DNA from: Amycolatopsis sp. GM8
GTDB lineage: Bacteria; Actinomycetota; Actinomycetes; Mycobacteriales; Pseudonocardiaceae
Assembly: GCF_021653975.1 (NCBI RefSeq)
Contig: NZ_JAJKFK010000005.1
Span: 309,696-373,695 of the forward strand
Direction of reading: 5' to 3'
Length of the DNA: 64,000 bases
How positions within the stretch are numbered: the first letter of the stretch is position 1; every line of letters begins with the position of its first letter. The position numbers and the translations under genes are program-made. The notes under the pieces are model-generated. The model saw nothing but the letters and a program-made list of their open reading frames with translations. It was not told the DNA's origin and made no database searches. Below are positions 1 to 64,000 of this stretch, piece after piece.

Positions 1-29
1 GTGCCCCCCACCGGTCGGCGCGTGTGGGC

Positions 30-52
30 GGGGGGGGCCCCCCCCCCCCCCC
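30..52. other. Homopolymer tract G8 followed by C15
   Basis: Eight G residues run directly into fifteen C residues at the edge of the window. Such a G-run/C-run junction can fold back on itself and is a classic place for assembly or sequencing slippage, so its exact length should not be trusted. No gene is seen in positions 1-99. Confidence 0.7.
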
Positions 53-109
53 GACGCTCCAGACGCTGAGTCGTACGTTCAGGACACCGAGTTCGACGGT
101 CAGGAAGGC
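47..109. repeat. Three degenerate 21-bp repeat units at the 3' end of alc
   Basis: Units start at 47, 68 and 89. The last two begin GAGTCGTACGTTC and GAGTTCGACGGTC and match the family core GAGTCCGACGYTC seen at 11105, 38448 and 49920. The first unit is degenerate and merges with the C-tract. The array runs into the last codons and stop of allantoicase (stop at 100-102). Confidence 0.6.
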
Positions 110-1107
110 TGGGCCGCTTGGAAGCGGGCGGTGAAGTCCTTACGGCCTTGCTCGGTCAGGCCGCCGTGCAGGCGGAGGCGGGCCATCCCGCCGTCGGGGT
201 AGATGTCCAGCCGGAGGTAGCGCAGCTCCGGGACCTCCACCAGCGGGAAGCGGTGCCGGGTGTCCGGTTGCAGGCGGGTGCGGGGCAGCACCTCGAACCA
301 CGAATCGCCGTCGACGGAACCCGACAACGCGGCCCAGCCGGGCGCGTTTCCCTTGAAATGACTGGTATCCAGCTCAGCCAGGCGCGGCACGCCCGCACCG
401 GCGAGCGCGATCACTACCCAGTCGTTGGCGTCGTCCCGCCGCCGCGCGGTTTCCCAGCCCTCCCCCATCACCGAGGCGAACCCGGGCGAGATGAGGTTGC
501 TCGGCGACGAGTAGAACATGTTGCTCGCCTCGGTTACCCTCGCGCCGTTCTCCAGCGCCGCGAGGTCCAGCGCGCCGAGATCGAGCAGCCGCGGGTCGGC
601 CACCGGCGCGCCGTGCACCCGGAACCGGGCGACCCCGCCGTCGGGATAGATCGTCAACCGGGCATGCGTCCAGCGCCGTGCCGACGACACCTCGAAGAAG
701 TTCTCGGCATCGCCCCGCAACGGGGACTTGTCCACGAGCGTCGTCCAGTCCAATGAGGACAGTTCGACCGGGCTCGGATATCCCTCAACGGCAACAGCTT
801 CGACCGAGGCGAACGGCGGGTAGTTCCCGGTGAAGAACGCCGTGTCGACGATGACGCCCGACACCACACCGGGCAGGCCGAGCCGGACGATCGCCTGGTC
901 GGCTCCCGGCTCGCGGCGGCGGCGCGTCTCCCAGCCGTCGTAAATCTGCCCCTTGTGCCCGAAGCTCCACGGCTGGAACTCGGGCTTCCCGGGCTTGACC
1001 AGGTTTTCCCGCTCGGCGAACAGCTCGTCGTTGGCCCACACCACACCGCCGCCGACGCGCCGCGACGCGAGATCCGGCTCGTTCGTCCACACTGGACGGT
1101 CGTTCAC
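100..1107 (-). CDS. alc: Allantoicase
   Basis: A 335-residue protein that hydrolyses allantoate to ureidoglycolate and urea in the cytoplasm. It shows the two tandem allantoicase repeats expected of the family: one half contains [17 protein letters not shown] and the second repeats the pattern with [17 protein letters not shown], each followed by a DTAFFTGN or DTSHFKGN block and ending in LTIYPDGG or LDIYPDGG. Length is normal for the family. The start is GTG, overlapping the allB stop in a GTGA, so it is translationally coupled as the last gene of hyi-glxR-gcl-allB-alc. The ureidoglycolate lyase needed next is not in the window. Confidence 0.95.
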
Positions 1108-2429
1108 GAAATCCCTCCTCGTACCAGTAACTCACCTTCGGCCACCGACCCGATCTCCTTGCCCCGCAACCAGGTCGACCGGACGACCCCGGTCAGCGCC
1201 CGGCCGTGATAGGCGCTGACCGGGTTGCGGTGCCGCAGGTTCGCAACATCCACCACGAACTGCTCGTCCGGCGCGAACACGCAGAAGTCCGCGTCCGCAC
1301 CGATCTCGATCCGCCCCTTGCGCGCCAGCCCGGCCTGCGCGGCCGGCCGCTCCGCCATCCACCGGACCACGTCGGCCAGGGTGAACCCGCGGTCTCGCGC
1401 GCCCGTCCACACCGCGGGCAGCCCGACCTGCAGGCTCGCGATCCCGCCCCACGCCTCGCCGAAATCGCCGATGTCGAACCGTTTCAGCTCCGGCGTGCAC
1501 GGCGAATGGTCACTGACCACGAAGTCGATCGTGCCGTCGGCCAGGCCCTGCCACAGCAGTTCCCGATTGCGCGACTCACGGATCGGCGGGCAGCACTTGA
1601 ACTGCGTGGCGCCGTCGGCGATCTCCTCGGCACTGAACGTCAGGTAGTGCGGGCAGGTCTCGACGGTGAGCGCCACCCCCTCGCGCCGCGCCGCGCCGAT
1701 CATCGCGAGAGCGTCCGAAGAGGACAGATGCAGGATGTGCACGCGCGCCCCGGTCCGCCGCGCCAGCTCGATCACCCGGGCGATCGCGACGTTCTCCGCC
1801 TCGCGCGGCCGCGAGTTCAGGAAGTCGGCGTAGTGCCCGCCGTGCGCCTGCGGGGCTTGCTCGATCGTGTCGGGGTCCTCGGCGTGCACGATCATCATCG
1901 CGCCGAGATCGGCCAGGATCCGCAGGTCCGCTTCCAGCTCCCCGGTCTCCAGCGGCGGGAACTCATCCACGCCCGAGTGCAGCAGGAAGCACTTGAACCC
2001 GAACACCCCGGACTCGTGCAGGGCACCCAAATCCGCGCTGTTGCCGGGGATCGCCCCACCCCAGAACCCGACGTCGACGTGCACGCGCCCGGCCGCGGTC
2101 TTGCGCTTGAGCTCCAGCGCGGCGACGTCGACCGTCGGCGGCAGGCTGTTCAGCGGCATGTCGACGATCGTCGTGATGCCACCGGCCGCCGCCGCGCGGG
2201 TCGCCGTCTCGAAGCCCTCCCAGTCGCTGCGCCCGGGATCGTTGACGTGGACATGGGTGTCGACGAGCCCCGGCAACAGGACCTCGTCGTCGCCCAGTTC
2301 GACGACGCGCGGACCGACCAGCTCGCCGTAGGCCGCGACGGCCACGATGCGACCGCCATCCACACCGACGTCGAACGACCCCTCGCCCGCGGACGTCACC
2401 GCACGCCGAGTCCGGAACACCAGCTCCAC
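1104..2429 (-). CDS. allB: Allantoinase
   Basis: A cytoplasmic metal-dependent amidohydrolase of 441 residues that opens the allantoin ring to give allantoate. The metal-binding HVHVNDPG motif lies near residue 60, the carbamylated-lysine region reads [10 protein letters not shown], and VSDHSPC supplies the late metal Asp; these are diagnostic of allantoinase and dihydropyrimidinase relatives. [21 protein letters not shown] favours allantoinase over dihydroorotase. The start is GTG with a strong AGGAGG upstream. The gene lies 26 bp downstream of gcl and overlaps alc by 4 bp. Confidence 0.95.
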
Positions 2430-2455
2430 GAGAACCTCCTCCTACCCCGGCGGAC

Positions 2456-4150
2456 TCATACCCCCTCGAACTCAACCACGTTAGCCAGCGAAGTGCCCAT
2501 GGCCGCGTTTCCGGTGCGCTCGATCACGATTTCCACCAGCACCGGACGGCTCGTGCGCACGGCTTCCTTGCGTGCCCATTCGATCGACGAACGGATGTCG
2601 CCGGGCTCGGTCACCCGCGTGCCGGTGCAGCCGTAGGCGGCCATGATCTTCACGTTGTCCGTGCCGTGCTGGTCGTAGTGGATGTCGACCTGGTAGTTCA
2701 TCTCATAGCCGCGCTCGGCCTGCCGGATCAGGCCCAGGTACTCGTTGTTGAGCATGATCAGCACGAACGCGACGTCGTACTGCGCGGCGACGGCGAGCTC
2801 CTCGACCAGGAACTGGAACGAGTAGTCCCCGACGATGCCGACGACCTCCGCCTCCGGGCGGGCCTTCTTCACCCCGATCGCCGCCGGGATCTCCCAGCCG
2901 AGCGGCCCGGCCTGCCCGCACACCTGGTAGTGCCGCGGCCGGTGCGCGCGCTGGAACTGGCCCGACCAGATCTGGTACAGCCCGATCGCGGTGACGAAGT
3001 ACGTGTCCTCGCCGAACAGGTCGTTGATCTCACGGAACACCCGCGGCGCCTTGATCGGCGTGGTCTCGAAGTCCTCGCGGCGCGGCAGGTCCTGCCTCAG
3101 CTGGGCGATGCGCTTCACCCACTCCCCGCGATCCGCCACCACTTCGCGGTCGCGCACGGCGTCCACCAGCACGTTCAGGAACTCGCGCACGTCGGACACG
3201 ATGCCGAGATCCGGGCCGAACACCCGGCCCAGCTGGGTGGGCTCGATGTCGACGTGGATGAACTTCCGGTCACCGCGGTACACCTCAAGCTCGCCGGTGT
3301 GCCGGTCGCCGAAGCGCGCGCCCAGTGCCAGCACCAGATCCGCTTCGAGGAACGCCGCGTTGGCCCAGCGCTGCGAGGTCTGGATGCCGGCCATCCCGGC
3401 GAAAAGCTCGTGGTCCTCCGGGAAGCTGCCCTTGCCCATGAGCGTGACCTGCACCGGTACGCCGAGCCGCTCGGCGACCGCGCGAAGCTGTTCGGCGGCC
3501 TCGCTCAGCACTACTCCCCCGCCGGCGAGGATCATCGGGCGCTCGGCCGCGAGCAGCAGGTCCAGCGCCCGCTCGACGCGCGGCCGGTACGGGGTGACGA
3601 CGGGGACCGGGAGCGGGCAGTCGATGCTCGAATCCCATTCGATCTCCTGCTTCTGCACATCCAGCGGCAGGTCGATCAGCACCGGGCCCGGGCGGCCCGA
3701 CCGCGCGATCCGGAACGCCTCGCGGAAGATCCACGGCGCCTGCGCGGCTTCCTTGATCTGCACGGCCCATTTCGTGACGGGCTTGGCGATCTCGACGATG
3801 TCGACCGCCTGGAACGCCTCCTGGTGCAGCTTCGACGAAACCGCCTGGCCGGTGATGCACAGGATCGGGATCGAGTCGGCCTGCGCGGTGTACAGGCCGG
3901 TGATCATGTTGGTGCCCGCCGGGCCGGAGGTGCCGATCGCGACCCCGACGTTGCCGGTGGTGCGCGCCCAGCCGTCGGCCATGTGCGTAGCGCCTTCCTC
4001 ATGGCGCACGACGAGATGCTCGATGCCGCCGTGGTCCTCCATTGCCTTGTACAGCGGGAGAATCGCGGCGCCGGGGCAGCCGAACGCGGTGTCGACGCCC
4101 TCGCTCGCGAGGATCTCGACGACGGCCTGCATCACGGGGATTCTGGGCAT
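2456..4150 (-). CDS. gcl: Glyoxylate carboligase (tartronate-semialdehyde synthase)
   Basis: A ThDP-dependent enzyme of 564 residues that condenses two glyoxylate molecules to tartronate semialdehyde and CO2. CGQAGPLGWEIPAAIGVK, GDYSFQFLVEELAVAAQ and SGRPGPVLIDLPLDVQ are characteristic of Gcl rather than acetolactate synthase. I start it at MPRIPVMQAV, two bases after the glxR stop, although the frame stays open much further upstream. An oddity is HEEGATHMADG near residue 50, which places Glu where E. coli Gcl carries its unusual Val51. The operon context, with allantoin genes downstream and glxR/hyi upstream, supports the assignment. Confidence 0.93.
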   Translation of the reverse strand: MPRIPVMQAVVEILASEGVDTAFGCPGAAILPLYKAMEDHGGIEHLVVRHEEGATHMADGWARTTGNVGVAIGTSGPAGTNMITGLYTAQADSIPILCITGQAVSSKLHQEAFQAVDIVEIAKPVTKWAVQIKEAAQAPWIFREAFRIARSGRPGPVLIDLPLDVQKQEIEWDSSIDCPLPVPVVTPYRPRVERALDLLLAAERPMILAGGGVVLSEAAEQLRAVAERLGVPVQVTLMGKGSFPEDHELFAGMAGIQTSQRWANAAFLEADLVLALGARFGDRHTGELEVYRGDRKFIHVDIEPTQLGRVFGPDLGIVSDVREFLNVLVDAVRDREVVADRGEWVKRIAQLRQDLPRREDFETTPIKAPRVFREINDLFGEDTYFVTAIGLYQIWSGQFQRAHRPRHYQVCGQAGPLGWEIPAAIGVKKARPEAEVVGIVGDYSFQFLVEELAVAAQYDVAFVLIMLNNEYLGLIRQAERGYEMNYQVDIHYDQHGTDNVKIMAAYGCTGTRVTEPGDIRSSIEWARKEAVRTSRPVLVEIVIERTGNAAMGTSLANVVEFEGV

Positions 4151-4152
4151 GG

Positions 4153-5016
4153 CTACTCCCGTCCGGAGAGTTGGGCGACGAGCTTCAGCAGCGCGCCGTG
4201 GTCGAGGCCGCCGTGGCCCTGGGCCTTGAGCGACGCCATGAGCTGCGCGACCACCGCGCCGAGTGGGATCACGACGCCGGCCTCGCGCGCCGCGGCTTGC
4301 GCGATGCCGAGGTCCTTGTGGTGCAGCTCGACCCGGAAGCCCGGGGTGAACTCGCGCTTGACCATCGCGGCGGCCTTGCGGTCGAGGATGCGGTTGCCGG
4401 CGAGGCCACCGGCGAGCACCTTGATCGCCGCGTCGGTGTCGACGTCGTGCGCTTCGAGGAACACCAGTGACTCGGCGACCAGTTCGATGGTGCCGGCGAC
4501 GATCAGCTGGTTGGCGGCCTTGACGGTCTGCCCGGCGCCCGCGGCGCCGACGTGCATGATCGTGCTGCCGACCGCTTCGAGCACGTCGCGCGCGGCCGCG
4601 AAGTCCGCGTCCGCGCCGCCGACCATGATCGACAAGGTGCCTTCGATCGCGCCCTGCTCGCCGCCGGACACCGGCGCGTCGAGCGCCCGGACGCGCCCGG
4701 CGATCGCGCGCGAGACGTCGGGGCGGATGGTGCTGCAGTCGATCAGCAGCGCGCCTTCCTTCGCGTGCGCGAGCACGCCGGCCTCGCCGAGGACGACCGC
4801 TTCGACGTCGGGCGAGTCGGGCAGCATCGTGACCACGATGTCCGCGTCGCGCACCGCCTCGGCGACACCGGCCGCGCCGTGGCCACCCGCCGCCACAAGC
4901 TTGTCCACTTTGGACTGTGAGCGGTTGTAGCCGGTGACCTCGAACCCGGCCTTGACCAGGTTGGCCGCCATCGGCCCGCCCATGATGCCCAGCCCGATGA
5001 ACCCGATCTTCGTCAT
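4153..5016 (-). CDS. glxR: 2-hydroxy-3-oxopropionate (tartronate semialdehyde) reductase
   Basis: A 287-residue beta-hydroxyacid dehydrogenase that reduces tartronate semialdehyde, the Gcl product, to glycerate with NAD(P)H. The N-terminal Rossmann motif is GLGIMGGPMAANL, the substrate loop is PVSGGEQGAIEGTLSIMVGG, and the catalytic lysine lies in GQTVKAANQLIVA. Length is normal. The chosen start (MTKIGFIGLG) overlaps the hyi stop in an ATGA. It could be labelled garR or glxR; the allantoin/glyoxylate neighbours favour glxR. Confidence 0.93.
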   Translation of the reverse strand: MTKIGFIGLGIMGGPMAANLVKAGFEVTGYNRSQSKVDKLVAAGGHGAAGVAEAVRDADIVVTMLPDSPDVEAVVLGEAGVLAHAKEGALLIDCSTIRPDVSRAIAGRVRALDAPVSGGEQGAIEGTLSIMVGGADADFAAARDVLEAVGSTIMHVGAAGAGQTVKAANQLIVAGTIELVAESLVFLEAHDVDTDAAIKVLAGGLAGNRILDRKAAAMVKREFTPGFRVELHHKDLGIAQAAAREAGVVIPLGAVVAQLMASLKAQGHGGLDHGALLKLVAQLSGRE

Positions 5017-5798
5017 CGTTTCCCCTCCAGCCAGTCGAAGGACTCCTCGCTGCGCCCACTCGGCTTGTACTCGAGCCCGACGTGCCCGTCGTAGCCCGCC
5101 GCCGCGAGTTCGGCCAGGTAGCCGGTGATGTCCAGGTGCCCGGTGCCGGGCTCGTGCCGGCCGGGGACGTCGGCGATCTGCACGTGCCCGATGCGCGCGG
5201 TGTGCTGCTGGATCACCGCGCCGAGATCGTCCCCGTTGGTGCCGAGGTGGTACAGGTCGAACAGCAGGAAGATGTTGTCCCGGCCCACCTTGTCGATGAC
5301 GGCGAGCGCGTCCGCCGCCGTCTTGAGCGGGTAGCGGTCCGCGCCGGAGAGCGGTTCGAGTACCAGCCGCGCGCCGATCCGCGCGACCGCCGTCGCCGCT
5401 TCCTCCAATGTGGACAGTGCGTGCTCGTCCTGTGCGACCGGATCCTGGCCGTCGACCCGGTTGCCGTACAAGGCATTGAAGGTGCGGCAACCCAGCCGGT
5501 CGGCGATCCCGACGGCGATGTCGACGCTGTCGGCCAACTCCTGCTCGCGCCCTATCCAGGACACGATGCCGCGGTCACCGGCGGGCATGTCCCCGGCGAA
5601 GAAGTTCAGGCCGACCAGGCTCATTCCCGCGTCGGCGACCGACCGGACGAACTCGTCGACTTCGCGGTCACCGGGACTCGCCGTATCGAACGGCCACCAG
5701 TACTCGACCGCGGTGAAACCGGCCTTGCGGGCGGCGTCGGCTCGCCGGAGCACGGGAAGCTCGGTGAACAGGATGGAAAGGTTCACGTCGTAGCGCAT
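5013..5798 (-). CDS. hyi: Hydroxypyruvate isomerase
   Basis: A TIM-barrel sugar-phosphate-isomerase-type enzyme of 261 residues that interconverts hydroxypyruvate and tartronate semialdehyde. The sequence shows VNLSILFTELP, FNALYGNRVDGQ and LLFDLYHLGTNGDD, the last holding a metal ligand region typical of Hyi. It is the first gene of the glyoxylate/allantoin operon. The start ATG follows GAAGAAGAGG, and a paired IclR-type operator lies immediately upstream, overlapping the region where the ribosome would load. Its ATGA overlap with glxR implies coupled translation. Confidence 0.92.
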   Translation of the reverse strand: MRYDVNLSILFTELPVLRRADAARKAGFTAVEYWWPFDTASPGDREVDEFVRSVADAGMSLVGLNFFAGDMPAGDRGIVSWIGREQELADSVDIAVGIADRLGCRTFNALYGNRVDGQDPVAQDEHALSTLEEAATAVARIGARLVLEPLSGADRYPLKTAADALAVIDKVGRDNIFLLFDLYHLGTNGDDLGAVIQQHTARIGHVQIADVPGRHEPGTGHLDITGYLAELAAAGYDGHVGLEYKPSGRSEESFDWLEGKR

Positions 5799-5807
5799 GG
5801 CCTCTTC

Positions 5808-5844
5808 TTCCGTATAGCGGAAGTTTATTTCCGTAAAACGAGAA
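5808..5844. promoter_or_regulatory. Paired IclR-type operator in the hyi promoter
   Basis: TTCCG-TATAG-CGGAA (5808-5822) is a perfect inverted repeat with a 5-bp centre. A second, degenerate copy, TTCCG-TAAAA-CGAGA, starts exactly 21 bp away at 5829. The same paired arrangement with the same 21-bp spacing lies in the aceB/iclR intergenic region (22363-22398). The site is 10 bp upstream of the hyi start and could also influence the divergent gene at 5880. The regulator is inferred to be the IclR protein at 22419. Confidence 0.7.
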
Positions 5845-5879
5845 TAGCTCCGTAGCGGCTCGGGCGTCAACGGGATACC

Positions 5880-6356
5880 GTGCGGGTCGTGGAACTGAAG
5901 GCCGAGTTCACCACCGAACCGTTCCGCGGCGAAGGTGAGCCGCCCGAACACGCCGTCCGCGCCCGCGAAGCCGCCACGAAGGCCGGGCTCACCGTGGACT
6001 TCGGCCCGCTCGGCACGACCGCGCGCGGCGAGTCCGAAGCCTTGATCGACGCACTGCCCGCGATCGCCCGTGCCGCCCTCGACGGTGGCGCCACCCGGTT
6101 CACGCTCCAGCTTTCCTCGGATGACGCCCAGCCGCCTTCCGACACTCCCCCGCACACGCTGGAACGGCTCATCGTCGAGGTCGAGGCCCAACTGGGCGGG
6201 AGCCTCCTGGATCTCGACCGCACGGAGAAGCAGCGAGCGGTGCGCCTGCTGGAGGAACGCGGCGCCTTCGCCATGCGGAAAGCCGTGGTCACGATCGCCG
6301 CGGCGCTGGGGGTCACCCGGTTCACCGTCTACAACTACCTCAACCGCCAGCATTGA
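5880..6356 (+). CDS. HTH protein with an N-terminal thiamine-binding/YkoF-like domain
   Basis: A 158-residue protein of two parts. Residues 1-80 (VELKAEFTTEPF, AGLTVDFGPLGTTARG, ALDGGATRFTLQL) resemble the ferredoxin-like MTH1187/YkoF thiamine-binding fold. Residues 110-156 end in an HTH, RKAVVTIAAALGVTRFTVYNYLNR. It begins with GTG 81 bp from divergent hyi and lies 31 bp upstream of uraD, so it probably heads the uraD-uraH-uricase operon. I infer a small-molecule-responsive regulator of urate catabolism; an enzyme role is not excluded. The ligand is unknown. A GTG at 5889 is an alternative start. Confidence 0.75.
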   Translation: MRVVELKAEFTTEPFRGEGEPPEHAVRAREAATKAGLTVDFGPLGTTARGESEALIDALPAIARAALDGGATRFTLQLSSDDAQPPSDTPPHTLERLIVEVEAQLGGSLLDLDRTEKQRAVRLLEERGAFAMRKAVVTIAAALGVTRFTVYNYLNRQH

Positions 6357-6387
6357 CTTCAACAAACTGTTGAAGGAGGATCGTGCC

Positions 6388-6855
6388 GTGGCATTCGACC
6401 TGGCCGGCTTCAACTCCGCGCCGCCCTCCCGGCTCCAGGCGGACCTCGCGGGCTGTCTCGACGTGCCGCGCTGGGTCTCTTCCGTGCTGGCCGGGCGGCC
6501 GTATGCCGACGTCGGCGCGTTGCGGTCGCGCGCGGAGATCGCGCTGGAGCCCGCCGAGATCCATCGTGCGATGGCGGCGCATCCCCGGATAGGCGAGAAG
6601 GCGGCCGGCGTGTCGAAGGCCGAGCAGTCCGGTGTGGACAGTGCGGCCGCGGAGAAGTTCCGCGCGGCCAACGTCGAGTACGAGGAGCGGTTCGGGCACG
6701 TGTTCCTGGTGTGCGCGAGCGGTCGCAGCGGCGAGGAGCTGCTGGCCAACCTGCGTGAACGGATGGGCAACGACCCGGACACCGAACTCGCCGTCGCCGG
6801 GCGGGAACTGGTCAAGATCGCCTTGCTGCGACTGGGAAAGCTGGTGACCGCGTGA
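6388..6855 (+). CDS. uraD: 2-oxo-4-hydroxy-4-carboxy-5-ureidoimidazoline (OHCU) decarboxylase
   Basis: Converts OHCU, the product of 5-hydroxyisourate hydrolase, stereospecifically to S-allantoin. The 155-residue protein has the catalytic-histidine motif HPRIGE at residues 65-70 and the conserved block EYEERFGHVFLVCASGRS near residue 100. The GTG start at 6388 follows a perfect AAGGAGGA with 7-base spacing, which decides it over longer readings. The stop overlaps the GTG of the next gene, so both are co-translated. Confidence 0.93.
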   Translation: MAFDLAGFNSAPPSRLQADLAGCLDVPRWVSSVLAGRPYADVGALRSRAEIALEPAEIHRAMAAHPRIGEKAAGVSKAEQSGVDSAAAEKFRAANVEYEERFGHVFLVCASGRSGEELLANLRERMGNDPDTELAVAGRELVKIALLRLGKLVTA

Positions 6856-7166
6856 GTCTGGTGACAACGCATGTCCTCGACACCGCGGCCGGGCGCCCTG
6901 CTGCCGGACTGCCCGTGCGATTGGAATCCGAGGGAAAGCTCGTCGCCGAGGGGCGCACCGACGACGACGGCCGCATCCGCGACCTCGGCCCGGAGACGCT
7001 CGAACCCGGTGTGTACCGCCTGGTCTTCGACACCGCGGCCTACCTGGGCCCGGACGGTTTCTTCCCGGAGATCGCCGTGACGTTCCGGATCACCGACGGC
7101 GCCGCGCACCATCACGTGCCGATCCTGCTCAGCCCGTTCGCCTACTCCACCTACCGAGGGAGCTGA
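6852..7166 (+). CDS. uraH: 5-hydroxyisourate hydrolase
   Basis: A transthyretin-like protein of 104 residues that hydrolyses 5-hydroxyisourate, the immediate uricase product. THVLDTAAGRPAAGLPVRL near the N-terminus carries the conserved histidine, and the protein ends exactly in the family signature YRGS, which forms part of the active site. Length is standard. The GTG start overlaps the uraD stop, and the uricase gene begins 5 bp after its own stop. Confidence 0.95.
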   Translation: MSLVTTHVLDTAAGRPAAGLPVRLESEGKLVAEGRTDDDGRIRDLGPETLEPGVYRLVFDTAAYLGPDGFFPEIAVTFRITDGAAHHHVPILLSPFAYSTYRGS

Positions 7167-7171
7167 TCGCC

Positions 7172-8041
7172 GTGGCCATCACCCTGGGCCCCAACCAGTA
7201 CGGCAAGGCCGAAGTCCGCCTGGTCACGGTCAACCGCAGCGGTCCGGTGCACGCGATCAAGGATCTCACCGTGTCCACCTCGCTGCGTGGTGACCTCGCC
7301 GCGACGCACCTGACCGGCGACAACGCGGGCGTGCTGGCCACGGACACGCAGAAGAACACCGTCTACGCGTTCGCGAAGCAGGCCCCGGTCGGCGAGATCG
7401 AAGACTTCGCGCTGCGGCTCGCCCGGCACTTTGTGCATGGGAACATCACGGGGGCGCGGATCCTGATCGACGAGCACGGCTGGGACCGCATCACGGTCGA
7501 CGGCAAGCCGCACGACCACTCGTTTTCCCGCGCGGGGGATGAAAAACGCACGACGGCGGTGACGATCGACGGTGACCGCGCGTGGGTCGTGTCCGGGCTG
7601 CGCGACCTCGTCGTGCTCAAGTCCACAGGGTCGGAGTTCCACGGGTTCCCGCGCGACGAGTACACGACGCTGGCCGAGACCGACGACCGCATCCTGGCGA
7701 CGGCCGTGACCGCGCGCTGGCGCTACCAGGGTTCGGAGGTCGACTGGGGCAAGAGCTTTACCGAGATCCGGCGGATCATGCTGGAGAAGTTCGCGACGCT
7801 GCACAGTTATTCGCTGCAGCAGACCCTGTACGCGATGGGCGAGGCGGTGCTGCGGGCGCGGCCGGAGGTGGCGGAGATCCGGTTGTCGCTGCCGAACAGG
7901 CATCACTTCCTGGTCGACCTGTCGCCGTTCGGGCTCGAGAACGACAACGAGGTCTTCTACGCCGCCGACCGCCCGTACGGCCTCATCGAAGGCACCGTGC
8001 AGCGCGACGACGCCGAAGACCCCGGCCTCGCCTGGTCCTGA
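7172..8041 (+). CDS. pucL: Urate oxidase (uricase)
   Basis: A cofactor-free oxidase of 289 residues that converts urate plus O2 to 5-hydroxyisourate and H2O2. It has two T-fold halves; DTQKNTVYAFAK contains the active-site threonine, and KSTGSEFHGFPRDEYTTL and LPNRHHFLVDLSPFG are conserved uricase blocks. It follows uraH in the order of a urate-to-allantoin operon whose three enzymes act in sequence on unstable intermediates. No catalase or other peroxide-removing gene is adjacent. The 21-bp-period array at 8051-8193 lies directly downstream. Confidence 0.95.
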   Translation: MAITLGPNQYGKAEVRLVTVNRSGPVHAIKDLTVSTSLRGDLAATHLTGDNAGVLATDTQKNTVYAFAKQAPVGEIEDFALRLARHFVHGNITGARILIDEHGWDRITVDGKPHDHSFSRAGDEKRTTAVTIDGDRAWVVSGLRDLVVLKSTGSEFHGFPRDEYTTLAETDDRILATAVTARWRYQGSEVDWGKSFTEIRRIMLEKFATLHSYSLQQTLYAMGEAVLRARPEVAEIRLSLPNRHHFLVDLSPFGLENDNEVFYAADRPYGLIEGTVQRDDAEDPGLAWS

Positions 8042-8050
8042 CCCCGCGGC

Positions 8051-8193
8051 GTGTTGGCCGCCCGCGCGGGCGTGTTGGCCGCCCACGTCGGTGAGTTGGC
8101 AATCCACGTCGGTGAGTTTGCCGCGCACGAGGCCAACTCACCGACGCAGCGGGCCAACTCGGTGACGCAGCGGGCAAACACGCGCGCGGGAGG
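8051..8193. repeat. Inverted 21-bp-period array between two convergent genes
   Basis: Units begin at 8051, 8072, 8093 and 8114 in one orientation (GTGTTGGCC or GAGTTGGC heads). After a centre near 8128 they continue at 8131, 8152 and 8173 in the opposite orientation (GGCCAACTC, GGCAAACAC). The period is exactly 21 bp but the unit differs from the GAGTCCGACG family elsewhere in the window. It fills the gap between the uricase stop and the convergent hydrolase stop and could fold into a long hairpin acting on both transcripts. Confidence 0.7.
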
Positions 8194-8207
8194 GACGAAC
8201 ACGCCGG

Positions 8208-9038
8208 TCAAGCGGGGACGAACTCGCGGAGTTCCTTGATCAGGACGTCCGGGCGGTCCTCGGGGATGAGGGTGTAGCTGTCCTCGACCTCGACGAGCTT
8301 CGCGTCGGGGAACAGGTCGGCGAGGCGGCGGCCGTGCTCGCGCGGCATCACCTTGTCCTCGGTCGCCCAGACGACGAGCACCGGCCGGTCGAAGGCCTTC
8401 AGCCGGTCCGCCCACTCCAGCAGAGTTTCTTTCGGCGGCACCGAAAGCCCGTACTTCTTGATGTCGCGGCGGATCTCGGCCGAATCGGTCGCGGGCCGGA
8501 ACCAGCCGTCCATGACCTCACGCGGCACCGGACGCTTGCTCATCCACCCCCAGCCGCCCGGGGCCCGCCGGAAAGCCTGGAGCCGCAACAGTCTCATCAC
8601 CGCCGCGAGCCCGCCGGGCATCCGCGCCGCCTGCACGATGAGCCAGCCGGGCAGACCCGGCGGGTAGTTGTCGAACGCCTCGCAGGCGACCATCACGAGG
8701 CGCCCGACGCGGTCGGCCTTCTCCTCGGAGATCAGGTACTGCGCGCCGCCCCAGTCGCTGAGCACGAGCGTGACGTCCCGTAGGTCCAGCTTCTCCAGGA
8801 ACTCCCACATGAGCTGGACCATGCCGGGCATCGACAGGTCCGCGTCCGGGCGCATCGGCGTGCGATGCCCGCCCAGCGGCAGTGTCGGCAGGATGCAGCG
8901 GTACCCGGCCAGGCCCGGCACCACCTTGCGCCACAACGTGCCGTCCATCGTCAGACCGTGCAGCAGGACGAGCACCGGACCGTCCCCACCGGTGTCCGAG
9001 TACTCGATCGGGCCTGCGGAAAGCTCTACCTCGGGCAT
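8208..9038 (-). CDS. Alpha/beta-hydrolase (haloalkane dehalogenase-like)
   Basis: A 276-residue alpha/beta-hydrolase. The oxyanion-hole motif LLHGLTMDG lies near residue 25, the nucleophile elbow is LSDWGGAQ (Asp nucleophile, as in dehalogenase/epoxide-hydrolase relatives), and WATEDKVMP supplies the late acidic residue. The expected final histidine is not obvious: the C-terminal segment reads VEDSYTLIPEDRP where many relatives have a histidine before the Pro-rich end, so catalysis is uncertain. It is divergent from a TetR gene with a palindromic operator between them. I start at MPEVELSAG. Substrate unknown. Confidence 0.85.
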   Translation of the reverse strand: MPEVELSAGPIEYSDTGGDGPVLVLLHGLTMDGTLWRKVVPGLAGYRCILPTLPLGGHRTPMRPDADLSMPGMVQLMWEFLEKLDLRDVTLVLSDWGGAQYLISEEKADRVGRLVMVACEAFDNYPPGLPGWLIVQAARMPGGLAAVMRLLRLQAFRRAPGGWGWMSKRPVPREVMDGWFRPATDSAEIRRDIKKYGLSVPPKETLLEWADRLKAFDRPVLVVWATEDKVMPREHGRRLADLFPDAKLVEVEDSYTLIPEDRPDVLIKELREFVPA

Positions 9039-9058
9039 GACGCCCTCCCCAAATTTGA

Positions 9059-9070
9059 TAGATCGCTCTA
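9059..9070. promoter_or_regulatory. TetR-type operator TAGA-N4-TCTA
   Basis: TAGATCGCTCTA lies between the divergent hydrolase (start 9038) and TetR (start 9097). TAGA-N4-TCTA is the core layout known for LmrA/YxaF-type TetR repressors. The site could repress both genes. Confidence 0.6.
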
Positions 9071-9096
9071 GCTGGACGGTAACGTAGACTCGCCGG

Positions 9097-9681
9097 GTGG
9101 GCAACACCAAAGAGCGCATCATGAACGCGAGCGCCGAACTGTTCCGCCGCAACGGCTACACCGGGACCGGGCTCAAGCAGATCGTCACCGCGGCGGGCGC
9201 GCCGTTCGGCTCGCTGTACCACTTCTTCCCCGGCGGCAAGGAACAACTGGGCGCGGAGGTCATCCGTGAGTCGGGCCTGCTCTACGGCCAGCTGTTCGAC
9301 ATCTTCATCACCCCCGCGGACGACCCGGTGAGCGGTATCGAGTCCGCCTTCGCCGGAGCCGCGGTCACGCTCAAGGAAACCGACTACGCCGACGCCTGCC
9401 CGATCGCGACCGTCGCGCTCGAGGTCGCGAGCACCAGCGAACCGTTGCGCCTGGCCACCGCGGAGGTGTTCAACGCCTGGATCGACAAGGGAACCGAGAC
9501 GTTCGCCCGGTTCGGACTGTCCGAAAAGGACGCGCGCAAGCTCACCATCGCGGTGATCACCAGCCTGGAGGGCGCGTTCGTGCTCAGCCGTTCGCTGCGC
9601 GACGTCGAGCCGCTCGCCGTCGCCGGGGAAACCGCCGCCACGATGGCGCGTCAGCTCATGAAGGAACCCGCGGCGAAGTAG
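9097..9681 (+). CDS. TetR/AcrR-family repressor (LmrA/YxaF-like)
   Basis: A 194-residue regulator. The N-terminal HTH spans about residues 10-50 (ERIMNASAELFRRNGY, GLKQIVTAAGAPFGSLYHFF, PGGKEQLGAEVI). The C-terminal part, with DACPIATVALEVAS, is typical of the LmrA/YxaF subgroup. It starts with GTG and is divergent from the alpha/beta-hydrolase, which it probably represses through the 9059 palindrome. Its 3' end overlaps the convergent permease gene by 31 bp. The inducer is unknown. Confidence 0.88.
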   Translation: MGNTKERIMNASAELFRRNGYTGTGLKQIVTAAGAPFGSLYHFFPGGKEQLGAEVIRESGLLYGQLFDIFITPADDPVSGIESAFAGAAVTLKETDYADACPIATVALEVASTSEPLRLATAEVFNAWIDKGTETFARFGLSEKDARKLTIAVITSLEGAFVLSRSLRDVEPLAVAGETAATMARQLMKEPAAK

Positions 9682-11066
9682 ACCGCGAAGATCGCGGCCA
9701 GCACCCCGAGCAGCCAGCCGACCTCGCGGACCCGGCCCTTCGCGATCTTGATCAGCACGTAGGCGATCAGCCCGGCGCCGATGCCGTTGGTGATCGAGTA
9801 GGTGAACGGGATGACCGCCGCGATCAGGAACACCGGGATCGCGACATCGATGTCCTGCCAAGGGATCCGGCGTGCCTGCGCCATCATCATGCCGCCGATG
9901 ACGACGAGCGCGGGCGCGGCGGCCTGCGCGGGCACGATCGCGGCGATGGGGGTCAGGAACAGGGTGACGGTGAACAGCCCGCCGGTCACCACGCTCGCGA
10001 GACCCGTGCGCGCCCCCTCCCCCACGCCCGCCGCGGACTCCAGGAACACCGTGTTCGGCGCGGAACCGCTGAGCCCGCCGGCGAGCGCGCCGAAGCCGTC
10101 GACCAGCAGGATCCGGCCCATGCCCTCGACGCGCCCGTCGCGGACGAGCCCGGCTTCCTCGGACACGCTCGTGATCGTGCCCATGGCGTCGAAGAACCCG
10201 GACAGCACCAGGGTGAACAGGAAGACGCACGCGGTCACCGGTCCCGCCGAGGCGAAGCCGCCGAACAGGTCGATATGCCCGAGCAGGCTGAAATCCGGGG
10301 TCGCGACGACATGCGTCGGTACCGTCGGTTTTACCAGGCCCCACCCGGACGGGTGGAACGCGGCGTTCACGATGATCGCGAGCACGGTGGCGACCACGAT
10401 GCTGATCAGCACCGCGCCGGGTGTCTTGCGCGACACGAGCACGATCATCAGCAGCAGGCCGACGCAGAAGACGAGGATCGGCCAGCCGGTGAGATGCCCG
10501 TCGAGGCCCATCCGCACCGGCACCGTCGAGTCCGCCGAGTCCGGGGTCCGCGTCACGAACCCGGCGCTGACCAGGCCGACGAGCGCGATGTAGAGGCCGA
10601 TGCCGACGGTGATCGCGGTCTTGAGCGCCATCGGGATCGCGTTGATGATCCGCTCGCGCACCCCGGACACCGCCATCAGCACGATGCACACACCTTCGAG
10701 CACGACGAGCCCGAAGGCCTGCGCCCAGGTCATCTCCGGCGCCATCTGGAACGCGACGACGCCGTTGATGCCCAGCCCCGCGGCGAGCGCGAGCGGTGCG
10801 CGGCCGAACAGTCCCATGAGGACGGTGGTGACACCCGCCGCGAGCGCGGTCGCGGTGGTGACCTGCTCGGTGCTGAGCTTCGCGCCGGTGATGTCGGCGG
10901 ACGCGCCGAGGATCAACGGGTTCAGCAGCACGATGTAGCACATCGCGACGAATGTGGTGATGCCGCCGCGGATCTCCCGCCCGACACTGCTGCCACGGCG
11001 CGAGATGCCGAAGTAGGAGTCCACAAAGGACTTTCGGGGGGTGGGCCTGGTGCGCAGCTGGATCAT
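9651..11066 (-). CDS. Purine permease, AzgA/NCS2 family
   Basis: A 471-residue membrane transporter with about 12-13 predicted hydrophobic segments. GGITTFVAMCYIVLLNP at the start and ALAAGLGINGVVAFQ, DGFGALAGGLSGSAPNTVFLESAAGVGEGARTG-type loops (split here by wording) are typical of AzgA-like adenine/guanine/hypoxanthine importers. It sits downstream of xanthine dehydrogenase, separated by repeats at 11105-11236, and probably brings in the purine substrate by proton symport. Its stop lies inside the convergent TetR gene. Confidence 0.9.
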   Translation of the reverse strand: MIQLRTRPTPRKSFVDSYFGISRRGSSVGREIRGGITTFVAMCYIVLLNPLILGASADITGAKLSTEQVTTATALAAGVTTVLMGLFGRAPLALAAGLGINGVVAFQMAPEMTWAQAFGLVVLEGVCIVLMAVSGVRERIINAIPMALKTAITVGIGLYIALVGLVSAGFVTRTPDSADSTVPVRMGLDGHLTGWPILVFCVGLLLMIVLVSRKTPGAVLISIVVATVLAIIVNAAFHPSGWGLVKPTVPTHVVATPDFSLLGHIDLFGGFASAGPVTACVFLFTLVLSGFFDAMGTITSVSEEAGLVRDGRVEGMGRILLVDGFGALAGGLSGSAPNTVFLESAAGVGEGARTGLASVVTGGLFTVTLFLTPIAAIVPAQAAAPALVVIGGMMMAQARRIPWQDIDVAIPVFLIAAVIPFTYSITNGIGAGLIAYVLIKIAKGRVREVGWLLGVLAAIFAVYFAAGSFMS

Positions 11067-11104
11067 GCTCGCCTCCTCGCGGGCACGCGCAGAATCGCGG
11101 CCAC

Positions 11105-11236
11105 GAATGTCGAACTCGCGGTCTGGAATGTCGAACTCGCGGTCGTGAACGTAGAACTCGCCGTCGTGAGCGTCGGACTCGCGCGGGGGCCCGCGAGTCC
11201 GACGCTCGGGACGGTGAGTTCTACGTTCCGGTGATG
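11105..11236. repeat. 21-bp repeat array with a 16-bp perfect inverted repeat
   Basis: Units begin at 11105, 11126, 11147 and 11168 in one orientation (GAATGTCGAACTC to GAGCGTCGGACTC) and at 11195 and 11216 in the other (GAGTCCGACGCTC, GAGTTCTACGTTC). The arms 11168-11183 and 11192-11207 are perfectly complementary over 16 bp with an 8-base loop, a strong hairpin. The last unit contains the stop codon and final codons of the xanthine dehydrogenase large subunit. The array lies between that gene and the permease in the same transcription direction. Confidence 0.8.
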
Positions 11237-13419
11237 TGTTCGGGGCGGACGGGGACGCGGGTGAGCGCCTGGCCGGTGGCCGCCCGGATCGCCGCGACGA
11301 TCGCCGGGGTGGACGAGATCGTCGGCGGTTCGCCGACCCCGCGCAGCCCGTACGGCGCGTGGGGATCGGCCAGCTCGAGCACGTCGATGGACATCGGCGG
11401 CATGTCGAGCACGGTCGGGATGAGGTAGTCGGTGAACGACGGGTTGCGGATCTTCCCGTCCCGCGTCTGGATCTCCTCCATCACGGCGAGCCCCAGCCCC
11501 TGCGCCGACCCGCCCTGGATCTGCCCGAGCACGGCCTGCGGGTTGAGCGCCTTGCCGACGTCCTGCGCGCAGTCGAGCTGGACGACCTTCACCAGCCCGA
11601 GGTCCACGTCGACGTCGACCACCGCGCGGTGCGCCGCGAACCCGTACTGCACATGGGCGTTCCCGGCGCCGGTCTCGGGATCGAGCGTCTCGGTGGGCCG
11701 GTGCCGCCATTCGACGGTCTCGTCCAGCACCTTGTCGCCGAGTTCGTACGGCGAGAGCGGGCCGAGCGCCTCGCGCACAGCAAGGCACGCCGCACGCACC
11801 GCGCCGCCGGTGACGTAGGTCTGCCGGGACGCCGAGGTCGATCCGGCGTTACCGATCGTGGTGTCCATCGGCAGGATCGTCACGCGCTCGACGCCCAGCT
11901 CGCTGCGCACGATCTGCTGCAGCACCGTGACCAGGCCCTGACCGACCTCGCACGCCGCGGTCTGCACGGTCGCGGCCGGCTCCCCGCCGACCACCTCGAG
12001 CCGCACCCGCGCGGTGGAGTAGTCGTCGAAGCCTTCGGAGAAGCAGACGTTCTTGATCCCGACCGCGTACCCGACGCCGCGCACCACGCCTTCGCCGTGC
12101 GTCGTGTTGGACACCCCGCCGGGCAGCGTGCGCAGATCCCGTTCCTCCAGCGGCGCGGGCGGCAGCGGCTTGGCTGTGAGGCGCCGCAACAGCTCGGCGA
12201 CCGGGGCCGCGGAGTCCACGACCTGCCCGGTCGGCAGCACCGAACCCTCGCTCATCGCGTTGCGCAGCCGGACCTCGACCGGGTCGAGCCCGCACGCTTC
12301 GGCGAGTCTGTCCATTTGCGACTCATAGGCGAAACCCGCTTGTACCGCACCGAATCCGCGCATCGCGCCACACGGCGGGTTGTTGGTGTACGTGCCCCAG
12401 CAGTCGATCGACACGTTCGGCACGTCGTACGGTCCGACGCCGAGCGTCGCCGCGTTCGCCACCACGGCGGGCGTCGAGGACGCGTACGCCCCGCCGTCGA
12501 GGTAGATGCGCGCCTTGACGTAGACGAGCCTCCCGTCGCGGTCGGCACCGTGCTCGTAGTGCAGCGTCGCAGGATGCCGGTGCACGTGGCCGTAGAAGGA
12601 TTCCTCGCGGTTGTAGACCATCTTCACCGGCTTGCCGGTCCGCAGTGCGAGCAGGCACGCGTGCACCTGGATCGACAGATCCTCCCGGCCGCCGAACGCG
12701 CCGCCGACCCCGCCGAGGGTCAGCCGCACCTTCTCTTCGGGCAACCCGAGCGCGGCGACGATCTGCCGCTGGTCCACATGCAGCCACTGGGTGGCGACGA
12801 ACAGGTCGACGCCGCCGTCCTCCGCCGGTATCGCGAGCCCCGACTCGGGGCCGAGAAACGCCTGGTCCTGCATGCCGACCTCGTACGAGCCGGTGACGAC
12901 GACCTCGGCCGTCGCGTTCGGATTCCCGTGCCGGATCGGCACATGCCGCACGATGTTCCCGCCCGGATGCAGCCGGGCACCCTCGCCGGAAACCGCTTTC
13001 ACGACGTCCGTCACGGGCTCGAGCACCTCGTACTCGACCTTGATCCGCTTCATCGCACGGCGCGCGGTCTCCGGATGGTCGGCCGCGACGAGCGCGACCG
13101 GTTCGCCCTGGTACCGCACGACATCGACGGCGAGCACCGGCTGGTCGGCATGCTCCAGGCCGTACCGGTTGACGCCGGGCACGTCCTCGTGCGTCAGCAC
13201 CGCGTAAACCCCTTGCACGGCAACGGCTTCCGTGAGGTCGATGCCCTTGATCCGCGCGTACGGGTGGGGGCTGCGCAGGGTCGCGCCCCACAGCATGTCC
13301 TCGTGCCACAGGTCGGAGGAGTACGCGAACTCGCCGCGCACCTTGCCGGTCCCGTCCGGGCGGCGCGGGCTCGTGCCGATCCCGTTCGCGGTGCCGGTGG
13401 CCTGCTCGGTCGTCGTCAT
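11221..13419 (-). CDS. pucD: Xanthine dehydrogenase, molybdopterin-binding subunit
   Basis: The 732-residue large subunit that hydroxylates hypoxanthine and xanthine to urate at a Mo centre. It has the aldehyde oxidase/xanthine dehydrogenase a/b hammerhead N-terminus and then Mo-pterin loops GGVGGAFGGRE and CGAMRGFGAVQ; GVGEPP near the C-terminus carries the catalytic glutamate. Length matches three-subunit bacterial enzymes. Its ATG overlaps the deaminase stop (ATGA), so it is translated with the operon. The C-terminal codons and stop lie inside a 21-bp repeat. No XdhC/CoxI-type insertion chaperone gene is in the window. Confidence 0.95.
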   Translation of the reverse strand: MTTTEQATGTANGIGTSPRRPDGTGKVRGEFAYSSDLWHEDMLWGATLRSPHPYARIKGIDLTEAVAVQGVYAVLTHEDVPGVNRYGLEHADQPVLAVDVVRYQGEPVALVAADHPETARRAMKRIKVEYEVLEPVTDVVKAVSGEGARLHPGGNIVRHVPIRHGNPNATAEVVVTGSYEVGMQDQAFLGPESGLAIPAEDGGVDLFVATQWLHVDQRQIVAALGLPEEKVRLTLGGVGGAFGGREDLSIQVHACLLALRTGKPVKMVYNREESFYGHVHRHPATLHYEHGADRDGRLVYVKARIYLDGGAYASSTPAVVANAATLGVGPYDVPNVSIDCWGTYTNNPPCGAMRGFGAVQAGFAYESQMDRLAEACGLDPVEVRLRNAMSEGSVLPTGQVVDSAAPVAELLRRLTAKPLPPAPLEERDLRTLPGGVSNTTHGEGVVRGVGYAVGIKNVCFSEGFDDYSTARVRLEVVGGEPAATVQTAACEVGQGLVTVLQQIVRSELGVERVTILPMDTTIGNAGSTSASRQTYVTGGAVRAACLAVREALGPLSPYELGDKVLDETVEWRHRPTETLDPETGAGNAHVQYGFAAHRAVVDVDVDLGLVKVVQLDCAQDVGKALNPQAVLGQIQGGSAQGLGLAVMEEIQTRDGKIRNPSFTDYLIPTVLDMPPMSIDVLELADPHAPYGLRGVGEPPTISSTPAIVAAIRAATGQALTRVPVRPEHITGT

Positions 13420-14747
13420 CGCAGCCTCCTTGCGGCGCTGGCGAGCTCACCGGCGACCACAGACTCGTCAGCCGTGCGCAGTTCTCCCTCGGCCACAATG
13501 GTTTCCCCGCCGACCATGACCAGCTTCAGCGGTGGGGTGGCGCCGAGCACCAGCGCCGCGACCGGATCCTCGATCCCCGCATAGAGCAGACCGCCCAGGT
13601 CCCACACGGCCAGGTCCGCGAGCTTCCCCGGCTCCAGCGAGCCCAGTTCCCCTTCCCTGCCAAGGCATCGGGCACCGCCCATCGTGCCCATGTGCAACGC
13701 TTCCCGGACCGTCAGCGCCGTCGGGCCGCCGCGTTGCCGCGCCTGCAGCAACGCCTGGTGCAACTCCTCGCCCAGCCCGCCGGACTCGTTCGACGCCGCG
13801 CCGTCGACACCGAGGCCGACCGGGGCGCCCGCGTCGAGCAGGTCACGCACGGGCGCGATTCCGGTGCCCAGCCGCCCGTTCGACGTCGGGCAGTGCGCGG
13901 CGCCGGTGCCGGTCGCGCCGAAACGGCGGACGGCCGCGGGCGCCAGGTGCACCGAGTGCGCCATCCAGACGTCCGCGCCGAGCCAGCCGACCTTGTCGGC
14001 GTACTCGGCCGGGGTGCAGCCGAACTCGGCCAGGCACTGCTGTTCCTCGTCGAGGGTTTCGGCGAGGTGCGTCTGCAGCCGGACTCCCTTGCGGCGAGCC
14101 AGTTCCGCGGCGCCCGTCATGAGCTTTTCGGTCACCGAGAACGGCGAGCACGGGCCGGCCGCGATCCGGATCCGCGCGTTTTCCGAGGCGTCGTGATACG
14201 CGTCGATGGCCTGCTCGGTGCCGAGCAGCGCGGCCTCGGTGGTCTCGACCAGGTTGTCCGGTGGCAGTCCGCCGTCGGACACGCCGCGGTCCATCGAACC
14301 GCGCACGATGTGGGCGCGCACGCCGATCCGGCCGGCGGCCTCGACCAGCGCCGCGACCTGGTCGCCGCCCTCGCGCGGGAACACGTAGTGGTGGTCGGCG
14401 ACGGTCGTGCAGCCCGTCAGCGCGAGCCGGGCGAGCCCCGCGCTCGCGGCCGCGTGCGTGATCCGCGCGTCGAGCCTGCCCCAGATCGGGTACAGCTCGA
14501 CGAGCCACTGGAACAGCGTCGAGTCGGCGGCGAGACCGCGGGTCGCCCACTGGTACAGGTGGTGATGGGTGTTCACCAGGCCCGGCGTGATCAGGCAGCC
14601 GCGCGCGTCGATCTCGACGTCGCCGGTGGCCGCCCCGGAGCCGACCGCGACGATTCGCTCGTCCTCGATCACCACGTGCCCGTCGCGGTACTCGGTGCCC
14701 TCGGCGTCGACGGTCGCGATCGCCGCGTTGTTCAGGACCGTTCTCAT
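13416..14747 (-). CDS. Amidohydrolase: 8-oxoguanine/guanine deaminase
   Basis: A 443-residue zinc amidohydrolase placed between the Fe-S and Mo subunits of xanthine dehydrogenase. NTHHHLYQWATRG provides the first metal histidines; HLAETLDEE, HSVHL and VDGAASNE give the remaining catalytic groups. The HHHLYQ form is what is known from bacterial 8-oxoguanine deaminases and the related chlorohydrolases; classical guanine deaminases read slightly differently. Deamination of guanine would give xanthine, and of 8-oxoguanine would give urate, so either fits the operon. Both neighbours overlap by 4 bp. Which substrate dominates cannot be read from sequence. Confidence 0.88.
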   Translation of the reverse strand: MRTVLNNAAIATVDAEGTEYRDGHVVIEDERIVAVGSGAATGDVEIDARGCLITPGLVNTHHHLYQWATRGLAADSTLFQWLVELYPIWGRLDARITHAAASAGLARLALTGCTTVADHHYVFPREGGDQVAALVEAAGRIGVRAHIVRGSMDRGVSDGGLPPDNLVETTEAALLGTEQAIDAYHDASENARIRIAAGPCSPFSVTEKLMTGAAELARRKGVRLQTHLAETLDEEQQCLAEFGCTPAEYADKVGWLGADVWMAHSVHLAPAAVRRFGATGTGAAHCPTSNGRLGTGIAPVRDLLDAGAPVGLGVDGAASNESGGLGEELHQALLQARQRGGPTALTVREALHMGTMGGARCLGREGELGSLEPGKLADLAVWDLGGLLYAGIEDPVAALVLGATPPLKLVMVGGETIVAEGELRTADESVVAGELASAARRLR

Positions 14748-15202
14748 CGTGTGCTCGCCATCCGCACCGCGTCCAGGATCTTCTCGTATCCCGTGCAGCG
14801 GCACAGGTTTCCGGCGAGCGCCTCGCGGATCTCCTCGTCGCTCGGATCCGGTACCCGGTTCAGCAGGTCGTGCGCCGCGACCACCAGTCCCGGCGTGCAG
14901 AACCCGCACTGCACCGCGCCAGCGTCCACAAAGGACTGTTGCACCGGGTCGAGTCGCTCGCCGTCGGCCAGGCCCTCGACGGTGCGCACCTCCCGGCCCT
15001 CGGCCTGCCCGGCCGCGACCAGGCACGAGCACGCGGGCACGTCGTCGAGATACACCGTGCAGGACCCGCATTCCCCTTGCTCGCAAGCATTCTTCGAGCC
15101 CGGGAGACCGAGCCGCTCGCGCAGCACGTACAGCAGGCTCTCGCCTTCCCACACGTCGTCGGCCTGTTTGGCCTCGCCGTTCACGGTCACGTTCAGGCGC
15201 AT
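14744..15202 (-). CDS. pucE: Xanthine dehydrogenase, 2Fe-2S subunit
   Basis: A 152-residue electron-transfer subunit. The plant-type 2Fe-2S cluster ligands are in CEQGECGSCTVYLDD (about residues 40-55) and the second, alpha-helical cluster in CGFCTPG and CRCTGY. It passes electrons from the Mo centre to FAD. The ATG start (MRLNVTVNG) follows GGGAGGG and lies 10 bp inside the FAD-subunit 3' end. All eight cluster cysteines appear present. Confidence 0.95.
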   Translation of the reverse strand: MRLNVTVNGEAKQADDVWEGESLLYVLRERLGLPGSKNACEQGECGSCTVYLDDVPACSCLVAAGQAEGREVRTVEGLADGERLDPVQQSFVDAGAVQCGFCTPGLVVAAHDLLNRVPDPSDEEIREALAGNLCRCTGYEKILDAVRMASTR

Positions 15203-16050
15203 GCGGAATCCCTCCCGAGGATGTCCTGCCACGCCCAGCCCAGCGTGCGCCGGGCCAGGACGGACAGGGCGTGCTTGCGGTAGGCGGCGGTGCCGCGGAC
15301 GTCGTCGATCGGCCGCGCGGCCGCGGCGACCAGCTCACCGAACCGGCGCTTGAGCGAGTCCGGCAGCGGCGAGCCCCAGGGCAGTTCCCCGGCGAGGAAC
15401 TCCTCGGCCTCCGGGACCCGGCGCGGGGTCGGCGCCGCCGAGCCGATGGCCGCCCGCACCTGGTAGTTCTCGATGGCGAGCGCGAACGAGCACACCGCGA
15501 TGACCATCGCGTTGCGCGTGCCGACCTTCGAGAACTGCTGGGCCCCCTCGCTCGCCGGCAGGTGCACGGCGGTGATCAACTCATCGTCGGCGAGCGCATT
15601 CCGTTTGACACCGACATAGAACTCGTCGGCCGGGATGAGCCGGGTACCCCGGGTCGACGCGGCTTCGATCCGGGCGCCCGTGACGAGCAGGACCGGATGC
15701 GTGTCCCCGGCGGGCGAGGCCGCGCCGAGATTGCCGCCGACCGTGCCGCGGTTGCGGATCTGCGGCGAACCCACGGTCCGCGCGGCCATCGCCAGCCCGG
15801 GCAGCCGGTCGCCCAGCTCCGCGATGACCCGCGTGTACGGCACGCAGGCGCCGAGCCGCACCCCGGCGTCCGAGGCAGACCAACCGGCAAGTTCACCGAC
15901 GCGGTTGAGATCGAGCAGGGCGGCCGGCCGCCGGTGGTCGAAGTTCAGCTCGACCATCACGTCGGTGCCGCCGGCGATGGGCACCGCGTCCGGGCGCTCG
16001 GCCTTGAGGGCCAGCGCCTCCGCGAGGTTCTGGGGTCGCAGGAAATCCAC
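15193..16050 (-). CDS. pucC: Xanthine dehydrogenase, FAD-binding subunit
   Basis: A 285-residue FAD subunit with PIAGGTDVMVELNFDH, RNRGTVGGNLGAASPAGDT (FAD contacts) and a CO-dehydrogenase flavoprotein C-terminal domain. It is the first gene of the xanthine dehydrogenase operon. I place the start at GTG 16050 because family members begin at the equivalent of MDFLRPQNLAEA. A GTG at 16119, preceded by CGGAGG, would add 23 residues of unusual composition and remains possible. Confidence 0.92.
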   Translation of the reverse strand: MDFLRPQNLAEALALKAERPDAVPIAGGTDVMVELNFDHRRPAALLDLNRVGELAGWSASDAGVRLGACVPYTRVIAELGDRLPGLAMAARTVGSPQIRNRGTVGGNLGAASPAGDTHPVLLVTGARIEAASTRGTRLIPADEFYVGVKRNALADDELITAVHLPASEGAQQFSKVGTRNAMVIAVCSFALAIENYQVRAAIGSAAPTPRRVPEAEEFLAGELPWGSPLPDSLKRRFGELVAAAARPIDDVRGTAAYRKHALSVLARRTLGWAWQDILGRDSACA

Positions 16051-16166
16051 CTGGTCAGTAGAACGCCGTGACCCAGACCACGGCAACGGCGCGGAAGTAT
16101 GAACCGAGGCCCTGGTCACGGGCCTCCGTTCGTACTTTCACACAAACCGGATGACGCCGGGGAAAA

Positions 16167-16766
16167 CTATTCGGGCTTCGGCACGTAGAAGCTCGTGGTC
16201 CGCTCGGCCGCGGCCTTCGCCTGCGCCGGGTCCTCGCCCGACTCCTCGTGCGCCGTGCGCCAGGCCGCGGCGCTGGCCCGCATCAGTTCCGCCGCCTCGG
16301 GCGAGGTCTCCCACTCCGGACCCGGCTTCGCCTGCCCCGACAGATGCAGGACGAGCCCGAGCAGCGTGAGATCCCAGCCGACGCCCACCGCGCCCGGCCC
16401 GAACTGGTCCCAGAACTTCTCGTCCACGTCGCCGGAGTGCTCGAGCTCGAACAGCGTGCCGCCGTCGACGGAGCTCAGCCGCACCTGGACGAAGGTGGCC
16501 GGCATCTCGCCGAAGATCCAGCTCACCCGCAGCAGCGTCGGCTCTTCACACTTCAGGATCTCGCCGCCCGCGTTGCCTTCGAGCTGGTAGCGCCCGCCGA
16601 GCCGGAAGTCGCCGGTGACCGGCAGGAACCACCGCGGGATGCGCTCGGGATTCGTACAGGCGTCCCACACGTCCTCGATCTCGGCGTCGTACTCGCGCCG
16701 GAGGACCACCACCCGGCCGCGCACCTCCCGGCGGATGGCGTTGATCTCTTCGGAAATGTCCATCAT
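16167..16766 (-). CDS. SRPBCC/AHSA1-family protein
   Basis: A 199-residue protein with an Activator-of-Hsp90-ATPase-homologue (START-like) fold. REYDAEIEDVWDACTNPERIPRWFLPV at the N-terminus is the family hallmark (shown here as overlapping short segments: EIEDVWDACTNPERI, PRWFLPV), followed by FRLGGRYQLEGNAGGEIL and SWIFG. It is cotranscribed with an upstream ArsR regulator (4-bp overlap), an extremely common actinobacterial pair of unknown ligand. The link to purine metabolism is positional only. Confidence 0.87.
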   Translation of the reverse strand: MMDISEEINAIRREVRGRVVVLRREYDAEIEDVWDACTNPERIPRWFLPVTGDFRLGGRYQLEGNAGGEILKCEEPTLLRVSWIFGEMPATFVQVRLSSVDGGTLFELEHSGDVDEKFWDQFGPGAVGVGWDLTLLGLVLHLSGQAKPGPEWETSPEAAELMRASAAAWRTAHEESGEDPAQAKAAAERTTSFYVPKPE

Positions 16767-17098
16767 GTCTCCTTCCTACGTTCTCGCTTACCACGGGACA
16801 ACTCGGTGCCGAGCGCGTCGAGACGCTGGTTCCAGAACCCGCGGAACCGGTCCAGCCACGCGTCCACCTCGGCCAACGGCCCGGCGTCCACGGCATACAG
16901 GCGGCGCGCGCCCTCGGCGCGCACCGTGGTGAATCCGCTCTCCCGGAGGACCCGCAGGTGCTGGGAGACCGCGGGCTGGGAGATGCCGAACTCATCCTGG
17001 ATGGCCGCGCTGATCGCGCCCGAGGTCTGCTCCCCCGCCACCAGCAGCTCGAGGATGCGGCGGCGCACGGGATCCCCGAGGACGTCGAACGCGTGCAC
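16763..17098 (-). CDS. ArsR/SmtB-family transcriptional regulator
   Basis: A 111-residue winged-helix repressor: LGDPVRRRILELLVAGEQ, then the recognition helix ISQPAVSQHLRVLRESG and wing RAEGARRLYAVD. No metal-binding cysteine motif is visible, so it is the metal-independent type often paired with AHSA1 proteins. It starts with GTG and overlaps the AHSA1 gene. An AT-rich inverted repeat immediately upstream is its probable operator. Confidence 0.9.
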   Translation of the reverse strand: MHAFDVLGDPVRRRILELLVAGEQTSGAISAAIQDEFGISQPAVSQHLRVLRESGFTTVRAEGARRLYAVDAGPLAEVDAWLDRFRGFWNQRLDALGTELSRGKRERRKET

Positions 17099-17121
17099 GG
17101 CCCGAATCGTGCCAGTATGCG

Positions 17122-17145
17122 CTTATATAAGTCAAGGCTTAAATA
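17122..17145. promoter_or_regulatory. AT-rich inverted repeat between arsR and pucR
   Basis: The intergenic region contains the perfect palindrome CTTATATAAG (17122-17131) overlapping TAAGTC-AA-GGCTTA (17128-17141). This AT-rich block in a G+C-rich region fits an ArsR-type operator and a promoter region shared by arsR (start 17098) and pucR (start 17168). Confidence 0.5.
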
Positions 17146-17167
17146 GCTCGGGTACGATCGGCCGACT

Positions 17168-18613
17168 ATGACCGCCGTGAAGACCCTGCTGGAGATCCCG
17201 GAGCTGCGACTGCGGCTGCGCACGGGGTCGGCGCTGCTCGCCCGCGAGATCAGCCGGATCTACGTGACCGAGCTGCCCGATCCGGGCCGGTACGTCTCCG
17301 CGGGCGAGGTCGTGCTGACCGGCCTGCTGTGGTGGCGCGAGCTGGGTGACGCCGATCCCTGGGTGGCCACGCTGGCCCGCGCCGGGGTCGCGGCGGTCGT
17401 GGCATCGGGCGCGGACACCGGCGGGATCCCCGAGGAAGTCGTGCGGGCCTGCACGCAGCACCGGATCCCGTTGCTCGAAGTACCCGCGGACCTGTCGTTC
17501 GCGGTGATCACCGAACGCGTCGTGCTGGCGCTCGCGGCGGATCGGGGCCGTGCGCCCAGCGGCGCGCGAAAGCGCTTACTGTCCACAGCGGACGCTTCGC
17601 TGCCGGTGTTGTTGCGGCAGGGCGCGGAGGAACTCGGCGTGCCGTGCTGGGTCCTGTCCGGCACCGGGCGCGTCATCGGCGGCACCGTGCCGGCCGCGCC
17701 GCCGGTCGAGTGGTTCAACCCCGGCCGCGAGCGCACGGTGCACGACGAGTACTCGCTGCTGCCGATCGGCGGGCGGTTCGTGATCCCGTGGATCCTCGCG
17801 GTGCGCTCGCCGGAGACCGACGACCTGGCCGACGAGCTCGCCGGGCTGATCAGCCTCGCGCGCGCCCGTGCCGACCAGGTGCGGCGGATGGCCGACCGGG
17901 CGGCCGAACCGCTGTTCACTGCGCTGGCCGGCGGTTCCGGCGACCTCGCGGCGGCGTTCGCTTCCTCGGGCCGCACGGCTCCGGTGCGCGTGGTGCTGGC
18001 GCGAACCCCGGACGACGGGCCGGCCCTGGCCTCGGAACTGCTCACCGACCTGCTCACGGAGGCGCCGGCGTCGTTCGGCGTCGTCGGCGAGGATGCTTAC
18101 GCCGTCGTGGAAGCCGACGAGCGCTGGCCTCCTCAGTGGGCGTCGATCGCACGCCACCGTTTGTCCACTGTGGAGCGATTTATCGACGTTTCCCGGGTGT
18201 TCGCGGGCGTCAGCGGCCCGGCCACCGTCGACGGCCTGCGCGGCGCGGCACAGGAAGCCGTGCACGCCGTGGAAGTCGCGGCCCGTCGCGGCGAGCCGCT
18301 GGCGGTCGTCGCGGGCGAGGACATCCCAGCGCACCGCCTGCTGATCGCCGGTGCGCCCGACGAGCTGCGGCGCTCGGTGCGCGAACGCGTCCTGGGCACG
18401 CTGCTGGCGTACGACACCGCACAGGGCACGGATCTCGTGCGAACCGTGCGGGTGTTCCTGGAGTGCTCCAGCTCCCCCACCGCCGCGGCGAAGGCGCTGC
18501 ACGTGCACGTCAACACCTTGCGCTACCGCATCGCGCGTGCCTCGGAACTGCTGGGGCTGGACCTGAACGATTTCACCACCCAGGTGGACGTGTACCTCGC
18601 ACTCCAGGCGTGA
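17168..18613 (+). CDS. pucR: PucR-family transcriptional regulator
   Basis: A 481-residue regulator. The N-terminal PucR (purine catabolism regulator) domain spans about residues 5-125 (VTELPDPGRYVSAGEVVLTG), a GGDEF-like middle region follows, and the C-terminal HTH_30 reads VFLECSSSPTAAAKALHVHVNTLRYRI in overlapping short blocks. It lies next to the xanthine dehydrogenase operon and is a strong candidate for its control. Codon 137 is a rare TTA, immediately followed by the GTCC-N5-GGAC motif at 17581, so expression may depend on the leucyl-tRNA(UUA). Confidence 0.9.
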   Translation: MTAVKTLLEIPELRLRLRTGSALLAREISRIYVTELPDPGRYVSAGEVVLTGLLWWRELGDADPWVATLARAGVAAVVASGADTGGIPEEVVRACTQHRIPLLEVPADLSFAVITERVVLALAADRGRAPSGARKRLLSTADASLPVLLRQGAEELGVPCWVLSGTGRVIGGTVPAAPPVEWFNPGRERTVHDEYSLLPIGGRFVIPWILAVRSPETDDLADELAGLISLARARADQVRRMADRAAEPLFTALAGGSGDLAAAFASSGRTAPVRVVLARTPDDGPALASELLTDLLTEAPASFGVVGEDAYAVVEADERWPPQWASIARHRLSTVERFIDVSRVFAGVSGPATVDGLRGAAQEAVHAVEVAARRGEPLAVVAGEDIPAHRLLIAGAPDELRRSVRERVLGTLLAYDTAQGTDLVRTVRVFLECSSSPTAAAKALHVHVNTLRYRIARASELLGLDLNDFTTQVDVYLALQA

Positions 18614-18683
18614 TGCCCGAACCGCATTGCCCGATGCGAAACGGGCCTTGGACGCGCGCGAGTCCCGGGCCGACGATGGCGGC

Positions 18684-19565
18684 ATGGAGAACAGCACGGT
18701 TCTGGGCCGGGTCGGCGTGGCCCTGCCGATCACCTTCAGCAGCACCCCGCACGCCGATCTGCAGCGCGACGCGGCCGCGAAGCTGGAGGCCGCCGGGTAC
18801 GGGACCGCTTGGACCAACGAAGTCCTCGGCAAGGACGCGCTCGTGCAACTCGGCGTGCTGCTGGCCGCGACCGAGCGGATGACCTTCGGCACCGGCGTCG
18901 CCAACATCTGGGTCCGCGCACCGCAGACGACGCACGCCGCGGCGGCGTTGCTGGCACAGGCCCATCCCGGCCGGTTCGCGCTCGGGCTCGGCGTCGGCTA
19001 CCCGCAGCAGGCGGAAGCCGTCGGGCGCGAGTTCGGCAGCCCGCTGGCCACGATGCGCGACTATGTGTCCAAAATGGACGAACCGACGTGGCCGCCCGCA
19101 GCCGACGGCGCCTACCCACGGCTCATCGCGGCGAACGGGCCGAAGATGCTCGCGCTGGCCGCCGAGATCGCCGACGGCGCACTGCCCGCGACCCGCCCGA
19201 CCGCGTTCACCGTTCAGGCGCGGGAAATCCTCGGCCCCGGCAAGCTGCTGGTCATGGGCCTGACGGTGATCCCGGACGGCGACCGCGCCGCCGCCCGCGC
19301 GGCGGTGGCGCCCTTCCTGGCGATGCCCAACGCCGTGGCGAGTTTCGCTGGCCTGGACTTCACGGAGCAGGACGTGACGGAGGCGAGCGACCGGCTCGTC
19401 GACGCGCTCGTGGCTTACGGCAGCCCGGACCGGATCGCCGCGAAGGTCCGCGAGCACCTGGCCGCCGGTGCTGACCACGTCGAGCTCATGCTCCCCATCG
19501 ACACCGACTACGCCACCGGCGTCGACCAGTTCGTCGAACTCGCCCCGGCGCTGACCTCGCTTTAG
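18684..19565 (+). CDS. LLM-class F420-dependent oxidoreductase
   Basis: A 293-residue luciferase-like (beta/alpha)8 protein. GRVGVALPITFSSTPHAD, TERMTFGTGVANIWVR and HPGRFALGLGVGYP are F420-type LLM family features. I start at MENSTVLGRV, since upstream codons have no family support. The neighbours give no clear pathway and the substrate is unknown. Its TAG stop overlaps the TAA stop of the convergent DUF6986 gene. Confidence 0.87.
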   Translation: MENSTVLGRVGVALPITFSSTPHADLQRDAAAKLEAAGYGTAWTNEVLGKDALVQLGVLLAATERMTFGTGVANIWVRAPQTTHAAAALLAQAHPGRFALGLGVGYPQQAEAVGREFGSPLATMRDYVSKMDEPTWPPAADGAYPRLIAANGPKMLALAAEIADGALPATRPTAFTVQAREILGPGKLLVMGLTVIPDGDRAAARAAVAPFLAMPNAVASFAGLDFTEQDVTEASDRLVDALVAYGSPDRIAAKVREHLAAGADHVELMLPIDTDYATGVDQFVELAPALTSL

Positions 19566-20752
19566 GCCCGCCGGGCGTACGCGTCGAGGCGGTCCCGGGT
19601 CAGCGGCATCTCGTCCTGGTCGAGCGCCCCGCAGTCCAGGCCCCGGCACAGGAAGCTCGCCAGCGCCTGCGCCGTGGCGGGCTCGTCGAGCACACCACTG
19701 TCCACTTGCGACACATAGTCCCGCAACCGGGCGGCGGCAGCGGGAAAGCCTTCGCGGAAGAACGCGTACGTCGCGGCGAACCGCGTCGGCAACTGGTGGG
19801 GATGCAGGTCCCAGCCCTGGTAGAAACCGCGCTCCAGGGACCGCCGGACGAGCCGCAGGTGCTCGCGCCAGCCTTCGAGCACGGCGTCACCCACGGGCAG
19901 CCGGTTCGTTGAGCCGTCCGACAGCCGCACCCCGGTCCCGGCGGCGCTGACCTGCATCAGCTCCTTCGCGAAGTCCGCCGCCGGATGCTCCATGCTCTGG
20001 TACGCCGCGGCGATCCCCAGGCCCGCGCTGTAGTCGTAGGTGCCGTAGTGCAGGCCGCTGCACCGGCCGTCGGCGGCCTGGATGATCCGCGCCACCGCGA
20101 CCGTGCCATCGGTGTCCACAATGGACTGCGCCGTCTCGATCTGGACCTCGAACCGCAGCGCGCGTTCCGCCAGCCCGTACGCCTTCTCCAGCTCGCCGAG
20201 GATCTCCGCGGCGACGGCGACCTGCTCGACCGCGGTGACCTTCGGCAGCGTCACCACGAACCCGGGCGGCAGCTCGCCGTCCGCCAGCAGCCCGCCGAGG
20301 AACAGGTCGAGCGTGCGGATTCCGCGTCGCCGGGTGGCCTGCTCGAAGCTCTTGAACCGGATCCCGACGAAGGGGGGCTTGGGCGCGGCGGCCAGGACGC
20401 GGCCGCACTCGACAGCGATCGCGTCCTCGGCCGCGTCACCGGGATTGCCGTAGCCGTCCTCGAAGTCGATCCGTAAATCCTCGATCGGCTCCTCGGCGAG
20501 CTTCCGCCGCACCCGCTCGGCGATGCCTTCGTCCAGCCCGAGCTCGTCCCCGCGCTCCGCGAAGATCTCCGCCGCCCGCGCACCCCACTCGGCGAGCAGG
20601 CCGGGGCCGTACCGGTGCGCGGGCACGTACACCGTGTGCACCGGCTGGCGCCCGGCCGGCTCGCCGGGATAGCGGGCGGCGACCCTCGCGTCCACTTCGG
20701 ACAGTCGAGCATCCGCCGCGGCGTACGTCTCCTCGGCGAGCCGCCCTGCCAC
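19562..20752 (-). CDS. DUF6986 / CitE-like aldolase family protein
   Basis: A 396-residue protein related to the HpcH/HpaI-CitE aldolase/lyase superfamily. RIDFEDGYGNPGD provides the acidic metal-binding region and FEVQIETAQSIVD the second acidic ligand region, as in CitE-like lyases; LHYGTYDYSAGLGI and HPHQLPTRFA are further conserved blocks. The GTG start lies 2 bp after the malate synthase stop, so the two are coupled. CitE-like enzymes often act on glyoxylate- or malyl-type substrates, so a glyoxylate-related lyase role is inferred, not shown. Confidence 0.75.
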   Translation of the reverse strand: MAGRLAEETYAAADARLSEVDARVAARYPGEPAGRQPVHTVYVPAHRYGPGLLAEWGARAAEIFAERGDELGLDEGIAERVRRKLAEEPIEDLRIDFEDGYGNPGDAAEDAIAVECGRVLAAAPKPPFVGIRFKSFEQATRRRGIRTLDLFLGGLLADGELPPGFVVTLPKVTAVEQVAVAAEILGELEKAYGLAERALRFEVQIETAQSIVDTDGTVAVARIIQAADGRCSGLHYGTYDYSAGLGIAAAYQSMEHPAADFAKELMQVSAAGTGVRLSDGSTNRLPVGDAVLEGWREHLRLVRRSLERGFYQGWDLHPHQLPTRFAATYAFFREGFPAAAARLRDYVSQVDSGVLDEPATAQALASFLCRGLDCGALDQDEMPLTRDRLDAYARRA

Positions 20753-20754
20753 CG

Positions 20755-22329
20755 TCAGGAAATCCGCTCGTACGCGGACAGGGTCAGGAAGTCGACGTAC
20801 TGCTCGGCGAGCGCGACCTCCTCGAACAGCTCGATCGCCGGCGCCAGCAGTTCGCCCGGGACCTGGCCGTCCAGCTCCTTGTGCACCTCGTCGAGCACGG
20901 TCTTCACGAGCTCGCGCGTGACCTTCTCGCCGTTGTCCAGCGTGGTGCCGTTCTGCACCCACTGCCAGATCTGCGACCGGGAGATCTCGGCGGTCGCGGC
21001 GTCCTCCATCAGGTTGTGGATGCCCGCCGCGCCGTTGCCGCCCAGCCAGGACGCGATGTACCGGACGCCGACGTCAACCGCGGCGCGCAGCCCGGCCGCG
21101 GTGGCCGAACCCTCGGTGGCCGCCACGTTCAGCAACTCGTCCGCGGTCACGGACACCTCTTCGCGCTTACGGTCGAGCTGGTTCGGCTTGTCCCCGAGGA
21201 CCTTGTCGAACTCCTCGCGGCAGATGCCGACCATGCCCGGGTGCGCGACCCACGAGCCGTCGAACCCGTCGCCCGCCTCGCGCGCCTTGTCGTCGTGGAC
21301 CTTCGCGAACGCCGTCTCGTTGACCTGCGGGTCCTTGCTCGGGATGAACGCGGCCATGCCGCCGATCGCGAACGCGCCACGCTTGTGGCAGGTGCTCACC
21401 AGCAGCTCGGTGTAGGCACGCATGAACGGCGCGGTCATCGTGACGCTGTTGCGGTCGGGCAGCACGAACTTCTCGCCCGCGTCGCGGAAGTACTTGATGA
21501 TGCTGAACAGGTAGTCCCAGCGGCCCGCGTTGAGCCCCGAGGCGTGCTCGCGCAGCTCGTAGAGGATCTCTTCCATCTCGAACGCGGCGGGGATGGTCTC
21601 GATCAGCACGGTCGCCCGGATCGTGCCGTGTTCGATGCCCAGCTCCTTCTCGGCGTGCGTGAACACGTCGTTCCACAGCCGCGCTTCGAGGTGGCTTTCC
21701 ATCTTGGGCAGGTAGAAGTACGGGCCGGCGTCGTTCGCCAGCAGAGCGCGCACGTTGTGGAAGAAGTACAGCCCGAAGTCGACCAGCGCGCCGACGGCCT
21801 TGCGGCCGCCGAAGGTCAGGTTGTGCTCGTCGAGGTGCCAGCCGCGCGGGCGGACGACGATCGTCGCGAGCGGCGCGTCCTTCTTCAGCTCGTAGTGCTT
21901 GCCGTTACTGTCGAGCGTGATGTCGCCCCGGATCGCGTCGTACAGGTTGACCTGGCCGCCGACGACGTTGCGCCAGTGCGGGGTGTTCGCGTCCTCGAAG
22001 TCCGCGAGCCACACCTTCGCGCCCGAGTTCAGCGCGTTGATGGTCATCTTGCGGTCGGTGGGGCCGGTGATCTCGACGCGGCGGTCGCGCAGCGCCGCGG
22101 GCGCCTCGGCCACCTGCCAGTCGCTCTCGCGGATTTCCTTGGTGTCGGGCAGGAAGTCCAGGCGTCCGGTCCGCTTGGCCTCCTCGCGGCGCTTGCCGCG
22201 GGCCTGCAGCAGCTCGTCGCGGCGGGCGGCGAAGTTGTCGTGCAGACCGGCCAGGAATGCCAGCGCCTCGCGCGTCAGGATCTCGTCGCCTCGCTCGACC
22301 GACCCGCCGAGCACCTGGGCTTCAGACAT
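20755..22329 (-). CDS. aceB: Malate synthase A
   Basis: Condenses glyoxylate with acetyl-CoA to malate. The 524-residue protein has MTINALNSGAKVWLADFED, VRPRGWHLDEHN, ATVLIETIPAAFEMEEILYEL (in overlapping short blocks) and DGSWVAHPG, which are malate synthase A signatures. I start at MSEAQVLGG, preceded by GGAGAG; an ATG 25 codons upstream would put the operator inside the coding region. It is the acetyl-CoA outlet for glyoxylate from allantoin, complementary to gcl, and is divergent from an IclR gene with a shared operator. Confidence 0.95.
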   Translation of the reverse strand: MSEAQVLGGSVERGDEILTREALAFLAGLHDNFAARRDELLQARGKRREEAKRTGRLDFLPDTKEIRESDWQVAEAPAALRDRRVEITGPTDRKMTINALNSGAKVWLADFEDANTPHWRNVVGGQVNLYDAIRGDITLDSNGKHYELKKDAPLATIVVRPRGWHLDEHNLTFGGRKAVGALVDFGLYFFHNVRALLANDAGPYFYLPKMESHLEARLWNDVFTHAEKELGIEHGTIRATVLIETIPAAFEMEEILYELREHASGLNAGRWDYLFSIIKYFRDAGEKFVLPDRNSVTMTAPFMRAYTELLVSTCHKRGAFAIGGMAAFIPSKDPQVNETAFAKVHDDKAREAGDGFDGSWVAHPGMVGICREEFDKVLGDKPNQLDRKREEVSVTADELLNVAATEGSATAAGLRAAVDVGVRYIASWLGGNGAAGIHNLMEDAATAEISRSQIWQWVQNGTTLDNGEKVTRELVKTVLDEVHKELDGQVPGELLAPAIELFEEVALAEQYVDFLTLSAYERIS

Positions 22330-22362
22330 GCGGCAACACTCTCCATAAGACAGACGTACGGT

Positions 22363-22398
22363 TTTTACATCTCGGACTATAGTTTCTGCATAGCGGAA
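22363..22398. promoter_or_regulatory. Paired IclR-type operator between aceB and iclR
   Basis: TTCTG-CATAG-CGGAA (22384-22398) matches the hyi-promoter palindrome at 11 of the 15 positions, including all of AGCGGAA. A weaker copy, TTTTA-CATCT-CGGAC, begins exactly 21 bp to its left at 22363. The spacing equals that in the hyi promoter (5808/5829). The site lies between the divergent aceB and IclR starts and suggests autoregulation plus control of both glyoxylate branches. Confidence 0.7.
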
Positions 22399-22418
22399 GC
22401 TCAATGTGAGGAGAGCCG

Positions 22419-23195
22419 GTGGCCGACGAGAAACCGGGACGCGATGGGGGCGTCCAGTCGCTGCGCCGCGCCTTCGAGCTGCTGGAGCACCTGGCCGACA
22501 CCGGTGGCGAGGCCAGCCTGTCCGAGCTGGCGGCCACGTCGGGCCTGCCGATGCCGACCATCCACCGGCTGATTCGGACGCTGGTGTCGCTGGGTTATGT
22601 GCGGCAGAACACCAACCGGCGGTACGCGCTGGGCGCGCGGCTGATCCGGCTGGGCGAGAACGCGAGCATGCAGTTCGGCACGTGGGCGCGCCCGCTGCTG
22701 GCCGAACTGGTCGACGAGGTCGGTGAGACGGCGAACCTCGCGGTGCTGGAGCGCGACGAGGTGGTGTACGTGGCGCAGGTGCCGTCGAAGCACTCGATGC
22801 GCCTGTTCACCGAGGTGGGGCGGCGGGTGCTGCCGCACGGCACGGGCGTGGGCAAGGCGATCCTGTCGCGGCTGCCCCCGGACGAGGTGCGCGCGCTGCT
22901 GGACCGGACCGGGATGCCGTCGTACACCGAGCACACCGTGACCTCGCCGGACGTGATGCTGCGCCACCTCGCGACGATCGCCGCGCAGGGGTACGCGGTG
23001 GACGAGAGCGAGCAGGAGCTGGGCGTCCGGTGCGTGGCCGCGCCGCTGATCGGCACCCCCGCCCCCGCGGCGGTTTCGGTCTCCGGCCCCGAGGGCCGGC
23101 TGACGAAGGAAGCCGTCTCGCGGATCGCCCCCGCGGTGCAACGCGTCGCGGCGACGCTGTCGGCCCACCTGGCGAGCGAGGACCTGAGCGCTTAG
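22419..23195 (+). CDS. IclR-family regulator of glyoxylate/allantoin genes
   Basis: A 258-residue regulator. The N-terminal winged HTH (SLSELAATSGLPMPTIHRLIR) is followed by the IclR effector domain (VPHGTGVGKAILSRLP-like block reading LPHGTGVGKAILSRLPPDEV, DESEQELGVRCVAAPLIG). It starts with GTG after GAGGAGA and is divergent from aceB. Because the same paired operator occurs here and at the hyi operon, I infer an AllR-like role responding to glyoxylate or allantoin-type effectors. Its stop overlaps the convergent fic stop. Confidence 0.9.
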   Translation: MADEKPGRDGGVQSLRRAFELLEHLADTGGEASLSELAATSGLPMPTIHRLIRTLVSLGYVRQNTNRRYALGARLIRLGENASMQFGTWARPLLAELVDEVGETANLAVLERDEVVYVAQVPSKHSMRLFTEVGRRVLPHGTGVGKAILSRLPPDEVRALLDRTGMPSYTEHTVTSPDVMLRHLATIAAQGYAVDESEQELGVRCVAAPLIGTPAPAAVSVSGPEGRLTKEAVSRIAPAVQRVAATLSAHLASEDLSA

Positions 23196-24334
23196 GTTGC
23201 GAACGGGTCAGCGTCGTCGTCCGAGACCCGGTTCTTGACCACCTGCTCGTAGATCGCTCGAAGCTGGGGCTGGGCAACGTAGTGACGACCCCGCTTCTCA
23301 CCTGCGGCTTCGAGAAGACCCGCAGCGACCAGCGTCCGGAGGTCCCGGCTTGCCGTAGCGTCGGTGATCTCCTCCGGCGTGTCCTGGAAGTAGGCGCGGT
23401 AGGTAGCGTTGCGCACACGAAGCCCGACCATCGCATCGAACAGCGCCATGATGCTCCGTTCCGGAAGCCGGTTCTTCTCGACCAGCAACTCCAGCTCCGA
23501 CCACATCCGGCTGCTTTCCCTGATGCGCCGGAGCATCGTTCGTGCCTGCCGGAGATGAGCAGTCATGGTGAACCGGATCCACGGCCTCGTATCACGGTCA
23601 GGCTGCCACGAACCTCCGCCGACCGCCGCGAGCACGTCGTAGTACGCCTGCGTGTTGCGCCCCAGATACTCCTCGATGCTCATGAAAACCGGACTCAGCA
23701 CACCGCTGCGGGCGAGCACGAGACTTTGCAAGCAACGCGCCATTCGTCCGTTGCCATCCCGGAACGGATGCACCATGACCAGGTTCAGATGAGCCATCGC
23801 GCCACGGACGACATCCGGGCACGCCGACTCCTCGTTCAGGGCCGTCGCGAGTTCCCGCATCAGCGTGGGTACATGGTCGACATCGGCACCTTCGTGGACG
23901 ATCTCGCCTGTCGCATCGTTACGGACGAAGATCGAACCGGCGCGCCACCTGCCTGGCCTGTTCTTCAGCGCGTAGCTGGTCATCATGTAGTGCAGGCTCT
24001 TGAACAGCTGGTCGCTGTAGCTGAAGTCATCGTCCTCGGCCACCTGCAGGACGTAGGTCATCGCCTGGCGATAACCACGCAACGCGAGCCGGGTTTCCTC
24101 GTCGGCGTCGAGCGGTTCTTCACCGGCCGCGACGTCCATCGCGTCGTCGAGACCGGCGTCATAACCCTCGATGCTGTTCGAACCCTGGATCGCGCGCGCC
24201 AGCGAGACGCGACGCAACGACCCGAGCCATCGGCGCGGTTCGGCCAGTTGGTGGCGCAGGTTCGTCTTCAACTCCTCGACCTGGTCGAGAACGTCCAGTT
24301 CTCGCCGGTCGAGGTTTGGCGGCTCGAACAACAT
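23192..24334 (-). CDS. Fic-family AMP transferase with N-terminal inhibitory motif
   Basis: A 380-residue Fic protein. The catalytic motif HPFRDGNGRMAR (residues 189-200) is complete, so adenylyl transfer from ATP is likely. SNSIEG at residues 52-57 fits the inhibitory (S/T)xxxE(G/N) helix, located before the Fic core (class II). The C-terminal 80 residues look like a winged helix (ATASRDLRTLVAAGLLEAAG). No separate antitoxin gene is adjacent. A TAAACT -10-like hexamer sits 7 bp upstream of the ATG, suggesting a leaderless mRNA, and inverted repeats just upstream may be its operator. Confidence 0.9.
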   Translation of the reverse strand: MLFEPPNLDRRELDVLDQVEELKTNLRHQLAEPRRWLGSLRRVSLARAIQGSNSIEGYDAGLDDAMDVAAGEEPLDADEETRLALRGYRQAMTYVLQVAEDDDFSYSDQLFKSLHYMMTSYALKNRPGRWRAGSIFVRNDATGEIVHEGADVDHVPTLMRELATALNEESACPDVVRGAMAHLNLVMVHPFRDGNGRMARCLQSLVLARSGVLSPVFMSIEEYLGRNTQAYYDVLAAVGGGSWQPDRDTRPWIRFTMTAHLRQARTMLRRIRESSRMWSELELLVEKNRLPERSIMALFDAMVGLRVRNATYRAYFQDTPEEITDATASRDLRTLVAAGLLEAAGEKRGRHYVAQPQLRAIYEQVVKNRVSDDDADPFAT

Positions 24335-24352
24335 GCAGATAGTTTAGCGCAC

Positions 24353-24406
24353 GATGTCGGATAAGTTTCCGACATCTTGTTCGTTTCTATTCACTTATCC
24401 AACATC
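24353..24406. promoter_or_regulatory. Inverted repeats upstream of fic
   Basis: GATGTCGGATAAGT (24353-24366) is repeated in inverted orientation as ACTTATCCAACATC (24393-24406), differing at one position. A nested copy, TCCGACATC (24368-24376), is complementary to the first half. The block is AT-rich for this genome and covers the upstream promoter region of fic, fitting an operator, possibly for the protein's own winged helix. Confidence 0.55.
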
Positions 24407-24411
24407 TGCCC

Positions 24412-25704
24412 TCAGCCCAGCAGGGCGTCCACGAAGGCGTCCGGTTCGAACGGGGCCAGGTCGTCCGGGCCCTCGCCGAGGCCGACGAGCTTCACCGGGA
24501 CCCCGAGCTCCCGCTGCACCTGGAACACGATGCCGCCCTTGGCGGTGCCGTCGAGTTTCGTCAGCACGATGCCGGTCACGTCGACGACCTCACCGAAGAC
24601 CCGCGCCTGGGCCAGCCCGTTCTGCCCGGTGGTCGCGTCCAGCACCAGCAGCACCTCGTCGACCTTGGCCTGCTTCTCCACCACCCGCTTCACCTTGCCG
24701 AGCTCGTCCATCAGGCCCGTTTTCGTGTGCAGCCGGCCCGCGGTGTCGATGAGCACCGCGTCGACGCCCGCTTCGATGCCGCGCTTCACCGCGTCGAAAG
24801 CGACCGCCGCCGGGTCCGCGCCTTCCTTGCCGCGCACGACTTCCGCACCGACGCGCTCGCCCCACGTCTGCAGCTGGTCGGCCGCCGCCGCGCGGAACGT
24901 GTCCGCCGCGCCCAGCACGACGCGGCTGTCCTGCGCGACGAGCACCCGCGCCAGCTTGCCGGTGGTCGTCGTCTTGCCGGTGCCATTGACCCCGGCGACC
25001 AGCACCACCGCGGGCTGCTTCTGCCCGTCGACGGTGTGCGGCAACGCGCGCACCGCCCGCGGCGCCTCCGTCTGCAACGCGCCGCTCAGCACGTCGCGCA
25101 GCAGTTGCCGCGCCTCCTCCGGCGACCGCACCGCGCGGACGCTGACCTCCGCACGCAGCCGCTCCACGATCTCCGTCGTGGTGGCCGCGCCCAGGTCCGC
25201 GACGAGCAGCGTGTCCTCGATGTCCTGCCACGAGTCCTCGTCCAGGTCGCCCGCGCCGAGCAAGCCCAGCAGGCTCTGCCCGAACATCGAGCGGGACTTC
25301 GACAGCCGCCCGCGCAGCCGTTCCAGGCGGCCCGCCGCGGGCTCGATCTCCTCGACCGGAACAGGTGCGGGCTGCACGGCCTCCTCGGTCGGCAGCTTCA
25401 CATCGACGATCCCGCGCCGCGGCGCGTCACGCGGCACCGACGCGTCGTCCCCGACGCCGGGCTGCCCGTCGACCTCGGTGCGCTCACCCGCCGGATGCGG
25501 CGGCGCCTGCTCGCCACCAGGCGCGAGCGCGATCCCGCCGCCGGCCTGGTAGCCGCCGCCTCTCGGTTTGGTCTCACCGTCGGTCCGGCCGGGCTCGCGC
25601 AGGCTGATCCGGCGCCGCCGCGCCACGGTCAGACCGGTGACCAGCGTGATCGCCAGCAGTACGACGACTACGAGGATGACCCAAAACCACAGGTTGCTCG
25701 ACAC
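24412..25704 (-). CDS. ftsY: Signal recognition particle receptor FtsY
   Basis: A 430-residue SRP receptor GTPase that docks SRP-ribosome complexes at the membrane. An N-terminal transmembrane helix (LWFWVILVVVVLLAITLV) is followed by an acidic/Pro-rich linker (about residues 30-130), the N domain, and the G domain with GVNGTGKTTTTGKLAR, DTAGRLHTK and TKLDGTAKGG. The membrane anchor is typical of actinobacterial FtsY. It starts with GTG. smc lies about 5 kb away rather than adjacent, so the usual smc-ftsY pairing is interrupted. Confidence 0.96.
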   Translation of the reverse strand: MSSNLWFWVILVVVVLLAITLVTGLTVARRRRISLREPGRTDGETKPRGGGYQAGGGIALAPGGEQAPPHPAGERTEVDGQPGVGDDASVPRDAPRRGIVDVKLPTEEAVQPAPVPVEEIEPAAGRLERLRGRLSKSRSMFGQSLLGLLGAGDLDEDSWQDIEDTLLVADLGAATTTEIVERLRAEVSVRAVRSPEEARQLLRDVLSGALQTEAPRAVRALPHTVDGQKQPAVVLVAGVNGTGKTTTTGKLARVLVAQDSRVVLGAADTFRAAAADQLQTWGERVGAEVVRGKEGADPAAVAFDAVKRGIEAGVDAVLIDTAGRLHTKTGLMDELGKVKRVVEKQAKVDEVLLVLDATTGQNGLAQARVFGEVVDVTGIVLTKLDGTAKGGIVFQVQRELGVPVKLVGLGEGPDDLAPFEPDAFVDALLG

Positions 25705-25822
25705 GTCCTTATACTCGCATCCATCGGGTGACCGGCGGGGACACCCCGGCCGAAGCTCGGTTCGGTCAAGAACTCACGACCTTGCTTGCGATCACGTCAA
25801 AGCCGGACTAAACCACTCCTCC

Positions 25823-26983
25823 ATGGGTGAGCGCGTGGCCGGACTGCTGTCCGGCACTTCGGTCGACGGGATCGACGTCGCCGTGGCCGACCTGCGGCTG
25901 GACGGCGAAGAGATCGTGCTGACCCCGCTCGGCGCGCTCGACGTGCCGTATCCCGGGGATCTGCGCGGCGACCTGCTGGCCGCGCTGCCGCCCGCGGCGA
26001 CGACCGCCGCGCAGCTCACCAAGCTCGACACCCGCGTCGGCCAGGCGTTCGCCGACGCCGCGGCGCAGGCCATCGACCGCTTCGGTCCGGCCGATCTCGT
26101 CGCGTCGCTGGGCCAGACCGTCTACCACTGGGTCGACGGCGGCCAGGCCCGCGGCACCCTCCAGCTCGGGCAGCCCGCGTGGATCGCGGAGCGGACCGGG
26201 CTGCCGGTGGTCGCCGACCTGCGCGCCCGGGACGTCGCGGCCGGCGGGCACGGCGCCCCGCTCGCCGGCACCCTCGACAGGTTGTGGCTGCGCGGCCTCG
26301 CCGAATCCGCCGGGCAAGCGGCCGTCGCGCTGAACATCGGCGGCATCGCGAACATCACCGTCGTCCAGCCGGACGGCGAGGCCATCGCCTACGACACCGG
26401 TCCCGGCAACGCCCTGCTCGACCTCGCGGCACGCCGCGCCGGGCTGGCCTACGACGTCGACGGAACCCTTGCCGCGCAAGGCAAAGTGGATCATCAGCTG
26501 CTGACCCGGCTGCTCGCCGAGCCCTACTATGCGGCCGCGCCGCCGAAGTCGACCGGCAAGGAACTGTTCCACACGCACTACCTCGACGGCATCGACCTGG
26601 AGCTGACGGATCTGCTCGCCACGCTCACCGAACTGACCGCGCGGACCATCGCCGACGCCTGCGGAAACACCCGCACCGTCGTCGTTTCCGGCGGCGGCGT
26701 GCAGAATCCGGCCCTGATGCGCGCTCTCGCGCGGAACCTGCCCGGTACCCGGCTCGTCACAAGCGACGAACTCGGACTCCCCCGCGCCGCGAAGGAGGCG
26801 TATCTCACCGCGCTGCTCGGCTGGCTCACCTGGCACGGCCTGCCGGCGAACGGACTGACCGGTGCGCGCGGACCCCGCCTGCTCGGCAGCATCACCCCCG
26901 GCCGGACACCCCTGACCCTCCCCCCACCACATACGGCGATCGTTACCCGGCTGCGGGTAGCGACTGGGACGCCGGAAGAGTAG
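25823..26983 (+). CDS. anmK: Anhydro-N-acetylmuramic acid kinase
   Basis: Phosphorylates and opens 1,6-anhydro-MurNAc to MurNAc-6-P for peptidoglycan recycling. The 386-residue protein shows the phosphate-binding start GLLSGTSVDGIDVAVADL, SLGQTVYHW, LNIGGIANITV, AYDTGPGNALLD and VVSGGGVQNPALM, all AnmK hallmarks. I start at MGERVAGLLSG. A sodium:solute symporter gene follows 9 bp later, suggesting coupled uptake of a cell-wall sugar. Confidence 0.94.
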   Translation: MGERVAGLLSGTSVDGIDVAVADLRLDGEEIVLTPLGALDVPYPGDLRGDLLAALPPAATTAAQLTKLDTRVGQAFADAAAQAIDRFGPADLVASLGQTVYHWVDGGQARGTLQLGQPAWIAERTGLPVVADLRARDVAAGGHGAPLAGTLDRLWLRGLAESAGQAAVALNIGGIANITVVQPDGEAIAYDTGPGNALLDLAARRAGLAYDVDGTLAAQGKVDHQLLTRLLAEPYYAAAPPKSTGKELFHTHYLDGIDLELTDLLATLTELTARTIADACGNTRTVVVSGGGVQNPALMRALARNLPGTRLVTSDELGLPRAAKEAYLTALLGWLTWHGLPANGLTGARGPRLLGSITPGRTPLTLPPPHTAIVTRLRVATGTPEE

Positions 26984-26992
26984 GAGAGACGA

Positions 26993-28534
26993 ATGCATCC
27001 CGTGGACCTGGCGATCATCGTCGTCTACCTCGCCGCCATGCCCGCCATCGGCGTGCTCGTCGGGCGCCGGCAACGATCGGCCGCGGACTACTTCATCGGC
27101 GAGCGCAGCCTGCCGTGGTGGGCCGTGTGCTTCTCGATCGTCGCGACCGAGACCTCCACGCTCACCGTCATCAGCACCCCCGGGCTGATCTGGGCGGCAT
27201 CCGGCAGCTACAACGGGTTCACCTATCTCCAGCTGCCGTTCGGCTACATCATCGGCCGGACGCTGGTGGCGTTCGTGCTGCTGCCGCGGTACTTCAAGGG
27301 CAAGCAGACCACGGCGTACGCGTTCCTCGGCGAGCGCTTCGGGCCGACGATGCAGGGCGTGTCGAGCGTGGCGTTCATCGTGACGCGGCTACTCGCCGAG
27401 GGGGTGCGGCTGTTCGCGGGCGCGATCCCGATCCAGGTGATCCTGTCGCACTACGGCGTGCACACGCAGTACTGGCAGATCGTGGTGGTGCTGACCGCGC
27501 TCACCGTCATCTACGCGCTCGTCGGCGGGATCAAGGCCGTGGTGTGGGTGGACGTCATCCAGCTGACGGTCTATATCGGCGCCGCGATCGTCGCGATGAT
27601 CGTGCTGGCCACGAAACTGCCCGCCGGCTGGACTTCCCGCGCGTCCGACGCGGGCGTCTTCCGCGTGTTCGACTTCAACTTCTCCGGGCTGCACCTGCTG
27701 ACCAGCCAGTACGCGTTCCTCACCGCGGTCGTCGGCGGCGCGATCTTCACCATGGCCTCGCACGGGTCGGACCAGCTGATCGTGCAACGGTTCCTGGCCT
27801 GCCGCAGCATCGCCGACGGGCGCAAGGCGCTGATCGGCAGCGGCATCGCCGTGACCATCCAATTCGGACTGTTCCTGGTGATCGGCGCGATGTTGTGGGC
27901 GCACAACGGGTTCCACAATCTCAAGGATCTCGGCGTGAAGAGCAGCGACGACATCTTCACCAACTTCATCACCAGCGAACTGCCCGTCGGCGTCGCCGGG
28001 CTGCTCATCGCCGCCATCCTCGCCTCGACCATGGGCGCGCTGGCCTCGGCGCTCAACGCGCTGTCGAACTCGACCGTCGCCGACCTCTACCAGCGGTTCA
28101 CCAAGCGCAAGCCGGAGGACTCCAAGCTGCTGCGGCACGGTCGCGTGTGGACACTCGTGTGGGCCGTGGTGTTCGCGGTGTTCGGGTCCCTGTTCTCCAG
28201 CCGGAACAACCCGGTGATCGAGCAGGGCCTGTCGATCACCGGCTACACCTACGGCGCGATGCTCGGCGCGTTCTTCCTCGGCATGTGGGTCAAGCGGGCC
28301 CGGCAGCTGGATGCGGTCGTCGCGTTCGTGGTGACCGTCGCGGCGATGGCCGTCGTCGTCCTGGGCGTGAAGATCCCGCCGGCGCCCGGCGCGAAACCGG
28401 TCGTACTGGCCTTCCCCTGGTACACGCTGCTCGGGGTGCTGATTACGCTGGTCGTCGGCGGAGCGCTTTCGCTGCGCCATCGGACCCGCGACCCGCGGGT
28501 CGATGAGGCGGTCAAGGAACCGGAGCCGGTGTAG
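26993..28534 (+). CDS. Sodium:solute symporter (SSS family)
   Basis: A 513-residue transporter with 13-14 hydrophobic segments. GRRQRSAADYFIGERSLPWWAVCFSIVATETS (in short overlapping parts: SAADYFIGERSLPWW, FSIVATETSTLTVIS), FTYLQLPFGYIIGR and LASTMGALASALNALSNST are typical SSS features. It is in one operon with anmK, so the substrate may be a muropeptide-derived or other amino sugar, as inferred from context. The next gene starts directly at its stop. Confidence 0.9.
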   Translation: MHPVDLAIIVVYLAAMPAIGVLVGRRQRSAADYFIGERSLPWWAVCFSIVATETSTLTVISTPGLIWAASGSYNGFTYLQLPFGYIIGRTLVAFVLLPRYFKGKQTTAYAFLGERFGPTMQGVSSVAFIVTRLLAEGVRLFAGAIPIQVILSHYGVHTQYWQIVVVLTALTVIYALVGGIKAVVWVDVIQLTVYIGAAIVAMIVLATKLPAGWTSRASDAGVFRVFDFNFSGLHLLTSQYAFLTAVVGGAIFTMASHGSDQLIVQRFLACRSIADGRKALIGSGIAVTIQFGLFLVIGAMLWAHNGFHNLKDLGVKSSDDIFTNFITSELPVGVAGLLIAAILASTMGALASALNALSNSTVADLYQRFTKRKPEDSKLLRHGRVWTLVWAVVFAVFGSLFSSRNNPVIEQGLSITGYTYGAMLGAFFLGMWVKRARQLDAVVAFVVTVAAMAVVVLGVKIPPAPGAKPVVLAFPWYTLLGVLITLVVGGALSLRHRTRDPRVDEAVKEPEPV

Positions 28535-29134
28535 ATGGACGCGAAGATCCTGCTCAGCAGCGCCCAGGTGTGCGCCGAGTTCCTCTCCGGGCACCTGGGC
28601 GGTGACTGGGCGGCGAAGGTGCCCGACCTGGAGCAGACCGTCGCCGAGGTCGTCGCGCACATCAGTGACTGTGTGCACTGGTACGCCTACGATCTGGCCG
28701 CCGGGCCGACCGAGCTGTCCACAATGGACATCAGGACGAAGCCGGAGTCGGCGCCGGCCGAGCTGCTCGTCACGCTCGGTACCACCGCGAAAGTGCTGGC
28801 CGCGGTCCTGCACAGCTCGGCACCGGACGCCCGGGGCTACCATCCGGCCGGGCTCGCCGACGTGTCGGGTTACGCCGCGATGGCGTGCGACGAGCTGCTG
28901 GTACACACCTACGACGCCGCGCGCGGCCTGGGCGCCGACTTCGAGGCGCCGCCCCGGCTCGCCGCCGCGACGCTGTACCGGCTGTTCCCGTGGTCGCCCA
29001 CCGACACCGAGCCGTGGCCGACGCTGTTGTGGGCCAACGGCCGCGCGCCGCTCGGCGACCTGCCGAGGCTGAACAAGTGGCAGTGGCACTGCGCGCCGCT
29101 GTCCGAATGGGATGGCAGCGCGCCGATCAGCTAG
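28535..29134 (+). CDS. Maleylpyruvate-isomerase N-terminal (DinB-like) domain protein
   Basis: A 199-residue member of the mycothiol-dependent/DinB-like helical bundle group. SDCVHWYAYDLAAG and GYAAMACDELLVHTYDAARGLG place two histidines in the usual metal-binding region. Its ATG follows the symporter stop with no gap, so it belongs to the anmK operon although no functional link is known. Its 3' end overlaps the convergent desaturase gene by 8 bp. Specific reaction unknown. Confidence 0.8.
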   Translation: MDAKILLSSAQVCAEFLSGHLGGDWAAKVPDLEQTVAEVVAHISDCVHWYAYDLAAGPTELSTMDIRTKPESAPAELLVTLGTTAKVLAAVLHSSAPDARGYHPAGLADVSGYAAMACDELLVHTYDAARGLGADFEAPPRLAAATLYRLFPWSPTDTEPWPTLLWANGRAPLGDLPRLNKWQWHCAPLSEWDGSAPIS

Positions 29135-30146
29135 CGCGCAGTGGGGCGCCGACCGCGTGCAGGTGGCTGAGCACCTGCGCGTACGAGCCCAAAGCCGTGG
29201 TCTGGTGGTAAGGCAACCCGAGCCGGGCGCAGAACTCGCGGACCAGCGGCTGGGCGTGCCGCAGGTTCGACCGCGGCATGCTCGGGAACAGGTGGTGCTC
29301 GATCTGGTAGTTCAGCCCGCCCAGCGCGTAGTCGACGACGCGGCCGCCACGGACGTTGCGGGACGTCAGGACCTGCTTGCGCAGGTGGTCGAGCTTCTGC
29401 GCGGCGGTCAGCGTCGGCATGCCCTTGTGGTTCGGCGCGAACGAGCAACCCATGTAGACGCCCCACAGCCCTTGGTGCACCACGATGAACACGAGCGCCT
29501 GCCACGGCGAGAGCACCAGGAACAAGGCGGCCAGGTACAGCGCGATATGCCCGAAGATCAGGACGGATTCGAGCTTGTGCGCCTTGACTTCCCGGCGAAG
29601 TACCGCGCTGATGCCGCTCTGGTGCAGGCTGAAACCTTCCAGCAGCAGCAAGGGAAAGAACAGGAACGCCTGGTACTTGGCGATCAACCGCGGCAGGCCA
29701 CGCTTGCCCAGCGCCTGCTCGACGGTGAAGGCCAGGGCCGGGATGTCGAGATCGGGATCGTCGTCCTCGTGGTTGGGGTTCGCGTGGTGGCGGTTGTGCT
29801 GGCCGACCCACTTGCCGTAGCTCATCCCCACGAGCGCGCCGTGCAGATGCCCGACGAAGTCGTTGGCACGCTTGCCGTGGAAGATCTGCTTGTGCCCGGC
29901 GTCGTGGCCGATGAAGGCAAGCTGCGCGAAGACGACGGCGAGGAACGCCGCGGTCAGCAGGTTCCACCAGGAGGCGCCCACCAGGACGAACGCCGTCCAG
30001 CCGCCGGCCAGCAGCAGTCCGTTGAGAGTGAACCGGCGGGCGTAGTCGCCCGGGCGGCGTTTCAACAGCCCCCGTTGGTTGATGGCCCGGGTGAGCTGCG
30101 TGAAGTCACTGCCGGGCCGGGCCGGCGCGAGGGACGTGTCGGTCAT
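29127..30146 (-). CDS. Membrane fatty-acid desaturase (DesA3-like)
   Basis: A 339-residue acyl-lipid/acyl-CoA desaturase. The three histidine boxes are complete: HDAGH (81-85), HNRHH (117-121) and QIEHH (281-285), binding the di-iron centre. Two pairs of membrane helices separate them. I start at MTDTSLAP. The QxxHH third box resembles front-end/delta-9-type actinobacterial desaturases, which usually work with an oxidoreductase encoded elsewhere; none is adjacent. Confidence 0.92.
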   Translation of the reverse strand: MTDTSLAPARPGSDFTQLTRAINQRGLLKRRPGDYARRFTLNGLLLAGGWTAFVLVGASWWNLLTAAFLAVVFAQLAFIGHDAGHKQIFHGKRANDFVGHLHGALVGMSYGKWVGQHNRHHANPNHEDDDPDLDIPALAFTVEQALGKRGLPRLIAKYQAFLFFPLLLLEGFSLHQSGISAVLRREVKAHKLESVLIFGHIALYLAALFLVLSPWQALVFIVVHQGLWGVYMGCSFAPNHKGMPTLTAAQKLDHLRKQVLTSRNVRGGRVVDYALGGLNYQIEHHLFPSMPRSNLRHAQPLVREFCARLGLPYHQTTALGSYAQVLSHLHAVGAPLRAS

Positions 30147-30296
30147 ATTCGGTTGCCACCCAACAATTGTGGTCGGACACGGAAGGCCGAGGGCTCCGCG
30201 ATCCGCGCTGGCGGCACGACACGCAAAACATGCGACTGTCCCACCAACGACCTGGCGTACGGAAAAGTTCCGGCCACTGCGCCTAAGGTCGAAGGC

Positions 30297-30692
30297 ATGG
30301 ATCAGGGTGTCGACAGCACGCACGCACTCAGCCAGGGACTCGCGGGATACGTGCGGGCCGTCGCGGCCGCGCTGGAACTTCCCGCCGAAGGCACCAGTTT
30401 CGAGATCAGCGATACCGCGACGGCGTATCTGGCGCTCCGGCACGCGGCGCGACGCCCCGGCGAGGACCTGATGCTGGTGTGGAGCGAGCGCACCGGCTGG
30501 GCGGTCGCGGTGGAGACCGCGCCGTCCACCGTGCTGGCCTACTTCGGCGACGACGCGGTGCCCGAGCCACGCCTGGTCGCCAGGTTCGTGCGCGAGGTGC
30601 TCGCCGGGCGGCGGGATCCGGGGCGGCGCCCGGCGTTCAGCACCAGCGACAACCGGCCCGGGCTGACCCGGCGCCTGCTCCCCTACCGCTAG
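30297..30692 (+). CDS. DUF6292 family protein
   Basis: A 131-residue protein of unknown function found mainly in Pseudonocardiaceae-type actinobacteria. SQGLAGYVRAVAAALEL, SDTATAYLALRHAARRPGEDLMLVW (short blocks) and GWAVAVET are the conserved parts; it looks like a compact alpha/beta fold. It has no signal or membrane segment. Its stop codon overlaps that of convergent smc. Confidence 0.8.
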   Translation: MDQGVDSTHALSQGLAGYVRAVAAALELPAEGTSFEISDTATAYLALRHAARRPGEDLMLVWSERTGWAVAVETAPSTVLAYFGDDAVPEPRLVARFVREVLAGRRDPGRRPAFSTSDNRPGLTRRLLPYR

Positions 30693-33600
30693 CCCACCGG
30701 CGCGGGCGCTTCGACCTTTTCCTCACGCATCCGCTGGGAGATCACCTTCGTGATGCCGTCGCCCTGCATGCTCACGCCGTAGAGCGCGTCGGCGATCTCC
30801 ATCGTCGGCTTCTGGTGCGTGATGATGATCAACTGCGACGAGTCACGCAGCTGCTCCAGCAGGCCGATCAGCCGCCGCATGTTCGTGTCGTCCAGCGCGG
30901 CCTCGACCTCGTCCATCACGTAGAACGGTGACGGACGGGCACGGAAGATCGCGACCAGCATGCCCACCGCGACCAGCGACTTCTCGCCACCGGAGAGCAG
31001 CGAAAGCCGCTTAACCTTCTTGCCCGGCGGCCGTGCTTCGACGTCCACACCGGTGGCGAGCATGTCGTCCGGCTCGGTCAGCACCATCCGGCCCTCGCCG
31101 CCGGGGAACAGCACCGAGAACACGGTCTCGAACTCGCGCGCGACGTCGTAGTAGGCGGACGTGAAGACCTCCAGGATCTTGTCGTCCACCTCCTTGATCA
31201 CGATCAGCAGGTCCTTGCGCGTCGCCTTGAGGTCCTCCAGCTGCGTGGACAGGAACTTGTAGCGCTCCTCCAGCGCGGCGAACTCCTCCAGCGCGAGCGG
31301 GTTGACCTTGCCGAGCATCGACAGGTCCTTCTCGGCACGCTTGGCGCGCCGCTCCTGCGTCGGGCGGTCGAACGGGATCGGCGGCGGCGCGGTGACCGAC
31401 TCGCCGCGCTCGCGGGCCTCCTCGTACTCGGCCATCTCCCCCGCACCGGGCGGCACCGGGACGTCGGGCCCGTACTCGGTGACCAGATCCTCCAGGCCGA
31501 TCCCGAAGTCCTCGGAGATCTTGCTCTCCAGCTGCTCCAGCCGAAGCCGCTGCTCGGCCCGCAGCACTTCGTCGCGGTGCACTGCGTCGGTCAGCTTCTC
31601 CAGCTCACCGGCCAGCTCGCGGACCCGGCTGCGCACCTGCGCGAGCGCCGTCTCCCGGCCCTGCCGCGCGGCCTGCACTTCATCCCGCTCGGCCGCCGCG
31701 CGCTGCACGGACTGCTCGATGCGGTCCAGTGCGAGCTCACCGGCGTCGACGACAGCGGCCGCGATCGCGGCGCCTTTCTCCCGTGCCGCACGGGATTTCG
31801 CCGCGCGCTCGCGGGCCTGCTGCTCGGCGTACGCGGCCCGGCGCAGCGACTCCGCCCGTCCCGCGATACCGCGCGCCCGCTCCTCCGCGGTACGCAGGGA
31901 CAGCCGTGCCTCGACCTCTTCCTGCCGGACGACCGCGAGTTCTTCGGCCATCTGGTCGCGCTCGCTGGTGTCCGGGTCCTCGTCGAGCGACTCCTCGGCG
32001 ACCAGCGACAGCCGCTCCTCCAGTTCGGCGAGGCGCCGCACCGCGTCTTCGCGGCCCGCTTCGACCTTCGCGCGCTGCTGGTGCAGCCGGCTGACCTCGG
32101 CCTCGGCCGACCGGGCCGCCTGCTGCAGGCGGTTCAGCCGCTCCGAGGACCGGGCGTTGCGGACCTTGGCCTCGCCCAGCGCGTCCTTGGCCTGGCCGAC
32201 TTCGTCGCTGCGCGCCTGCTGTTCGGCGCGGGCGCCTTCCAGTTCGGCGGCGGTGCGTTCGAGCAGGCGTTCCGCGGCCAGCAACCGGTCCTGCGCCTCG
32301 TCGACCGCGGCCTGCACCTCGATCACGCTCTCGCTGCGCGAAGAACCGCCGACCGCCCAGTGCGAGCCGAAGACGTCACCTTCGGCCGTCACAGTGCGCA
32401 CCCCGGGATACACGGCCACGAGCCGCCGCGCACTGTCCAAATCGGACACCACGGCGATCCGCTCCAGCGCGCGTTCCACCGCCGGCCGCAACGCTTCGGG
32501 CGCGCTGACGACCTCGCGCGCCCAGCGGGCCTCGCCGGGCAGCGACGGCCACGACGAGGTGTCCACTGTGTACTCCTGGCCGCCGAGCAGCACACCCGCA
32601 CGGCCGGAATCGTTGCCCTTCAAGTACTTCAGCGCGGCGATCGCGTCTTCGCCGCCCTGCACCGCGACCGCGTCGGCGACCGGCCCGAGCGCCGCGGCGA
32701 GCGCGACCTCGAAACCCGGCTCCACGGTCAGCAGCGCGGCGACCGAGCCGAGCAGGCCCGGCAGCTTGTCGGACGCGGCGAGCAGCGCGCCCGCGCCGTC
32801 CTTGCGGCGCAGGCCCATGGACAGCGCGTCCACGCGGGCCTTCTCCGAGGCGATCTCGCGCTCGGTGGCGCGCTCGGACTTGACCAGCTCGTCGACGCGC
32901 GCCTTGGCCGTCTTGTTCGCCTCGACCGCGCGATCGTGGCGGGCCTTCAGCTCCAGGTCGTCGGACTCCTCGGCGCCGCCTTCGGCCTTGGCCTCCTCCA
33001 GCTCCTCGACCGCGATCTCCGCGCGCTCGGCGGCCTCGTCGATCGACGCGGTGAGGCGGTCGATCTCCTCGGAGGTGGCGCCGTTCTTGCTGCGCAGGGC
33101 TTCCACCTGGCCGGTCAGCTTCGCGAGCCCCTCGCGCCGGTCGGCGATCGCGCGGACCGCGGCCATGTGCGCCTTCTCCGCGGCCTGCACCGCGTGCTCC
33201 AGCTGTTCGCGGCGCTGCACGGCCTCCGACAGGATCGCGCGGGCCTGCGTGACGGCCTCGTTCAGCTCGTCCTCGCGCTCGGCGACCTGCTCGGCCTCGG
33301 CGAGCAACTCCTCCGGATCGCGCCCGGACTGGTGGGTCTCGACCTCGGCGGACAGGTGCCGCTGCCGCTCGACGGCGAGCCGCACCGTGCCGCGCAGCCG
33401 CTCCGCGAGGGCCGACAGCTTGTACCAGGTGTCCTGGGTCTGGGCGAGCAGCGGCGCGTCCTCGGCCAGCAGCGCTTCGAGCTGGTTCTCCTCGGCGCTG
33501 ACCATTTCCAGCGCCTGCTCGACCTCGGCCCGGCGGGCGCGGGCGGTGGCCTCGTCGGCCTCCTCCTTGGCGATCGCGGACCGCTGGGTGACCAGGTCGT

Positions 33601-34294
33601 CCGCGAACAGGCGCAGCCGCGCGTCCCGCAGCTCGGCCTGCACGGTCTGCGCCTTGCGCGCGATCTCGGCCTGCTTGCCCAGTGGCTTGAGCTGGCGGCG
33701 CAGCTCCGCTGTGAGGTCCCCGAGGCGGTCGAGATTGCCCTGCATCGCGGTGAGCTTGCGGAGCGCCTTTTCCTTGCGCTTACGGTGTTTCAGCACGCCC
33801 GCGGCCTCTTCGATGAAGGCGCGGCGCTCCTCGGGCTTGGACTCCAGGATCTGGGCGAGCTGGCCCTGCCCGACGATGACGTGCATCTCGCGGCCGATAC
33901 CGGAGTCCGACAGCAGTTCCTGGATGTCGAGCAGGCGGCACGAGCTGCCGTTGATCTCGTACTCGCTCGCGCCGTCGCGGAACATCCGGCGGGTGATCGA
34001 GACCTCGGAGTAGTCGATCGGCAACGCGCCGTCGGCGTTGTCGATGGTGAGCGTGACCTCGGCGCGGCCGAGCGGGGCGCGGCCCGAGGTGCCGGCGAAG
34101 ATGACGTCCTCCATCTTGCCGCCGCGCAGGTCCTTGGCGCCCTGTGTGCCCATGACCCAGCGCAGTGCGTCCAGCACGTTGGACTTGCCCGAGCCGTTCG
34201 GGCCCACCACACAGGTGATGCCCGGCTCGAAACGCAACGTGGTGGCGGATGCGAAGGACTTGAAGCCCTTCAACGTCAAGGTTTTCAGGTGCAC
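30689..34294 (-). CDS. smc: Chromosome segregation protein SMC
   Basis: A 1201-residue condensin ATPase. Walker A is GPNGSGKSN at residues 31-39; long coiled coils flank a hinge at about residues 510-660 ([31 protein letters not shown]), and the C-terminal head has LLSGGEKSLVAVGML and the Walker B VMDEVEAALDD. The GTG start at 34294 follows GAGGGG; the frame is open for 9 codons more. acyP lies 134 bp upstream in the same direction, as in other actinobacteria. Confidence 0.96.
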   Translation of the reverse strand: MHLKTLTLKGFKSFASATTLRFEPGITCVVGPNGSGKSNVLDALRWVMGTQGAKDLRGGKMEDVIFAGTSGRAPLGRAEVTLTIDNADGALPIDYSEVSITRRMFRDGASEYEINGSSCRLLDIQELLSDSGIGREMHVIVGQGQLAQILESKPEERRAFIEEAAGVLKHRKRKEKALRKLTAMQGNLDRLGDLTAELRRQLKPLGKQAEIARKAQTVQAELRDARLRLFADDLVTQRSAIAKEEADEATARARRAEVEQALEMVSAEENQLEALLAEDAPLLAQTQDTWYKLSALAERLRGTVRLAVERQRHLSAEVETHQSGRDPEELLAEAEQVAEREDELNEAVTQARAILSEAVQRREQLEHAVQAAEKAHMAAVRAIADRREGLAKLTGQVEALRSKNGATSEEIDRLTASIDEAAERAEIAVEELEEAKAEGGAEESDDLELKARHDRAVEANKTAKARVDELVKSERATEREIASEKARVDALSMGLRRKDGAGALLAASDKLPGLLGSVAALLTVEPGFEVALAAALGPVADAVAVQGGEDAIAALKYLKGNDSGRAGVLLGGQEYTVDTSSWPSLPGEARWAREVVSAPEALRPAVERALERIAVVSDLDSARRLVAVYPGVRTVTAEGDVFGSHWAVGGSSRSESVIEVQAAVDEAQDRLLAAERLLERTAAELEGARAEQQARSDEVGQAKDALGEAKVRNARSSERLNRLQQAARSAEAEVSRLHQQRAKVEAGREDAVRRLAELEERLSLVAEESLDEDPDTSERDQMAEELAVVRQEEVEARLSLRTAEERARGIAGRAESLRRAAYAEQQARERAAKSRAAREKGAAIAAAVVDAGELALDRIEQSVQRAAAERDEVQAARQGRETALAQVRSRVRELAGELEKLTDAVHRDEVLRAEQRLRLEQLESKISEDFGIGLEDLVTEYGPDVPVPPGAGEMAEYEEARERGESVTAPPPIPFDRPTQERRAKRAEKDLSMLGKVNPLALEEFAALEERYKFLSTQLEDLKATRKDLLIVIKEVDDKILEVFTSAYYDVAREFETVFSVLFPGGEGRMVLTEPDDMLATGVDVEARPPGKKVKRLSLLSGGEKSLVAVGMLVAIFRARPSPFYVMDEVEAALDDTNMRRLIGLLEQLRDSSQLIIITHQKPTMEIADALYGVSMQGDGITKVISQRMREEKVEAPAPVG

Positions 34295-34428
34295 GTGGCG
34301 GGGACCCCTCCGGTGCTGCAACGCCGCTGGATCTGGACGAGTCTACCGACGTGCCCCTGGCGATGGCGGGAAGTCCCGTCCGGTTCGGCGTGCCGCCCAC
34401 CCCAGGCGTCACACCAGTCGCAGCAGCC

Positions 34429-34725
34429 TCACTTCTCCACGAAACCCTCGATCCCGCCTTGAGCCGGTGACCATCGCTCGACAACCCGATCCACACTTCC
34501 GGGTGATGAGGAGGACCTCAGCAGCGACAAGAACTGCTCACAGTGATCTTTTGTGCCCTCGGCGATAACCTCGACCCGGCCGTCACGCAGGTTCTCCGCG
34601 CTGCCGACCAGAGCGAGCTCGAGCGCGCGGCATCGTGACCACCAGCGGAAACCGACGCCCTGTACCCGGCCGCTGACCCAGGCCGTGAGCCGTACCGTGT
34701 TGTCGTTGTCCTGCACGGCCCCCAT
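34429..34725 (-). CDS. acyP: Acylphosphatase
   Basis: A 98-residue acylphosphatase. The catalytic loop GRVQGVGFRWW carries the essential Arg (in VQGVGFR) and NLRDGRVEV supplies the catalytic Asn. It hydrolyses acyl phosphates in the cytoplasm. It is located just upstream of smc, a typical actinobacterial neighbour. The region between its start and 34879 (153 bp) is a divergent promoter region with two GTTAAC hexamers and a G+C-rich hairpin near 34760. Confidence 0.95.
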   Translation of the reverse strand: MGAVQDNDNTVRLTAWVSGRVQGVGFRWWSRCRALELALVGSAENLRDGRVEVIAEGTKDHCEQFLSLLRSSSSPGSVDRVVERWSPAQGGIEGFVEK

Positions 34726-34878
34726 GGTGCCGCACCTTCATGACTGCGGACAGTTAACAGCGGGCTTCGAGCCGCTCGCACACCGTTAACCGACGGTGCT
34801 AACCTCCCCGTCGGGTCCACCCGCCTGGGCTACTTCGCCCGGGCAAACAGGCCGAAAATCCCTCAGCAAGGAGCCACC

Positions 34879-35541
34879 ATGGCCCAGTCAGGGTCACGTT
34901 CGGGTCGTACCGAGGTCTCCCCGCCGCGCGATCCGGCGTCGCGGGTGAAGCGCAGCGGCTACGTGCTGCTCGCGGTCAGCGGTGTCGTGCTCGCGACCGC
35001 GTTCGGCGGCATCGCCGAGCTGGCGTCCCCGTCGACGAACGCCGGTGCGGACATCAAGGCCGGCAACGCCGGCGCGCCGTCCGGCCCGCAGGTCATCTCG
35101 GGCAGCGCGGTGCCGGGCACCATGACGGTGAGCGGCACCCAGCCGGACCCGACGACGTCGCCGGTCGCCGTGGTGAGCGTCGGCCCCGATGGGACGCCCG
35201 TGGTGACGATCGTGCCGCCGCGTGGTTCGAACCAGCAGCCGGTCGTGCTGCCGCCGGGCGCGCCGATCCCGCCGGGCACGTTCATCCCGCCGGGCACCAC
35301 GATCCCGCCGACGAACCCGACGAGCCCGCCCCGCGGGGACGACCCGCCGCCGACGAGCAGCACGACACACACGAAGCCGCCTTCGTCGTCCACGACCCCG
35401 CCGTCTTCTTCGTCGTCGACGCCGCCGAGTTCCAGCTCGAGCGCTCCGTCGAGCAGCTCATCGGCACCGACGTCGGACACCTCGTCGAGCGGCAGCGGTA
35501 CCGCCAGTTCGGGCCCCGGCAGCAGCACCCCCGCCGGCTAG
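34879..35541 (+). CDS. Membrane-anchored Pro/Ser/Thr-rich protein, unknown function
   Basis: A 220-residue protein not assigned to a known family. There is a basic N-terminus, one transmembrane segment at about residues 28-46 (YVLLAVSGVVLATAFGGI), a short middle region of Val/Pro-rich composition, and from residue 130 onward a low-complexity Pro/Ser/Thr tail, likely exported and perhaps wall-spanning. RBS AAGGAG precedes the ATG. It is divergent from acyP, and the terpene genes start 79 bp downstream. Confidence 0.7.
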   Translation: MAQSGSRSGRTEVSPPRDPASRVKRSGYVLLAVSGVVLATAFGGIAELASPSTNAGADIKAGNAGAPSGPQVISGSAVPGTMTVSGTQPDPTTSPVAVVSVGPDGTPVVTIVPPRGSNQQPVVLPPGAPIPPGTFIPPGTTIPPTNPTSPPRGDDPPPTSSTTHTKPPSSSTTPPSSSSSTPPSSSSSAPSSSSSAPTSDTSSSGSGTASSGPGSSTPAG

Positions 35542-35620
35542 CGCGTCCCACGCGGGCAGTGGAAAGCGCCTCCCCTGCCCGCTTCTTGTCCGCACCCCGG
35601 CCAGCGGGTACTCCGGCACT

Positions 35621-36391
35621 ATGTCCTTGCTGGAGGAAGCGTTCACCGTTCTGCGCAGGCACAGCACCAACTACGTCGAACCCATCCTGGTCATGCCGCC
35701 CGTGCTCCAGGAGACCAAGCTGGCCGCGTACCTGATCATGCGGGGAATCGACGAGATCGAGGATCACCCCGATCTCGACGGGGACAGCAAAACCGCCTTG
35801 CTCGACGGCGTCAGCCAGGCCATTCAGGGCCGCCTCACGGAAAAGGCGATCGATTCCCTGTGCTCCACGCACGGACCCGCGATACCCGAGGTCACGTTAC
35901 GGATCGCCGACTGGGCACGGCTGCTGCCGGACGAAATCGGGCCACGTGTGCTGGACGCTTTCGCGACCATGGGCGAACGGATGGCCGACTGGGTACGCGC
36001 GGATTTCCGGATCGAATCGGAGCATGATCTCGACCGGTACACCTATTCCGTCGCCGGGTCGCTCGCACTGATGCTGGGTGATGTCTGGACCTGGTTCGAC
36101 GGCACCCGCTGCAACCGGACCTGGCTGGTGGGCTACGGCCGCGGCATCCAGGCGGCGAACATCATGCAGGACAAGGAAACCGATGCCCAGCGTGGGGTCA
36201 GCTTCGTCCCGCCGGGCTGGGATCACCGGCGCATGCACGACTACGCGCGGCGCGAGTTGTTGCTCGCCGACCGGCATGTCGACGCACTCGCGCCCGCCTC
36301 GCCCGCGCGCCGATGGTGCGAACAACCGATGGCGATCGCGTGGCACACCGTCAACACGGCGGTCGCCGGCACAGTGAGGGCAGACGGATGA
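35621..36391 (+). CDS. Squalene/phytoene synthase-family (head-to-head) prenyltransferase
   Basis: A 256-residue protein at the head of a terpene cluster. The first Asp-rich motif is DEIED at residues 44-48, and the second is DKETD at 184-188, within GRGIQAANIMQDKETDAQRG; RYTYSVAGSLALMLGDVW is the family helix. It is shorter than ordinary squalene or phytoene synthases, and its substrate is unclear. It contains a TTA codon (residue 93). Its stop overlaps the ATG of the next gene (ATGA). Confidence 0.82.
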   Translation: MSLLEEAFTVLRRHSTNYVEPILVMPPVLQETKLAAYLIMRGIDEIEDHPDLDGDSKTALLDGVSQAIQGRLTEKAIDSLCSTHGPAIPEVTLRIADWARLLPDEIGPRVLDAFATMGERMADWVRADFRIESEHDLDRYTYSVAGSLALMLGDVWTWFDGTRCNRTWLVGYGRGIQAANIMQDKETDAQRGVSFVPPGWDHRRMHDYARRELLLADRHVDALAPASPARRWCEQPMAIAWHTVNTAVAGTVRADG

Positions 36392-37497
36392 GTGCTCCCG
36401 GTCTCGCCAAGGACCTCGCGGCGGTGCGCGCCGCCGCCCTGCCCGTGCTGAGGGGAACGAACGCCAGACTCGTCCCCACTCTCCGCGAAACCGTTGATCT
36501 ACTGTCTACAAAGGACATATATCTTGGCAGGATTGTCGGCTACCACCTGGGTTTCAACGACGCGGCGGGCAATCCGGAGCCAGGCGACGCCGGCGGGCTC
36601 GGTGGCACGATGTGCCTGGCCGCGCTCGCCGCAAAAGCCGCCGGCGCCACCGATCGCGAGATCGTCACCGCCGCGGCGGCGATCGAGCTCGCCAAGGACT
36701 TCACCCAGCTGCAGGACGACATCATCGACAACGACACGGTGCGGCGGGAGCGCCCGTCGGCGTGGGCCAGCTTCGGCGTTCCCCGCACCGTGCTCGCCGC
36801 GGACGCCGCGAAGGCCGCCGCGTTCGAGTTACTCGCCGCGCACGGCGCCGGCGGGGCGGCGGCCACCGCCCACCTGATGGCCGCACTGGACCGGTGCACT
36901 TTCGGCCAGGCACAGGACATCAGCGCGGAAACCCGCCCGTTCACCGGCTCCGGCGCCATGACACTGGAGGACTTCCGCGGCGTCGCCCGCAACAAGACCT
37001 GCTCGATCCTCGCCTGCACCTACTCACTGGGCGCCGTGCTGGCCGCCGCTCCCCCGGACCTGGTCACCGGGCTCGCGGGCGCCGGGCACAGCCTCGGCAT
37101 GGCCTGGCAGGTGCTGGACGACCTGCTCGACCTGTGGGGCGGGCCCGCGGATGCGTTGCCCTACAACGATCTCCGCCAGGGCAAGAAGACGTTCCCGCTG
37201 CTGGCCGCGCTCGGCTCCGGCCACCCCGCGGCGGAAGAGCTGCGCACCTTGCTGGAAACCGGCCTCACCGAAGGCGATCTGCCGCGTGCCGCCACGCTGA
37301 TCGAGCGAGCCGGTGGGCGGGACGCCACCGAGGCCGAGGTCCGCCGGCGCTTCACCACCGCCATCACGACACTCGGCACCCTGCCCATTCCGGCGGCCGC
37401 CTTGACCGATCTCACCGCGGTCTCGTCCCTCATCGGCACCCGCGGCAGCAACAAGACCATCACCGTCGCCTTCCCCAGCGGGGAGGTGCGCCGATGA
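36388..37497 (+). CDS. Polyprenyl (farnesyl/geranylgeranyl) diphosphate synthase
   Basis: A 369-residue trans-isoprenyl diphosphate synthase. The first aspartate-rich motif is DDIID (110-114) and the second DDLLD (244-248), both binding diphosphate-Mg. It likely makes the linear precursor for its terpene cyclase neighbour. Codon 148 is a rare TTA, and codons around 38-50 (36499-36535) form an AT-rich patch with CTA, TCT, ACA, ATA, TAT and CTT. Both ends overlap neighbours by 4 bp. Confidence 0.92.
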   Translation: MSAPGLAKDLAAVRAAALPVLRGTNARLVPTLRETVDLLSTKDIYLGRIVGYHLGFNDAAGNPEPGDAGGLGGTMCLAALAAKAAGATDREIVTAAAAIELAKDFTQLQDDIIDNDTVRRERPSAWASFGVPRTVLAADAAKAAAFELLAAHGAGGAAATAHLMAALDRCTFGQAQDISAETRPFTGSGAMTLEDFRGVARNKTCSILACTYSLGAVLAAAPPDLVTGLAGAGHSLGMAWQVLDDLLDLWGGPADALPYNDLRQGKKTFPLLAALGSGHPAAEELRTLLETGLTEGDLPRAATLIERAGGRDATEAEVRRRFTTAITTLGTLPIPAAALTDLTAVSSLIGTRGSNKTITVAFPSGEVRR

Positions 37498-37694
37498 CCG
37501 GCGTCGTGCTGGAGACACCGTTTCCCGCTCTCGTGCATCCGGAGATCGACTACGCGCGCGACGCCTTCGTCGCCTGGCTGGGCGAAAATCCTGTCTTCGA
37601 AATGGATCCGGGCGCCGAAGAGCGGCTCAGGTACACCGAACTCATCGCCGGCTGCTACCCGTACGGCACCGACCCCGTCCGATTGGCCTGGTGA
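37494..37694 (+). CDS. N-terminal part of a split class I terpene synthase
   Basis: A 66-residue ORF starting at the GGPP-synthase stop (ATGA). FPALVHPEIDYARDAFVAWL and YTELIAGCYPYGTDPVRLAW resemble the N-terminal helices of bacterial class I terpene synthases. It ends at a TGA whose TG is shared with a GTG that begins the second part one frame back. Joined at this point, the protein reads RLAW-VTKAAYFALFVDD without a break. The gene may be truly split, frameshifted or misassembled. Confidence 0.7.
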   Translation: MTGVVLETPFPALVHPEIDYARDAFVAWLGENPVFEMDPGAEERLRYTELIAGCYPYGTDPVRLAW

Positions 37695-38440
37695 CCAAGG
37701 CCGCCTACTTCGCCCTCTTCGTCGACGACATCCGTTACGAGCGTGCCGCACGCGCCGGGCAGCACGAGGACATCAGCCGGTTCGTGATGGGAATGGCCGC
37801 GATCAACGACGAACCCACGCGACCACCGGACAGCGACGACCCCGCTTTGCGCATCTGGCAGCAGCTCTGCCTGGAACTCGCCGAGCTGGACGGCTGGGAG
37901 ACGCAGTGGCGCTTCGCCCGGTGCACCCAGGTCTACCTGCACAGCCAGATGTGCGAGACCCCGTACCGGCAGGCGAAAACCCTGCCCGACCTCGACACCT
38001 ACCTCACCCTGCGCCCGCTGTCGTGTGCCATCCACTCCATGTTCGGTGACGTGTTCGGCATCGTCGCAGGACGCCGGGTCCCGCTGCGCGTCATCGCCGA
38101 TCCCGGGATCCGCCGCCTCAGCCGCCTCGCCGGGCAGGGCTGCGGAATGGTCAACGACATCATGAGCCTGCACACCGAGCCCGACCCGGCGATGTCCTTC
38201 ACCCTCCCCGCGGTGATCGCGTGGAACAGCGGATGCTCGCTGCGGGAGGCGACCGGTGAGGCGATCCGGATCTTCTACCGCGTCCTGGACCAGATCGTCG
38301 AGCTGCAGCAGGAGCTGGGCCAGCACGAAGACGGCGACATCCGCTTCATGGCCATGGCGCTGCCACAGCCGATGCAGGGCGAGATCACCTGGAAGATCAA
38401 CCACACCCATCGCTACGACGACCAGTCGCGCTATCGCTGA
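37691..38440 (+). CDS. C-terminal part of a split class I terpene synthase
   Basis: A 249-residue ORF starting at GTG in a GTGA overlap with the upstream part. The metal motif DDIRYE is at residues 12-17, and the second triad NDIMSLHTE (155-163) fits NDxxSxxxE. HRYDDQSRYR at the end gives the Arg-Tyr pair. Alone it lacks the N-terminal helices; with the 66-residue partner the total is 315 residues, typical for the family. The product cannot be read from sequence. Confidence 0.8.
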   Translation: MTKAAYFALFVDDIRYERAARAGQHEDISRFVMGMAAINDEPTRPPDSDDPALRIWQQLCLELAELDGWETQWRFARCTQVYLHSQMCETPYRQAKTLPDLDTYLTLRPLSCAIHSMFGDVFGIVAGRRVPLRVIADPGIRRLSRLAGQGCGMVNDIMSLHTEPDPAMSFTLPAVIAWNSGCSLREATGEAIRIFYRVLDQIVELQQELGQHEDGDIRFMAMALPQPMQGEITWKINHTHRYDDQSRYR

Positions 38441-38447
38441 GCGGCCC

Positions 38448-38510
38448 GAACGTCGAACTCACTGTCCCGAACGTCGGACTCGGCGTCGTGAGCGTCGGAC
38501 TCGCGGGGTC
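38448..38510. repeat. Three 21-bp repeat units between convergent genes
   Basis: Units start at 38448, 38469 and 38490 with heads GAACGTCGAACTC, GAACGTCGGACTC and GAGCGTCGGACTC. These are the reverse complement of the GAGTCCGACGYTC core seen at 49920. They fill the whole gap between the terpene synthase and kdpE stops and touch the kdpE stop codon. Confidence 0.75.
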
Positions 38511-39210
38511 AGAGTTCGAAGCGGTAGCCCATGCCCGGTTCGGTGAGCAGGTGCTGGGGGCGCGACGGTTCCCGTTCCAGTTTCCGGCGCAGCTGGGCCA
38601 GGTACACCCGCAGGTAGTGGGTCTCGTTCTCGTACGTCGGGCCCCACACCTCGCGCAGCAGCTGCTTCTGCGAAACCAGCCGCCCCCGGTTGCGCACCAG
38701 CAGTTCCAGCACACCCCACTCGGTCTTCGTCAGGTGCACCTCGTGGCCGTCGCGCTCGGCCTTCTTCGCCGCCAGGTCGATGGTGAACGCATCGGTCGTC
38801 ACGACCGCGTCCACACCGTCCGAAGTGGACACCGAGGACCGGCGGACGGCAGCGCGCAGCCGGGCCAGCAGCTCGTCCATACCGAACGGTTTGGTCACGT
38901 AGTCGTCCGCACCCGCGTCGAGCGCCTGCACCTTGTCCGGTGAGTCGCTGCGCGCGGACAGCACGATGATCGGCACCGTCGTCCAGCCGCGCAGGCCCGC
39001 GATGACCTCGTTCCCGTCCATGTCGGGCAATCCGAGATCCAGCACCACCACATCGGGCTTCGTATCCGCCACCGCCCGCAGCGCCGCCGCGCCGTCGTGT
39101 GCCGTGATCACCTTGTAGCCGCGCGCGGACAGGTTGATCCGCAACGCTCGCACGATCTGCGGCTCGTCGTCCACCACGAGAACCGTCGCCAGTGTCGTGG
39201 ATCCTGTCAT
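38509..39210 (-). CDS. kdpE: Response regulator KdpE
   Basis: A 233-residue OmpR-family regulator: the receiver has VLVVDDEP and the phosphorylated Asp in DVVVLDLGLPDMDG, with KPFGMDELLARLRAA. The winged-helix DNA-binding domain (about 130-230) contains LTKTEWGVLELLVRN and GMGYRF. It activates kdp under K+ limitation or high salt. It is the last gene of the operon, with an ATGA overlap to kdpD. Confidence 0.95.
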   Translation of the reverse strand: MTGSTTLATVLVVDDEPQIVRALRINLSARGYKVITAHDGAAALRAVADTKPDVVVLDLGLPDMDGNEVIAGLRGWTTVPIIVLSARSDSPDKVQALDAGADDYVTKPFGMDELLARLRAAVRRSSVSTSDGVDAVVTTDAFTIDLAAKKAERDGHEVHLTKTEWGVLELLVRNRGRLVSQKQLLREVWGPTYENETHYLRVYLAQLRRKLEREPSRPQHLLTEPGMGYRFEL

Positions 39211-41759
39211 CGCACTCGCTCCTCGAGATCCACCAGCGGCACCACCTGAGGCGCCGCGTAGGCCCGCAGCGAGATCACCACCGTGAGCCCGCCGCCGGGC
39301 GTGTCCTCCGCCCTGATCGTGCCGCCCATCGCCTCCGTGAACCCCTTCGCCACGGAGAGGCCGAGCCCGATCCCGGGCGTGTTGTCGCGGTCCCCGAGCC
39401 GCTGGAACGGCGCGAAAGCCGAGTCGGTCGCACCTTTCTTCAGCCCACGCCCGTGATCGACGATACGCAGCTCCACGTACTCCGCATGGGTACTGCCCCG
39501 CGCGGACACCGGTTCGGCCCCCTTGCCGTGCCGCAGCGCGTTGTCGATCACGTTCGCCACCACGCGTTCGAGCAGCCCGGGATCGGCGAGCACCGCGGGC
39601 AGCCGCTCGTCCACCGCGACCACCACCGAACCCGAGTTGTCCACATTGGACAGCGCGTGTGCCACCACCTCGTCGTACCCGACGGGCCGCAGCTGTGGCC
39701 GCACCGCACCGGTCGCCAGCCGCGAGGAGTCGAGCAGGTTGTCCACCAGCCCGGCCAGGCGGTCGGTCGATTCCTCAGCCGTGGCAAGGAGTTCGTCGGT
39801 GTCCTCCGGGGACAGCTCGATGTCCTGCGCCCGCAGGCTGCCGATCGAGGCCTTGATCGACGTGAGCGGCGTCCGCAGGTCGTGCCCCAGCGCGGACAGC
39901 AGCGCCGTCCGCAACTCGGTCGCCTCGGCCTTCCGCTCGGCTTTCGCGGTCGCCGCGGCCATCCGCTGCTGCCGCAGGGCGAGCAGCGCCTGCCCGGCCG
40001 CAGCCTCCAGCACCCGCCGGTCCTCCGCCGGCAACGCCCGGCCGCGCAACGTCAAGTGCACGTCCGGCGTCACGGGGACGTCGACGTCGGCCTCGTCGGG
40101 ATCGCCGCACGGGTTCGGCCCGCACTCCTCGACCCGGCGCCACTCGCCGTTCTGCTTCTCGACGAGACTTACCGCCTCCAGGCCGAAGTTCTCGCGCACC
40201 TTCTCCAGCAACCGCGGCAGTGGCGCGGTATTCGTGAGCACCGTGCGCGCATACGACGCCAGCAAGGACGCCTCCGTGCGCGCATACGATGCCTGCTTCG
40301 CCAGCCGGGCGGCGGTGTCCACGACGAGTGCGACGAGTGTCGCGACCACGATCATCGCGACCAGCGTCACCACGTTGCGCGGCGAATGCACGGACAGCGA
40401 ATAGAGCGGTTCGGTGAAGAAGAAGTTGAGCAGCCCGGCCGAAAGGATCGCCGTCAGGAGCGCCGGGCCGAGCCCGCCGACGAGCGCGACCAGGACCGCC
40501 ACGAGGAAGTAGTCGACGATGTCGGTCGAATAGTCGAGCTGCCCGCGCAGCCCGACCCCGATCGCGGTCGCCAGCCCGGGCAGCAGGATCGACAGCACCC
40601 AGCCCCACATCTGCCGGGACCCGGCGATCGAGCTGTGCGGCACCAGCTTCCGCAGCCGGCCGCCGGCTTCCGCGTGCGTCACCATGTGCACGTCGATGGG
40701 GCCCGAGTGCTGCACCACGGTCGCGCCGATGCCCTCGTCGAACAGCCGCGCCAGGCGCGACCGGCGCGAAGTGCCGAGCACCAGCTGGGTCGCGTTGACC
40801 CCGCGCGCGAAGTCCAGCAAAGCCGTCGGCACGTCGTCGCCGACGACGGTGTGGAAGGTGGCGCCGAGCTGGTCGGTGAGCTTGCGGTAGCGCCCGATCT
40901 CGGTCGGCCCGAGCCCGGACAGCCCGTCGCCGCGCATCACGTGCACCACCAGCAGTTCCGCCCCGGCCCGCGCGGCGATACGGCTGGCGCGCCGGATCAG
41001 CGTCTCACTCTCCGGCCCGGCCGTGATCGACACGACGACCCGTTCGCGGGTCTCCCACGTGTCGGTGATCTGTTGCTGCTGCCGGTACCGCTGCAGCGCG
41101 ACGTCCACCTGGTCGGCCACCCACAGCAACGCCAGCTCGCGCAGCGCCGTCAGGTTCCCGGGGCGGAAGTAGTTGCCGAGCGCCGCGTCGATCCGTTCGG
41201 CGGGATAGACGTTGCCGTGCGCGAGGCGGCGCCGCAGCGCCTCCGGGGTGATGTCCACCAGCTCCACCTGCTCGGCCTTGCGCACCATCTCGTCCGGCAC
41301 CGTCTCCTGCTGCGGCACGCCGGTGATCTTCTCCACCACGTCGTTGAGGCTCTGCAGATGCTGGACGTTCACCGTGGACAGCACGTCGATCCCGGCGTCC
41401 AGCAGCTCCAGCACGTCCTGCCAGCGCTTTTCGTTGCGGGAGCCGGGAACGTTCGTGTGTGCCAGCTCGTCGACGACGGCCACCTCGGGCTTCCGCGTCA
41501 GGATCGCGTCCACATCCATCTCGGTGAACTCGTGACCGCGGTACTCGTCGTGCCGGCGCGGCACGATCTCGAGCCCCGTGATCAGATCCGCGGTCTTCTT
41601 GCGGCCGTGCGTCTCGACCAGGCCGACGACCACGTCCGTGCCACGCTCCTTGCGGCGCCAGGCCTCGCCGAGCATGGCGAAGGTCTTCCCCACGCCAGGA
41701 GCCGCGCCGAGGTAGATGCGAAGCTCACCCCGGCGCGGCCTGTCCTGCTGTTCGTCCAC
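39207..41759 (-). CDS. kdpD: Sensor kinase KdpD
   Basis: An 850-residue membrane sensor. The N-terminal KdpD domain has Walker A GAAPGVGKT (18-26) and ETHGRKKTADL. A USP-like domain (SITAGPESETLIRRA) follows, then four membrane segments (about 390-490), GAF-like and HATPase regions; the phosphorylation site is SALGHDLRTPLTSIKAS. It detects low K+ and phosphorylates KdpE. GTG start, 4 bp after kdpC. Confidence 0.95.
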   Translation of the reverse strand: MDEQQDRPRRGELRIYLGAAPGVGKTFAMLGEAWRRKERGTDVVVGLVETHGRKKTADLITGLEIVPRRHDEYRGHEFTEMDVDAILTRKPEVAVVDELAHTNVPGSRNEKRWQDVLELLDAGIDVLSTVNVQHLQSLNDVVEKITGVPQQETVPDEMVRKAEQVELVDITPEALRRRLAHGNVYPAERIDAALGNYFRPGNLTALRELALLWVADQVDVALQRYRQQQQITDTWETRERVVVSITAGPESETLIRRASRIAARAGAELLVVHVMRGDGLSGLGPTEIGRYRKLTDQLGATFHTVVGDDVPTALLDFARGVNATQLVLGTSRRSRLARLFDEGIGATVVQHSGPIDVHMVTHAEAGGRLRKLVPHSSIAGSRQMWGWVLSILLPGLATAIGVGLRGQLDYSTDIVDYFLVAVLVALVGGLGPALLTAILSAGLLNFFFTEPLYSLSVHSPRNVVTLVAMIVVATLVALVVDTAARLAKQASYARTEASLLASYARTVLTNTAPLPRLLEKVRENFGLEAVSLVEKQNGEWRRVEECGPNPCGDPDEADVDVPVTPDVHLTLRGRALPAEDRRVLEAAAGQALLALRQQRMAAATAKAERKAEATELRTALLSALGHDLRTPLTSIKASIGSLRAQDIELSPEDTDELLATAEESTDRLAGLVDNLLDSSRLATGAVRPQLRPVGYDEVVAHALSNVDNSGSVVVAVDERLPAVLADPGLLERVVANVIDNALRHGKGAEPVSARGSTHAEYVELRIVDHGRGLKKGATDSAFAPFQRLGDRDNTPGIGLGLSVAKGFTEAMGGTIRAEDTPGGGLTVVISLRAYAAPQVVPLVDLEERVR

Positions 41760-41763
41760 TACG

Positions 41764-42366
41764 TCAGTGTGCCCCTGCCACGGCGAGATTGAGCTCCAGC
41801 ACGTTCACGCCCGGGATGCCGATGCCGTAGCCGGTCGTGTTCTGCTCGACCAGCTGCTTCACCTTGTCCTCGGACAGCCCGGTGTTCCGGGCGACCCGCG
41901 CGACCTGGAGATCGGCGTAGGCGACACTGATCGTCGGGTCGATGCCCGACGCCGAGGCCGTCACCGCGTCCGGCGGCACGGCGTCCAGCGGGACACCCTC
42001 CCGCTGCGCGATCGCGGCCTTGCGCTGCTGGATCTGGCCGAGCAGCTTGTCGCTGAACCCGCCCAGGTTCGACCCGGCCGAAGTGGACGGGTCACCGGGG
42101 CCGAGCACGTCCTTCGCCGTCGCCGACGGGCGCGTGTGGAAGTACGGGTCGTGCGCCGGGTCGGGCGCGACCGGGTCGATCCCGATCAGCGACGACCCCA
42201 CGGCCTGCCCGTTCACCGAGATGACCGAGCCCTCCGCCTTCGACTGCAGGCCCGGGATCCGCGACACGGCCCAGATCCCGAGCGGATAGATGACGCCCAG
42301 CAGGACCGTGAACACGAGCAGCACCCGCAGCCCGGCCGACGCCTGCTTGACCATTGCCTTGATCAC
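41764..42366 (-). CDS. kdpC: Potassium-transporting ATPase subunit KdpC
   Basis: A 200-residue accessory subunit with one N-terminal membrane helix (LRVLLVFTVLLGVIYPLGIW). DPAHDPYFHTRPSAT and the ending region DLQVARVARNTGLSEDKV are KdpC signatures. It stabilises the KdpFABC complex and raises ATP affinity. GTG start at 42366; a MVKQAS start 12 bp later is possible. It lies 7 bp downstream of kdpB. Confidence 0.95.
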   Translation of the reverse strand: MIKAMVKQASAGLRVLLVFTVLLGVIYPLGIWAVSRIPGLQSKAEGSVISVNGQAVGSSLIGIDPVAPDPAHDPYFHTRPSATAKDVLGPGDPSTSAGSNLGGFSDKLLGQIQQRKAAIAQREGVPLDAVPPDAVTASASGIDPTISVAYADLQVARVARNTGLSEDKVKQLVEQNTTGYGIGIPGVNVLELNLAVAGAH

Positions 42367-42373
42367 GACCAGC

Positions 42374-44425
42374 TCACATTCCCGGGATGAGGCGGACCAG
42401 CAGGTCCACCAGCCAGATGCCGAGGAACGGCGTGATGATCCCGCCCACGCCGTAGATCAGCAGGTTTCGCCGCAGCAACGCCGAAGCGGTCGAGGGCCGG
42501 TACCGCACGCCGCGCAGCGCCAGCGGGATCAGGGCCACGATGATCAGCGCGTTGAAGATCACCGCGGACAGGATCGCCGACTGCGGCGAGTGCAGGTGCG
42601 TGATGTTCAGCCCGCCCAGCTGCGGATAGATCGACGCGAACATCGCCGGCAGGATCGCGAAATACTTCGCGAGGTCGTTGGCGATGCTGAACGTGGTCAG
42701 CGCGCCGCGGGTGATCAGCAACTGCTTGCCGATCTCCACGATCTCGATCAGCTTCGTCGGGTTCGAGTCGAGATCGACCATGTTCCCGGCTTCCTTGGCC
42801 GCCGAGGTGCCGGTGTTCATCGCGACCCCCACGTCGGACGCGGCGAGCGCCGGCGCGTCGTTGGTGCCGTCACCGGTCATCGCGACGAGCCGGCCGCCCT
42901 CCTGCTCCTTGTGGATCAGGGCCATCTTGTCCTCGGGCTTGGCCTCGGCGAGATAGTCGTCGACACCGGCGTCCGCCGCGATGGCCTTCGCGGTGAGCGG
43001 GTTGTCACCCGTGATCATCACCGTCCGGATGCCCATCGTGCGCAGCTCGGCGAACCGTTCGCGCATCCCGGGCTTCACCACGTCGGACAGCCGGATCACG
43101 CCGCGCACGACGGCGCGCCCGCCGACGATCTCGGCCACCGCGAGCGGGGTGCCACCCTGCTGGCCGATCTCGTCGGCCACCCGCTCGGTCTGGTCGGGGA
43201 ACTCCCCGCCGTGCTCGCGCACCCAGGTCCGCACCGAGCCGGTCGCGCCCTTGCGGATCCGCCGGTCGCCGAGGTCGATCCCGCTCATCCGGGTCTGCGC
43301 GGTGAACGGCACGAACTCGCCACCCGGATTCCCGTCGGCCGGGCCGGTCAGCTCGATGATGCTGCGCCCCTCGGGGGTCCCGTCCGCGAGGCTGGACAGC
43401 CGGGCCGCCTCGACCAGTTCGTCCATTGTGGACGACCCGACCGGGATCAGCTCGGTCGCCTTGCGGTTGCCGAAGGTGATCGTGCCGGTCTTGTCCAGCA
43501 GCAGGGTCGACACGTCGCCCGCCGCCTCGACCGCGCGACCGGAGGTGGCGAGCACGTTGCGCTGCACCAGCCGGTCCATGCCCGCGATGCCGATCGCCGA
43601 CAGCAGCGCGCCGATCGTCGTCGGTATCAGGCAGACCAGCAGTGCGGTCAGCACGACCACCGACTGCTCGCTGCCGGAGTACTTCGCCATCGGCTGCAGC
43701 GCGACGACCGCGATCAGGAAGATGATCGTCAGCACCGCGAGCAGGATGGTCAGCGCGATCTCGTTCGGCGTCTTCTGCCGGGAAGCGCCTTCCACCAACG
43801 CGATCATGCGGTCCACAAAGGACTCACCGGGCTTGGTGGTGATCTTCACGACGATCCGGTCGGACAGCACCGTGGTGCCGCCGGTGACCGCCGACCGGTC
43901 GCCGCCGGACTCCCGGATCACCGGGGCCGACTCGCCCGTGATGGCGGACTCGTCGACCGTCGCGATGCCCTCGACGACGTCGCCGTCGCCGGGGATCAGC
44001 TCGCCCGCCTCGACGACCACGAGATCGCCGACGCGCAGTTCCACCCCGGGGACCTGCTCCTCGCCGTGCTCGGTGAGCCGGCGCGCGATGGTCTCCTTCT
44101 TGGTGCGGCGCAAGGATTCCGCCTGCGCCTTGCCACGGCCTTCGGCCACCGCCTCGGCCAGGTTCGCGAACACCACGGTGAACCACAGCCACAGCGCGAT
44201 GCCGATGGTGAACACGCCGGGGTTGCCGATCGCGAACACCGTGGTCAGCACCGAGCCGACCCACACCACGAACATGACCGGGTTGCGGACCTGATGCCGC
44301 GGGTCGAGCTTGCGCAGCGCGTCCGGCAGCGACGTCAGCAGCTGGCGCGGGCTGAACGCGCCCGCCCCGACCCGGTGCTGTTCGACCGGGGTTTCGGTCA
44401 CTGGTTTCTCCTGGGTGACGGTCAT
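42374..44425 (-). CDS. kdpB: Potassium-transporting P-type ATPase subunit KdpB
   Basis: A 683-residue P-type ATPase that hydrolyses ATP for K+ import through KdpA. DKTGT (311-315) carries the phosphorylated Asp; TGES (163-166) is the actuator loop and [11 protein letters not shown] the hinge motif. The start MTVTQEKP overlaps the kdpA stop (ATGA), while the frame is open far upstream without family support. Two GTCC-N5-GGAC copies lie in the gene. Confidence 0.96.
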
Positions 44426-46083
44426 GCGAGACCCTCCGCGAAGGGGCCGAGCGCGAGCGCGGGAATGAACGTCAGCGCCGCGACGAGGATGATGGTGCCG
44501 GCCAGCATCGAACCGAAGAGCGGGCCCGTGGTGGGCAGCGTCCCCGAGGTCTCGGGGACCTTCTTCTGCTTGGCCAGCGCGCCGGCGAGACAGAGCGTGG
44601 CCAGGATCGGCACGAACCGGCCGATCAGCATCGCCACGCCCAGCGAGGACTGGAACCAGTCGCTGGTCACGGTGATGCCGGCGAACGCGCTGCCGTTGTT
44701 GTTCGAGGCCGAGGCATAGGCGTAGAGCAGTTCGGACAGCCCGTGCGCGCCGCTGTTGTTGAGCGCCGACGTGGTGTCCGGCAACAGCAAGGCCGCACCG
44801 GCGCCGAGCAGCACCACGGTCGGCATCGCGAGGATCGAGATCGCGGCCGTGGTCACCTCGGTCTTGCCGAGCTTCTTGCCCAGGTACTCGGGCGTGCGGC
44901 CGACCATCAGGCCGGCCAGGAACATCGCGATGACCGCGACCACGAGGATGCCGTACAGGCCGGTGCCGACCCCGCCCGGCGCGACTTCGCCGAGCAGCAT
45001 GTTCAGCAGCGGACCACCGCCGCCGAGGCCGGAGAAGCTGTCGTGCCACGAGTTCACCGCGCCGGTCGAGGTGCCGGTGGTGCTCGTCGCGAAGATCGAG
45101 GACGCGGAGATGCCGAAGCGTTGTTCCTTGCCTTCGAGATTCGCGCCGGCGAGCAGTGCGGCGGGACCGTTCGGGTGTGTCTCGGCGAGCCAGACCCACG
45201 CCAGCACGGCGGCCCAGATGCCACCCATCACCGAAACCAGGACGTAGCCCTGCTTGCGGTTGCCGACCATGGTGCCGAAGGTGCGGGTCAGCGCGACCGG
45301 GACGACCAGCAGCAGGAAGATCTCGATGAGGTCGGTCCACGCGGTCGGGTTCTCGAACGGGTGCGCGGAGTTGGCGTTGAAGATGCCGCCGCCGTTGGTG
45401 CCGAGTTCCTTGATGGCCTCCTGGCTCGCCGTCGGCGCCAGCGCGATCGTGTTCTGCGCGCCGCCGGGGCCCGTCACGTCCACACCGGACTTGAGGCTCT
45501 GCGTGACGCCCATCGCGATCAGCACGATCGCGAACACGACCGAGATCGGCAGCAGGATGCGGACGGCACCGCGGGTCAGGTCGACCCAGAAGTTGCCGAG
45601 CCGGTCGGTCCGCCGCCGCACGAACCCGCGCACGAGCGCGATCGCCACCGCGAGCCCGACCGCCGCCGACAGGAAGTTCTGCACGGTCAGGCCGACCATC
45701 TGGACGGTGTCGCCCATGGTGGTTTCCGGCACGTAGGACTGCCAGTTCGTGTTCGTGACGAAGCTGACGGCCGTGTTGAAGGCGACGGCGGGGCTCACCG
45801 CGCCGCGGCCGAAGCTCAGCGGCAGGAACGCCTGCAGGCGCTGCAGCAGGTAGAGGAACACGATCGAGACGAACGAGAAGCCCAGTACGCCCATGGCGTA
45901 GGTGGGCCAGCGCTGCTCGGCGTCCGGCTTGACCCGGAACAGCTTGTACAGCCCCCGTTCGACGGCCAGGTGCTTCTCACTGGTGAACACCCTGGCCATG
46001 TAGTCGCCGAGCGGTTTGTAGACCACCGCGAGGGCGACGAGGAGTATGCCGACCTGGACCAGGCCGGCAGCGACGTCGCTCAT
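44422..46083 (-). CDS. kdpA: Potassium-transporting ATPase subunit KdpA
   Basis: The 553-residue K+-binding channel-like subunit with about 10 membrane segments. [15 protein letters not shown] resembles a selectivity-filter loop, and [21 protein letters not shown] another pore loop. It starts at ATG directly after the kdpF stop with no gap. It couples to KdpB for high-affinity import. Confidence 0.96.
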
Positions 46084-46185
46084 CTAGAACTTCTCCGGCC
46101 TGATCAATGCGAGGAACAGGTAGACGATCAATCCGAGTGCCAGCACGCCGGCCACGACGTTGGCCACCACGCCCGTGCCACTCAC
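46084..46185 (-). CDS. kdpF: Potassium-transporting ATPase subunit KdpF
   Basis: A 33-residue one-helix lipid-like stabiliser of KdpFABC. VAGVLALGLIVYLFLALIRP is the single membrane segment followed by the typical short basic end. The GTG start has GGAGAA upstream and overlaps the TGA of the preceding 27-residue ORF. Confidence 0.88.
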   Translation of the reverse strand: MSGTGVVANVVAGVLALGLIVYLFLALIRPEKF

Positions 46186-46265
46186 AGCTTCTCCAGTCCG
46201 CGCAGCGTGAGGGCGAGCACCGCGAACACGGCGATCAGCAGCACGGCGTACAGCAAGTCCGCCAC
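46182..46265 (-). CDS. 27-residue membrane peptide upstream of kdpF
   Basis: A short ORF, easily missed: GTG start at 46265 preceded by AAAGGTG, TGA at 46182-46184 overlapping the kdpF GTG. The product is a single hydrophobic helix (DLLYAVLLIAVFAVLALTL) ending RGLEKL. Its position as first gene of the kdp operon and the start-stop overlap suggest it is translated. A similar small membrane peptide next to kdpF is, from memory, seen in other actinobacteria; function unknown. Confidence 0.65.
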   Translation of the reverse strand: MADLLYAVLLIAVFAVLALTLRGLEKL

Positions 46266-46531
46266 TTCGCACCTTTCATAGCGGGTCACCCGACTGGCGA
46301 CCGCTCCGGCAACACTGTGCGGCCGCCGAGCACGCGGATGACCTGCTCTGACGGCCTCTTGATGCGTACTTCCAGCGCCTTTACGCGTTCTTGACGCCCG
46401 GTGAGACCGGACACACCGAGCGTAATGGGACCCGGCAGAACCGGCATTTCGCGCAGACAGCGAACGCTCAGTTGTGTTACCACTGCGTTACGCATACTTG
46501 TAGTCGCTAAGCAAATGGGAGGCAGTGACGT
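46266..46531. promoter_or_regulatory. Divergent kdp/asnB intergenic region
   Basis: This 266-bp gap holds the promoters of kdp (minus) and asnB (plus). On the kdp side TCTTGATGC (46357) and TCTTGACGC (46389) are direct repeats 32 bp apart, candidates for KdpE binding. On the asnB side lie the palindrome TGCGTTACGCA (46484-46494) and a CATACT -10-like hexamer at 46493. A weak TTGTGT is 15 bp upstream of it. No RNA switch was recognised. Confidence 0.4.
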
Positions 46532-48370
46532 ATGTGCGGTATCACCGGCTGGGTTTCCTTCGACGCCGATCTCACCCAGCAGCGCAGGACCCTCGACGCG
46601 ATGACGGAGACGATGTCCTGCCGCGGTCCGGACGACGAGGGCACCTGGATCGCGCCACACGCCGCGCTGGGACACCGGCGGCTGGCGATCATCGACCTGC
46701 CCGGCGGCCGCCAGCCGATGTCGCTGCGCACGCCCACCGGTGAGATCGCGCTGGTCTACAGCGGGGAGACCTACAACTTCACCGAACTGCGCGAGCAGCT
46801 CGCCGGCCTCGGCCACAAGTTCGAGACCGACAGCGACACCGAGGTCGTGCTGCACGGCTATCTCGAATGGGGCGAGGCCCTCGCCGACCATCTCAACGGC
46901 ATGTACGCCTTCGCGATCTGGGACGCCCGCGACGAGAAGCTCGTGATGATCCGCGACCGGATGGGCATCAAGCCGTTCTACTACTACCCCACCCGCGACG
47001 GCGTGCTGTTCGGCTCCGAACCCAAGGCGATCCTCGCGAACCCGCTGGCCCGCCGGGTGGTCGACACCGAAGGCCTGCGCGAGCTGTTCACGTTCGTCAA
47101 GACGCCGGGCTGGGCGATGTGGCAGGGTATGCGCGAGGTCGAGCCGGGCACCATCGTCCGGGTCGACTCCTCCGGCACGCACACGCGCACCTACTGGAAG
47201 CTCGACGCGGTCCCGCACACCGACGACCAGGAGACCACCGTCGCCCGGGTGCGCGAGCTGATGACCGACATCGTGCACCGGCAACTCGTCGCCGACGTGC
47301 CGCGCTGCGTGCTGCTGTCCGGCGGCCTCGATTCCAGCGCCGTCACCGGTCTCGCCGCCGCGAGGCTGGCTGAACGGGGCGAACAACTGCGCACGTTCTC
47401 GGTCGATTTCTTCGGGCAGGAGGAAAACTTCCAGCCCGACGAGATGCGCGGCACCCCGGATTCGCCGTTCATCCGCGACGTCGCGAAGCTCGTCGGCTCG
47501 AAGCACGAGGACGTCGTGCTCGACCCGGCCGCGCTCAGCGATCCCGAGGTGCGCCGCGCGGTCATCACCGCCCGCGACATCCCGGCCGGCCTCGGCGACA
47601 TGGACACCTCGTTGTACCTGCTGTTCAAGGCGATCCGGGGCGAGTCGACGGTCGCGTTGTCGGGCGAGTCGGCCGACGAGGTGTTCGGCGGCTACCGCTG
47701 GTTCCACGACGAGACGGCCCGCAACGCCGACACGTTCCCGTGGCTGGCGTACCAGACTGGTCTGAACCAGCGGCCGGAGACCGTGCGCGAGGACCTGTGG
47801 CAGACGCTTTCCGTGGAGGACTATGTCGCCGACCAGTACCGGACCGCCGTGGCGCGGGTCGACCACATCGACGGCGCGAGCGAGTTCGAGCGGCGCATGC
47901 GGACGGTGTGCCACCTGCACCTGACCCGGTTCGTGCGGATGCTGCTGGACCGCAAGGACCGTGCGTCGATGGCCGTCGGTCTCGAGGTACGCGTGCCGTT
48001 CTGCGACCACCGGCTCGTGGAGTACGTCTACAACACCCCGTGGTCGTTGAAGTCGTTCGACGGCAGGGAAAAGAGCCTGCTGCGGCACGCCACGAAGCAT
48101 GTCCTGCCACCGTCCGTTGTGGACCGCGTGAAGAGCCCGTATCCGTCCACTCAGGACCCCGGCTACGCGGCGGCGCTGCAGCAGCAGGCGAAGGAAGTGC
48201 TCGCCGAGCGGGACAACCCGGTGTTCGCCGTGATGGACCAGAACTGGCTGACCTCTGCAGTGGCGGCCGACCCGGGTTCGATCGACCAGTTCACCCGGCA
48301 CGGCCTCGACCGGGTGCTCGATCTGCACCACTGGTTCGACATCTACCGGCCGGAGCTGCAGCTGGGGTGA
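46532..48370 (+). CDS. asnB: Asparagine synthase (glutamine-hydrolysing)
   Basis: A 612-residue AsnB. The N-terminal nucleophile Cys2 is in MCGITGW; the glutaminase domain continues to about residue 210 (CRGPDDEGTW, YNFTELREQL, YAFAIWD). The synthase domain has the PP-loop LLSGGLDSS and SGESADEVFGGY. It makes asparagine from aspartate, glutamine and ATP. RBS GGGAGG precedes the ATG. It is not obviously part of a pathway cluster. Confidence 0.95.
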   Translation: MCGITGWVSFDADLTQQRRTLDAMTETMSCRGPDDEGTWIAPHAALGHRRLAIIDLPGGRQPMSLRTPTGEIALVYSGETYNFTELREQLAGLGHKFETDSDTEVVLHGYLEWGEALADHLNGMYAFAIWDARDEKLVMIRDRMGIKPFYYYPTRDGVLFGSEPKAILANPLARRVVDTEGLRELFTFVKTPGWAMWQGMREVEPGTIVRVDSSGTHTRTYWKLDAVPHTDDQETTVARVRELMTDIVHRQLVADVPRCVLLSGGLDSSAVTGLAAARLAERGEQLRTFSVDFFGQEENFQPDEMRGTPDSPFIRDVAKLVGSKHEDVVLDPAALSDPEVRRAVITARDIPAGLGDMDTSLYLLFKAIRGESTVALSGESADEVFGGYRWFHDETARNADTFPWLAYQTGLNQRPETVREDLWQTLSVEDYVADQYRTAVARVDHIDGASEFERRMRTVCHLHLTRFVRMLLDRKDRASMAVGLEVRVPFCDHRLVEYVYNTPWSLKSFDGREKSLLRHATKHVLPPSVVDRVKSPYPSTQDPGYAAALQQQAKEVLAERDNPVFAVMDQNWLTSAVAADPGSIDQFTRHGLDRVLDLHHWFDIYRPELQLG

Positions 48371-48462
48371 GCGGCGGCACACCTGAAAATTCGCTGTGAA
48401 ATCCCGGCATAAGGCACAACCGGCATGGGGTATCCGTTGAACACGGCAGAGAGGTGAGAGAG

Positions 48463-48984
48463 ATGACCACAGCCTTCACACAGACCGCGTTCAGCAATGC
48501 TCCCGCGAACCCGAAGCTGCCGACACTGCCCACCGGGTGGCCGATCGGGTCGTACGCCTCGTACGAAGAGGCCCAGCGGGCGGTGGACCACCTTGCCGAT
48601 TCCGACTTCCCGGTGGCCGACCTGACGATCGTCGGCGTCGAGCCGATGCTCGTCGAGCGTGTCGCCGGCAAGCTCAGCTGGGGCCGGGTGCTCGGTAGCG
48701 CCGCGATGTCGGGTGCCTGGTTCGGTTTGTTCGTCGGGCTGCTGCTGAGCCTGTTCAGCACCGGCGCCGGGATCCTGCCGATCCTGATCGGACTGGTCGC
48801 CGGTGTCGGGTTCAGCGTGGTCTTCGCGGCGCTGAGCTACGGCGCCACCCGCGGCCGCCGGGATTTCGTGTCGCAGAGCCAGCTCGTGGCGCGGCGGTAC
48901 GACGTGCTGAGCCAGCCGCGTAACGCCGAGCGTGGCCGGGAGCTGCTGTCCACCATGGCCGCGCACGCGGGGTTGAACAGCTAG
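48463..48984 (+). CDS. General-stress-type membrane protein
   Basis: A 173-residue protein. An N-terminal soluble domain (YASYEEAQRAVDHLADSDFP, VADLTIVGVEPMLVERV) resembles the YflT/general stress protein 17M domain. Then two hydrophobic segments (GAWFGLFVGLLLSLF, ILPILIGLVAGVGFSVVF) follow. The ATG at 48463 lies after a GAGAGGTGAGAG region. It is a monocistronic gene followed by a terminator. Confidence 0.75.
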   Translation: MTTAFTQTAFSNAPANPKLPTLPTGWPIGSYASYEEAQRAVDHLADSDFPVADLTIVGVEPMLVERVAGKLSWGRVLGSAAMSGAWFGLFVGLLLSLFSTGAGILPILIGLVAGVGFSVVFAALSYGATRGRRDFVSQSQLVARRYDVLSQPRNAERGRELLSTMAAHAGLNS

Positions 48985-48996
48985 GTAGTGCCTTCG

Positions 48997-49031
48997 GAGG
49001 GCCTCGCTCGCTTCGGCGGCGCGGGGCCCTC
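48997..49031. terminator. Bidirectional intrinsic terminator candidate
   Basis: GAGGGCCTCGC (48997-49007) pairs with GCGGGGCCCTC (49021-49031) in an 11-bp stem with one G-U pair. It separates the convergent stress-protein gene (stop 48984) and mutM (stop 49034). No strong U-tract follows, as is common in actinobacteria. Confidence 0.6.
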
Positions 49032-49033
49032 TT

Positions 49034-49894
49034 CTACTTGCGGCGGGGGCGCGGCTGGCAGCGCGGGCAGAAGTACGAGGAGCGGTTCATGAACGGCTCG
49101 CGGCGGATCGGGGTGCCACAGCGGGGGCAGGGCCGGTCGGCCTGGCCGTACACGTTGAGCGACCGCTCGAAGTAGCCGGACTGGCCGTTTACGTTGACAT
49201 ACAAGGCATCGAACGACGTGCCGCCGGCTTTGAGAGCCTCGGCCATGACGTCGGCCGCCGACTCGAGAAGCAGGGTGCCCTGCGCGTTGGTGAGCTTCTC
49301 CGTTAGTCGCGACCAATGCAGCTTCGCGCGCCAGAGCGCTTCGTCGGCGTAGATGTTGCCGACCCCGGAGACCAGGGTTTGATCGAGGAGCGCGCGCTTG
49401 ACCTCGGTGCGCCGCGAGCGCAGGGCTCGGACCGCCTGCTTCGGGTCGAACTGGGGGTCCATCGGATCGCGGCCGATGTGCGCGATCGTCGACGGGAGGA
49501 GTTCACCGTCGGCGTCGACGAGATCGGACAGCGCGAACCCACCGAACGTCCGCTGGTCGACGAAGCGCAATTCCGGCCCGCCGTCGGTGAAGCGGACGCG
49601 CACCCGGAGGTGCTTCTCGTCGGGTTCGCCTTCGGGCTGGACGAGCATCTGCCCGCTCATGCCGAGATGCGCGAGAAGGGCTTCCTTGTCGGACAGCTCG
49701 AGCCACAGATACTTGCCACGCCTGCGCGCGGCTTCGATGCGGGCGCCGGCGAGCCGGCCGGTGAAGTCCTCGGGCCCGAGCGCGTGCCGCCGGATCGCGC
49801 GCGGATGCAACACGTCGACCCGCGCGATGACGCGACCGGCCACATGCGCCTGCAACCCGGCGCGGACCACCTCGACCTCGGGAAGCTCAGGCAC
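49034..49894 (-). CDS. mutM: Formamidopyrimidine-DNA glycosylase
   Basis: A 286-residue base-excision repair enzyme that removes 8-oxoguanine. The N-terminal MPELPEVE gives the catalytic Pro2 and Glu3. [13 protein letters not shown] is the helix-two-turn-helix, and the C-terminal zinc finger is [11 protein letters not shown] to CPRCQ. GTG start. It belongs to the rnc-mutM group and is followed by a terminator. Confidence 0.96.
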
Positions 49895-49919
49895 GACACC
49901 AGATTACTGTCCGCCCCGC

Positions 49920-50066
49920 GAGTCCGACGCTGGAGACGCCGAGTCCGACGCTGGAGACGCCGAGTCCGACGCTGGAGACGCCGAGTCCGACGCTCCAGAC
50001 CGCGAGTCGGACACTGGAGACGGCGAGTTCTACGCTCGCGCCGCCGAGTCCGACGTTCGCGGCATC
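49920..50066. repeat. Seven tandem 21-bp units between mutM and rnc
   Basis: Units begin at 49920, 49941, 49962, 49983, 50004, 50025 and 50046 with no gaps. The first three are identical (core GAGTCCGACGCTGG) and the rest degenerate. They fill the gap between rnc (stop at 50071) and mutM (start 49894) in the transcription direction of both. The unit has no direct-repeat/spacer pattern of CRISPR type. Confidence 0.9.
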
Positions 50067-50070
50067 CCCG

Positions 50071-50808
50071 CTACTCGTCGTCCTGGTTGAGTTCCTCGTT
50101 CAGGGAGCGCCAGGCCGTCTCGGCGGCCTTCTGTTCCGCTTCCTTCTTCGTGGTGCCCTCTCCGTGACCGAGGTCCCGGCCGGCGATGAGCACCGTCGCG
50201 CTGAACTCCTTGCGGTGGTCCGGACCGGTGTCCTCGACCTTGTACTCGGGCACGCCGAGACCCGCCGACGCGGTCAGCTCCTGCAGGCTCGTCTTCCAGT
50301 CCAGCCCGGCCCCGCGCAGCGGCGCCTCGGCCAGCAGTGTGTCGAACAGCCGGTGCACGAGCATGCGCCCGCCCTCGATGCCCTGCGCGAGGTACACCGC
50401 GCCGATCATCGCTTCGAGGCCGTCGGCGAGGATGCTCGCCTTGTCCCGGCCACCGGTGAGCTCCTCACCCTTGCCCAGCAGCAGATGCGCGCCGAGCCCG
50501 CCCTCGCCGAGCCCGCGGGCGACACCGGCCAGCGCGTGCATGTTGACGACGCTGGCACGCAGCTTCGCCAGCTGCCCCTCGGGCAGATCGGGGTGGGTGT
50601 TGTACAGGTGATCGGTGACGACGAGGCCGAGCACGGCGTCACCGAGGAACTCAAGCCGCTCGTTCGGCGGCAGCCCGCCGTTCTCGTAGGCGTACGAGCG
50701 GTGGGTCAGCGCAAGACGAAGCAGCTCGGCGTCCAGAGTGACGCCGAGCGCTTCCAGCAATGGCGCAGGGTCGGTCGCCGGGCCTCCCGGCTTCGACTTG
50801 CCCCCCAT
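50071..50808 (-). CDS. rnc: Ribonuclease III
   Basis: A 245-residue double-strand RNase. [12 protein letters not shown] (50-61) is the catalytic signature, and the C-terminal dsRBD ([34 protein letters not shown]) follows. It processes rRNA precursors. I start at MGGKSKPGG, 11 bp after rpmF. Confidence 0.96.
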
Positions 50809-50819
50809 GTCGGTCAGCC

Positions 50820-51002
50820 TCAGGCTGGCTCGACGACCTGCCGACCGTCGTACTGGCCGCAGGTCGGGCAGGCCACGTGCTGCGGCTTCGGCTGCCGGCA
50901 GGCGCGGTTGGAACAGGGCACCAGCTGCACCGGGGCCGCTTTCCACGACGACCGGCGGGTGCGCGTGTTGGCGCGCGACATCTTCCGCTTCGGGACGGCC
51001 AC
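50820..51002 (-). CDS. rpmF: 50S ribosomal protein L32
   Basis: A 60-residue ribosomal protein: [16 protein letters not shown] is the universal L32 start; CSNRAC and CPTCG provide four cysteines for zinc. GTG start. It lies between the DUF177 protein and rnc, the usual order. Confidence 0.95.
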
Positions 51003-51072
51003 GACTAACTCTCCTCGTTCAAGTCCACTCGCTGACGCGAGCCTGCTTACTGGCTGTGCGAGCTCGCGCTCG

Positions 51073-51660
51073 TCAGGCTTCCTGGTCCGGGCCGCCCGCC
51101 GGAGCGTCATCAAAACGCTCGACCAGCGCGGCCCACCGAGGATCTATGGTCTCATGCCCGTGTCCGGGCTTGAGATCGGCCCACTTCCCGCCGCACTCCG
51201 GGCACAGCCCGGCACAGTCTTCGCTGCACAACGGCACCTGCGGGAGGGCGAGCACGAGCGCGTCCCGGACGATCGGCTCGAGGTCGATCCGGTCGTTGAT
51301 CAGGTGGCTGACCTCGTCCTCTTCGGTGGTGGCCTCGGTGGTCGACTCGGGGTACGCGAACAGCTCGGTGAGGTCGATCTCGACGTCGCCGCCGATCGGG
51401 TCGAGGCAGCGGGAGCACTCGCCGGTGGTGTGCGCCGACGCGGTGCCCGTGACGAGCACACCCTCGACGACGGACTCCAGCAGCAGGTCGAGCTCGATCT
51501 CGGAGCCCTTGGGTACGGCGATCACACCCGGGACGCCCAGCTCGGTCCGCACCGGCGCACTCAGCCGCAGATCACGGCTCAGGCCCGGGCGACGCCCCAG
51601 CTCACGGGTATCGACCACCCACGGGTTACGGGTGTCGAGAGGACTCTTGTCGTCAGGCAT
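51073..51660 (-). CDS. DUF177 / YceD-family protein
   Basis: A 195-residue protein of the YceD group. [20 protein letters not shown] and [16 protein letters not shown] are the conserved cysteine blocks. Its adjacency to rpmF is nearly universal, and the family is linked to 23S rRNA metabolism in other bacteria. ATG start at 51660. Confidence 0.92.
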
Positions 51661-51906
51661 TTTCGACTCTGATCATCGGTGAGACAAGCAACCCCACCAG
51701 GTTACCGGCCGCGCCCTTGTTGTTTTCAAGCGGCGGAGCCGCTTGCTGTGGGCCGTCAACCCGCACCGCCGCGGGTTCTGAGGTGGTTCCTGGCGAGGAC
51801 AGCGCTGACGTGGTGAATTGGCATTCATGAGGAGGCGATCCCGGAGCCAGGGGCCGCCTCAGGTTCCGCCACCCGCACCGCCCCGCAAGCCGGTGCAAGA
51901 CATTCT
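51661..51906. promoter_or_regulatory. Intergenic region between sepIVA and the DUF177-rpmF operon
   Basis: A 246-bp gap with two hairpins: AAGCGGC-GGA-GCCGCTT (51728-51744) and AACCCGC-ACCGCC-GCGGGTT (51758-51777). They probably terminate sepIVA transcripts and the region presumably holds the DUF177 promoter. No gene of significance is seen here. Confidence 0.45.
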
Positions 51907-52626
51907 CTACGGCTGGAAGTCGTAGAGCGGGGTGCGCCCGGCCATGGTGGGCGGGGTGCGCAGGTGGTTGCGGCCGGAGTCGACGGTGCGCAGGGTCGTC
52001 GAGAGCAGCTCGGAGAACTCGGCGAGCTTGCCGTCCACGTACGCGTCGCACTCGACACGCTGGCGGTCGGCCTCGGCGTGGGCCTCGTCGACGATGCGGG
52101 CCGACTCGGCGTGCGCGGCCTGGACGACCTCGGTCTGCGAGACCAGCCGCGACTGCTCGTGCCGCCCGTCCTCGATGGCCCGCTCGTAACCGGCGCGGCC
52201 CGCCTCGATCATCCGCTCGGACTCGGCCCGCGAACGCTCCACGAGGTTCTGGTACTCGGCCTGCCCGGCGGCGACCATCCGCTCGGACTCGGCGTGCGCG
52301 TCGGCCATGATCTGCTCGGCACGCGCCCGCGCGTCCTCGATCATCCGCTGGGCCTCGTCGTTCGCGCCGGTGACGGTGGAGTCGGCCTCGGCGCGGGCGC
52401 CGTTGACCATCGCGTCGGACTCCGCGCGCGCCTTGTCGATCAGTTCGTCGCGTTTGTCGAGCACGTCCTGGGCGTCGTCGACTTCGCGCGGCAGCGCGTC
52501 CCGGACGTCGTCGAGAAGTTCGAGCACGTCGCCGCGCGGCACCACGCAGCTGGACGTCATCGGCACTCCCCGTGCCTCTTCCACGATCGTGACGAGTTCG
52601 TCGAGAGCCTCGAACACCCGGTACAC
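51907..52626 (-). CDS. DivIVA-like coiled-coil protein (SepIVA type)
   Basis: A 239-residue protein dominated by one long coiled coil (about 60-215) with Ala/Glu-rich heptads such as ARAEQIMADAHAESERM. The N-terminal 25 residues (FEALDELVTIVEEARGVP) resemble the mycobacterial septum factor SepIVA. It probably acts in polar growth/septation. GTG start. Confidence 0.85.
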   Translation of the reverse strand: MYRVFEALDELVTIVEEARGVPMTSSCVVPRGDVLELLDDVRDALPREVDDAQDVLDKRDELIDKARAESDAMVNGARAEADSTVTGANDEAQRMIEDARARAEQIMADAHAESERMVAAGQAEYQNLVERSRAESERMIEAGRAGYERAIEDGRHEQSRLVSQTEVVQAAHAESARIVDEAHAEADRQRVECDAYVDGKLAEFSELLSTTLRTVDSGRNHLRTPPTMAGRTPLYDFQP

Positions 52627-52715
52627 GGCAACTCCCTAGCTGGCCTTCCCCGCTGGCTCGTTCCAGTCTGCCGGGTCAGCGGGGAAAGGCCATGAACGAC
52701 ACACCTGTGGGAGTG

Positions 52716-53144
52716 TCAGGAATTGGTGTCGACCAGATCGAAGCTCTCGTAGTGGTCGGACGTGTAGAAGTACTCGCCGCCGCTGCCGGCGATGATCCGC
52801 CGGGCGCCGCGGTCGGGGCTGCCGGGAGTCTCCACTGTGTACTCGTGGTAGTAGCCGCTGGCGCAGTCCGGCAGCAGGCCCTCGCGGTTGGAGAACACCG
52901 TGCCGTCCTGTTTGTACGGGTACGGGCCGCCCTGCTGGATGAGGTCGTAGGTGTCGGTCGCCTCGGGCGGCAGCGAGCTGAGCGCGTCGACGGTGAAGCC
53001 CGAGGTGTCGCCGCACTCGGCCTGAGTGACGGCGGCCGGCGAGGCGACCGCCGCCTGCGCCGGTGCCGCGACGCCGAACCCGGCGAACAACGTGACGAGG
53101 AGAGCGAAGAGACCGGACAGCAAGCGGGAGCGTTTGTTGGTCAT
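52716..53144 (-). CDS. Secreted guanyl-specific ribonuclease (RNase Sa/N1-T1 family)
   Basis: A 142-residue preprotein with a signal peptide (residues 1-31, cleaving after APAQA) and a microbial RNase domain. GGPYPYKQDGTVFSNRE, YYHEYTVETPG (catalytic Glu), RGARRII (Arg) and SDHYESF (His) fit RNase Sa. The two cysteines lie at ECGD and LPDC, not at the positions of the RNase Sa disulfide. No barstar gene is adjacent. Confidence 0.92.
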   Translation of the reverse strand: MTNKRSRLLSGLFALLVTLFAGFGVAAPAQAAVASPAAVTQAECGDTSGFTVDALSSLPPEATDTYDLIQQGGPYPYKQDGTVFSNREGLLPDCASGYYHEYTVETPGSPDRGARRIIAGSGGEYFYTSDHYESFDLVDTNS

Positions 53145-53212
53145 TTTCGAACCGTAACCGGACCAGGTGGCCCCGCTGGAAAACTCCCGACGAACGGTGT
53201 CAGCCGTTCAGG

Positions 53213-53692
53213 TTACTGAGCCGCCACCTTCGCCATCAGGCGCTCGAACACCACACCCGGCACGAGGTTCTTCACGTCCCCGCCGTAGGTCGCGATCTCC
53301 TTGACCAGCGAGCTGGACACGAAACCGAACCGCGGGTTGTTCGACATCAGCAGCGTCTCCACGCCCGACAGCTCGCGATTCATCTGCGCCATCTGCAGCT
53401 CGTAGTCGAAGTCGCTGACCGACCGCAGGCCCTTCGCGATCGCGCCGATGTCGTGCTGCCGGCAGTAGTCGACGAGCAGCCCGTGCCACGAGTCGACCCG
53501 CACGTTGGGCAGGTGACCGGTGATCTCGGTGATCATCTCGAGCCGTTCGTCGATCGAGAACAGGCCCTTCTTGTTCTTGTTGATCAGCACGGCGACGACG
53601 ACCTCGTCGAACAGCTTCGCCGATCGTTCGATGATGTCCAGATGACCGTTCGTCACAGGATCGTAGGAACCGGGACAGACCGCTCGCACCAT
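53213..53692 (-). CDS. coaD: Phosphopantetheine adenylyltransferase
   Basis: The 159-residue penultimate enzyme of CoA synthesis. GSYDPVTNGHLDII is the nucleotide-binding motif and VSSSLVKEIA the conserved C-terminal one. It lies 21 bp downstream of rsmD, the classical pair. Confidence 0.96.
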   Translation of the reverse strand: MVRAVCPGSYDPVTNGHLDIIERSAKLFDEVVVAVLINKNKKGLFSIDERLEMITEITGHLPNVRVDSWHGLLVDYCRQHDIGAIAKGLRSVSDFDYELQMAQMNRELSGVETLLMSNNPRFGFVSSSLVKEIATYGGDVKNLVPGVVFERLMAKVAAQ

Positions 53693-53713
53693 GGCGCGGA
53701 CGTTACCCGGTGC

Positions 53714-54304
53714 TCACCGGTCATCGCGTGGCGAAGTGACGTACTCCGCCCAGTACAACGCCGTATCGCCGTGCCGCATCGTACGGAGCGGGACGAATCC
53801 CGCCGGCCAGCCGGGTTCGCCGTCGCGCTGAGCGCGTTCGATGATCACCAGCCCGTCCTCCGCCACCCAGCCGCCGGCCGCGAGCGCGGCCAACATCACA
53901 CCGAGCCGGCCGGCGTCCAGCGCGTACGGCGGGTCGGCCAGCACCAGGTCGAAGGGCTCTTCGGCGGCCTGGGCCAGCACACTCTCCACCTGTCCCGCGC
54001 GCACCTGGCCGCCCAGCGCGAGTTCGGCCACATTGCCGCGCAGGACCTGCAGCGCCCGGCGGTCGGACTCGACGAACAACGCGTGCGCCGCGCCGCGCGA
54101 GAGTGCTTCCAGACCGAGCGCGCCCGAGCCGGCGTAGAGGTCCAGTACCCGGCGGCCGCCCAGCTCACCGGCCGATTCCAGCGCGTTGAACAGGGACTCG
54201 CGGACGCGCTCGGACGTCGGCCGGGTGCCCTGCGGCGGCACCTTGAGCCGCCTGCCTCCCGCCCGTCCGGCGACGATCCTGGTCACTCCGGCATTTTCGG
54301 CCAT
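53714..54304 (-). CDS. rsmD: 16S rRNA (guanine966-N2)-methyltransferase
   Basis: A 196-residue SAM methyltransferase. VLDLYAGSGALGLEALSRG binds SAM and LADPPY is the catalytic motif. The start is ambiguous: ATG at 54304, GTG at 54310, or GTG 30 bp inside. It is divergent from helD. Confidence 0.94.
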   Translation of the reverse strand: MAENAGVTRIVAGRAGGRRLKVPPQGTRPTSERVRESLFNALESAGELGGRRVLDLYAGSGALGLEALSRGAAHALFVESDRRALQVLRGNVAELALGGQVRAGQVESVLAQAAEEPFDLVLADPPYALDAGRLGVMLAALAAGGWVAEDGLVIIERAQRDGEPGWPAGFVPLRTMRHGDTALYWAEYVTSPRDDR

Positions 54305-54404
54305 GTTCACCACCACCCTTTTCGCCGGGACTTGGTGAACCGTTCGGACGGCACGCGTAGAGTCGTTCTTCCTGTTGCCGGCGAGTGAGCTGTAGGAGCA
54401 CTGC

Positions 54405-56528
54405 GTGTCGGAACCTCGGGTCAGACGGGCCGAGATCGCCATCGAGCAAGAGCACGTCGATCGCGTCTACCGCCGGCTGGCCGAGCTGCGCGCCCAAGCC
54501 GAGGCGATGCGCACCAAGGGGTACGAGATCGGGCACGGCGCCCAGCGCGAGGCGGTCTTCGAGCAGGCGTCGATGCTGTTCGAGCGCGACATGATGGTCT
54601 TCCACGCGAACCAGACGCTGCAGACGCTGGACGCCGAGTACGAGGGCCTGGTGTTCGGCCGGCTCGACCAGACGAGCGGCGAGAAGGTCTACGTCGGCCG
54701 TCTCGGTATTCGCGACGCCGAGTTCGACAACCTCGTCACCGACTGGCGCGCGCCCGCCGCCGCGGCCTTCTACCAGGCCACCGCGGAAGAGCCGATGGAG
54801 GTGGTGCGCCGCCGCGTCATCCGCTGCTCCGGCCAGAACGTGCTCGACGTGGACGACGACGTGCTGATCCCGGACGCCGTCCCGGAAGAAATGCAGGTGG
54901 TCGGCGAGGGCGCGCTGATGGCCGCGCTCGGCCGGTCGCGCGGCGAGAAGATGCGCGACATCGTCGCGACCATCCAGCGCGAGCAGGACGAGGTGATCCG
55001 CGCGCCGTGGCGGGGCGTCACGGAGATCACCGGCGGCCCGGGGACGGGCAAGACGGCGGTCGCGCTGCACCGCGCGGCGTACCTGCTTTACCGGCACCGC
55101 CGGCAGCTCGGCGGGGCCGGCGTGTTCGTGCTCGGCCCGTCCGGGGTGTTCACGAACTACATCTCGCGCGTGCTGCCCTCGATGGGCGAGACGAACGTGG
55201 AGCTGCGGGCGCTCGGCGAGGTTCTCGACGGGGTCGTGGCGACGCGGCAGGACCCGGCGCCGCTCGCGGCGATCAAGGGTTCGCTGCGGATGCGGAAGGT
55301 ACTGACGCGCGCGATGCGGGACGCCCCGCCGGGTGTGCCCGACGAGATCCGCATCGTGTACCGCGGCGAGGTGCTGAAGCTGCGCGGCAAGGAGCTGGAG
55401 AAGGTCCGCCGCAAGGTGCACGGGCACGGCGGGCCGCCGAACCGGTCGCGGGTGCGCGCGGCGGAGACGCTGCTGGAAGCGCTGGCGGACAAGGCCGAGG
55501 AGCACGCGCGCGCGGACGGCCGGTCGGTGGACCGCGCGGAGCTGATCACGGAGCTCGGCGAGCGGATCGACTTCCACCGGTTCCTCGTCGTGTGGTGGCC
55601 GGTGCTCTATCCCGGTGAGATCCTGCGCTGGCTGGGCGATCCGGCGCGGCTCGCGCGGGTGGGCAAGGGTGTGCTCGCGCGGGACGAGGTGGCCCCGCTC
55701 GCCGCGTCGTTCGCGGACCGGGACAAGGACTGGACGGTCGCGGACATCGCGCTGCTGGACGAGCTGCGCGTGCTGACCGGGCAGCCGCCGAAGCGCAAGC
55801 GCCGGGCACAGTCGGTCGAGCTGGATGCCGCGCCGGCCGCACGTGGCGTGGAGCACCACGGCCCGCACCGGCCGGAGCACTACGACGAGTACTCGCACAT
55901 CGTCGTCGACGAGTCGCAGGACCTGTCGCCGATGCAGTGGCGGATGATCGGGCGCCGCGGGAAGTACGCGAGCTGGACGGTCGTCGGGGATCCGGTGCAG
56001 AGCTCGTGGCCGGATCCGGCGGAGGCGGCGCAGGCCCGGGACCAGGCGTTCGGCCCGCGGACCCCGCGGCGGCGGTACACGCTGCGCACGAACTACCGGA
56101 ACTCGGCGGAGATCTTCGACCTGGCGGCGCGGGTCGTGGCCGGGCATGCCGAGGCCGGCGAGCTGCCGAAGGCCGTGCGCACCACCGGGCTCGAGCCGGA
56201 CCTCCGGATCGTCGAGCGGGCGGGGATCGAGGGCACCACGCAGACGGCGGCGAAGGAGCTGATGGACGCGGTCGAAGGCACGGTCGGCGTCATCTGCGCG
56301 ATGGACCGGGTGGCGGAGGTCCAGGGCTGGCTGCAGGGGCGGGCGGACGAGCGGCTCAAGGTCGTCGGCAGCCTGGACGCCAAGGGACTCGAGTACGACG
56401 CGGTCGTGCTGGTCGAGCCGACCGAGCTGATCACGGAGTCGACGACGGGCCGCCGGGTGCTGTACGTCGCGCTGACCCGGGCGACGCAGCAGCTGACGGT
56501 GGTGGCCTCCGACCGGGAATGGCTGTGA
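54405..56528 (+). CDS. helD: HelD-type UvrD-like RNA polymerase recycling ATPase
   Basis: A 707-residue superfamily-1 helicase-like protein. The N-terminal coiled coil (about 5-75) is followed by Walker A GGPGTGKT (210-217), Walker [26 protein letters not shown] and [11 protein letters not shown]. HelD/HelR proteins remove stalled RNA polymerase; some actinobacterial HelR act in rifamycin resistance. I see no rifamycin-associated palindrome upstream. GTG start. Confidence 0.88.
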
Positions 56529-57499
56529 GGCTTTCCGTTCTGGACCTGTCCCCCATCCCGGGCGGCGCCGACGCCGCGACAGCGTTGCGCAACACGGTCG
56601 ATCTCGCCCGGCACGCGGAGCGGCTGGGGTATCACCGGTACTGGATCGCGGAGCACCACAACATCCCGGGCGTCGCGAGCGCGGCGACGGCGGTGCTGGT
56701 GGGTCAGGTGGCTGCCACGACTTCGCGGATCCGGGTCGGTTCGGGCGGGATCATGCTGCCCAACCACGCGCCGCTGATCGTCGCCGAACAGTTCGGCACG
56801 CTCGAGGCGTTCCATCCCGGCCGGATCGATCTCGGCGTCGGCCGTGCGCCTGGTACAGACCAGCGGACGGCACGGGCGATCCGGGGCAATTCGGCTTCGG
56901 CGGATGATTTTCCCGAGCAGCTGAGCGAGTTACTGGACTACTTCGAGCCGGATCCGGCGCGTGGGGTCGACGCGGTACCCGCGATCGGGCGGCGGCCGCC
57001 GGTGTGGTTACTGGGTTCGAGCGGGTTCAGCGCGCGGCTGGCCGGGCGGTTGGGGTTGCCGTTCGCGTTCGCGCATCATCTCGCGGCGCGGAACACCTTG
57101 CCGGCGGTGCGGCTGTATCGGGATTCTTTCCGCCCTTCGCCGACGCTGTCCGAGCCGCTGCTCTTGTTGAGTGTGACGGTGGTGTGCGCGGAGACCGATG
57201 AGCGGGCCGGGTGGCTTGCCGGGTCGGCGAAGCTGCGCTATTTGAGTCGGCGCCAGGGTCTGCCGATTCCGTTGCCACCGCCCGAGGAGGCTGCGGAGTA
57301 CGCGTACGCGGATGCGGACAGGGAGTTGATCGAGGCTCGGTTCGGGAGCGCTCTGATCGGTTCCCCGGAGACCGTGCGTGCGCGTCTTTCGGGGTTGGTC
57401 GCCGACACCGGTGCCGCAGAGGTGATGGTGACGACCATGGTGCACGGGCATGACGACCGGGTTCGATCCTATGAGCTGGTGGCCGGACTACGCCGGTAA
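56525..57499 (+). CDS. LLM-class flavin-dependent oxidoreductase (MsnO8-like)
   Basis: A 324-residue luciferase-like protein. [36 protein letters not shown] and [19 protein letters not shown] are typical of this FMN family. GTG at 56525 overlaps the helD stop (GTGA); ATG at 56519 is an alternative. It has at least two TTA codons, rare here. Substrate unknown. Confidence 0.87.
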
Positions 57500-57547
57500 C
57501 ATCGACACGCGCCGTTCACGACACGGGACGGGCGTGTGGGAGCGGAG

Positions 57548-59137
57548 ATGGCGATGCGCGGCACTGGGTGGGACGACCCGACGCGCCAAATCGCGCCCGC
57601 CCGCACTCGACGCCGAAACAGCGCCCTGGTCGGCAAAACCGCGCTCGCGGTGGTGGCGGCGGTGGTGCTCGTGGCGACCGGCTACGGCTGGACCATGCTG
57701 CACGGGCTGGCCACCGGGTTGCGCACCTCGGATGCGCTGGATGGCGAGGCTGGGTCGCTCGGCGGGGACACCAACATCCTGATCATGGGCCTGGACTCGC
57801 GGCTGGACGAGAACGGGAACCCGCTGCCGCAGGACATCTACGACGCGCTGCACGCCGGGGACCAGCAGGACGGCGGCTACAACGCGAACGTGCTGATGCT
57901 GCTGCACGTGCCCGGCGACGGCAGCAAGGCGACCTCGATCTCGATCCCGCGGGACGACTACGTCGATCTGCCCGGCTGCCCGGACGGCATCTGCAAGGGC
58001 AAGATCAAGCAGGCCTACGGGTACGCCTTCGACGCCAAAGCCAAGCAGCTGGTCGCGCAGGGCGCGACGGACAAGACGCAGCGGGAACAGCAGGCCCGCG
58101 ACGCCGGCCGCAAAGCCGAGATCGACACCGTGCGCCAGTTCCTCGGCGGGGTCCCGGTCGACCATTTCGTCGAGGTCACCCTCGTGGCGTTCTTCCAGAT
58201 CGCCCAAGTGGTGCAACCGGTGACGGTGTGCGTGAACGAGGACACCCAGGACAGCTACTCCGGCGCGAACTTCCACAAAGGACAGCAGCAGGTCAACGCC
58301 GAGCAGGCGGTCGCGTTCGTCCGGCAGCGCCGCGACTACGTGCACCCGCAGCTGAACTTCACCGACCTGGACCGCGCCCGCCGGCAGCAGGCGTTCATCA
58401 TCTCGCTGGCGTACCAGCTCAAGCAGGGCGGCGCGTTCACCAATCCCGCGCAACTGCAGCGGATTTCGGACGTGGCCAAGCAGAACACCGCGCTCGACTC
58501 GCATCTCGACCTGTTGACGTTCGCGAAACAGGCGTCGAACCTGACCGGCGGCAACGTCACCTTCGTGACGCTGCCGATCGACCACTTCGGCAAGAACCCG
58601 GGCGGCGAGGACGTCAACTTTGTCGACCTCCCCCAGATCCGCGCCACGGTCGCCCAGCTGATCGGCGCGCCACCGGGCGCCTCGCCGTCGGCCACGAGCA
58701 CGGCACCGGCCGCGTCCGCGGCGACGGTCTCCATCGTGAACACCACCAGCCGCAGCGGGCTCGGTGCCCAGGCCCAGCAGTTCCTCACCGGCCAGGGGTT
58801 CACCGTGGCCACCGTCGGCAGCGACACCCGTCACCTGGCCGCCTCGACGATCTTCTACGGCTCGGGTGCCGCTGACGCAGCGAAGTCGCTCGCCTCCGCG
58901 CTCGGCGGCAAGATCACCGTCACCCGGTCCACCGAACTGGCCACCGGGCACGTGCAGCTGGTGATCGGTGCGGACTTCCGGCTCCCCAGCGGTGGTGGCG
59001 GCGAGCCGCAGGGAGCCGCGAAACCTCCCACCAGCACCCCCAGCCCGACCCCGACTCCCCCGGCATCGGCGCCGGCGTCGGATCAGGCCGCGGGGCTGGA
59101 CGCCATCAGCGGCGGCGGCATCCCCTGCGTGAAATGA
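57548..59137 (+). CDS. LytR-CpsA-Psr (LCP) family protein
   Basis: A 529-residue membrane-anchored phosphotransferase. A TM helix lies at about residues 30-52 (LAVVAAVVLVATGYGWTML). The LCP domain contains TNILIMGLDSR and SISIPRDDYVDLPG (conserved Arg); the LytR_C domain (VSIVNTTSRSGLGAQAQQF) follows, then a Pro/Ser-rich tail. It ligates secondary wall polymers to peptidoglycan. Starts at 57548 or 57554 are both plausible. Confidence 0.9.
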   Translation: MAMRGTGWDDPTRQIAPARTRRRNSALVGKTALAVVAAVVLVATGYGWTMLHGLATGLRTSDALDGEAGSLGGDTNILIMGLDSRLDENGNPLPQDIYDALHAGDQQDGGYNANVLMLLHVPGDGSKATSISIPRDDYVDLPGCPDGICKGKIKQAYGYAFDAKAKQLVAQGATDKTQREQQARDAGRKAEIDTVRQFLGGVPVDHFVEVTLVAFFQIAQVVQPVTVCVNEDTQDSYSGANFHKGQQQVNAEQAVAFVRQRRDYVHPQLNFTDLDRARRQQAFIISLAYQLKQGGAFTNPAQLQRISDVAKQNTALDSHLDLLTFAKQASNLTGGNVTFVTLPIDHFGKNPGGEDVNFVDLPQIRATVAQLIGAPPGASPSATSTAPAASAATVSIVNTTSRSGLGAQAQQFLTGQGFTVATVGSDTRHLAASTIFYGSGAADAAKSLASALGGKITVTRSTELATGHVQLVIGADFRLPSGGGGEPQGAAKPPTSTPSPTPTPPASAPASDQAAGLDAISGGGIPCVK

Positions 59138-59155
59138 CCTTGCCGCGACGCCGGA

Positions 59156-59509
59156 TCAGGTGGCATCCGGGTCGATCGGCGGCGGTTTCACCGGTGCGCC
59201 GTTGCCCTGGCGGGTAGCGCCACCCGCCAGGCCCAACGGGTCGGTCTCGCCGTCGAACAGATGCTGGGTGATGGCGCGGCGCGGATCGAAGTTCCGCAAC
59301 TGACGCAGGTCCTCCAACGGCCGGCGGAACTCCTCGAACTCCGGCCCCATCTCCTCGCGCAACTGCCGCTGCGCGTTCTGGGTGAACTGCCGAAGCTGCC
59401 GCACGGTTTTCCCGAGCCACGCCGCCGCCTGCGGCAACCGTTCCGGCCCGAGGACGAACAACCCGGCCGCCAGCAGCACCAGAATGTGCATCCAGCTCAG
59501 TCCCAGCAT
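59156..59509 (-). CDS. tatB: Sec-independent translocase TatB
   Basis: A 117-residue TatB. The N-terminal helix (HILVLLAAGLFVLGPERLP) and amphipathic helix (AAAWLGKTVRQLRQF) are clear; the acidic/Pro-rich tail is typical. tatA/tatC are not in the window. It is convergent with the LCP gene. Confidence 0.9.
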   Translation of the reverse strand: MLGLSWMHILVLLAAGLFVLGPERLPQAAAWLGKTVRQLRQFTQNAQRQLREEMGPEFEEFRRPLEDLRQLRNFDPRRAITQHLFDGETDPLGLAGGATRQGNGAPVKPPPIDPDAT

Positions 59510-59521
59510 CGGCCACCTCCA

Positions 59522-60301
59522 CTACTTGAACAGGCTGACCGCTCGGGAGATCACGACCGCGAGGGTGACGAGCGAGATCGCGGACTGGCTGAGCATCAGC
59601 ATTTTCGCCCACCGCGACATCGGCATCACATCCGTGGGGCTGAACGCGGTGGCATTCGTGAACGAAAGGTAGAAATAGTCCAGAAAGTGCGGTTCCCACT
59701 CGGGATGCGCCTCCGGTTCCTCCATCTGCGGGAACCGGAAGTCCGGCCGCGGCTGCTGTCCCTGAGCGCGGGAAACCGGACCACCGCGGTCCATTTCCCA
59801 GTACCACAACGAAAAGGCGATCACGTTGGTGAGCCAGATCGCGCCCCCACTCCCCAGCAACGGGCCGGGTTCCTCCCCCGCCCGCGCGCCGAGCAGATCC
59901 ATCACCAGCAGCACCGCCGACCACGCGTTCGCCAGGCTGATCACGGCGATGAGCATCGTCGACAGCGGCCGCAGCCACGGATGGTTCCGGGAGATCCGCA
60001 CCGGGTTCAGCCCGATCAGCACCGCCACCAGCCCCAGTTCCAGCGCCGGCAGCAGCCAATGCGGCCGGAACGCCAACCGGTCGGGCAGCACCAGCTGCAG
60101 TGTCACCGCGAGTGCGATCGCCAGCGTCACCGCCCAGCGCTGCTCGCCTTCTGTCACCCGCAACCAGGCGGGCACCCGGCGCGCGGCGCCGGAGACGGGA
60201 TGCTCGCCATGACACAGCAGCTCCTCCAGGCGCAGCAGCTCCGCGCGGGCGGCGCGCACCCGATCCAGATGCTCGGAGGAGGTCTCGCGGTCGGTCGTCA
60301 T
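59522..60301 (-). CDS. Multi-pass membrane protein (DUF1345-like)
   Basis: A 259-residue protein with six hydrophobic segments and an unusual last pair: HFLDYFYLSFTNATAFSPTD precedes the final helix, resembling a two-TM potassium channel pore loop, though no TVGYG signature is present. I start at MTTDRETSS with AAGGGA upstream. Function unknown. Confidence 0.78.
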   Translation of the reverse strand: MTTDRETSSEHLDRVRAARAELLRLEELLCHGEHPVSGAARRVPAWLRVTEGEQRWAVTLAIALAVTLQLVLPDRLAFRPHWLLPALELGLVAVLIGLNPVRISRNHPWLRPLSTMLIAVISLANAWSAVLLVMDLLGARAGEEPGPLLGSGGAIWLTNVIAFSLWYWEMDRGGPVSRAQGQQPRPDFRFPQMEEPEAHPEWEPHFLDYFYLSFTNATAFSPTDVMPMSRWAKMLMLSQSAISLVTLAVVISRAVSLFK

Positions 60302-60442
60302 GTCGGTCCCTTCGGTGTTGCCTGCACGGTCCATCGTGCTTCCTGAGTGGACGCTGAGAACAACCCGGGTTTCTCAGCGTCCGCACAGCGCCGGCCGTGA
60401 ACGCTGGAACCCCGGCAGGGATCCCGACCCGGAAAGACCACT

Positions 60443-61870
60443 GTGGACAGTTCAGCGCTCGTGCGGCGGTCCCGTACGACCGAGCTGCGCCTGCTGATTT
60501 TCGCGTTGCTGCTGGTCTTCGCCGCACTCGAACTGGTCGACCTCAACCAGCAGCCCGTCGCGTCCTGGCCCGCGCCGCAGCTCGCGCTGATCTTCGCCGT
60601 CCTGTGCCTCGCCGCTCATCTGACGGTCCGTTTTGTGGCGCCCCATGCGGATCCTGTCTTCCTGCCGTGTGTCGCGCTGCTCAACGGCATCGGGCTCACC
60701 ATGATCCACCGCCTCGACCTGGCCGGCGCGCTCGCCGCCGCGCAGGCCGGGCACTCCGCCCCCGCCCAAGAGGCGCCCCGCCAGCTGCTCTGGATGGGCA
60801 TTTCCATCGCACTGTTCGCGGGCACGATGGTGCTGGTCCGCGACCACCGGCGGCTCGCCGGCTACACCTACCTCGCCGGCGCGCTCGGACTCGGATTCCT
60901 CATCCTGCCCGGCGTACTCCCCGCCAGCCTCTCCGAGGTCAACGGCGCCAAGCTGTGGGTGCGGCTCGGCCCCCTGTCGCTGCAGCCGGGCGAGTTCTCC
61001 AAGGTCCTCGTGATCGTGTTCGCCGCGGGATTCCTTGTCAGCAAACGACATCTGTTCACCACCGCCGGCAAACGCGTGTTCGGCATGGAACTGCCCCGCA
61101 CCCGCGACCTCGGCCCACTGCTGCTGGTGTGGCTGGCGTCGGTCTGCGTCGTGACCTTCGAAAAGGAACTCGGCGCCGCCCTGCTGTTCTTCGGGGTCGC
61201 GCTCGCCATGATCTACATCGCCACCGAACGCGTCTCCTGGGTCGTCGTCGGCCTCGCCCTGTTCGCGATCGGCTGTGTCGCCGCCTTCTTCCTGTTCAAC
61301 CACATCCAGCAGCGCGTCACCACCTGGCTCGACCCGCTCGCCACCTACGACCAGCCCGGCGGCGGATACCAGGTCTCGCAATCCTTGTTCGGACTCGGCA
61401 CCGGCGGCCTGACCGGGACCGGCCTCGGCGCCGGCCGGCCCGATCTCGTGCCCTTCGCCAGCACCGACTTCATCAGCGGCGCCCTCGGCGAAGAACTCGG
61501 CATGACCGGGATCGCGGCGATCGTCGTGCTGTACCTGTTGATCGCCACCCGAGGGCTCCGCGGCGCACTCGCCGTCTCGGACGACTTCGGCAAGCTCCTC
61601 GCCACTGGGCTGTCGTTTTCCTTGGCGCTACAGGTGTTCGTCGTGGTCGGTGGCGTCACCGGACTCATCCCGCTCGCCGGCATGACGCTGCCCTTCGTGT
61701 CCTACGGCGGTTCCTCGCTCCTGGCGAACTACCTCGTGCTCGCCGTATTGCTCCGCGTTTCCAACTCCATCGGGGAAACCCACACACGACCCGCACAGCA
61801 GGCCACGCCGCTCGCCGAGTCCGCCACCGTCCTGGTCAACGCTCCGGTGACCGGGCGGCCGCCGTCGTAA
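60443..61870 (+). CDS. FtsW/RodA/SpoVE-family (SEDS) peptidoglycan polymerase
   Basis: A 475-residue SEDS protein with about 12 membrane segments. LQPGEFSKVLVIVFAAGFL, TFEKELGAALLFFGVALAM and LPFVSYGGSSLLANYL are family signatures. It makes peptidoglycan strands from lipid II. A PBP partner is not adjacent, so it may be a RodA paralogue. GTG start after GGAAAG. Confidence 0.9.
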   Translation: MDSSALVRRSRTTELRLLIFALLLVFAALELVDLNQQPVASWPAPQLALIFAVLCLAAHLTVRFVAPHADPVFLPCVALLNGIGLTMIHRLDLAGALAAAQAGHSAPAQEAPRQLLWMGISIALFAGTMVLVRDHRRLAGYTYLAGALGLGFLILPGVLPASLSEVNGAKLWVRLGPLSLQPGEFSKVLVIVFAAGFLVSKRHLFTTAGKRVFGMELPRTRDLGPLLLVWLASVCVVTFEKELGAALLFFGVALAMIYIATERVSWVVVGLALFAIGCVAAFFLFNHIQQRVTTWLDPLATYDQPGGGYQVSQSLFGLGTGGLTGTGLGAGRPDLVPFASTDFISGALGEELGMTGIAAIVVLYLLIATRGLRGALAVSDDFGKLLATGLSFSLALQVFVVVGGVTGLIPLAGMTLPFVSYGGSSLLANYLVLAVLLRVSNSIGETHTRPAQQATPLAESATVLVNAPVTGRPPS

Positions 61871-61884
61871 GCCGCTGCCCGGCG

Positions 61885-62343
61885 TCAGTCGCCGGCGGGC
61901 TCGAGCACGACGACCGGGATCTGGCGCTGGGTGTAGGTGGCATAGGTCGCGTAAGGCGGGTAGATCGCGACCACCCGTTCCCACAGCGCCGCCCGTTCGT
62001 CCTGCTCGGCGATGCGCGGCCGGACCCGGCGGCGTTGCCCACCCGGAAGTTCGACCTCGGCGGACTCCATGGCCATCAGGTTGTGGAACCAGGCCGGGTG
62101 GGTGTCCGTGCCGCCCTTCGACGCGACGACGACCAGCCGCGGTGAGTCGTCGAGGTAGATCAGCGGGCTGGTGCGGGCCTCGCCGGACTTGCGGCCCACG
62201 TGGTTGAGCAGCAACACGGGGGCACCGCCCAGGAACCGGCCGCCCACCTTGCCCCGAGTCCTGCGGAACAGCGTTGTGTTGAGGCGCGCCCACTGGCGTT
62301 GCAGCTTCCAGTACGGAGACGTCGATGCGGGAGGTTTTGGCAT
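61885..62343 (-). CDS. F420-dependent nitroreductase-family (Ddn-like) protein
   Basis: A 152-residue split-barrel protein. VLLLNHVGRKSGEARTSPLIY is the F420-binding family core, plus HPAWFHNLMAMESAEVELPGG. I start at MPKPPAST. It is divergent from a TetR gene and convergent with the RodA gene (14-bp gap). Confidence 0.88.
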   Translation of the reverse strand: MPKPPASTSPYWKLQRQWARLNTTLFRRTRGKVGGRFLGGAPVLLLNHVGRKSGEARTSPLIYLDDSPRLVVVASKGGTDTHPAWFHNLMAMESAEVELPGGQRRRVRPRIAEQDERAALWERVVAIYPPYATYATYTQRQIPVVVLEPAGD

Positions 62344-62423
62344 ACCGCCATTGTGGCAGACACTGACAAGTTTCACCAACTGCCAAGTGGCGTGTAGTGT
62401 CACGCTGTTCTAGTCTTGGTGCC

Positions 62424-63053
62424 ATGGAGAAGCCCGGCCTGCGCGAGCGGAAGAAGCACCGCACCCGTGAGGCGCTGATCGACGCGGCGCAGTCGTTGTT
62501 CTGTGCCAACGGCTTCGAGGCCACCACCGTGGACCAGATCGCCGAGGCGGTCGACGTCTCACCACGCACCTTCTTCCGGTACTTCACCTCGAAGGAGGAC
62601 GTGGCGCTCGCGCTCGCGGACGAGCAGATCACGGCGATGCTCGAGCAGTTCGCCGCGCAGCCGGCGGACGTGCCGGTACTGACGGGGATGCGGCAGGCCG
62701 CTGTCGAACTGGTGCAGGCCTACGAGGCGGAGGCGAGCAGTGCGGACCAGACGCGCCACCAGCTGATGCAGCAGCTGATCTCGACCAGCTCGACACTGGC
62801 GGCCGCCCGTATCGAGCGCGGCATCGCCCGGCTGGACGAGATCGCGCGGCTGGTCGGCGCCCGGATGGGCGTCGACCCGGCCACGGATCCACGGCCACAG
62901 CTGGTGGCTTCGATCGTGCTGTGCGCGGTGCAGACGACGATCACCGCATGGCGCGCCACCGGGCGCGACGCGCCGGATTCGGAGCTGATCGGGCAGGCTT
63001 TTGATCTGTTGGCCGGTGGGGTTGATTATCCCGCCGCAGGGCGGGAGCGGTGA
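62424..63053 (+). CDS. TetR-family transcriptional regulator
   Basis: A 209-residue regulator with HTH (TVDQIAEAVDVSPRTFFRYF, TSKEDVALAL). The ligand domain is of the type common in actinobacteria (MftR-like start GLRERKKHRTREALIDAA). It is divergent from the Ddn-like gene, which it likely controls; the 80-bp gap has several partial inverted repeats. Confidence 0.88.
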   Translation: MEKPGLRERKKHRTREALIDAAQSLFCANGFEATTVDQIAEAVDVSPRTFFRYFTSKEDVALALADEQITAMLEQFAAQPADVPVLTGMRQAAVELVQAYEAEASSADQTRHQLMQQLISTSSTLAAARIERGIARLDEIARLVGARMGVDPATDPRPQLVASIVLCAVQTTITAWRATGRDAPDSELIGQAFDLLAGGVDYPAAGRER

Positions 63054-63165
63054 GCGCCCGGCGCGGGTGATCCAAAGACTAAAGACTAAAGATCAAAAGA
63101 TGCCTCGCCGGCGGGCTGGCTCCGGGATGAGGGGGCCCAGGGGATCTCACCTTGGCTGGGTGGTT
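63054..63165. other. Intergenic stretch with AT-rich tandem block
   Basis: After the TetR stop the sequence contains a short tandem AAAGACT block (63074-63100), unusually AT-rich for this genome. No gene is recognisable. It precedes the long inverted repeat at 63166. Confidence 0.4.
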
Positions 63166-63320
63166 GAGTTGGGTGGTCATCCCGTCGCCTGCGGTTTTCG
63201 AATATCACTTTTCGTCAGGGCCGCAAGCTTTGGGTTTTTGGCTGCGCGTTCCGGCGCAGGTTGCGGCCCTGACGAAAAGTGATCGTTCCTGGTTCAGGCG
63301 ACGGGATGACCACCCAACTC
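63166..63320. repeat. 155-bp nested inverted repeat
   Basis: Outer arms 63166-63191 and 63295-63320 are perfectly complementary over 26 bp (GAGTTGGGTGGTCATCCCG at the left). Inner arms 63204-63226 and 63261-63283 are perfectly complementary over 23 bp. A CTGCGC/GCGCAG hairpin forms the apex (63242-63259). It occupies the gap between convergent TetR and cyclopropane-fatty-acid synthase genes. Confidence 0.9.
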
Positions 63321-63331
63321 TGGTTGCTGCT

Positions 63332-64000
63332 TTACGACAGCAGTGCGGTCCGCGTTCTGGGTAGGCCCGCGTTGCCCTTGTCGGTTGTCTTCACCGCTAG
63401 TACCTGGTTGACGCCGATCGATCCTCGTTCGAAGGTCAGGGCTGAAGCCGCCATGTACAGGCGCCAGACGCGGGCCCGGCCTTCGCTGGTCAGGCGCACG
63501 GCGTCGGCCCAGCGGGACTCCAGGTTCGCGACCCATGCCCGCAGCGTCAGCGCGTAGTGCTCACGCAGCGCCTCGACATCCCGCACCTCGAAACCGGCGT
63601 CCTCGATCGCGTCGACCATGACGCCCAGCGGTTCCAGCTCGCCGTCCGGGAAGACGTACCGGTTGATGAACGACGTCCGCTCTCCCGTGTGGCCCTTCAC
63701 GCCCACCTTCCGCGAGATCGCGTGGTTCAACAACCGCCCCTCGGGCTTCAACAGGTCGTACAGCGCCTTCGTGTACGTCGGCAGCATGGCCTCGCCGACG
63801 TGCTCCGCCATCCCGATACTCGAGATCGCGTCGAACGGCCCGTCGTGCACATCGCGGTAGTCCTGGACGCGGATCTCCACCAGGTCCGACAATCCCTCCT
63901 CGGCGACCCGCTTGCGCGCGAAGTCCGCCTGGGCCTGCGAGAGGGTCACGCCCACCGCATGCGCGCCGTACTCCTTCGCCGCGTGGATGACGAACGTGCC
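63332..64000 (-). CDS. cfa: Cyclopropane-fatty-acyl-phospholipid synthase, 5' end outside window
   Basis: The C-terminal part (222 residues) of a SAM-dependent Cfa/MmaA-type methyltransferase. GTFVIHAAKEYGAHAVGVTL continues the SAM loop; QDYRDVHDGPFDAISSIGMAEHVG, FINRYVFPDGEL and LEALREHYALTL-type (VEALREHYALTLRAWV) blocks follow. The product methylates unsaturated membrane lipids. It runs off the window edge, so the start is not seen. Confidence 0.93.
   Translation of the reverse strand, partial: GTFVIHAAKEYGAHAVGVTLSQAQADFARKRVAEEGLSDLVEIRVQDYRDVHDGPFDAISSIGMAEHVGEAMLPTYTKALYDLLKPEGRLLNHAISRKVGVKGHTGERTSFINRYVFPDGELEPLGVMVDAIEDAGFEVRDVEALREHYALTLRAWVANLESRWADAVRLTSEGRARVWRLYMAASALTFERGSIGVNQVLAVKTTDKGNAGLPRTRTALLS

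Follow-up and report, generated by a model that had tools for sequence, protein, structure and literature searches.

Hundreds of copies of an A/T-centred palindrome, written into actinomycete genes through synonymous codons, are probably landing sites of a DNA-binding protein

Genomes of Amycolatopsis and related actinomycetes carry hundreds of copies of the palindrome GTCC-N5-GGAC, mostly inside genes and built from synonymous codons, and these are probably landing sites of a DNA-binding protein. Our best explanation, which we offer tentatively, is that the refined motif GTCC-R-N-W-N-Y-GGAC (13 bp) is a selected double-stranded site of a two-fold-symmetric, sequence-specific, chromosome-organising DNA-binding protein of these actinomycetes.

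Results

Over-representation and definition of the motif

The window, by which we mean the whole 64,000-nt stretch of DNA analysed, contains 23 copies of GTCC-N5-GGAC. From 100 dinucleotide shuffles one would expect 3.14 (sd 1.69), and no shuffle exceeded 8. A sequence-only reading of the same DNA had listed 20 copies and put the expectation at about 3. All 20 were recovered, the expectation was right, and three further copies lie at 1713, 10811 and 39801. A or T occupies the centre of the spacer in 22 of the 23 sites, the exception being 39801, and positions 48158 to 64000 of the window hold no copy. The sites are listed below; no strand is assigned to any of them.

748..760: GTCCAATGAGGAC, A/T-centred; allantoicase gene (minus strand), SxxD phase
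1085..1097: GTCCACACTGGAC, A/T-centred; allantoicase gene start / allantoinase junction
1713..1725: GTCCGAAGAGGAC, A/T-centred; allantoinase gene; newly listed
4903..4915: GTCCACTTTGGAC, A/T-centred; predicted minus-strand gene 4153-5016, upstream of glyoxylate carboligase
6627..6639: GTCCGGTGTGGAC, A/T-centred; predicted gene 6388-6855, uncertain gene call
9519..9531: GTCCGAAAAGGAC, A/T-centred; TetR-type regulator gene
10811..10823: GTCCCATGAGGAC, A/T-centred, phase 0; Xan_ur_permease-family gene; newly listed
11019..11031: GTCCACAAAGGAC, A/T-centred; Xan_ur_permease-family gene
14924..14936: GTCCACAAAGGAC, A/T-centred; predicted gene 14744-15202
17581..17593: GTCCACAGCGGAC, A/T-centred; PucR-type regulator gene
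19067..19079: GTCCAAAATGGAC, A/T-centred; luciferase-like F420 oxidoreductase gene
20114..20126: GTCCACAATGGAC, A/T-centred; DUF6986 gene
20690..20702: GTCCACTTCGGAC, A/T-centred; DUF6986 gene
28717..28729: GTCCACAATGGAC, A/T-centred; MDMPI_N-domain gene
32435..32447: GTCCAAATCGGAC, A/T-centred; SMC gene
38818..38830: GTCCGAAGTGGAC, A/T-centred; response regulator gene adjoining kdpD
39639..39651: GTCCACATTGGAC, A/T-centred; kdpD
39801..39813: GTCCTCCGGGGAC, central A/T absent; kdpD; newly listed
43421..43433: GTCCATTGTGGAC, A/T-centred; P-type ATPase gene (kdpB by position)
43811..43823: GTCCACAAAGGAC, A/T-centred; P-type ATPase gene (kdpB by position)
45478..45490: GTCCACACCGGAC, A/T-centred; kdpA
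48112..48124: GTCCGTTGTGGAC, A/T-centred; asparagine synthase gene
48145..48157: GTCCACTCAGGAC, A/T-centred; asparagine synthase gene

Across the whole 8.16 Mb genome (Amycolatopsis group, Pseudonocardiaceae), GTCC-N5-GGAC occurs 1,784 times and its reversed control 113 times, and the consensus GTCCACWGTGGAC is found in 157 copies, against 0 for the reversed version. The palindrome therefore stands far above its genome-wide expectation, as HIP-type repeats do, and its over-representation is confirmed as real. N5 is the sole spacing raised (161 copies, against 9-48 at the remaining 20 spacings in the range 0 to 20); enrichment requires both inverted halves at this one spacing. It also requires the central A/T: A/T-centred sites numbered 113 against 9.7 in shuffles, while sites without central A/T showed no enrichment (34 against 35). 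Sites combining an A/T centre with R at position 5 and Y at position 9 numbered 72, against 3.9 in shuffles. Some single-mismatch variants of the motif were raised up to 8.6-fold, with small counts.

Distribution along chromosomes and across lineages

Genes were predicted with a crude caller of our own (803 genes in 853 kb of the source genome), which labels 81-91% of sequence as coding, so some sites counted as non-coding may fall in missed genes. Stretches taken from four genomes held 339 A/T-centred sites, of which 21 were non-coding, and we saw no bias towards promoters such as characterises the BldD regulon. The motif is nevertheless enriched outside genes as well (21 against 3.4). Site density was lower in non-coding than in coding DNA in three of the four genomes; in G260 the two were nearly equal, at 163 per Mb outside genes and 182 per Mb in coding DNA.

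We sampled an 8.18 Mb chromosome from the same genus (G542) in 40 evenly spaced stretches and counted 91 sites, 0-7 per stretch (mean 2.3, variance 2.4, by our own arithmetic); the four stretches without a site were scattered. Sites of a nucleoid-associated protein would be expected in such numbers along the whole chromosome, coding DNA included, which is the pattern seen here. MatP/matS, SlmA and Noc sites are short palindromes read by chromosome-organising dimers; they number in the tens and keep to defined parts of the chromosome, the matS type being confined to one region; the motif described here differs in having hundreds of evenly spread sites. A macrodomain distribution, or a regional restriction of the matS type, is rejected by the even spread in G542.

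The motif is frequent in most Pseudonocardiaceae genera and in a few related lineages, and a genome of family f5 (G153) has the same motif, with 51 coding sites against 3.2 in shuffles. Density differs sharply between genera, and even between two species within one genus (G170 against G157). Pseudonocardia is at background, and in 130 kb of Pseudonocardia loci we found no replacement palindrome, the best scores going to GC-rich palindromes of other layouts. Clustered sites at an autoregulated promoter, which could have revealed the binding protein, were not apparent among 20 close pairs inspected, out of 74 in 13 genomes of the genus and mostly 0-1 base apart: 17 were intragenic and 3 lay at unrelated loci. 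Similarly, no regulator-plus-sites pattern was obvious by eye at 14 non-coding or edge sites of the source genome.

Methyltransferases, chromosomal landmarks and BldD

A HIP1-like origin, in which a methyltransferase marks the palindrome and biased repair drives near-matches towards it, is in our judgement unlikely, although it merits serious consideration. Published descriptions of cyanobacterial HIP1 (GCGATCGC) portray a short palindrome that is strongly over-represented genome-wide, variable between lineages and associated with matching methyltransferases. By analogy, the motif may be regarded as resembling HIP1; it differs in its 13-bp length, in its A/T-centred 5-bp spacer and in occurring in actinomycetes. 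We compared matches to three methyltransferase profiles over 33 chosen genomes, 22 motif-rich and 11 motif-poor. All three were commoner in the motif-rich genomes: PF02384 matched 20/22 against 6/11, PF01555 16/22 against 4/11, and PF00145 13/22 against 4/11. The motif-rich genomes in this comparison are also larger. None of the three families covered by the search is common to all motif-rich genomes. Specifically, no match to any of them occurs in G170, which has 114 strict sites and a listed completeness of 100%; G173 has just two sub-cut-off PF01555 pieces; and the source genome lacks PF01555. Moreover, a need for central A/T is not expected of a methyltransferase, and a neutral drive should peak in non-coding DNA, yet three of the four genomes have fewer sites per Mb there.

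High copy number, mostly intragenic location, a strict core and genome-wide spread would also suit a marker sequence that serves in recombination, in the uptake of DNA or in the transfer of chromosomes. Chi and uptake sequences, the models for such a marker, are asymmetric, whereas the motif is palindromic with near-symmetric preferences, and we consider this explanation improbable.

The geometry of the motif is that of the BldD box, given in the literature as TNAC-N5-GTNA: both have 4-bp half-sites and a 5-bp spacer, 13 bp in all. BldD, which is described as controlling about 167 transcription units, was nevertheless rejected as the reader. The half-site of the motif is GTCC rather than TNAC, and BldD is equally present where the motif is rare, each of 16 genomes having a single copy above the cut-off, with a DNA-binding domain that is similar whether the genome is motif-rich or motif-poor and is identical between G170 and G157, which belong to one genus. 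Because BldD is alike in both groups, the geometry names no protein. We conclude that BldD does not explain the motif, and that the tested methyltransferase families probably do not.

A signal in DNA rather than mRNA

Base preferences in the spacer mirror each other closely at positions 5 and 9 and more loosely at positions 6 and 8. These pairs of positions are not independent (chi-square 23.1 and 31.8), but neither departs towards base pairing; at 5/9, for example, A-T was seen 93 times against 101.5 and G-C 17 times against 23.9. Among twelve compensatory double changes, for which counts were small, most were unenriched, and two with usable counts were raised 2.0- and 2.5-fold. The covarying, pairing-preserving changes of an mRNA hairpin are thus not what we observe. 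A near mirror-symmetric spacer without RNA-like covariation points to a dimer on double-stranded DNA, and we conclude that the signal is more likely to act at the level of DNA than of mRNA. A hairpin in mRNA, with a stem of 4 bp and a loop of 5 nt, recognised by an RNA-binding protein or nuclease would fit the location of most sites in coding sequence and the ability of the halves to pair; given the spacer preferences, and given that non-coding DNA is also enriched, we regard it as very improbable.

The sequence-only reading had raised, as a weaker alternative, a relationship to half of the DnaA box, and this is scarcely credible. The actinobacterial DnaA box is TTGTCCACA, with a TT flank before GTCCACA, and GTCCAC of the consensus does overlap it. 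However, the sites lack the TT flank (in columns -1 and 0, preceding GTCC, T stands at 0.19 and 0.32), require both inverted halves at N5, and include spacers starting GAA or TTT.

Codon choice, reading phase and conservation

Coding sites numbered 147, against a mean of 46 (maximum 66) in 60 synonymous-codon shuffles. Codon-shuffled controls had been suggested as a check by the sequence-only reading, and they do not yield the observed count. Of the 112 phase-2 sites in the 853 kb, 89 have a middle codon ending in A or T, where the amino acids would lead one to expect 14.7; this sixfold excess bears out the earlier remark on rare middle codons. The same reading had described the palindrome as phase-locked to Ser-x-x-Asp codons. 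In the window, 21 of the 23 sites are in the SxxD phase; the lock does not extend to the site at 10811, which is in phase 0, or to that at 1085, which straddles a predicted gene start. Permissive peptide positions carry an A/T-centred site in 42/285 cases in frame 0, 12/65 in frame 1 and 261/1529 in frame 2, a near-equal use of 15-19% per frame. Since permissive positions are used alike in each frame, the phase-lock largely reflects opportunity, that is, which peptides permit the motif. Relative to codon-usage expectation, the excess is 20.9-fold in frame 2 and 5.2- and 5.5-fold in frames 0 and 1.

In a comparison with A. bartoniae, the eight fixed bases are kept at 39/68 sites, against 23/116 at control spacings, which are small samples of 3-15 each; a further tally for all fixed bases gives 39/53 against 23/113. 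The A/T wobble base is kept at 37/48 sites, against 26% elsewhere, and in five cases W is retained through ACT/ACA swaps; this relative therefore agrees with the conservation at synonymous positions that had been proposed as a check. Retention of GAC inside sites (45/49) is no better than outside (3179/3303). Together, the shuffles, the A/T-ending codons and the synonymous conservation support the suggestion of a nucleic acid-level signal overlaid on coding.

Individual sites vary in their persistence. The site at 43811 is present in 10/13 relatives (4 A/T-centred, 6 without), 48145 in 8/11 (6 A/T-centred), 39639 in 5/14 (3 A/T-centred, 2 without), 48112 in 4/11 (2 A/T-centred) and 45478 in 1/13, and 38818 is A/T-centred in 4/14 comparable relatives. 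At two sites the motif stays while residues change: 43421 is A/T-centred in 5/13 relatives despite changes in neighbouring residues, and 39801 is present in 5/14, 4 of them A/T-centred through four different middle codons. The pyrR site is absent from three motif-rich genomes (G008, G170 and G173), and between families only 1/3 and 1/11 sites are in common.

SxxD is somewhat commoner than other SxkD spacings (830 against 639-740), and codon usage favours the SxxD phase. An origin in protein composition and codon usage, with SxxD written in preferred codons, is nonetheless refuted by the synonymous shuffles, which preserve both, and we give it virtually no credence: the genome avoids the very A/T-ending codons that are conserved in sites, and the motif-poor G036 writes the same SEVD peptide at pyrR with other codons.

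Discussion

We favour a selected double-stranded site, read by a putative symmetric DNA-binding protein. In motif-rich genomes, selection would hold A/T-centred sites at about 100-200 per Mb, chromosome-wide, and the sites would be mostly intragenic because synonymous codons build them cheaply there. The 4-bp half-sites, 5-bp spacer and central W give the motif the same layout as the box to which BldD-type dimers bind, and the putative reader would be nucleoid-associated and would organise the chromosome, not regulate promoters. It is from sequence patterns that we infer reading by a protein, the fold of that protein and its chromosome-organising role.

Gbn, the GATC-binding nucleoid-associated protein of Streptomyces, is reported to have 2,825 and 2,919 binding regions, and likewise involves thousands of short sequence-specific sites genome-wide. 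It differs in recognising GATCWT, with no motif in common, and in being a known protein mapped by ChIP, whereas the motif described here rests on evolutionary constraint. Among the matches listed for open-licence literature on the motif, or on iterated palindromes or methylation in actinobacteria, nothing concerned the motif, and three papers bearing the string GTCCACTGTGGAC concern other subjects, according to their titles and the openings of their abstracts.

Palindromes that abound in genomes without a clear function, HIP1 among them, are puzzling. This motif belongs to antibiotic-producing soil bacteria and shows measurable constraint at synonymous positions. It may be, though we put this forward with reserve, that it constitutes a lineage-wide chromosome code, in which an abundant candidate protein of Pseudonocardiaceae and some related lineages imposes the palindrome on about one-sixth of permissive positions, reshaping codons and adding Ser-x-x-Asp to proteins. 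Synonymous codons in motif-rich genomes would then not be neutral, which matters when genes are designed or codon-optimised in Amycolatopsis.

Abundance of the palindrome and a refined motif

The sequence-only reading had claimed that the palindrome GTCC-N5-GGAC is over-represented in the window and phase-locked to Ser-x-x-Asp codons. The over-representation is real and genome-wide: the window holds 23 sites against 3.14 expected, and the whole genome of strain GM8 (8.16 Mb, 22 contigs) contains 1,784 copies against 113 of the reversed pattern, that is, the pattern read backwards. With one window protein as query, Amycolatopsis sacchari, A. acididurans and A. bartoniae were the closest of the named relatives retained, which places the genome in Pseudonocardiaceae. 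Spacing 5 alone is raised, with 161 copies in 853 kb of this genome compared with 9–48 at the other 20 spacings from 0 to 20. No description of the palindrome was found in the open-licence literature searched.

We refined the motif on ~724 kb of predicted GM8 coding sequence, using synonymous shuffles as the reference. Sites with A or T at position 7 (A/T-centred) numbered 113 against 9.7 in shuffles, whereas 34 sites lacked A or T there, against 35. Requiring in addition a purine at position 5 and a pyrimidine at position 9 gave 72 against 3.9. We conclude that enrichment over synonymous shuffles hinges on the middle base. The working motif, GTCC-R-N-W-N-Y-GGAC, has 902 copies in the genome against 7 reversed, and its consensus, GTCCACWGTGGAC, has 157 against 0. 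Single changes in the half-sites occurred at 0.4–2.2 times expectation for the loose form and at 0–8.6 times for the refined form, each of the latter on at most 14 sites.

Two other patterns were also enriched over synonymous shuffles. GTTG-N5-CAAC is possibly a second palindrome: it occurs 30 times against 4.6 (~724 kb of GM8 coding sequence, loci L001–L040 plus the window) and has its maximum at spacing 5 (36, against 2–12 at other spacings from 0 to 14); a central A/T preference is not obvious. CTCG-N1-CGAG occurs 248 times against 101 in ~724 kb of GM8 coding sequence. At 14 Prauserella loci among L049–L120, CTGCGCAG was counted 41 times against 6.7 and GAATATTC 10 times against 0.0 in shuffles, figures that orthologous loci may inflate. 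Two regions of the window are as follows:

100–20962: purine/allantoin breakdown cluster (allantoicase, allantoinase, glyoxylate carboligase, hydroxypyruvate isomerase-like, Xan_ur_permease, 8-oxoguanine deaminase, PucR-type regulator)
48158–64000: no motif copies in these last 15.8 kb; similar-sized gaps occur elsewhere in the GM8 genome

Codon choice and reading phase

Coding sites numbered 147, against a mean of 46 and a maximum of 66 in 60 within-gene synonymous codon shuffles, which keep both proteins and codon usage. The signal survives this control, and we conclude that the palindrome excess is not a codon artefact. The suggestion that the middle codons are often those avoided in this genome also held: in phase 2, which reads xxG-TCC-NNW-NNG-GAC and encodes SxxD, 89 of 112 sites have an A/T-ending middle codon, against 14.7 expected.

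Phase 2 does dominate, with 112 sites against 32 in phase 0 and 3 in phase 1 (36, 8 and 1.5 in shuffles); a further 14 are intergenic or at a gene edge. Positions G1, C4, W7, G10 and C13 all fall on wobble bases in phase 2, so that synonymous change is enough to create a site wherever an SxxD peptide has suitable residues next to it. When stretches of four genomes were pooled, positions whose peptide is compatible with an A/T-centred site bore one in 261/1529 cases in frame 2, 42/285 in frame 0 and 12/65 in frame 1; in single genomes, where counts are small, use lay between 8.7 and 26%. Set against what codon usage predicts, sites are 20.9-fold in excess in frame 2, compared with 5.2- and 5.5-fold in frames 0 and 1, a difference expected if selection acts on rare wobble bases. 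We conclude that the phase-lock is largely made by peptide availability, not by the frame itself.

Conservation of sites

Alignment of GM8 genes with 400 kb of A. bartoniae sequence covered 247 genes, which are on average 84% identical. All eight fixed bases are kept at 39/68 GM8 sites and 39/53 A. bartoniae sites, compared with 23/116 and 23/113 at control spacings (0 and 2–12 codons, pooled). The conservation at synonymous positions that the sequence-only reading had looked to was found: where the amino acid is conserved, an A/T-ending codon remains A/T-ending in 37/48 cases inside sites against 1482/5719 outside, and TCC is kept in 46/51 against 467/770. GAC retention does not differ between the inside and the outside of sites in this comparison (45/49 and 3179/3303).

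Eight window sites were compared across 11–14 of 29 named loci. At one position, SSTMD in GM8, relatives with GSTSD, SSTLD, QSTMD, GSTVD and ESTPD all retain the motif, which is absent in 8/13 relatives. At the window sites compared, the motif persists through residue changes.

On GM8 contig C18, A/T-centred sites are denser in genes for which an A. bartoniae orthologue was aligned (247 per Mb) than in the remaining genes (158 per Mb); contig C1 is poorer than C18 (37 in 400 kb against 88 in 453 kb).

Distribution along chromosomes and among genomes

The complete chromosome of G542, from the same genus, has 91 A/T-centred sites over 40 evenly spaced stretches, with 0–7 in each, and the 50 listed of 134 strict Kutzneria sites span the first 4.84 of 11.6 Mb. 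Non-coding and coding densities per Mb are 76 and 159 in GM8, 54 and 122 in G542, 0 and 143 in G153 (family f5 of the order) and 163 and 182 in G260, another compared genome; even so, non-coding sites are commoner than a Markov model predicts (21 against 3.4). A 27-bp double site, in which a single base separates two copies of the motif, recurs in five genomes of the genus (loci L161, L163, L166, L168, L171) near the end of a GatA-like amidase gene recognised by eye.

Within the family (150 genomes, 46 genera), refined-motif density in the 46 genus representatives has a median of 41 per Mb and extremes of 4.2 and 205, exceeds 15 per Mb in 39, and grows with genome size (Spearman 0.68, not kinship-corrected). 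Counts are 957 in Kutzneria, 807 in Kibdelosporangium, 784 in A. bartoniae, 259 in Saccharothrix, 184 in Haloechinothrix and 30 in Pseudonocardia oceani, with 2–28 reversed across these genomes. Outside the family, 294 sampled genomes of the class have 0–51. Strict counts elsewhere in the order reach 237, 195 and 23 in f5, 74 and 37 in f12 and, weakly, 8 in f14; most other order genomes sampled have 0–3. G153 shows the same A/T-centred motif (51 coding sites against 3.2).

Sites shared across families are rare among the few orthologues available (1/3 and 1/11, both the same site in a putative pyrR). At that position GTCCACTTCGGAC is present in 6/9 motif-rich genomes, from three families, and absent from the other three and from 6/6 motif-poor or background genomes; G036, which lacks it, encodes the same SEVD peptide with different codons.

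DNA or RNA, and candidate readers

Base preferences on the coding strand mirror closely at positions 5 and 9 and more loosely at 6 and 8. Position pairs are non-independent over 339 sites, yet do not shift to pairing combinations. Compensatory half-site changes showed no consistent rise among twelve, although two with usable counts were raised 2.0- and 2.5-fold. These patterns suggest a signal in DNA rather than RNA.

The near-symmetric, A/T-centred 4-5-4 architecture would suit a dimer that contacts one half-site on either side of a centre where bending is important. Hundreds of evenly spread, mostly intragenic sites are more in keeping with a nucleoid-associated factor than with a promoter regulator, and such a factor may be the reader. 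The closest system in kind is HIP1, for which PMC4390886 models a methyltransferase-driven origin. A similar origin here would agree with three methyltransferase families being commoner in motif-rich than in motif-poor genomes (PF02384, 20/22 against 6/11), but is weakened by the absence of all three from the motif-rich genome G170. Unlike HIP1, the palindrome is a different motif in a different phylum, and no tested methyltransferase is common to all motif-rich genomes. Among 33 genomes, a protein of ~600 aa that partly matches N6_Mtase (roughly residues 30–215) occurs in nine motif-rich Pseudonocardiaceae and is absent from GM8. The BldD box, TNAC-N5-GTNA (PMC4151990), shares the 4-5-4 layout, but BldD was rejected as the reader since it is alike in the motif-rich and motif-poor genomes compared.

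G170 and G157, of one genus in family f9, have 114 and 1 strict sites, respectively. Their compared 3.2-kb bldD region is 87–89% identical over its two long pieces. The two genomes are a natural pair for tracing the determinant of motif abundance.
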